Shown: one piece after another, positions 1 through 20,448 of the stretch | How positions within the stretch are numbered: position 1 is the first letter of the stretch | Layout: each line of letters opens with the position of its first letter | Program-made: the position numbers and the translations under genes | Source of the DNA: a virus | Strand: one strand, 5' to 3' | Length of the DNA stretch: 20,448 bases | IMG/VR virus record: IMGVR_UViG_3300030419_005151 | Location: 1-20,448 of that record | The notes under the pieces: generated by a model | What the model saw: only the letters and a program-made list of their open reading frames with translations | Told to the model about the DNA's origin: nothing | The model's database searches: none

Positions 1-2
1 CT

Positions 3-1682
3 GATTGTGGTACTTTAAGTCAATGTCGTTGTGATGGATGTTGTAGTCCCAGAGGTGCATGTTGTTATGAAGGGGGAACGCAACCGCAATGGGGATGCGA
101 AGATGATGTTCTTCGTACTGATTGTAGGGAAGACCTTGGAGCAATTTTTTATGAAGGTCTTTGGTGCAGTGAACTTCCAGAAGATTCTCCTTGTTGGGAA
201 GAAGAAGAAGATTGTGGTGGTGATTGGGGTGCAGTGTGCCAAGAAGATATTCAGTGTGCTGACCATTTATGTTGTAGAGATATTGGTGCAAATAGTTCCA
301 TGGCAGTTCCGGGCCGTGATGGTTATTGGGGTAGTGTACCACCACAAGATGCTTTCCGATGTTGGGATTGTGATGGCATAGACATGCGTGACAGTGAGGG
401 CAATTATAATAATTGTGACGGATGTGAACCTGGAATTACCTGTCAAGGCAATTGTCCTCACGGATATGCTTGCTACTGGGATGGTATAACAAACCAGCAC
501 TCGTGCATTCCGTGGGCTATGTTTTGCATTCTTTGTGACCACAATGACCCCATTGGGACTTGCTCAGGGTGTAGTTCACCGAGTTGGCCTGATTATTATG
601 ACTGTGGACCTTCAACGAATCTTCCCTGTTCATATCAGACCTGGCCTGGTTTTCACCTTGAAGACACAACGCCTGGTGCTTGCTGTCAGCACGAATATGC
701 AGGGGAGGGAGAATTTATATACATTGGTTGTGAGATAACTAGTTGGAGGAATTGTCTTCTGGCCGAAGGCCGGGGAAAATGGTGGGGACCGAACACCACT
801 TGTGGGGAATTTGAAGACTGTTGTGATGGTGAACCAGAACCAGAACCAGATGAATGTGTAGTAAATGCCGATTGTGGTGAAGGATTATGTTGCTCTGACA
901 GTGGAGAGTGTGTAACTTGTGATGAATGTGATTGTGAGTGTTTCGATTCAATTTCCGAATGGGAATGTTGTGAACAAACAGAAGGCAATGGAATATGGAA
1001 TGCCGGGCAAACTTGCGAGGATATCGAGTGTGAGTGTCCAGAAGAACCTGAATGTGGTCCAGATTCTCCTTGTCCATTGCCTTGCTATAACTGTGAGGAT
1101 GGTATTTGTGTTCCAGAATGTGATGAAAATTCTGATTGTTCACCAAACAGTTGTTGTGTTTTTAATTGCTGTACAGAGTGTGAACCAGAATGTACTGACG
1201 ACTTACAGTGTTCTGGAGAACAATGTTGCGTGAACAACTCTTGCACATATAACTGCTCACAAACACCTTGCGTTTTTGATTCCGAATGTCCTGGAGAACA
1301 AGAATGTGAAGATGGTGTATGTATCGACCCTGAGCCAGATGAAGAGTGCGAAGAAAATGATGACTGTCCATATGCAAAGTGCTGTGAGGAAGGTGAATGT
1401 ATTTTTTGTGACCCAGAACCACCAGATGAAGGAGATTGTGAAGTAAATGCCGATTGTGGTGAAGGGTTATGTTGCTGGGATTTTGAAGGGTTTAAGACAT
1501 GTTTTGCGTGTGAAGAAGAAGAAGAATGTGAATGTTTAGGAGGCGGTGCAGGAGATTGTCAGTGGCAATTAGGAGGTTCGATTCCATGCGGACCAGATGA
1601 TATACCTGATGAAGATGGTTTGTGTTATGGTGTGTATTGTTGTTGTGATGACCCAGCCTGCCAGCAAATGGCATGTTATTAA
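3..1682 (+). CDS. Cysteine-rich fibre/virion protein, 5'-partial
   Basis: The frame is open from base 3, so the N-terminus lies left of the window; 559 codons plus TAA are visible. From Met 234 to the stop I count 83 cysteines in 482 residues. Two six-Cys GACC-type units start near 54 and 681. A different repeat, C-x5-C-x4-C-C-x(3-8)-C, occurs once at 237 and then in tandem at 855-1511, joined by acidic linkers rich in Glu-Pro and poly-Glu. There is no transmembrane segment in the visible part. The GACC units are shared with the three collagen-like fibre genes at the other end of the window, so a fibre or tail-decoration role is the best inference. The x5/x4 unit loosely resembles whey-acidic-protein or Dickkopf-type Cys modules of secreted proteins, but I cannot assign a family. 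Whether it has a collagen-like N-terminus like the other fibres cannot be seen. Reality of the gene: high; function: inferred. Confidence 0.85.
   Translation, partial: DCGTLSQCRCDGCCSPRGACCYEGGTQPQWGCEDDVLRTDCREDLGAIFYEGLWCSELPEDSPCWEEEEDCGGDWGAVCQEDIQCADHLCCRDIGANSSMAVPGRDGYWGSVPPQDAFRCWDCDGIDMRDSEGNYNNCDGCEPGITCQGNCPHGYACYWDGITNQHSCIPWAMFCILCDHNDPIGTCSGCSSPSWPDYYDCGPSTNLPCSYQTWPGFHLEDTTPGACCQHEYAGEGEFIYIGCEITSWRNCLLAEGRGKWWGPNTTCGEFEDCCDGEPEPEPDECVVNADCGEGLCCSDSGECVTCDECDCECFDSISEWECCEQTEGNGIWNAGQTCEDIECECPEEPECGPDSPCPLPCYNCEDGICVPECDENSDCSPNSCCVFNCCTECEPECTDDLQCSGEQCCVNNSCTYNCSQTPCVFDSECPGEQECEDGVCIDPEPDEECEENDDCPYAKCCEEGECIFCDPEPPDEGDCEVNADCGEGLCCWDFEGFKTCFACEEEEECECLGGGAGDCQWQLGGSIPCGPDDIPDEDGLCYGVYCCCDDPACQQMACY
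860..894 (+). repeat. 35-nt near-identical direct repeat, copy 1
   Basis: It matches 1442-1476 at 34 of 35 bases by hand alignment (the mismatch is A884 against G1466). It encodes VNADCGEGLCC in both places and lies in frame, so it reflects a recent duplication or conversion of one Cys module. Confidence 0.85.
1442..1476 (+). repeat. 35-nt near-identical direct repeat, copy 2
   Basis: Partner of 860-894, with one mismatch. Flanking sequence diverges immediately on the right (CTC against GGG), so the conserved block is limited to the module core. Confidence 0.85.
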
Positions 1683-1686
1683 TTAA

Positions 1687-1694
1687 TATAAATA
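1687..1694 (+). promoter_or_regulatory. Candidate T4-type late promoter (TATAAATA)
   Basis: An exact TATAAATA lies in the 28-nt gap before the gene at 1711. This is the consensus of late promoters read by the gp55/gp33-directed polymerase of T4-like phages. Transcription would start near 1700, giving a very short leader with the AGAGG ribosome site (1701-1705) at its 5' end. The motif is short and the region A/T-rich, so a chance match is possible. Confidence 0.5.
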
Positions 1695-1710
1695 ATATAA
1701 AGAGGTATAT

Positions 1711-2493
1711 ATGAAGAAAGTACAATTAATATCAAAATTAACTGAGTTTGCAAACACTGCATATGTTCATAGTAGAAAAATAACTCACGCACATGGTGGT
1801 GTGTGGGATGAGTATCCGTGTGCAAACCCAGATGGTCCAGTAGACAATTGTGATTGTCCAGAGGATGATGATTTGTGTAATTGTCCTTGTCAAGAATTAA
1901 AACCAAATTCAGAGGAACAATTAGAAATAATAAACAAAGAACTTCATGGTGAAGATGAAGAAGGAAATGCAATTATGCGGTCTGTTTCTCCAGACGACAT
2001 GAAAGAACCCACTCAAAAAGAAGTCATAGAAGCAGAAGAATCAATTAAAGAGTGTGAGTTAATTAAAAGTGTTCTTGGAGAAGAATATTTGGGGTGTTTA
2101 TGGAAGGACATAAAACATCCAAGTAGTTGCAACTGTCCCTGTGTTGGTGAGAAGTTTGGCGAATATCTAGGACTGACAAGAACCTATGCAACATATTGGG
2201 ATACAGAACCCAACCAACCATTAATAAGAAATGCACAGATGACCCTTCTTACTTCACAGAGAATAATCTTACAAATAATGCCGGATTATACTTTGAGGCC
2301 GGGTATGTGTATTTACATAAAAGACCCAGAAGCAGTATCTAGAAAAGAAAAAAAGTTTGGTGGGAGATGGTTAGTCCAATCAATATTGCATCAAATTGGA
2401 GGGTGGCCAGTGGCAGCGGCAATGATTGTTACTGCTGTAAGGGATACTCAAGTACAAGACCCGAACAAACAAGGTGAATCTCCTATAGATTAA
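1711..2493 (+). CDS. Tail/baseplate hub-like protein with CNCPC motifs
   Basis: 260 residues; AGAGG at 1701-1705 fits the ATG at 1711. The C-terminal third has LRPGMCIYIKDPE (from residue 195), then GGRWLVQSILHQIGG (217-231). This resembles the pattern in hub or late-control-D-like tail proteins, where a G-[KR]-[YW]-L-V-x2-I-x-H strand closes a beta-barrel domain. The N-terminal half is helical and acidic and holds two CNCPC motifs (residues 56-60 and 140-144) plus Cys 37, 47 and 49, possibly a metal site or disulfide pairs. It lies just upstream of the gp25-gp6 baseplate pair, which fits a tail-tip role. I cannot name the T4 counterpart; the hub reading rests on one motif and on context. Confidence 0.6.
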   Translation: MKKVQLISKLTEFANTAYVHSRKITHAHGGVWDEYPCANPDGPVDNCDCPEDDDLCNCPCQELKPNSEEQLEIINKELHGEDEEGNAIMRSVSPDDMKEPTQKEVIEAEESIKECELIKSVLGEEYLGCLWKDIKHPSSCNCPCVGEKFGEYLGLTRTYATYWDTEPNQPLIRNAQMTLLTSQRIILQIMPDYTLRPGMCIYIKDPEAVSRKEKKFGGRWLVQSILHQIGGWPVAAAMIVTAVRDTQVQDPNKQGESPID

Positions 2494-2545
2494 CTTTATA
2501 ATAATATCACAATAAATGCATCACTAGTATACATACAATATCAGA

Positions 2546-2557
2546 ATAGCATAAACT
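2546..2557 (+). promoter_or_regulatory. Shared 12-nt leader motif, copy 1
   Basis: ATAGCATAAACT lies 17 nt upstream of the gp25 start codon. The identical 12-mer recurs at 18830-18841, 18 nt upstream of another start codon. It could be a variant late-promoter element or a leader element. A ribosome site (GGAG, 2562-2565) follows it. The 81-nt gap 2494-2574 shows no hairpin terminator. Confidence 0.4.
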
Positions 2558-2574
2558 CATACGGAGAACAATAA

Positions 2575-3039
2575 ATGGCCATTGTAAGTGCAAACACAGA
2601 CATTGACATAGATTTAAAGAAAAATAAATTCACTAATGATGTAGCAATCATGAGGGATGTTAATTCTATACGACAATCGATAATGAATATAATACTTACA
2701 ATTCCTGGAGAAAAACCGTTCAATAGAGGTTTTGGAACAAGAATTGAAGATTCTTTGTTTGATAATTTTGACTATGCAGACAGCATAAACACTCAAATGG
2801 AAATAAGAAAAACTATAGAAAGATTTGAACCGAGAGTTCAAATTGATGAAGTATATATCTCTGATGTTCCTTTTTATGAAGGCCCTGACAGTTTGGCCAA
2901 ACGAGAATCTAATGCAAGGGCAATAGTATCGGATAATAATCAATTGTTTATTATGATTTCATATTTTTTGATAAAGGGAGCATCTAATGGCAGGACAGTT
3001 CAAGACGCAATCGCAATCGGTGTAAAAAAGGTAAGATAA
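2575..3039 (+). CDS. gp25: Baseplate wedge protein, gp25/GPW family
   Basis: 154 residues, slightly longer than T4 gp25 (132). The core IPGEKPFNRGFGTRIEDSLF (residues 43-62) and the later FEPRVQIDEV are hallmarks of the GPW/gp25 family, including the conserved Glu-Pro-Arg. In T4 the protein joins the gp6-gp7-gp53 wedge and helps trigger sheath assembly; its fold is lysozyme-like by family name but it has no known enzymatic role. The ATG at 2575 has GGAG at 2562-2565, 9 nt upstream. The stop is 1 nt before the gp6 start, so the two are probably translationally coupled. It has no cysteines, unlike most neighbours. Confidence 0.93.
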   Translation: MAIVSANTDIDIDLKKNKFTNDVAIMRDVNSIRQSIMNIILTIPGEKPFNRGFGTRIEDSLFDNFDYADSINTQMEIRKTIERFEPRVQIDEVYISDVPFYEGPDSLAKRESNARAIVSDNNQLFIMISYFLIKGASNGRTVQDAIAIGVKKVR

Positions 3040-3040
3040 T

Positions 3041-4816
3041 ATGGCACAACCAAATGTAAATCTAGGAAGTTTAGAATTTTACTCCGTTAAACAGAGTATT
3101 ATAGATTTCCTCAAAACTCAAGACACTTTAAAGGATTTTGATTATTCTGGTTCAGCAGTTAATGTACTTCTTGATGTTCTAGCATATAACACAATGTATT
3201 ATGGCCACTATTCAAACATGGTGGCAAGTGAGATGTTCCTTGATTCGGCACAAAGACTATCATCGTTAATATCTCTCGTTAAACCACTGGGATATGTAAT
3301 ACCCGGCAAGATATCTGCTAAAGCAAAAGTAAAGGTTCGTCACGGCGGTCGAGTAGGAACAGCACTCAATAGATACACTAGATTCTCTGGAAGAAACGAA
3401 TCAGGAACTGCATACTCCTTTTATACAATTAATGACTATGCATTGAATCTTGACGGAGAGGCAATCGTAGAAATTTATCAGGGTAAAAGTTTAGCCCAAG
3501 AAATTCCACTATTAGTTGATAGAAGCACACAGAAAGGATTTTTGCACGGATTAGACATTGATATCTCTACCATTACAATAGAAGTAAAACAATTCGGACA
3601 AGATACATGGGATGTATGGAGTAGAGCAGATAATATACAATCTGGATTAGATGCTTCAAGTAATGTATATTGGTTGGAAAGAAGTGAATTAGGATTCTTT
3701 GTTGTGTTTGGTGGAAATGTTGGAATTAATACTACTGTGCAAGTAGGAAAGCAAATAGGGCCAAATGATTTAGTACGAGTATCATATTTAAAAACCAATG
3801 GTAATGCAGGAAATGGAGTCGGAAGTTTTACAATTCAAGGAGTTACAGTTCAAGGAGAAACTGATACTCTTAGTATGTCCTCTGGTGGTGCAGATGAACC
3901 AAATCTAGAATCTATTAGATTCTTTGCACCAAAGTGGTTTGCCGCACAGGATAGAGCAGTAACGGTAGAGGATTGTAGAGCGTTGTTGGCAAGGCATGGA
4001 TATGGAGATAATGCCGATGACCCATTATCCGTATTTAATGTATGGGGTGGTGAAGAAATGGACCCTCCGATGTATGGCAGAGTTTTTGTTTCTGTTAATG
4101 AAGATAATGCAGTAGATTTGGCAGTTCTAGCAGAAACTACAGTCACACTATTAAAAGAAAAAACCTGTGTTACTATTTTACCAGAATTTGTAAATCCTCA
4201 ACAAATTGAAGTTGTTATTGCGGGTTCACTTGCTTGGGACCCTATGCAAACTACTCAATCAAGAGAAACAATAATGAATGGGATATTACAAAAGATGGAT
4301 GAAAAATATCCTCTAAAATTTAACAACAAATTTTCTGCATCTGAAATTTCGGGTGTTATTAATTCTGTTGGCGATTCTGCTGTTTATACAGACCAAAGTG
4401 ATTTTTCGTTTACTATAGTAGGACGAATATTAGGACCACAATTTGGTGCAGTAAAAATTAATCTTGGAAACGAATTACAACAAAGCAGTCTTAATTCTTC
4501 CGAGTTTGTTGCAGGAACAAAAATTACTTCTGATTATGATATTCCTTCTGGCCAAAAAGTTAGAATTAGAACTTATGGTGGTGCGGATAGACAAGGAAAA
4601 CAAAAAATAGAAGCATATTATCAAAACGAAAGTAATACAATAAGTCGTGTTCCAAATGTCGGTGTGTTTATTCCGAGCAAGGGGACTGTAGAAATCTTTG
4701 ATGGTGTCGCTTCTGAGCCTTTTGATGTTATGGTAGTTCCATCAAATAATATAGTTGTAGCAGATAAACATATCATCTCAAAACCAACTTTAGATTTTGA
4801 ATTTGTAAGAGTATAA
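3041..4816 (+). CDS. gp6: Baseplate wedge protein gp6
   Basis: 591 residues (T4 gp6 is 660). The N-terminus has the family signature: an FLKTQDTLKDFDYSGSAVNV segment, then LLDVLAYNTMYYGHYSNM, EMFLDSAQRLSSL and KPLGYVIPG (roughly residues 22-90). The C-terminal half has LKFNNKFSASEISGVINSVG (about 425-444), typical of gp6/gpJ-type wedge proteins. In T4, gp6 dimers form the inner ring that holds the six wedges together around the hub. An AAAGG site (3027-3031) inside the end of gp25 serves the ATG at 3041. Only two Cys are visible. The assignment is secure by motif and by the adjacent gp25. Confidence 0.92.
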   Translation: MAQPNVNLGSLEFYSVKQSIIDFLKTQDTLKDFDYSGSAVNVLLDVLAYNTMYYGHYSNMVASEMFLDSAQRLSSLISLVKPLGYVIPGKISAKAKVKVRHGGRVGTALNRYTRFSGRNESGTAYSFYTINDYALNLDGEAIVEIYQGKSLAQEIPLLVDRSTQKGFLHGLDIDISTITIEVKQFGQDTWDVWSRADNIQSGLDASSNVYWLERSELGFFVVFGGNVGINTTVQVGKQIGPNDLVRVSYLKTNGNAGNGVGSFTIQGVTVQGETDTLSMSSGGADEPNLESIRFFAPKWFAAQDRAVTVEDCRALLARHGYGDNADDPLSVFNVWGGEEMDPPMYGRVFVSVNEDNAVDLAVLAETTVTLLKEKTCVTILPEFVNPQQIEVVIAGSLAWDPMQTTQSRETIMNGILQKMDEKYPLKFNNKFSASEISGVINSVGDSAVYTDQSDFSFTIVGRILGPQFGAVKINLGNELQQSSLNSSEFVAGTKITSDYDIPSGQKVRIRTYGGADRQGKQKIEAYYQNESNTISRVPNVGVFIPSKGTVEIFDGVASEPFDVMVVPSNNIVVADKHIISKPTLDFEFVRV

Positions 4817-4837
4817 TTTCTTAGGAACTTAATATAG

Positions 4838-6205
4838 ATGTTTATTAACAGTATTCCATTCAATCAGCCAGACCATAATGAATTTTATAGAATGATTCTG
4901 ATTGGTCAAAAAATTGACACATTGGAAGACCAGGCATCAAACCAGTATATTGATATTCGTCATCTATTCCCAAGATATATCTTAAAGAGAAGTGAATCGT
5001 CTAGTCCAACAAATTACTTGGTAAAATTTACTCAAGCATATTATGATTGGTTGTATAACTTTGGTGGTTATAGATTATTTTCTTTACCTCTGCATTCTAT
5101 AGCAATAAGTGAACTATTAGATATCGACCATACACCCGATGACTTTTTAAAGCATTTTATATACACATATGCTTCAGGATTTCCGGCTTGGTATATGGAT
5201 GAAGGTACTACTGCTGGCGCTCCTCCTCCTTTACCACCAGATATTACACAATACCCACCAGAAGAACCAAGAGTTCCAGGAGTAGATACGGCAGGTGGAA
5301 TTAGGACATTTATAAAAAACATTCGTCAAGCATTCTATCAAAGAAAAAGTACAGAAGATGCTTATCGATATTTCTTTCAATCTTTATATGGTGCGGAACA
5401 AGATACCGATTTCTATTATCCAAAGACAGATATCTTTCGTCTAAATGGTGGTAGATTTGAAGGTAAGCATGTTTACGGTTATATTACAGGATTTCCAGGA
5501 ACTGAAGATGAAGATACGGGTGCATTACCAAGTAGTACTCTAAACGGAAGATGGAAATTCCAAGATAGTTATTGGTTTCAGGAATATTCATATGTTATTA
5601 AAGGTCATATACCACATATTGACCCAGAAACAGGATTGCCAATATACTTTGATGCTTTGTATGAGATGCTACATCCCGCAGGGATGAAGGGCTTCTGGGA
5701 AAAAACTGAAGAGGACTATGTTCCACCTGATGATTTTGACGGTGGTTTTAATTTCTGTGAATCACCAAAATTAGAAAACTATTTTTCATATAGGATGGAT
5801 GATACAGCAAGTCCAGGAAAATGTATGGGTTGTTCTGGAAGTGGATTCACATATGATGGACCTACTGCAATGTTTAAAGGGTGGGAAGGTGCAAGTCTTG
5901 AGGGATTGACTGGATGGACATCTGGCAGTGCATGGAATACCATCGGTGCAGGTGGCATTTGCATAGAAGGTACGAAGGGTTCTACTTTTGATGCTTGGGG
6001 CGGAATTACATTGTCGGCAGAAGGAAAAGGAAACACTTATGGCGCACCCACTCACTATTATCCTGATTGGGCATTAGGAATATCTGGTGATGAAAATAAT
6101 AGAAGCCCCTTTAAGAAGATATATATAGGAGAGTTCATTGAGTTATGTCCATTAGAATATAGTCCAAATCTAGGTTTGACTGGATGTACTGCGAACTCAT
6201 GTTAA
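4838..6205 (+). CDS. Virion structural (baseplate-associated) protein
   Basis: 455 residues; AGGA (4823-4826) precedes the ATG. Three blocks match a structural protein I know from marine T4-like phages, where it also follows gp6: residues 155-207 (FIKNIRQAFYQRKSTEDAYR, then FYYPKTDIFRLNGGRF), residues 235-259 (LNGRWKFQDSYWFQEYSYVI) and residues 274-288 (LYEMLHPAGMKGFWE). It is probably a wedge or wedge-linked component, perhaps functionally near T4 gp7; that equivalence is inference. A proline-rich stretch (APPPLPPD, about residues 128-135) interrupts the N-terminal half. The last 130 residues are Gly/Trp-rich with Cys (KCMGC, GGICIEG, terminal GCTANSC) and look like an added, possibly fibre-contacting, extension. 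Confidence 0.7.
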   Translation: MFINSIPFNQPDHNEFYRMILIGQKIDTLEDQASNQYIDIRHLFPRYILKRSESSSPTNYLVKFTQAYYDWLYNFGGYRLFSLPLHSIAISELLDIDHTPDDFLKHFIYTYASGFPAWYMDEGTTAGAPPPLPPDITQYPPEEPRVPGVDTAGGIRTFIKNIRQAFYQRKSTEDAYRYFFQSLYGAEQDTDFYYPKTDIFRLNGGRFEGKHVYGYITGFPGTEDEDTGALPSSTLNGRWKFQDSYWFQEYSYVIKGHIPHIDPETGLPIYFDALYEMLHPAGMKGFWEKTEEDYVPPDDFDGGFNFCESPKLENYFSYRMDDTASPGKCMGCSGSGFTYDGPTAMFKGWEGASLEGLTGWTSGSAWNTIGAGGICIEGTKGSTFDAWGGITLSAEGKGNTYGAPTHYYPDWALGISGDENNRSPFKKIYIGEFIELCPLEYSPNLGLTGCTANSC

Positions 6206-6214
6206 GGAATTTTT

Positions 6215-8113
6215 ATGGCTAATACATTAGAAAATAAACCACCGATATTATCGCAAACTGAGCCTCTTAATAAATTACGAGAGATGCAGGGTCTATCTTT
6301 AATATTGGGAAGAGTTGAAGATTCAAGCACAGTGCAGAATACTTCTGAGTCTATTAATAACTTTAAGAACTCTATGGCATATGCTAAAACTTTGATATGG
6401 AATGATTTTAGTAGGGTTGCAACGGTACAGCCTGGCCAGAGAAAATATGTTTCATCGGATGACCGACCCACTGCATATAGACCAGATGGGACATCAGTAG
6501 TATCTCAGCAAAGTGGTAAATCATATGCCCTTGGCGGTGATGGTTATTTGCATCTAATATTAGGAAATAGTAATTTAAATTGGCGTGAAGATTTATATGA
6601 TTCAGAAAATTTTGCAAAAGGTATTCCATCATATAGAGGAGATGGAATACACACAACATCTTCAGGGTGGACTTATGTAACTGTTGGTAAAATGTTTGAT
6701 GGTGTTGATGAACATGGTGGTAGTTGGTTTCCTATTACGAACTATATTGACGCCTGGAACGACCTAAAGGGACTAAACCTTAAAGACGAAAAAGCACAAG
6801 CGACAAGAATATGTGGTTCTACTAACGAACAAACCACAGGAACTTGTTGCTTATATTACAAAGAAAATCATTATGATGCTGTTGCGGGTACAACACAGGC
6901 CGCAGGTGATTTTTTTAAATGTATAGATTCAAAATGCTATGAATGTTTAAAGATTGCAAGAAATTCAGATATGGATTATCTGTTTACTAGATTCACTGGA
7001 ACTGGTCCTACTGGTGGAACTGGTGAAAGATGCCAAGACTGCGATTTAGACAATTATCCAAGTAATTGCGGACCATGTCCATGTACTTTAGGAACTTATA
7101 ATAAATTTGATGTATTATTGACTGACCAATCTTTACCAGAAAAAGGTATAGCAAAAACAAATGCAAGAATTGGAAAAGACTGGAACGATAATTTAAATGG
7201 AACTGTTATAGTTCATTGCAATCTTGATATGGTGGACTATAGCAAAAGAGAAATTAATACTTCATATTGGGGCAAAGATAAAACATTAGAGTTTGAAGGA
7301 CCTCAAATCGATACTTCTACTAAAACAATTTATAGATTAGCAACAGAAGTAATAGACAATAAAGAGTATGTTATAGGCATAACTCTTGTAAGTACTGGTT
7401 CTTATACATCTTTACCTGAATTCCCAGAAAATAAACTAATTGAAATGGTGCCTAATTTAGATAAATCATATTTCCGTATGGTTATGCTTCCAGATTTCTC
7501 TAAATTGTCAGAAGTTAGTGAGTTGGTGGGCGGAACTAATGTTCAAATCAATACAACCATAAATGTTAAAGATATTGGGGATAAAACAAGTATCTCTAAT
7601 TTTAATGTTTATGGCTTAGCAGTTCCAAAAACAACAAAAGATGAACCATATTTTACAAAAAATAATAATCTTGAAACTACATCCAGATTAACATATAGAA
7701 ATAAAGAAGTTAATAAAACTATTGGAGATACGATATCTCAAAGTCTACAAAACGAGAAAGAAAGTAATAAAAAGAATACCCAAATTAATGTAAAAAATAA
7801 TAAAGTATTAATAGCAAATTCTAAATCAAATACTGCTACTCAGGTAGATTTGGAAGTATATGCCGGAAACGAAGTAGATTTTACAAATGATTTTGAATAT
7901 ACTGATGGTGATGGTAAGACATGGCAGGCGCCTGATGATAAATGGTCAAAACCGACTTCCGATGCTACAGGAGAAGAAATTGATGCACAAAAGACGGATG
8001 TACTTCATGTGAATGGATTCTCTTTGAATATTCCTAAATCAGAAGAAGGAATACATTCAATACCAGGACTAATAAACCATACAGTAAAAATAACTTTAAC
8101 ATTACCGCAATGA
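6215..8113 (+). CDS. Putative gp8-like baseplate wedge protein with Cys-rich insert
   Basis: 632 residues, about twice T4 gp8 (334). AAGGA (6204-6208) overlaps the previous stop codon, implying coupling. The N-terminal 160 residues follow the order seen in gp8-like proteins of T4-like phages: a LSLILGRVED strand, a helix with NSMAYAKTLIWNDFSRV, a YALGGDGYLHLILGNSN block and a GWTYVTVGKM block. The match is distant. Residues 200-290 form a Cys-rich insert (GTCC, CIDSKCYEC, CQDC, CGPCPC). As I recall it, T4 gp8 also has a short Cys-containing loop near the equivalent point. The C-terminal half is Asn/Thr/Lys-rich and beta-rich with no recognised domain. Its position between two structural genes supports a virion role; gp8 identity is tentative. 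Confidence 0.5.
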   Translation: MANTLENKPPILSQTEPLNKLREMQGLSLILGRVEDSSTVQNTSESINNFKNSMAYAKTLIWNDFSRVATVQPGQRKYVSSDDRPTAYRPDGTSVVSQQSGKSYALGGDGYLHLILGNSNLNWREDLYDSENFAKGIPSYRGDGIHTTSSGWTYVTVGKMFDGVDEHGGSWFPITNYIDAWNDLKGLNLKDEKAQATRICGSTNEQTTGTCCLYYKENHYDAVAGTTQAAGDFFKCIDSKCYECLKIARNSDMDYLFTRFTGTGPTGGTGERCQDCDLDNYPSNCGPCPCTLGTYNKFDVLLTDQSLPEKGIAKTNARIGKDWNDNLNGTVIVHCNLDMVDYSKREINTSYWGKDKTLEFEGPQIDTSTKTIYRLATEVIDNKEYVIGITLVSTGSYTSLPEFPENKLIEMVPNLDKSYFRMVMLPDFSKLSEVSELVGGTNVQINTTINVKDIGDKTSISNFNVYGLAVPKTTKDEPYFTKNNNLETTSRLTYRNKEVNKTIGDTISQSLQNEKESNKKNTQINVKNNKVLIANSKSNTATQVDLEVYAGNEVDFTNDFEYTDGDGKTWQAPDDKWSKPTSDATGEEIDAQKTDVLHVNGFSLNIPKSEEGIHSIPGLINHTVKITLTLPQ

Positions 8114-8131
8114 CGATAGGAGTTTATAACA

Positions 8132-9130
8132 ATGCCAAATAGTACATTACCAATTAGAACAGGAGGAAATCCATCCTTTCCCCTATCACCCAATCCATAT
8201 TTAAGTAGATTGGAAAACAACATTGCAACTAATGATGATGTTTCTTCTAAACCAAAAAACTATCAATCTGTTGCATTTACACCAGGATTTCCATTACAAG
8301 CATCTGAGTTAAACGAAATACAAGAAAATTTCCAATTACAAATGACTCTCACTATTGCTATGATGAACAATTGGATTACATCTGGCGCAGGACCAATGTG
8401 GAGAATTCCAAATGATAATAAACCGGGTGATGGTTCTATGTTGGGCGATGCTCCTTCTACAAATACAGGAATAGGTGTGGGTGGATTAAATGACCCAAAT
8501 GGTGGTCATGTTGAAGAATATGCAATTTCTGGGCCGGGATGGAGAGGTGCTACACCACTTCATCCATTTATGAACCCTTATGCTGGAAATGGAAATGTTC
8601 ACGATAAACAAGTAGAAGTTAGACATATAGATAATGATTTGGAAATAACATTCAATCCTGGATGGTGGTGTGTGGAACTTCCCAATAAAAATCCAGTTGC
8701 AGAAGACGAAAATCAATACATCAGTGGGTTAAAGCATTGGATTTATATAGATGAACCTTTAGATGTTCCATCCATTCCTTTACCTTCAGGTGAGAACTTG
8801 AAAGATGTAGAAATTCCTGTTGGTCTTTCAATGCAAACAGAATATCATCATTGCTGTGATAATGACGATGACCCATCATACCCATGTGACCCAGAGTTAG
8901 CAGACAATTCAGCAGGATTCTTTAATTCTGTAGGGTGCGGTGCTTCTAGGTATAAAATAAATGCTATCGGTGCGGCCACCGTTAGCAATGCTAATTGGCC
9001 AACAGAAGATGGCGGTTCTTTTGGCTCTAGTGGAAAAGACGAATATGACAAACTATCGTTAGTGTGTACATTTAACCCTTTCCGTAAAACTGTAAGATAT
9101 ATGAATAATATTATCCTATTCACCTGGTAG
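8132..9130 (+). CDS. Fibre/connector protein with LQASELNEIQ signature
   Basis: 332 residues; TAGGAG (8117-8122) lies 9 nt before the ATG. Residues 44-75 (YQSVAFTPGFPLQASELNEI, then QENFQLQMTL) match the PG-x-LQ-x-x-EL-x-x-[IL]Q segment common near the N-terminus of phage baseplate-proximal fibre proteins, where it probably forms the attachment or trimerisation helix. The remainder is Gly/Pro/Asn-rich and beta-rich. A Cys cluster (HHCCDNDDDPSYPC) lies near residues 240-255, with another Cys soon after (GCGAS). The C-terminus FNPFRKTVRYMNNIILFTW is hydrophobic but too mixed to be a confident membrane segment. The gene ends in TAG. A structural adaptor between baseplate and fibres is likely; the exact role is unknown. 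Confidence 0.6.
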   Translation: MPNSTLPIRTGGNPSFPLSPNPYLSRLENNIATNDDVSSKPKNYQSVAFTPGFPLQASELNEIQENFQLQMTLTIAMMNNWITSGAGPMWRIPNDNKPGDGSMLGDAPSTNTGIGVGGLNDPNGGHVEEYAISGPGWRGATPLHPFMNPYAGNGNVHDKQVEVRHIDNDLEITFNPGWWCVELPNKNPVAEDENQYISGLKHWIYIDEPLDVPSIPLPSGENLKDVEIPVGLSMQTEYHHCCDNDDDPSYPCDPELADNSAGFFNSVGCGASRYKINAIGAATVSNANWPTEDGGSFGSSGKDEYDKLSLVCTFNPFRKTVRYMNNIILFTW

Positions 9131-9134
9131 TTGA

Positions 9135-9142
9135 GATAAATA
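9135..9142 (+). promoter_or_regulatory. Candidate late promoter (GATAAATA)
   Basis: GATAAATA matches the T4-like late consensus TATAAATA at 7 of 8 positions. It lies 18 nt before the fibre gene at 9161, inside one of the few gaps larger than 25 nt. Only a weak AGAGA ribosome site follows. A/T-richness makes a chance match possible. Confidence 0.4.
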
Positions 9143-9160
9143 TATAAAAGAGAAACTAAA

Positions 9161-11578
9161 ATGGCAGACAATGTATCAGACAATAATTATATCATCCCTT
9201 ACCTTACGGGAAATCACACATTTGCAGATTGGGCAAGTCACTACAACACTACAGTTGTAAACAAACTTAATCTGGGTAAAATATACAATGGTATTTCTGG
9301 TGAAGGTATTGTCTTTACTCTTGGTACGACTGCTTCCAATGACCCAGTTGGCGGAGATTTAACTTCTATAAACGAGGGTGACCTTGAAGCAGGTACATTT
9401 AGATGTAGCATTGCAGATAGAATTCCAAAAGGAATCACCTTTAATCAAGATGTTTCCATTCTTGGTGAATTAAAATATGACTTAACCAAGTTAGAAAATC
9501 CAACAATCAATGTGAGAGTAAATTCATCTCAAGGTTACACTGGAACAAAAGGATTTACTTTTGGTAATCCTATTCGTGTAAAACCATCAAACTCTGCCGG
9601 AGAAGAAGGAATAACTGGTCCTCCAAACTATTATTTGGGAAGAGGAAATAATTTAGATTATGCAGAAGTAATGGGTGTGGTTAAGGGTGTTACTTGGCCT
9701 GTAGATGGTTCTGGTAATCCTGAAGGACCATATACAACCAATAACACATATATTGATGTCTGTCTTTCTGGTAGAATTAAAGGAAACTTTGGTGATGTTT
9801 GGGGCTATAATAACGGAGTTGGTTTAACTGCCGGTGAAATTTACTTCCTAAGTCCTGGAACTAGTGGTGGCATAACTCCAGTAGAACCTACAGTTGCAGG
9901 TCAAATATCAAAACCTATACTCATGGGACTTACTGGTGATGAAGCAATTGTTCTAAACTATAGGGGACAATTCTTGCAAGGTAGTGGTACAGGTGGAACA
10001 GGCGGTATTAATGACAATAGATTCTGGATTGCACCAGACAATGCTAGTTTAGTTCGTGGTGTTGTTGCAGGATATGATGGTACTGATTGGAAAGTTCAAA
10101 AAGCACCAAATGAATTAAATGCGGCAATTGGATTAGTTCTTGATAGGGTTACTTTGGACGGAACAGATTATGTTGAAATTGTTACTTGTGGCCATGTAAG
10201 CAATATTCCTGTTCTCGGTGATGGTGGAGGTTCAACACCAACAGGATTAGTATATGTTGATGCTGACGGACAATTAACTTCTACTGCACCAGCGGGTTCT
10301 GCAAAACCATTTGCGGTTGTATGGCCGGATGGTGACCAAGGGCAACGAAGAGGTGTAATTATAAATCAATCAAGTGGAGGGGGAGGTGCGGGTTCTAGTA
10401 CTGCAACTTCTACTTGGGACCCTGGCGCTGGAAATGTACAAAACCATTCCTATGCCTGGGCATATCGTTCTGATACATCTACTTCTGGTGGTGCAACATA
10501 CGGCTCCGCTGTCAACGAAAACCTCTTGGTTAATGGTGCGTTTGATATCTGGCAAAGAAATATAGGCAAAGATGCTTCTTATGGTGCAACAGGAACAACA
10601 TACTTCGCAGACCGTTGGGTAAGAATTGATGGTGTTTCTGGTGCAGGTAATGTTACAGGAACATATAGTTTAGAGAGGAAGGAATTTGCCAAAAACCAAA
10701 TAGAAGTATTCGGAAATCCAAAATATTATCTTTCATCAAAACATAGAATAGCAGGTACTGGTGGCCATAAGGGTGATAGAATTGTTATCCAGAATAGAAT
10801 AAACGATGCAAGGACTGCTAAAGGGCAGGATGTAACTCTATCCTTCAGTGCGAAGTGTGGTATCACTGGTGCTACAATGGGAATTGTTGTAAATCAATAT
10901 GATGGAACAAATTCACACACAAGAGATGTTGCAACTGCGAGTTTAGGCACTCGATGGGGCAAGCATGAAATTTCATTCACTATGCCAAACTTGCTTGTAA
11001 CACCAACAGGTAAACACTATGTTGGTGTCGGATTTGATGTTACAAAATTGGGACCGCAAAACACTACATTTGACCTTGCTAAAGTTAAACTTGAAAGAGG
11101 TTTAGTTGCAACAGTTAATGTTCCAACGGACGAATCAAAAGAATTAGAAAAGTGTAGTGAGTTTTATCAACGAACCTACAATATAGATGAAAATAATTCT
11201 AGTGTAACTATGTTAGACGATAATAATCCTTCATTAACTGTTCTAGACATTACTACTACACCAATGAAAGATTACTATCATAGATTCCCAGTACGAATGA
11301 ACTCAGTTCCTGATAGTGTTACATTCTTCTCACCAAAATCTGGCACAACAGGGGATGCATATAATAGAACATCAGAAACAGATTTGAGAAGGGCCAGTGG
11401 AACTAACTCTCCGTATGGAACTAGAAGTTCTTCAACAGGAGCGCAAACTATTATTGCAGAACACAAAACAAGAGATGGGTTATATATCGTTATCCCAGAA
11501 GGTACAGTTCTATGGGACCAAGTATCTACACACTATGTGGCAGATGCAGATTTAAATGAGGATATGCCAAACGCATAA
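9161..11578 (+). CDS. Tail fibre protein with C-terminal carbohydrate-binding-type domain
   Basis: 805 residues. The N-terminus (TFADWASHYNTTVVNKLN, about residues 20-37) is typical of fibre and neck proteins of marine T4-like phages. Residues 131-270 and 292-402 are two copies of one beta-rich domain (strands like EVMGVVKGV, YIDVCLSGRI, GEIYFLSP, KPILMGL), and the next gene has a third. A Gly/Ser-rich linker follows. Residues 454-671 hold NLLVNGAFDIWQRN, then YFADRW, then KLERGLVATV and CSEFYQRTY. This is the jelly-roll module with a C-terminal QRYY-like motif found in many phage fibres and thought to bind glycans, so this protein is a good receptor-binding candidate. The start has only a weak ribosome site. 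Transcription may begin in the gap before it. Confidence 0.8.
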   Translation: MADNVSDNNYIIPYLTGNHTFADWASHYNTTVVNKLNLGKIYNGISGEGIVFTLGTTASNDPVGGDLTSINEGDLEAGTFRCSIADRIPKGITFNQDVSILGELKYDLTKLENPTINVRVNSSQGYTGTKGFTFGNPIRVKPSNSAGEEGITGPPNYYLGRGNNLDYAEVMGVVKGVTWPVDGSGNPEGPYTTNNTYIDVCLSGRIKGNFGDVWGYNNGVGLTAGEIYFLSPGTSGGITPVEPTVAGQISKPILMGLTGDEAIVLNYRGQFLQGSGTGGTGGINDNRFWIAPDNASLVRGVVAGYDGTDWKVQKAPNELNAAIGLVLDRVTLDGTDYVEIVTCGHVSNIPVLGDGGGSTPTGLVYVDADGQLTSTAPAGSAKPFAVVWPDGDQGQRRGVIINQSSGGGGAGSSTATSTWDPGAGNVQNHSYAWAYRSDTSTSGGATYGSAVNENLLVNGAFDIWQRNIGKDASYGATGTTYFADRWVRIDGVSGAGNVTGTYSLERKEFAKNQIEVFGNPKYYLSSKHRIAGTGGHKGDRIVIQNRINDARTAKGQDVTLSFSAKCGITGATMGIVVNQYDGTNSHTRDVATASLGTRWGKHEISFTMPNLLVTPTGKHYVGVGFDVTKLGPQNTTFDLAKVKLERGLVATVNVPTDESKELEKCSEFYQRTYNIDENNSSVTMLDDNNPSLTVLDITTTPMKDYYHRFPVRMNSVPDSVTFFSPKSGTTGDAYNRTSETDLRRASGTNSPYGTRSSSTGAQTIIAEHKTRDGLYIVIPEGTVLWDQVSTHYVADADLNEDMPNA

Positions 11579-11593
11579 TGGAGATGACGAATA

Positions 11594-12931
11594 ATGCCAT
11601 TAAACAACAATAGTTCAAACCTTTCAGGAAACATGAATATTCAAAGTATCACAAGCAGTGGTGCAAGACTTCTAATGACAGTTCCTCTAAGTGGATTTTC
11701 TGGTGGAGTTATTGGTACTTGTCCAGACAAGTGTCATGGAATAACTGCGGGTAATGCTATTCGATATGATAATACTGTTGGAAGTGTAAGTTATGGAAAA
11801 TACATAAAAGCACAAGCAGATGCCCCTGCAAATTCTGAAGTGGTCGGCATCATTGAAAGTGTAAATGTGGCAGGTGACCCTCTTGTCGGTGATGACGGAT
11901 ATGCGACTATAGTCTTGGCCGGACAAATTAATTTAGCAGATGGGGCATTATATGACTCATATGAACATCCTGGCTCTACTGGTTCTGCTGGCGGAAATGA
12001 TGTATATTTCTTGAGTGCGGCTACTGGTGGTATTATGCAAAATCTTGCACCGACAGAACCTACTAATGTTATTAAACCGATATATCAAGTTGCTCCAGAC
12101 TCTCCATGGACCGGTCAAGTTGTAAACTATATTGGATATCAAGCAGGTGGACAACTAGTTGCAGAAGACACTCAAGATGTACCAGTTGGTTCAGTTAGAG
12201 AAATGATTGATGGTCTTGGTGGAAGTGAGTCTAGAGAAGGCTGGCGTTCAATGGGAAGTGAATTTAATCTGGATGCAGACCTTGGAGATACTCATGGATA
12301 TGCATATCAAACTGGTGGATTGGGAAAAATAAGTGAAACAGTTATACGATGTTATTTTAAAACTGCTCCAACTGCATCTATGGTAAATCAAATATTTAAA
12401 ATGCGTGTAGATGGAAAACTAAAATTAACAGGCAAAGCACTTAATATAAATGTTGCTAACAAATATGTTGATATTCAATTCCAAGCAAGTGAATATACTA
12501 ATCTAGAAACATATATTATAGATGGTAATTATTTTACAACAGCAAGTGGTGAATTATTACAACTAACCACCAATTCAAAATATATCAGTTTCACTCTACC
12601 AAAAGTTTCTAGCAATACTTCCAAAAAGGACATTACACTGGTAATGAACGGCAAAGATATTGTAAAACAACTTTCATATATGTGCTATTGTCCAAGAGAT
12701 TTAAATCCGGGCGATTGGACTTCCTCAAGAAAAGTAGCATTGTCTGTTCCTGAAGACTTGACTATTAAAAAGGTAACAGTAAACGATACACTTAAAATAG
12801 AAAATACCATCTATCAGGTTACTGATTTAGTAAGAAATATAAAGGAACTAAACGACCACATGGACACACTAACTAAACGGACTGGTGGGTCCTCTGACAC
12901 ATTCACTTCTGCCTATGGTTCAGACAAATAA
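11594..12931 (+). CDS. Fibre/virion protein sharing the beaded domain
   Basis: 445 residues; GGAG (11580-11583) lies 10 nt before the ATG. Residues about 50-181 (GNAIRYDN, EVVGIIESV, YATIVLAGQI, NDVYFLSA, KPIYQV) align strand by strand with the repeated domain of the preceding fibre gene. The C-terminal half is a different beta-rich domain with short Cys groups (CYCPRDLNPGDW). A short helix (VTDLVRNIKELNDHMDTLTK) near the end could be a trimer coiled coil. It is probably a fibre or fibre-attachment subunit expressed with its neighbours. No enzyme motif is seen. The exact role is unknown. Confidence 0.65.
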   Translation: MPLNNNSSNLSGNMNIQSITSSGARLLMTVPLSGFSGGVIGTCPDKCHGITAGNAIRYDNTVGSVSYGKYIKAQADAPANSEVVGIIESVNVAGDPLVGDDGYATIVLAGQINLADGALYDSYEHPGSTGSAGGNDVYFLSAATGGIMQNLAPTEPTNVIKPIYQVAPDSPWTGQVVNYIGYQAGGQLVAEDTQDVPVGSVREMIDGLGGSESREGWRSMGSEFNLDADLGDTHGYAYQTGGLGKISETVIRCYFKTAPTASMVNQIFKMRVDGKLKLTGKALNINVANKYVDIQFQASEYTNLETYIIDGNYFTTASGELLQLTTNSKYISFTLPKVSSNTSKKDITLVMNGKDIVKQLSYMCYCPRDLNPGDWTSSRKVALSVPEDLTIKKVTVNDTLKIENTIYQVTDLVRNIKELNDHMDTLTKRTGGSSDTFTSAYGSDK

Positions 12932-12945
12932 CAAAGTAAAATATA

Positions 12946-15900
12946 ATGGTAACAATAATTCATGGTAGCAGTCACTTCAAACCAATCGGACAAACGGGAA
13001 TTTCTGGTCCGACTGGAAATACTGGTCCTACAGGGCCTACAGGACCTACCGGCGAGGGGATAAGAGGAAGTACAGGATGGAGTGGTGGTAACATCACCAA
13101 CATGTACCTAATCGGTGATAAACTTCATACAATATTTTCAAATGTAAATGATGGTTCGGGTTACACTAGCGGTTACACTACAACAACAAGAATAAAAGGG
13201 CAAACAGGAGATACCTACAATCTTATTGATGGTGGTAATACTTCTGGTGGAGTAGGCACAGGCGGTGCGACATTTGCAAAAGGCAGAAATCGAGCGTTTG
13301 ATTTAAATACTATTGTAATAAAATCGATTGAAGTTACTGGCGATAACGATGGCTCTGCCATCTCGTTGGAACAAAGAGAAGATTTAGATACGGTTAATAT
13401 TCATTTTGACAGGGGTAACTTTGGTTATCTTGATGTTGGTCCAGGAAGTTTTGAAGGTCAATTAGTAGGAACTGATAGCAACGCATTAAATAATCTTTGG
13501 TTTGTTGGTGTTACTGGGGCGACATACGACACTGGAACTAGTCGTGGATTAGAAAATGGTGCATATGCAATCGATGTTCAAGTTCAAGACTATAAAGAAA
13601 AGATAAAATATTTAACAGTCGGAGCGGCAGGTTCTGGTAAAGATTTAGAAAACTTAAATGAAAATCCTGCCGGTCAAAACCCAATATATGCACCACCTAC
13701 AAATACACCAATCGACCCAAACGAAGCAAAAGTTCTTGTTCTAGATATGAGGCAATTTGAAGGTGTTGGTGCAACAGAATCCACAGGTGGTGTTCAACTT
13801 CGTTTTCGTGATGCACACTTTGGATATACTGGAAATAAATCTTATTCAAACAAAGATTTAGGAAAAGCATTTACACTTATCGCTCATGGTGTGACTAACG
13901 GATACGAACTGTCTAGATTCGATGGAAGAAATGTAATTTGGCCATTAGATTTAGAACCTTGTTGGAGTGGAGAAACTGATATTATTAATTTCTTCTGGTT
14001 GCCTTGTGATGATAGAGATTTAGGACATCCAGATGGAAATCACTGTGAAGGTGGTGCGGCATGGCATGGAAATATTGTTCAGTGGAAATCTCAAGGAACT
14101 GATATAGTTGCAGGGAGTGAATATGACCCATTTGTCTGTCATTCAGAAACTACAAATTATACTAATGGATTTAAGGGTTATAATTCTGGAATGACTGGTG
14201 CAACCGGCGCGTGTTGTGTTGGTGACGGAATTTGTGTTCATACGATGTCGAATTTCTGTCATGGTTATTACTTTGGAGCGGGTACAACATGCGGTGCGGG
14301 TGGAACAGGAAGTGTATGCTATGAACTAGGTGCATGTTGTACAACAAATACACAAACAAATAAAAATAAATGTTACGAGGACATTTCTTCCAATGATTGT
14401 ATGGAATTGGGCAATATACTAAATTATGATTCCTTCTTCGGTGGAACAGGAAGTGAATGTGAAGATATGAGTTGTCTAGCAGGACAAGAAAAGAGAGGTG
14501 CTTGCTGTGACGGTTTAGGAAACTGTTTAGAATTAACAGAAGAAGAGTGTCGTAAAAGGAGAAATTATTTTGTTGGAGTTGGCGTTTCTTGTGAACTGGG
14601 TAGCAAAGGAATTTCTAATGTTTGTGGTGGTGGAACAGGTGCATGTATTCAAGAGGAATCTTCTTGCTTTGACGGCCGGTCTGGTGGTTCTTGTATAGAT
14701 GATGGTTATCTGTATGCAGGACATAATACTAGATGTGGTGATGTTAAAGGTATAAGAAAATCTTCAAGTACTTCTGGATGCGTTCCAGAAATTGCTGGGT
14801 TAGATTTAAATCCTGGTGACCTTTATGCAGGTGGAATGGTAGTAGGACTTTATAGGCCTCATGGTTCACCAATAAGAGGTATGAAATCGTTTGGTGGAAA
14901 CAAAGAAACATCTTGGCAAGAATTAATGAAGGGTTCAACTGGTTCAACGGGTAATTTGGGATATGCTTCGGAAATATATAAATCAAAATATGATTATCAT
15001 GGATATGGTTTTAATTCGGTCGGGTGTCCAGAATATAATAGTATGCCTACATCACCAAGTATTGCAAAGCCAGATGCATATTATATTGTAGTATCAATGC
15101 ACCACGCTGGGGTTACTGGCGATAGAGAACTAGTAAATCCGAATGATGTGTATGGTGCAACTGGTACTTTCTTCTGGGGAAATCGTGGAAGTGCATGGGG
15201 TCCATTGTATGACCAAAGAAGTGGAAAATATAACGACATAAGTGAAGAATATAAAGATAAGTTTAGAATATCTGAAGGTTATTGGTATAATGAAAATAAT
15301 GGAGATATGTCAAAAGGAGTTCTTGGAGAAAATACATTTAGTTCATGTAGAAAAGCAAGAAAAATCGGCAACGGGGCAATAGAAAAACTAAAAACAAAAT
15401 CAATACACTCTGCACATGGACTATGGCATAGAAATTGGGGAATGTATAATACTACTAGAATCATTAGTGCCGATAATGCTTTGTATAAAGATTACAGTGA
15501 CGGTGATGGTGCTTATAAAGGTAAGGATTTTGGTCCAGGATTGACTGCTGGATATGTTTCTGCATTCAGGGCGGCAAGACTATTTGATGATTACCTAATA
15601 TCTGCAACGGGTTCAACTGGTCCTATTAATAATAGAGTTTCCAGTTGGTATATTCCAAGTCACGATGAAATGGCATTCATTGCATCAAATTGTGTTGGGG
15701 ATTATGAAGGATTTAATTTAAATTCTAAACTACTTGAAGAAGATGGTGTTCCGTTAGAAGGTTGGCATTGGACATCTACTGGTGCGTTCAATGAAGTTAA
15801 AGGAATGACTTTGGGAATCGGTGAAGGTATCATTAATCCAGTCAATGCGACTGGACCAGCAGGACTCACCGCAGACCCTGGAACACTTGCATGGGCAATG

Positions 15901-16098
15901 AAATTCGATGTTAATGGAATTCCAAAGAACTTTCAAGTTGGCAAAAAGAACAGAACTCACAATAAATATAAAGTAAGACCTATTCGTCTAATTCGTTGCG
16001 ATGGAAGATTTGCAGGGGGTGAAGAGGAAAATTACAAACTATGGAAACTACCAAATGTTCTTCGGGATGAAGACAAAGGAATAAATCAAAGGTACTAG
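12946..16098 (+). CDS. Collagen-like tail fibre with six-Cys repeats and C-type-lectin-like tip
   Basis: 1050 residues. The ribosome site is poor, but the start is supported by homology to the next gene (IIHGSSHFK against AIHGSSRIK) and by the lack of another in-frame ATG nearby. Domains in order: collagen-like Gly-X-Tyr tract (residues 18-36); beta-rich region with a GDN block resembling the next gene; an adhesin-like domain with DIINFF at 345-350 followed by GGAAWHGN; six-Cys repeats (421-612); then about 625-1018, a region opening with GGMVVGLY and closing with SSWYIPSHDEM, GWHWTSTGAF and VRPIRLIRC. That last pattern is typical of the DUF1566/FGE-like C-type lectin fold and is likely the receptor-binding tip. 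The TAG stop abuts the next ATG in the same reading frame. Fibre role: confident; ligand unknown. Confidence 0.82.
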   Translation: MVTIIHGSSHFKPIGQTGISGPTGNTGPTGPTGPTGEGIRGSTGWSGGNITNMYLIGDKLHTIFSNVNDGSGYTSGYTTTTRIKGQTGDTYNLIDGGNTSGGVGTGGATFAKGRNRAFDLNTIVIKSIEVTGDNDGSAISLEQREDLDTVNIHFDRGNFGYLDVGPGSFEGQLVGTDSNALNNLWFVGVTGATYDTGTSRGLENGAYAIDVQVQDYKEKIKYLTVGAAGSGKDLENLNENPAGQNPIYAPPTNTPIDPNEAKVLVLDMRQFEGVGATESTGGVQLRFRDAHFGYTGNKSYSNKDLGKAFTLIAHGVTNGYELSRFDGRNVIWPLDLEPCWSGETDIINFFWLPCDDRDLGHPDGNHCEGGAAWHGNIVQWKSQGTDIVAGSEYDPFVCHSETTNYTNGFKGYNSGMTGATGACCVGDGICVHTMSNFCHGYYFGAGTTCGAGGTGSVCYELGACCTTNTQTNKNKCYEDISSNDCMELGNILNYDSFFGGTGSECEDMSCLAGQEKRGACCDGLGNCLELTEEECRKRRNYFVGVGVSCELGSKGISNVCGGGTGACIQEESSCFDGRSGGSCIDDGYLYAGHNTRCGDVKGIRKSSSTSGCVPEIAGLDLNPGDLYAGGMVVGLYRPHGSPIRGMKSFGGNKETSWQELMKGSTGSTGNLGYASEIYKSKYDYHGYGFNSVGCPEYNSMPTSPSIAKPDAYYIVVSMHHAGVTGDRELVNPNDVYGATGTFFWGNRGSAWGPLYDQRSGKYNDISEEYKDKFRISEGYWYNENNGDMSKGVLGENTFSSCRKARKIGNGAIEKLKTKSIHSAHGLWHRNWGMYNTTRIISADNALYKDYSDGDGAYKGKDFGPGLTAGYVSAFRAARLFDDYLISATGSTGPINNRVSSWYIPSHDEMAFIASNCVGDYEGFNLNSKLLEEDGVPLEGWHWTSTGAFNEVKGMTLGIGEGIINPVNATGPAGLTADPGTLAWAMKFDVNGIPKNFQVGKKNRTHNKYKVRPIRLIRCDGRFAGGEEENYKLWKLPNVLRDEDKGINQRY
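12997..13053 (+). repeat. Collagen-like Gly-X-Tyr tract (gene at 12946)
   Basis: Seven glycines spaced every third residue (G18 to G36), with Pro-Thr as the main X-Y pair (GPTGNTGPTGPTGPTG). It would form a short collagen-type triple helix and so implies a trimeric fibre shaft. Confidence 0.88.
14206..14781 (+). repeat. Six-Cys mini-domain array (gene at 12946)
   Basis: Three clear units start with GACC (GACCVGDGIC, GACCTTNTQ, GACCDGLGNC). The third and fourth Cys are separated by 7, 8 and 7 residues. A degenerate fourth unit (GACIQEESSC) has lost the second Cys of the pair. The array separates the adhesin-like domain from the lectin-like tip. Confidence 0.82.
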
Positions 16099-18819
16099 AT
16101 GGCAATACACGGAAGCAGTAGAATAAAAGATTTAACTGGTGTCAGTTCAATAACTGGTCCTACTGGTGCTACTGGTGCGATTGGACCCACTGGTGCGACT
16201 GGAATAACTGGTCCTCAGGGGAATACTGGATTTACTGGTCATGGAATTACATTTGCTTACGGTACAAGTACTGGACCTGCTGGTGATATGTCTGAAAACC
16301 AAATCATATTCCAATTAGCAGGTTTTAGGGGCGGAACATACGGGTGGGAAACTTGGTCGGGTGGTTCGGAGGGAGGACTAACATTAGGAGTTACTGGTGT
16401 TCGTGGTGGAACAGGTGATAGAGTAAGTGAAAACTTCATAATTTGGAACACCATAGGAAGAGGCGGAATTACCTTTGCCCCATCTGGTTATGGTGAACTA
16501 TTTAAAGAACGAGATGGTTTAACAGCACATTTTAGAAACTTAACCATATCTGGTAGAGATATTTCCGTAAACGGTGATAATGGATATATGATTATGCTTG
16601 GTGGTTTAACATATGATTTCGGCCGAATGGGAATAACAGGAGAACTCTTATACATTAACCCAGAACTTGGTGGATTGTCTGCACAAGGCGCTCCCAATAC
16701 ATTTTGGAGTGGCGACCAATTAACTGCAAAAATATTATCACACAAAGAATCATATAACAAAGGCACAAGCCAAAATGGTAACCTAACACAAAGTGATGAT
16801 AATAAAGCAGGTGACCCGACAAATACATCAGCAGTTGTAAGTACATCAAACATTGATGGAACTGCTGTTACCTTTAGCAGTATATTTGCAGACCAATTTA
16901 ATGGTGAAGGTGGAACAGCAGTTGCAAGTGGTATTCACATGGGTGGCGGTGCGGCAGGAACAATTCACAAATTTGCTGGAGTTACATTTGATTCTAAGTT
17001 TTCTGTGGACGATGTTGCTATAGGTTCTTGTTGCTATTGTGCGGATGGTATGGATAGGCCAGACCATAGAGATTGTGTTGATTATGTAACTAAAAACTAT
17101 TGTGATGGAATTGGTGGGAACTTCTCTTTTGATGTTTGTTTACATAGGTCGGAAGGACCAAATTGCTTCTCAGAAGGTTCTTGTTGTGTTAATGGGAAGT
17201 GTGTTTCAACCAGTGAAGAGAAATGTCAGCAATTTGGTGGTTTCTTTGTTTCTGATATAGATTGTGATTATATATCTGAAGAATTGGGTGGTTGTCCAAG
17301 TCCTTGTGCAGAAAGAGGTGCTTGCTGTATAAACAATGAATGTTTTGAACTTACCGAACATGAATGTTCTTTTTATCCAAACGGTGTATTCTTTAATGAA
17401 AGTTGTGGTGAAGTTAATTGTTGTAAAGAAGGACAATTTGGTGCGTGTTGCATTGATGAAAAATGTTACCATACAACAGCAGAACTGTGCGGTCAATTAA
17501 GAACTGATGATGGTACTGGACCATCTACTGGTATATTCTGGGGAGTTGGTTCAAAGTGTGCGGGACTACAAATGGCTGACCCAAATGAGGGTTATACGGA
17601 TAATTGGTATTTGCCATTTAACTGTATCGATAAAGACGGTGTGATGCATGGGCAATTGAATCCAGAAACTGGCCTGTGTTCTGATGACACACCACCACCT
17701 TGCAGTGGATGCAATGGTTGGAGTCAGATGATGGAAGGTGAAGTGGACCTTGGCGATGAAACAACATATTGCCTTGCTGATACAATCGATTGTCAATGTG
17801 GACCGTATGAGGATAATGAATATAGATGCGTTGACAGCGACTCTTGTGGAACATTGTGGTTAATAAACGGTGAATGTTGGGAGTGCTGTAGAAATCAACC
17901 AGAAGATTATGAAGTTATGGGTTCATGTTGTGTAGAGGATGTTGAGTTTGGTTGGATGTGTATCACTTCATCAAGAGAATCTTGTGATATTGCTAATGGT
18001 TTCTTTAGTATTGGTTCTTGCAATGATGTAAATTGTAGTAGTGGTTCATGTTGTTCTGATTTCACATGTTCGATGGGTACTCCTGTTGATTGTAGTATGT
18101 TGGGTGGTTACTGGCAAGGATTGGATTGTAACCAAACAGATTGTTCTGGTTCTGCATTTAAAGATTATGATATATTAGAATCAGTAGTAGAACCAGAGGC
18201 GGTCATTGGTATATCAGTGAAAGATAAAAAGGATAACAGGATTCGTAGATTGGCAAGAGAACAATATAATGTTGTATTAAAATCTAAAGAAGTAGAAGAA
18301 TCTGTGCCAAGAAATCAATGTCCACCTTCTGCGAACATTCCTTCTTGTATTGAACCTAACATTGTGGTTGCAGAAGGAAGTAGTAACCAATGGACTATAG
18401 AAGTAGGAAGTGGTGAATGTTCTTGTTGTTGCCCTGGTGTTTGCTGGAGTGGTGCATTAGGAGATGGTGGTATTGCCGAAGACTGTTCTTCTTTTGGACA
18501 ATATTGTGAACCAGTAGCAGATTGCTTTAGTGGAAACTGTAAACCTAATTCTTCTTCTACATCCCATGAAATATCATCCTTACCAACAGATGTCAAACCA
18601 ATATGTACGAATTCACAATGGGAAACAAACACACTTGGATGCACTCCATACATGGACACTTCTGACCCAAGAAATCCAATTTGGATGACATGTTCTTGTT
18701 GTTGTAAAAACGGAAGATGTTTACAATACGAAGAGCCTATTCCTTGTTCAGATTGCGAAGCATTAGGAACAAATAGTGATTGTATTTGTGTTAATGGGTG
18801 TGACAAGTGTTTTAATTGA
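16099..18819 (+). CDS. Collagen-like tail fibre with long six-Cys repeat array
   Basis: 906 residues. The ATG directly follows the previous gene's TAG; AAAGG (16088-16092) is 6 nt upstream. Domains: N-terminal IHGSS motif; collagen-like tract (residues 20-47); a beta-rich segment to about residue 308 that resembles the previous gene (NGDN, then TGELLYINPELG); Cys array 309-682 with six GxCC units; a Cys-free, highly charged spacer 685-740 (KDKKDNRIRRLAREQ) likely to be helical; and a second Cys-rich C-terminal region 741-906 with CSCCC twice and NGCDKCFN at the end. It has no lectin-like tip like its neighbour's. It is probably a trimeric, disulfide-stabilised fibre or spike; what it binds cannot be told. 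Confidence 0.82.
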   Translation: MAIHGSSRIKDLTGVSSITGPTGATGAIGPTGATGITGPQGNTGFTGHGITFAYGTSTGPAGDMSENQIIFQLAGFRGGTYGWETWSGGSEGGLTLGVTGVRGGTGDRVSENFIIWNTIGRGGITFAPSGYGELFKERDGLTAHFRNLTISGRDISVNGDNGYMIMLGGLTYDFGRMGITGELLYINPELGGLSAQGAPNTFWSGDQLTAKILSHKESYNKGTSQNGNLTQSDDNKAGDPTNTSAVVSTSNIDGTAVTFSSIFADQFNGEGGTAVASGIHMGGGAAGTIHKFAGVTFDSKFSVDDVAIGSCCYCADGMDRPDHRDCVDYVTKNYCDGIGGNFSFDVCLHRSEGPNCFSEGSCCVNGKCVSTSEEKCQQFGGFFVSDIDCDYISEELGGCPSPCAERGACCINNECFELTEHECSFYPNGVFFNESCGEVNCCKEGQFGACCIDEKCYHTTAELCGQLRTDDGTGPSTGIFWGVGSKCAGLQMADPNEGYTDNWYLPFNCIDKDGVMHGQLNPETGLCSDDTPPPCSGCNGWSQMMEGEVDLGDETTYCLADTIDCQCGPYEDNEYRCVDSDSCGTLWLINGECWECCRNQPEDYEVMGSCCVEDVEFGWMCITSSRESCDIANGFFSIGSCNDVNCSSGSCCSDFTCSMGTPVDCSMLGGYWQGLDCNQTDCSGSAFKDYDILESVVEPEAVIGISVKDKKDNRIRRLAREQYNVVLKSKEVEESVPRNQCPPSANIPSCIEPNIVVAEGSSNQWTIEVGSGECSCCCPGVCWSGALGDGGIAEDCSSFGQYCEPVADCFSGNCKPNSSSTSHEISSLPTDVKPICTNSQWETNTLGCTPYMDTSDPRNPIWMTCSCCCKNGRCLQYEEPIPCSDCEALGTNSDCICVNGCDKCFN
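16156..16239 (+). repeat. Collagen-like Gly-X-Tyr tract (gene at 16099)
   Basis: Ten glycines at every third residue (G20 to G47), with many Gly-Ala-Thr and Gly-Pro-Thr triplets. A likely trimeric triple-helical shaft. Confidence 0.88.
17023..18147 (+). repeat. Six-Cys mini-domain array (gene at 16099)
   Basis: Six GxCC units: GSCCYCADG, GSCCVNGKC, GACCINNEC, GACCIDEKC, GSCCVEDVEF and GSCCSDFTC. In the best units the spacing is CC-x4-C-x7-C-x(11-12)-C-x4-C, enough for three disulfides per unit. A non-canonical Cys segment (CLADTIDCQCG) interrupts the array between units four and five. Confidence 0.85.
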
Positions 18820-18829
18820 TATAGATACT

Positions 18830-18841
18830 ATAGCATAAACT
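18830..18841 (+). promoter_or_regulatory. Shared 12-nt leader motif, copy 2
   Basis: ATAGCATAAACT, identical to 2546-2557, lies 18 nt upstream of the ATG at 18860. The ribosome site AAGGA (18844-18848) lies between them, the same arrangement as at gp25. Confidence 0.4.
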
Positions 18842-18859
18842 ATAAGGATGATTTTATAA

Positions 18860-20448
18860 ATGCCAGTAATCGGAAGCAGTTTAATAACACCACCACAAAC
18901 GGCTCAAGGTCCTAAAGGAAATACAGGTCTTGCTGGGATTACTGGGCCTGCAGGCGATTCTGGTGCGAGGGGTGTTACGGGAACGACTGGCGCAACAGGA
19001 ACTTTTGTTGTTTCTGGTTATCCTTCACCTTCCACCAGAGATTTGATACTCGTTTTATCAGATGGTAGAGAAATTACCATAGAAAATATTGCAGGCCCAA
19101 CTGGTTCGGTAGGATATGCAGACGGACTCACAGGCACTGATGGTGTCAATCCTTATGATATAGTTAAAGCAACAACAGATGGTATCACTTTCTGGTTTAA
19201 AGGATTATCTGCTGAAGGAACACTTCAGGTATATGAAACTAGTGATACGGTAGGAATTAGTGGTGATGTTGGATACCAAAGAGGTGCAACTGCCCCATCT
19301 GTTCAAGGTGGTAGATATGCCTACCTAGAAAGAATGATTGGTGGTGCAAATGCTTTTGCAGGATTTACATATGCCGGTGCAACAGGTTCTGAATTGACTT
19401 CAAGTGAGGCCGGTTTAATGCCGCTTGGTAAAGGGGTTGAATCGACAGCGCCGAGATACTCATACGACCCAGAAGAAATTATTATACCAATTGGTCCTAT
19501 GGAATTAAATAATCCATCGGGTGAAGTAAAATGGTATGGACTCACTGGCAGCGATTATGCTGACAATCCTTGGGGCGATACTGCCGGAAACGGTGTCGGT
19601 ATTCAACTTCCTGTAACAAGAGGAAGTGTGTATGATGTAGAAACACCTATTGGAATTCGTGGATTTACTGGTGATTTTGCATCGAATGAAGTTTTCAGTT
19701 TCACCATGCACCTTAAAGGAAATGATATTTGGGATTGGCCGGATAATGTTTACTTTGATAGCAATGATTTATATTTCTCTTGTGGTTATGATATAATTAA
19801 CTTTTTAACTGATGATGGTGGTGTATCATGGAAAGCAAATGTTGCGGTTCGTGGATATGGTACTAGTGAATGTCAAAGTGTTCATGGTTTAGGTTCTTGT
19901 TGTTATACAGATGAAGAAAATGAATTAAATTGTCGTGACTATATGACAGAATCTGAATGTCACGAACTTGATAGTCCTTTCCCTGATGGGGAACATGGAT
20001 ATTGGGGACCGTTCTCTACTTGTGCAGAAAATTGCGGAATGACCGCAGAAGGTGTTTGTTGCAGTGAAGGTGGTGAATGGGGCAACTTTGGTGGAAGTAC
20101 AAGAATATGTTTGGATGGTGTTGGTGCGACAGAGTGTGATTATTTTGGTGGCACTTTCTGGACACATTATTATTATACAAAAGACGAATGGGGAAGAACA
20201 GTTCCTCTAGAAAATCCTCTTTTGATAGAATGTTTTGGCGAAGAAGAAGAAGAATTAGTAAATGGTATGCTGGGTTCTTGCTGTGTACCGTTTGATGGTG
20301 GCGATGGTGGTGATGGTGGTGATTCAGATTCTGATAGTGATTCAGATTCTGATAGTGATTCAGATTCAGATAGTGATTCTGATAGTGATTCAGATTCTGA
20401 TAGTGATTCAGATTCAGATAGTGATTCTGATAGTGATTCAGATTCAGA
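18860..20448 (+). CDS. Collagen-like tail fibre with Asp-Ser repeat, 3'-partial
   Basis: The frame is open from the ATG at 18860 to the window edge (529 codons plus 2 nt), so the C-terminus is missing. AAGGA at 18844-18848 serves the start. Domains: N-terminal PVIGSS, related to the IHGSS of the two preceding genes; collagen-like tract (residues 17-47); beta-rich region; an adhesin-like domain with YDIINFL (from residue 310) followed by GGVSWKANV, aligned with DIINFF of the gene at 12946; then six-Cys units at residue 345 (GSCC), a second at GVCCSEGGEW, and a third begun at 20273 (GSCCVPF). Where the third unit's next Cys is expected there is a DGG run, then a pure Asp-Ser tract to the edge. 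A third paralogous fibre; the acidic tract would act as an extended, possibly Ca2+-binding, stalk. Confidence 0.85.
   Translation, partial: MPVIGSSLITPPQTAQGPKGNTGLAGITGPAGDSGARGVTGTTGATGTFVVSGYPSPSTRDLILVLSDGREITIENIAGPTGSVGYADGLTGTDGVNPYDIVKATTDGITFWFKGLSAEGTLQVYETSDTVGISGDVGYQRGATAPSVQGGRYAYLERMIGGANAFAGFTYAGATGSELTSSEAGLMPLGKGVESTAPRYSYDPEEIIIPIGPMELNNPSGEVKWYGLTGSDYADNPWGDTAGNGVGIQLPVTRGSVYDVETPIGIRGFTGDFASNEVFSFTMHLKGNDIWDWPDNVYFDSNDLYFSCGYDIINFLTDDGGVSWKANVAVRGYGTSECQSVHGLGSCCYTDEENELNCRDYMTESECHELDSPFPDGEHGYWGPFSTCAENCGMTAEGVCCSEGGEWGNFGGSTRICLDGVGATECDYFGGTFWTHYYYTKDEWGRTVPLENPLLIECFGEEEEELVNGMLGSCCVPFDGGDGGDGGDSDSDSDSDSDSDSDSDSDSDSDSDSDSDSDSDSDSDSDSDS
18908..19000 (+). repeat. Collagen-like Gly-X-Tyr tract (gene at 18860)
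   Basis: Eleven glycines at every third residue (G17 to G47), for example GPKGNTGLAGITGPAG. X-Y composition is more varied (Lys, Asp, Arg) than in the two sister genes. Confidence 0.88.
19892..20320 (+). repeat. Six-Cys mini-domain units (gene at 18860)
   Basis: Two units are complete or nearly so (GSCCYTDEENELNC and GVCC with a 15-residue first loop). A third opens with GSCCVPF at 20273 and leads into DGG repeats and the Asp-Ser tract. C3-C4 spacing is 8 in both complete units. A poly-Glu run (GEEEEEL) sits between units two and three. Confidence 0.75.
20321..20448 (+). repeat. Asp-Ser dipeptide repeat, runs off the window
   Basis: 128 nt encode 21 uninterrupted Asp-Ser pairs and then leave the window. 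Aspartate is always GAT; serine rotates among TCA, TCT and AGT. The DNA has higher-order units: A (gattcagattctgatagt), B (A with TCA for TCT) and C (gattctgatagt), ordered A-A-B-C-A-B-C-B. This gives a 48-nt A-B-C period repeated twice. Confidence 0.95.

Follow-up and report, generated by a model that had tools for sequence, protein, structure and literature searches.

A candidate extracellular six-cysteine repeat on collagen-stalked tail fibres of uncultured T4-like phages, and its possible kinship with animal iRhoms

Introduction

Phage tail fibres fold inside the infected cell, where the cytoplasm is reducing. The collagen-containing tail fibres of T4-like phages (PHROG 5073, 819, 6320 and 366) have an N-terminal GXY tract, and baseplate genes precede the fibre genes. 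In collagen-like adhesins, the Lcl_C domain (Lcl C-terminal domain) follows the collagen-like part. A third system of interest is the extracellular domain of iRhom, a membrane pseudoprotease of animals. This domain is reported to be held by eight disulfides (PMC11248996, PMC12184519) and to have a fold without known structural relatives (PMC11248996, PMC12184519, PMC10148629).

The DNA analysed here, hereafter the window, is a viral contig of 20,448 bases that forms the whole record and has T4-like baseplate genes. A preliminary description had reported a six-cysteine mini-domain, the GACC unit, recurring in four fibre-type genes. We have examined the distribution, predicted fold and cysteine chemistry of this unit.

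Results

Collagen-stalked fibres are encoded 3' of T4-like baseplate genes

The window encodes a gp25-like baseplate protein (gene at 2575), a gp6-like baseplate protein (3041), a baseplate wedge subunit (4838) and a tail fibre of PHROG 4492 (9161). Large fibre genes at 12946, 16099 and 18860 lie 3' of the baseplate genes, and the contig ends within an SD repeat of the last. As in known T4-like collagen-containing fibres, these three proteins have a collagen-like GXY tract near the N terminus and baseplate genes nearby. The tracts, all on the + strand, occupy 12988..13062 (assigned from the sequence, with approximate boundaries), 16156..16239 and 18893..19012 (both with weak Pfam Collagen matches, below the cut-off). 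The label 'fibre-type' thus suits three of the four genes; the gene at 3 encodes a baseplate-region protein and has no collagen tract.

Unlike their known counterparts, the window fibres carry GACC units. GACC proteins matched none of 50,697 annotated phage records, and no annotated plasmid record, in BLAST searches that mask low-complexity sequence. The phage GACC proteins found here are in uncultured contigs only.

Fibre 12946 and its relatives share a common plan: a collagen tract, a beta region, 2–4 GACC units and a C-terminal region. The position and copy number of the units are conserved in relatives down to ~28% identity. The C-terminal region (14797..16095, + strand) belongs to a group weakly like Lcl_C, and the order of collagen then C-terminal domain is common to both. 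The similarity is slight; Lcl_C matches occurred in 4 of 9 fibre 12946 homologues at E≤1 (best 0.0013) and none was found for the window copy. The AlphaFold2 model of this region was poor (pLDDT 44.8) and we claim no fold for it.

The window contains 14 measurable units

We identified 14 measurable GACC-type units in the four genes, plus one GSCC stub. The four proteins contain 2, 3, 4 and 1 copies of the full motif, compared with a mean of ≤0.0005 in residue shuffles. All units are on the + strand, and gaps between successive cysteines are given in brackets. The gene at 3 has two, at 54..194 (residues 18–64; 0-10-8-13-8) and 675..821 (residues 225–273; 0-14-7-15-5). Fibre 12946 has four: unit 1 at 14206..14319 (0-5-7-10-8), unit 2 at 14329..14475 (0-10-8-19-4), unit 3 at 14497..14625 (0-5-7-13-10) and unit 4 at 14638..14736 (residues 564–597). 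Fibre 16099 has six, at 17023..17166 (with one extra cysteine), 17176..17295 (0-4-7-12-9), 17317..17421 (0-4-7-12-4), 17440..17559, 17920..18036 and 18043..18144. Fibre 18860 has two, a GACC unit at 19892..20035 (0-9-8-20-3) and a GVCC unit at 20051..20233 with a C4–C5 loop of 31; the GSCC stub (20273..20284) follows, and then the SD repeat to the contig end.

The near-fixed C3–C4 spacing reported previously was recovered in full, the gap being 7 or 8 in 14/14 measurable units. Six cysteines are typical, as also reported, but unit 4 of fibre 12946 has neither C2 nor C6, and C6 is absent from the unit at 17440. The gene at 3 also encodes a different cysteine module, not of GACC type, in about five copies (858..1517, + strand; boundaries approximate). 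Its pattern is C-x5-C-x3-5-CC-x-C-x2-4-C and it holds most of the cysteine that makes up 17% of this protein. The homologue of the gene at 3 in a related contig (G002) has a weak DUF7107 match.

The unit belongs to an unnamed repeat family that is patchy in bacteria

No Pfam, NCBIfam or PHROG family scored above threshold on GACC arrays. At E≤1e-3, a profile of 13 units from the window detected as many as 21 units in one related viral contig; it also detected 22 units in G005, a viral relative of 122,976 bases. A further profile (A3) found 2–148 units in each of 14 bacterial genomes, with more than 100 in some, and window fibres matched bacterial GACC proteins at ~1e-7 by BLASTP. Judged by these sequence matches, the GACC unit is a genuine repeat domain family, so far unnamed.

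When an alignment of canonical units was compared with one genome per species (84,980 species), 32 loci were recovered, 29 of them titled Planctomycetota or Phycisphaerae. The kinship with planctomycete repeats proposed earlier is therefore upheld, and the family extends further than was claimed. Among genomes sampled for carriage at E≤1e-7, units were present in 5/149 from the phylum of a central Phycisphaerae genome, 18/101 from its class, and 29/99 from the phylum of a Zixibacteria genome. Hence, the family is patchy in bacteria and not restricted to planctomycetes. One GACC-bearing genome titled 'Alphaproteobacteria' groups in the same class as the central Phycisphaerae genome; its title is therefore probably wrong.

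Bacterial and phage repeats share six cysteines, a C3–C4 gap of 7–8, a G-G-x-Y/F-x-G-D-G-T core and arrangement in tandem arrays; window units have the bacterial pattern CC..C-x7/8-C..C..C with its conserved glycine and aromatic positions. They differ in their remaining spacing. A crude scan covered 365 units, drawn from the window and from related loci; the C3–C4 gap was 7 or 8 in 98/136 viral and 200/229 bacterial units. The other bacterial gaps are tight, with C4–C5 equal to 13 in 156/198 units and C5–C6 equal to 4 in 159/198. The corresponding viral counts are 42/101 and 45/101, and loops on the phage fibres are longer and more varied. It had been stated that loops 1 and 3 vary freely. For loop 3 this is so within the window but not in bacteria; it is the viral units that, by varying freely, depart from a tightly spaced bacterial norm.

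Cysteines are lost in pairs

We used AlphaFold2 to model the two adjacent units of fibre 16099 at 17920..18036 and 18043..18144, starting from an alignment of 63 rows of paired units. Mean pLDDT was 92.1, and each unit was predicted to form a hairpin, a short helix and a tail. Structure prediction thus agrees with the idea that the units are separate folding domains; a failure to fold in this way was among the refuting outcomes named in the preliminary description. Foldseek found nothing at E≤0.001, either in the PDB, searched with this model, or among viral structures; small domains are hard for Foldseek.

Losses of cysteine were counted among 811 distinct units. All three units without C1 also lacked C4 (Fisher p=1e-7), and 8 of the 12 without C2 also lacked C6 (p=1e-6); no remaining pair fell below p=0.02 for joint loss. 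These p-values are overstated, as related units were treated as independent. Counted with kinship in mind, the C1 and C4 losses may amount to one or two events and those of C2 and C6 to about five. C6 alone is missing from 61 units, and so C2 can remain unpaired or take another partner. Unit 4 of fibre 12946 can be followed as one orthologous position and gives a stronger test than the 811-unit counts. Most orthologues retain both C2 and C6: nine tree rows keep the two, the copies of the window, G002 and G005 have lost the two, and single loss never occurs. The tree of this fibre requires the joint change twice, separately, on well-supported branches.

The paired losses predict disulfides C1–C4 and C2–C6 and imply, by elimination, C3–C5 as the third. 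Of the two roles first offered for the six cysteines, three disulfides or a metal site, this pattern supports the former and leaves the latter unsupported. We considered metal-binding cysteine domains (zinc ribbon, Fe-S) and rejected them, as these should lose their ligands as a set. A metal or iron-sulfur site would suit a unit that folds in the reducing cytoplasm and whose phage copies have no signal peptide, and a CC pair with four further cysteines could ligate metal. Conversely, the cysteines are lost in fixed pairs, neither singly nor all together, and no near-invariant histidine or aspartate column accompanies them in 575 aligned units. The bacterial relatives look exported and the PDB relative, iRhom, is disulfide-bonded (see below). 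We consider a metal site very improbable.

The same data bear on the function of the units. They could be passive spacers without a binding role, the loop variation being drift; relaxed constraint would produce the viral departure from tight bacterial spacing, and binding may be by the fibre tip instead. Against this, the conserved cysteine core and its paired losses argue that folding is under selection, and position and copy number are maintained between distant relatives, although a spacer would be compatible with both. On balance, a purely passive role seems somewhat unlikely.

Bacterial copies appear exported and phage copies do not

Signal-peptide-like starts, scored with a home-made heuristic, were present in 75 of 85 bacterial GACC ORFs compared with 181 of 529 neighbouring ORFs (p=1e-21). 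Hence, the bacterial domain probably works outside the cytoplasm. VKOR was present in 3 of the 4 GACC-bearing bacterial genomes tested. By the same heuristic, none of 13 phage GACC ORFs had such a start, as expected for virion proteins. The phage proteins therefore share the domain of the bacterial family, but not its exported protein type. Phage copies fold in the cytoplasm and have no signal peptide; barring an oxidase, they should be oxidised at a later stage only.

The preliminary description had allowed that the phage might bring its own oxidation system. Searches for thioredoxin, glutaredoxin, Erv/ALR and VKOR in 7 to 12 partial viral records did not reveal one, yielding a single Trx/Grx-like domain. 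Erv/ALR and VKOR were not found in these partial records, the ALR control itself matching no genome. The single domain, a CGWC Trx/Grx-like sequence, is in the 123-kb relative G005 and is fused to glutamine synthetase; the only tRNA gene of G005 is a tRNA-Cys. Both features could be taken to favour disulfide formation inside the cell by a system of the phage's own or one that it hijacks. However, Trx/Grx proteins are usually reducing, the G005 copy is tied to glutamine synthetase, and the partial viral records yielded neither Erv/ALR nor VKOR. No tRNA-Cys was found in the other viral relatives examined, also partial records, which carry other tRNAs instead; the idea of tRNA-Cys as a general supply for GACC proteins was therefore dropped. 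On these partial records, we judge intracellular oxidation improbable.

Profiles of the unit match the extracellular domain of iRhom

Single-sequence searches of the PDB with GACC units gave nothing credible, and iRhom was reached by profile search only. The profile of 13 window units gave four matches at E≤1, all to iRhom1 or iRhom2 (best 1e-5), and a broader profile reached iRhom at 3.5e-6. A two-unit profile did so weakly (0.16), and profile A2, made from 7 sequences of canonical units, missed it. The best E-value for a single iRhom stretch was 0.003. The matched entries (9xy4, 9q7y, 8snl and 9o58) contain the iRhom homology domain (IRHD) of iRhom1/2. Here, one unit is complete (CC-x6-C-x7-C-x13-C-x4-C) and a second is represented by its first half (ACC-x7-C-x7-C). 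The spacing of the complete stretch, 6-7-13-4, compares with a bacterial mode of 5-7-13-4. Whereas phage and bacterial proteins carry arrays, the IRHD has at most two copies, in an animal membrane pseudoprotease.

Convergence among cysteine-rich proteins could mimic such kinship, since the domain is short and much of the signal comes from cysteines. Yet across the whole PDB, which includes many cysteine-rich proteins, the profile matches iRhom only. In addition, the iRhom stretch outscores 2000/2000 shuffles in which cysteines were fixed and other residues shuffled, and GACC hits share G24, an aromatic residue at 26, G28 and T31 besides cysteine (575 aligned units). We therefore hold convergence, rather than one family, to be highly unlikely. 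Common ancestry of GACC units and the IRHD is likely, and the iRhom extracellular domain appears to be the only solved relative found for the GACC domain. Because Foldseek gave no PDB match at E≤0.001, this kinship is read from sequence.

Discussion

The explanation that we favour, and consider reasonably probable, is that an extracellular, disulfide-stapled mini-domain was acquired by a phage lineage, expanded on its tail fibres and oxidised after lysis, giving rigid beads with variable loops. The unit would be a mini-domain of ~38 residues stapled by C1–C4, C2–C6 and C3–C5, with C1, C2 and C3 in a beta-hairpin, C4 in the short helix, and C5 and C6 in the tail. Its source would be the repeat that is common among exported proteins in bacteria of the Phycisphaerae class and the Zixibacteria phylum; transfer from bacteria to phage is the direction that we infer. 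In the phage, where the repeat was presumably multiplied, the units follow the collagen-like stalk and, in fibre 12946, precede the C-terminal region. The spread of the domain hints at a possible planctomycete host.

Lacking a signal peptide, phage copies most likely acquire their disulfides once lysis has released them into oxic water. Such beads would be rigid, resistant to proteases and variable in their loops, and may help the fibre to meet the host surface. The simplest reading places an oxidised bead between the stalk and the tip, where it would add reach, protease resistance and variable loops. A modular recognition surface, as first proposed for these units, is a plausible, putative role.

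For the wider family, we see an even chance that the animal iRhom extracellular domain has at its core two copies of a six-cysteine repeat known from secreted bacterial proteins, and that uncultured T4-like phages bear the same module on collagen-stalk fibres with its disulfides set only after release. The GACC family is an unnamed domain used about a hundred times per genome in some bacteria, and its natural cysteine losses give a testable disulfide map. On fibres that are made under the reducing conditions of the cytoplasm, phages would display a module that is extracellular and probably oxidised. The iRhom link, if true, would provide a prokaryotic relative for the 'unprecedented' ADAM17 regulatory domain, and a simpler repeat in which to study it.

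Cysteine-rich proteins and other genes of the window and related viruses

The gene at position 3, which encodes a baseplate-region protein, contains a second cysteine module (C-x5-C-x4-CC-x4-C-x2-C, positions 858-1517). Its homologue in the related viral record G002 gave a weak match to DUF7107. G002 also encodes two proteins with six-cysteine GACC units. The first, a phage protein of 1692 amino acids (L025:10106-15181, + strand), has ~20 units, together with S/D/G-rich linkers and seven FG-GAP_2 repeats. The second (664 amino acids, five units; L026:6122-8113, + strand) had no Pfam match; its TPNHVLAIAHY and GDSGS stretches resemble a trypsin-type serine protease. Three more viral contigs (L063, L064 and L065), one of them GC-rich (63%), carry GACC units in cysteine-rich proteins outside the family of fibres 12946, 16099 and 18860.

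The 123-kb relative, G005, encodes a glutamine synthetase fused at its N-terminal side to a Trx/Grx-like domain with CGWC (L069:12961-14451, equivalent to G005 32761-34251; − strand). The nearest PDB relative of this viral synthetase is eukaryote-type GSII. The sole tRNA gene of G005 is tRNA-Cys (GCA) (L073:14549-14622, − strand), whereas the tRNAs of other relatives differ (Arg, Leu, Ile, Asn, Lys, Gly, Glu and Pro).

Termini of the collagen-shafted fibres

An SD repeat (20302-20446) lies at the contig end. The G002 orthologue of fibre 18860 runs on past this repeat, with further GACC units. Hence, the window copy is truncated by the contig end. Fibres 12946, 16099 and 18860 share an I-x-GSS-like N-terminal motif, immediately upstream of the collagen tract, that is perhaps a common attachment peptide.

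Follow-up and report, generated by a model that had tools for sequence, protein, structure and literature searches.

The window, the whole stretch of 20,448 bp analyzed here, is the entire IMG/VR record IMGVR_UViG_3300030419_005151, and the Asp-Ser tract at its 3' edge therefore meets a true contig end. The gene that carries the tract (Table 1) lies downstream of gp25, gp6, and tail fiber genes. With its gp25- and gp6-type baseplate wedge genes, tail fiber genes, and three genes for collagen-like or Cys-rich products, the window genome is, judging from this gene content, that of a T4-like myovirus. In a relative, genes of the head-tail connector and tail-sheath-stabilizer families (gp13/14/15 type) come downstream of the same Cys-rich genes, so that these fall into the T4 interval bounded by gp6 and gp13-15; we infer a tail location for the tract protein. 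A separate, very Cys-rich open frame of 559 aa (positions 3 to 1682, 5' end cut by the window) is found upstream of the baseplate genes. It contains repeated C-x-x-x-x-D-C...CC motifs and belongs to no Pfam or PHROG family.

Table 1. Features of the tract gene (positions in the window)
Feature	Coordinates	Strand	Remarks
Gene for a collagen-like, Cys-rich, putative tail protein	18860..20448	+	Runs off the contig at its 3' end; 529 codons in the window, against 1149 aa in the ortholog
Collagen-like Gly-X-Y stretch near the N terminus	18905..19000	+	Pfam PF01391, residues 16-47, below cut-off; PHROG match from residue 12
First CC-C-C-C-C unit (GSCC...CAENC)	19892..20035	+	Cys positions; conserved in orthologs
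Second CC unit (GVCC...IEC), closing the conserved N-terminal block	20051..20233	+	Cys positions; orthologs
Start of third CC motif (GSCCVPF)	20273..20293	+	Ortholog equivalent is GSCCIPF
(Asp-Gly-Gly)x3	20294..20320	+	9-nt DNA repeat
(Asp-Ser)x21 tract	20321..20448	+	Built of 18- and 12-nt units; reaches the end of the contig

The tract gene starts with an ATG preceded by AAGGA and stays open to position 20446. Its product shows weak matches to PHROG tail fiber families (PHROG 5073, E value of 9e-9), confined to approximately residues 12 to 98, the collagen-like stretch; the long Cys-rich part falls into no PHROG or Pfam family, and Pfam finds nothing beyond a weak collagen domain in the window protein. 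No match was obtained in tblastn searches with the window protein and its ortholog against 50,697 phage records. Against PDB sequences, the N-terminal alignment gave no match below an E value of 0.02, the two weaker matches covering residues 19 to 50 only. The AlphaFold model of residues 1 to 471 (tract outside), built from an 8-sequence alignment, has a pLDDT of 36. The earlier note had called this product a phage fiber. A tail-fiber or adhesin-like gene is consistent with the collagen-like N terminus, the PHROG matches, and the location between gp6 and the gp13/14/15-type genes; a model of this pLDDT does not confirm the elongated, trimeric, beta-structured fold of such fibers. This Cys-rich, adhesin-like product probably helps the phage to grip its host.

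The Asp-Ser tract and its repeated DNA

Two complete Cys units, both degenerate, precede the tract (CC pairs at residues 347-348 and 400-401). The third CC motif consists of GSCC at 20273-20284, with the CC codons at 20279 and 20282, and VPF at 20285-20293. The 21 Asp-Ser pairs span positions 20321-20446, a copy number that is a lower bound and possibly affected by assembly, and the last letters, GA, reach the window edge. Serine is encoded by TCA, TCT, and AGT codons, arranged in blocks of 18, 18, 18, 12, 18, 18, and 12 nt, followed by an incomplete one. The number of DS pairs did not exceed 3 in any of 5000 shuffles of the window protein, so the tract is not a product of chance; the rest of the window has at most 2 DS pairs in any frame. 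Sequence and open reading frame thus confirm the earlier description of at least 21 pairs that follow DGG repeats and reach the edge, and the 12- and 18-nt in-frame units described there correspond exactly to the Ser-codon blocks.

For positions 20327-20445, Tandem Repeats Finder reports perfect (100%) repetition with a period of 48 nt; an exact 48-nt periodicity up to the contig end was considered and dropped, the longest repeat being 71 nt. An antisense Ser-Glu repeat frame across the tract was likewise dismissed, as the ortholog conserves the sense frame. The exact tract DNA had no match among viral contigs, and a junction search with the pattern D-GG-D-GG-(DS)3 gave none.

The contig stops 128 nt inside the tract, a length close to a common maximum assembler k-mer, and the same is seen in several further viral contigs, which stop inside a DS tract or directly beside it. 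A repeat-caused assembly failure is the likely explanation of the stop, which makes 21 pairs a minimum. The same pattern could mean that the tract as seen is itself an artifact, looped or joined at the repeat. We consider this very improbable, because an independent contig, that of the relative described below, has the same junction, a complete tract, and a continuing frame, although the copy number may still err. A query with the post-tract sequence of this relative, used to look for the missing continuation of the window, matched the relative alone. The suggestion that the tract could change in length without breaking the frame is plausible: in an unrelated phage gene, two copies that agree at each of 1434 aligned bases carry 18 versus 10 in-frame GACTCC (Asp-Ser) pairs (contigs L049 and L124, respectively). 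By analogy, and with the same assembly caveat, this pair shows that in-frame DS length change happens.

Tract and modules in related phages

A gp6 search identified the relative, IMGVR_UViG_3300025133_000257, whose ortholog of the tract protein has 1149 aa and is 83% identical to the window protein over residues 1 to 462. Its junction reads GSCCIPF..GGDGGDGGDSDS.., and the order of elements is GSCCIPFEP-GGDGGDGG, DSDSSDSSDSDSGDSDSSDSDSSDSSDSDSDS, and GGGETHDECP, with 325 residues in all past the tract. The tract is thus internal to a longer Cys-rich protein, which answers for this relative the question, raised in the earlier note, of whether the frame goes on beyond the tract. All Ser codons of the relative's tract are AGT, in a DSS/DS/DSG pattern, as against TCA, TCT, and AGT in the pure DS tract of the window. 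Hence, the place and composition of the tract are conserved while the DNA repeat is different, two genes being a small sample. For these two genes, such a combination would fit selection on the residues together with turnover of the repeat.

The tract had been described as invading a six-Cys unit. A GSCC head followed by the tract is indeed present; however, in the relative the tract is followed by a different Cys-rich module. The residues just after the relative's tract (C-x10-CC...) fall short of the canonical CC-C-C-C-C pattern, and ahead of the next shared block stands a full standard unit, ACCQDPF...ECAGEC, that brings a CC pair of its own. The ortholog in L140 has an unbroken GSCCIPTGSGGYDC unit at the corresponding place. 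We read this arrangement as a CC head, a putative spacer, and an extra Cys-rich module ahead of a complete unit, rather than as one unit cut in two.

Searches with N-terminal alignments yielded 15 loci from approximately 12 distinct phages. The N-terminal block ends near residue 450; the zone that separates it from the following shared block (CCKDGxCIGD) measures approximately 0 aa in five orthologs (L141, L236, L237, L238, and L239), 510 aa in the tract-bearing relative, 685 aa in L234, and 815 aa in L140. A tract at this junction is found in the window and one relative only; the other orthologs found are without it there. The proposed comparison of tract length among related phages thus reveals a zone that varies from approximately 0 to 815 aa, but just one relative that carries the tract at the junction. 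In Cys-rich genes, D/S/G tracts of at least 20 residues are present in the window; the tract-bearing relative and L143 each have three, spread over two genes, with (DS)11 among those of L143. Such tracts also separate Cys-rich modules elsewhere in the tract-bearing relative and in one other. L003 and L004 have shorter D/G-rich tracts. The orthologs are strongly acidic, at -9 to -13 net charges per 100 aa, and hold as many as 359 Cys (in 3078 aa).

Some members of this family show additional features. By eye, the ortholog at L144:3402-8447 (IMGVR_UViG_3300002514_003376) has dockerin-like repeats (ADINHDGVVGITD..., GDVNRDGVVDVAD...) and, in the translation, FG-GAP-like repeats. Stretches resembling von Willebrand A (FLIDTSGSV and FIIDVSGSI) are likewise visible in the giant Cys-rich orthologs at L140:10001-19234 and L234:10001-17845. 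In one phage, two members of the tract gene family stand in tandem as neighboring paralogs (L141:2257-9963 and L141:10001-15214; 2569 and 1738 aa). In the tract-bearing relative, a 1692-aa protein (L135:11107-16182, IMGVR_UViG_3300025133_000257) combines GACC six-Cys units with seven FG-GAP_2 repeats (Pfam E value of 2e-127) and two D/S/G tracts.

A putative spacer and its alternatives

We favor, with a probability of approximately 0.6, the view that the tract serves as a strongly acidic, disordered spacer. It would separate Cys-rich modules of an adhesin-like, tail-associated protein encoded by a T4-like phage, and it would change by in-frame gain and loss of repeats. The tract lies in a zone where whole modules are gained and lost among relatives; its length and pattern would change as units of 6, 12, and 18 nt are duplicated or lost in frame, with the D/S/G composition kept. 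Most likely, such a spacer would hold the distal modules off the collagen-like base and keep them soluble and mobile. Speaking for this view are the ortholog's shared junction and continuing frame, the variable zone, the D/S/G tracts between Cys-rich modules elsewhere, the acidity of the orthologs, the gene neighborhood, the collagen-like N terminus with its weak tail fiber matches, and the DS length difference in the unrelated phage gene. Against it count the restriction of the tract at this junction to the window and one relative, and the fact that a spacer role would be assumed of any acidic sequence of low complexity.

The pure hexamer-based DNA repeat would also be expected of a neutral or slightly harmful, microsatellite-like expansion that has no function and is tolerated since it preserves the frame and hydrophilicity. 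The absence of the tract from most orthologs fits this view, as does the presence of DS runs in phage replication proteins, which are not adhesins. However, two 83%-identical genes keep the junction and the D/S/G composition despite differing codons and unit pattern, and the Ser codons come from two different families; a functionless expansion is therefore unlikely, while ranking highest among the alternatives. We also consider it unlikely, and rank it next, that the tract mainly binds cations, with the divalent ions of seawater (Ca2+ or Mg2+) bridging carboxylates and either stiffening or folding the spacer or linking fibers to host surface polymers. The alternation of acidic residues, the adjoining DGG motifs, and the dockerin-like repeats in one relative speak for this possibility, dockerin repeats in known families being Ca2+ binding. 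On the other hand, the tract has no defined DxDxDG loop, and the spacing of (DSS)n and (DSG)n in relatives differs in register. More doubtful still is that the tract is a length-variable contingency element, in which frequent in-frame Asp-Ser gain and loss would produce a population spread of fiber reaches; if true, varied reach would help the phages adsorb to planctomycetes whose surface layers vary. In sum, the window tract is real and changes rapidly; it is probably a flexible spacer, and not a new kind of system.

Planctomycete proteins and other known systems

The searches that gave a hint of the host used canonical six-Cys units from the relative's neighboring 1692-aa protein, units that follow the pattern GxCC-C-C-C-C with GG(T/I)YxGDxTTC. 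One of the three alignment rows (A3) departs from the natural L135 sequence at one residue of EGTYQGDG, where Gly replaces Glu; the effect of this should be small. These units matched 79 genomic loci, 71 of them labeled Planctomycetota, mostly Phycisphaerae. The tandem GACC proteins of Phycisphaerae share the Cys pattern GACC..C..C..GGTYxGDGTTC..V.C with the relative's units; acidic D/G tracts of at least 10 residues are present in only 2 of the 79 genomic proteins of this type, and a DS run in none. In genome samples, seeds included, unit carriers make up 14 of 101 Phycisphaerae, as against 1 of 100 in the phylum of a Neomarinimicrobiota-labeled seed. Two metagenome-assembled genomes with other labels (L183 and L208, "Cyanobacteria" and "Alphaproteobacteria") grouped with planctomycetes, overlapping the groups of a Phycisphaerales-labeled genome, and their record titles are probably wrong. 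Shared modules of this kind suggest, short of proof, a planctomycete host. The occurrence of canonical Cys units mainly in Phycisphaerae would give a testable host for a phage group without an assigned one, which is perhaps the more useful point.

The earlier note had likened the tract to that of staphylococcal Sdr/Clf adhesins (MSCRAMMs). In these adhesins, SdgA/SdgB O-glycosylate the repeats. Like these, the window protein places an Asp-Ser dipeptide tract, encoded by in-frame repeat DNA, beside other adhesin-like modules; kinship finds no support, as NCBIfam Sdr/Clf models match only the repeat (residues 488 to 528), at 23 to 24 bits against cut-offs of 999 to 2500. The ligand-binding A domain (N2-N3) is absent from the window residues present and from the full-length ortholog, and an LPXTG anchor is absent from the ortholog, whose C terminus is ...GDGSTCCPPE, the C terminus of the window protein being missing. 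Also in contrast to Sdr/Clf, there is no signal peptide, the context is that of a phage tail, and the partners are Cys-rich and collagen-like. SDR domains have 25 to 275 SD repeats and can be glycosylated (PMC8561734), compared with at least 21 DS pairs in the window, and SD-repeat variation has been reported for sdrD (PMC5902956).

The collagen-like phage tail fibers of PHROG 5073, 366, and 1806 resemble the tract protein in their Gly-X-Y stretch near the N terminus and in their tail gene neighborhood, but the match is limited to that stretch. Pure DS tracts are likewise found as linkers in unrelated phage proteins, namely, DnaD-like helicase loaders and an HNH-type family protein, which, unlike the tract protein, are most likely intracellular and not part of the tail. 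In the literature covered, which is incomplete, no paper describes such a tract for the tail protein of a phage. Asp-Ser stalk-like tracts are best known from bacterial surface adhesins; the window and its relative add to these a likely phage tail protein, from a T4-like group that is uncultured and whose giant Cys-rich proteins appear to change both by insertion of whole modules and by in-frame repeat change.
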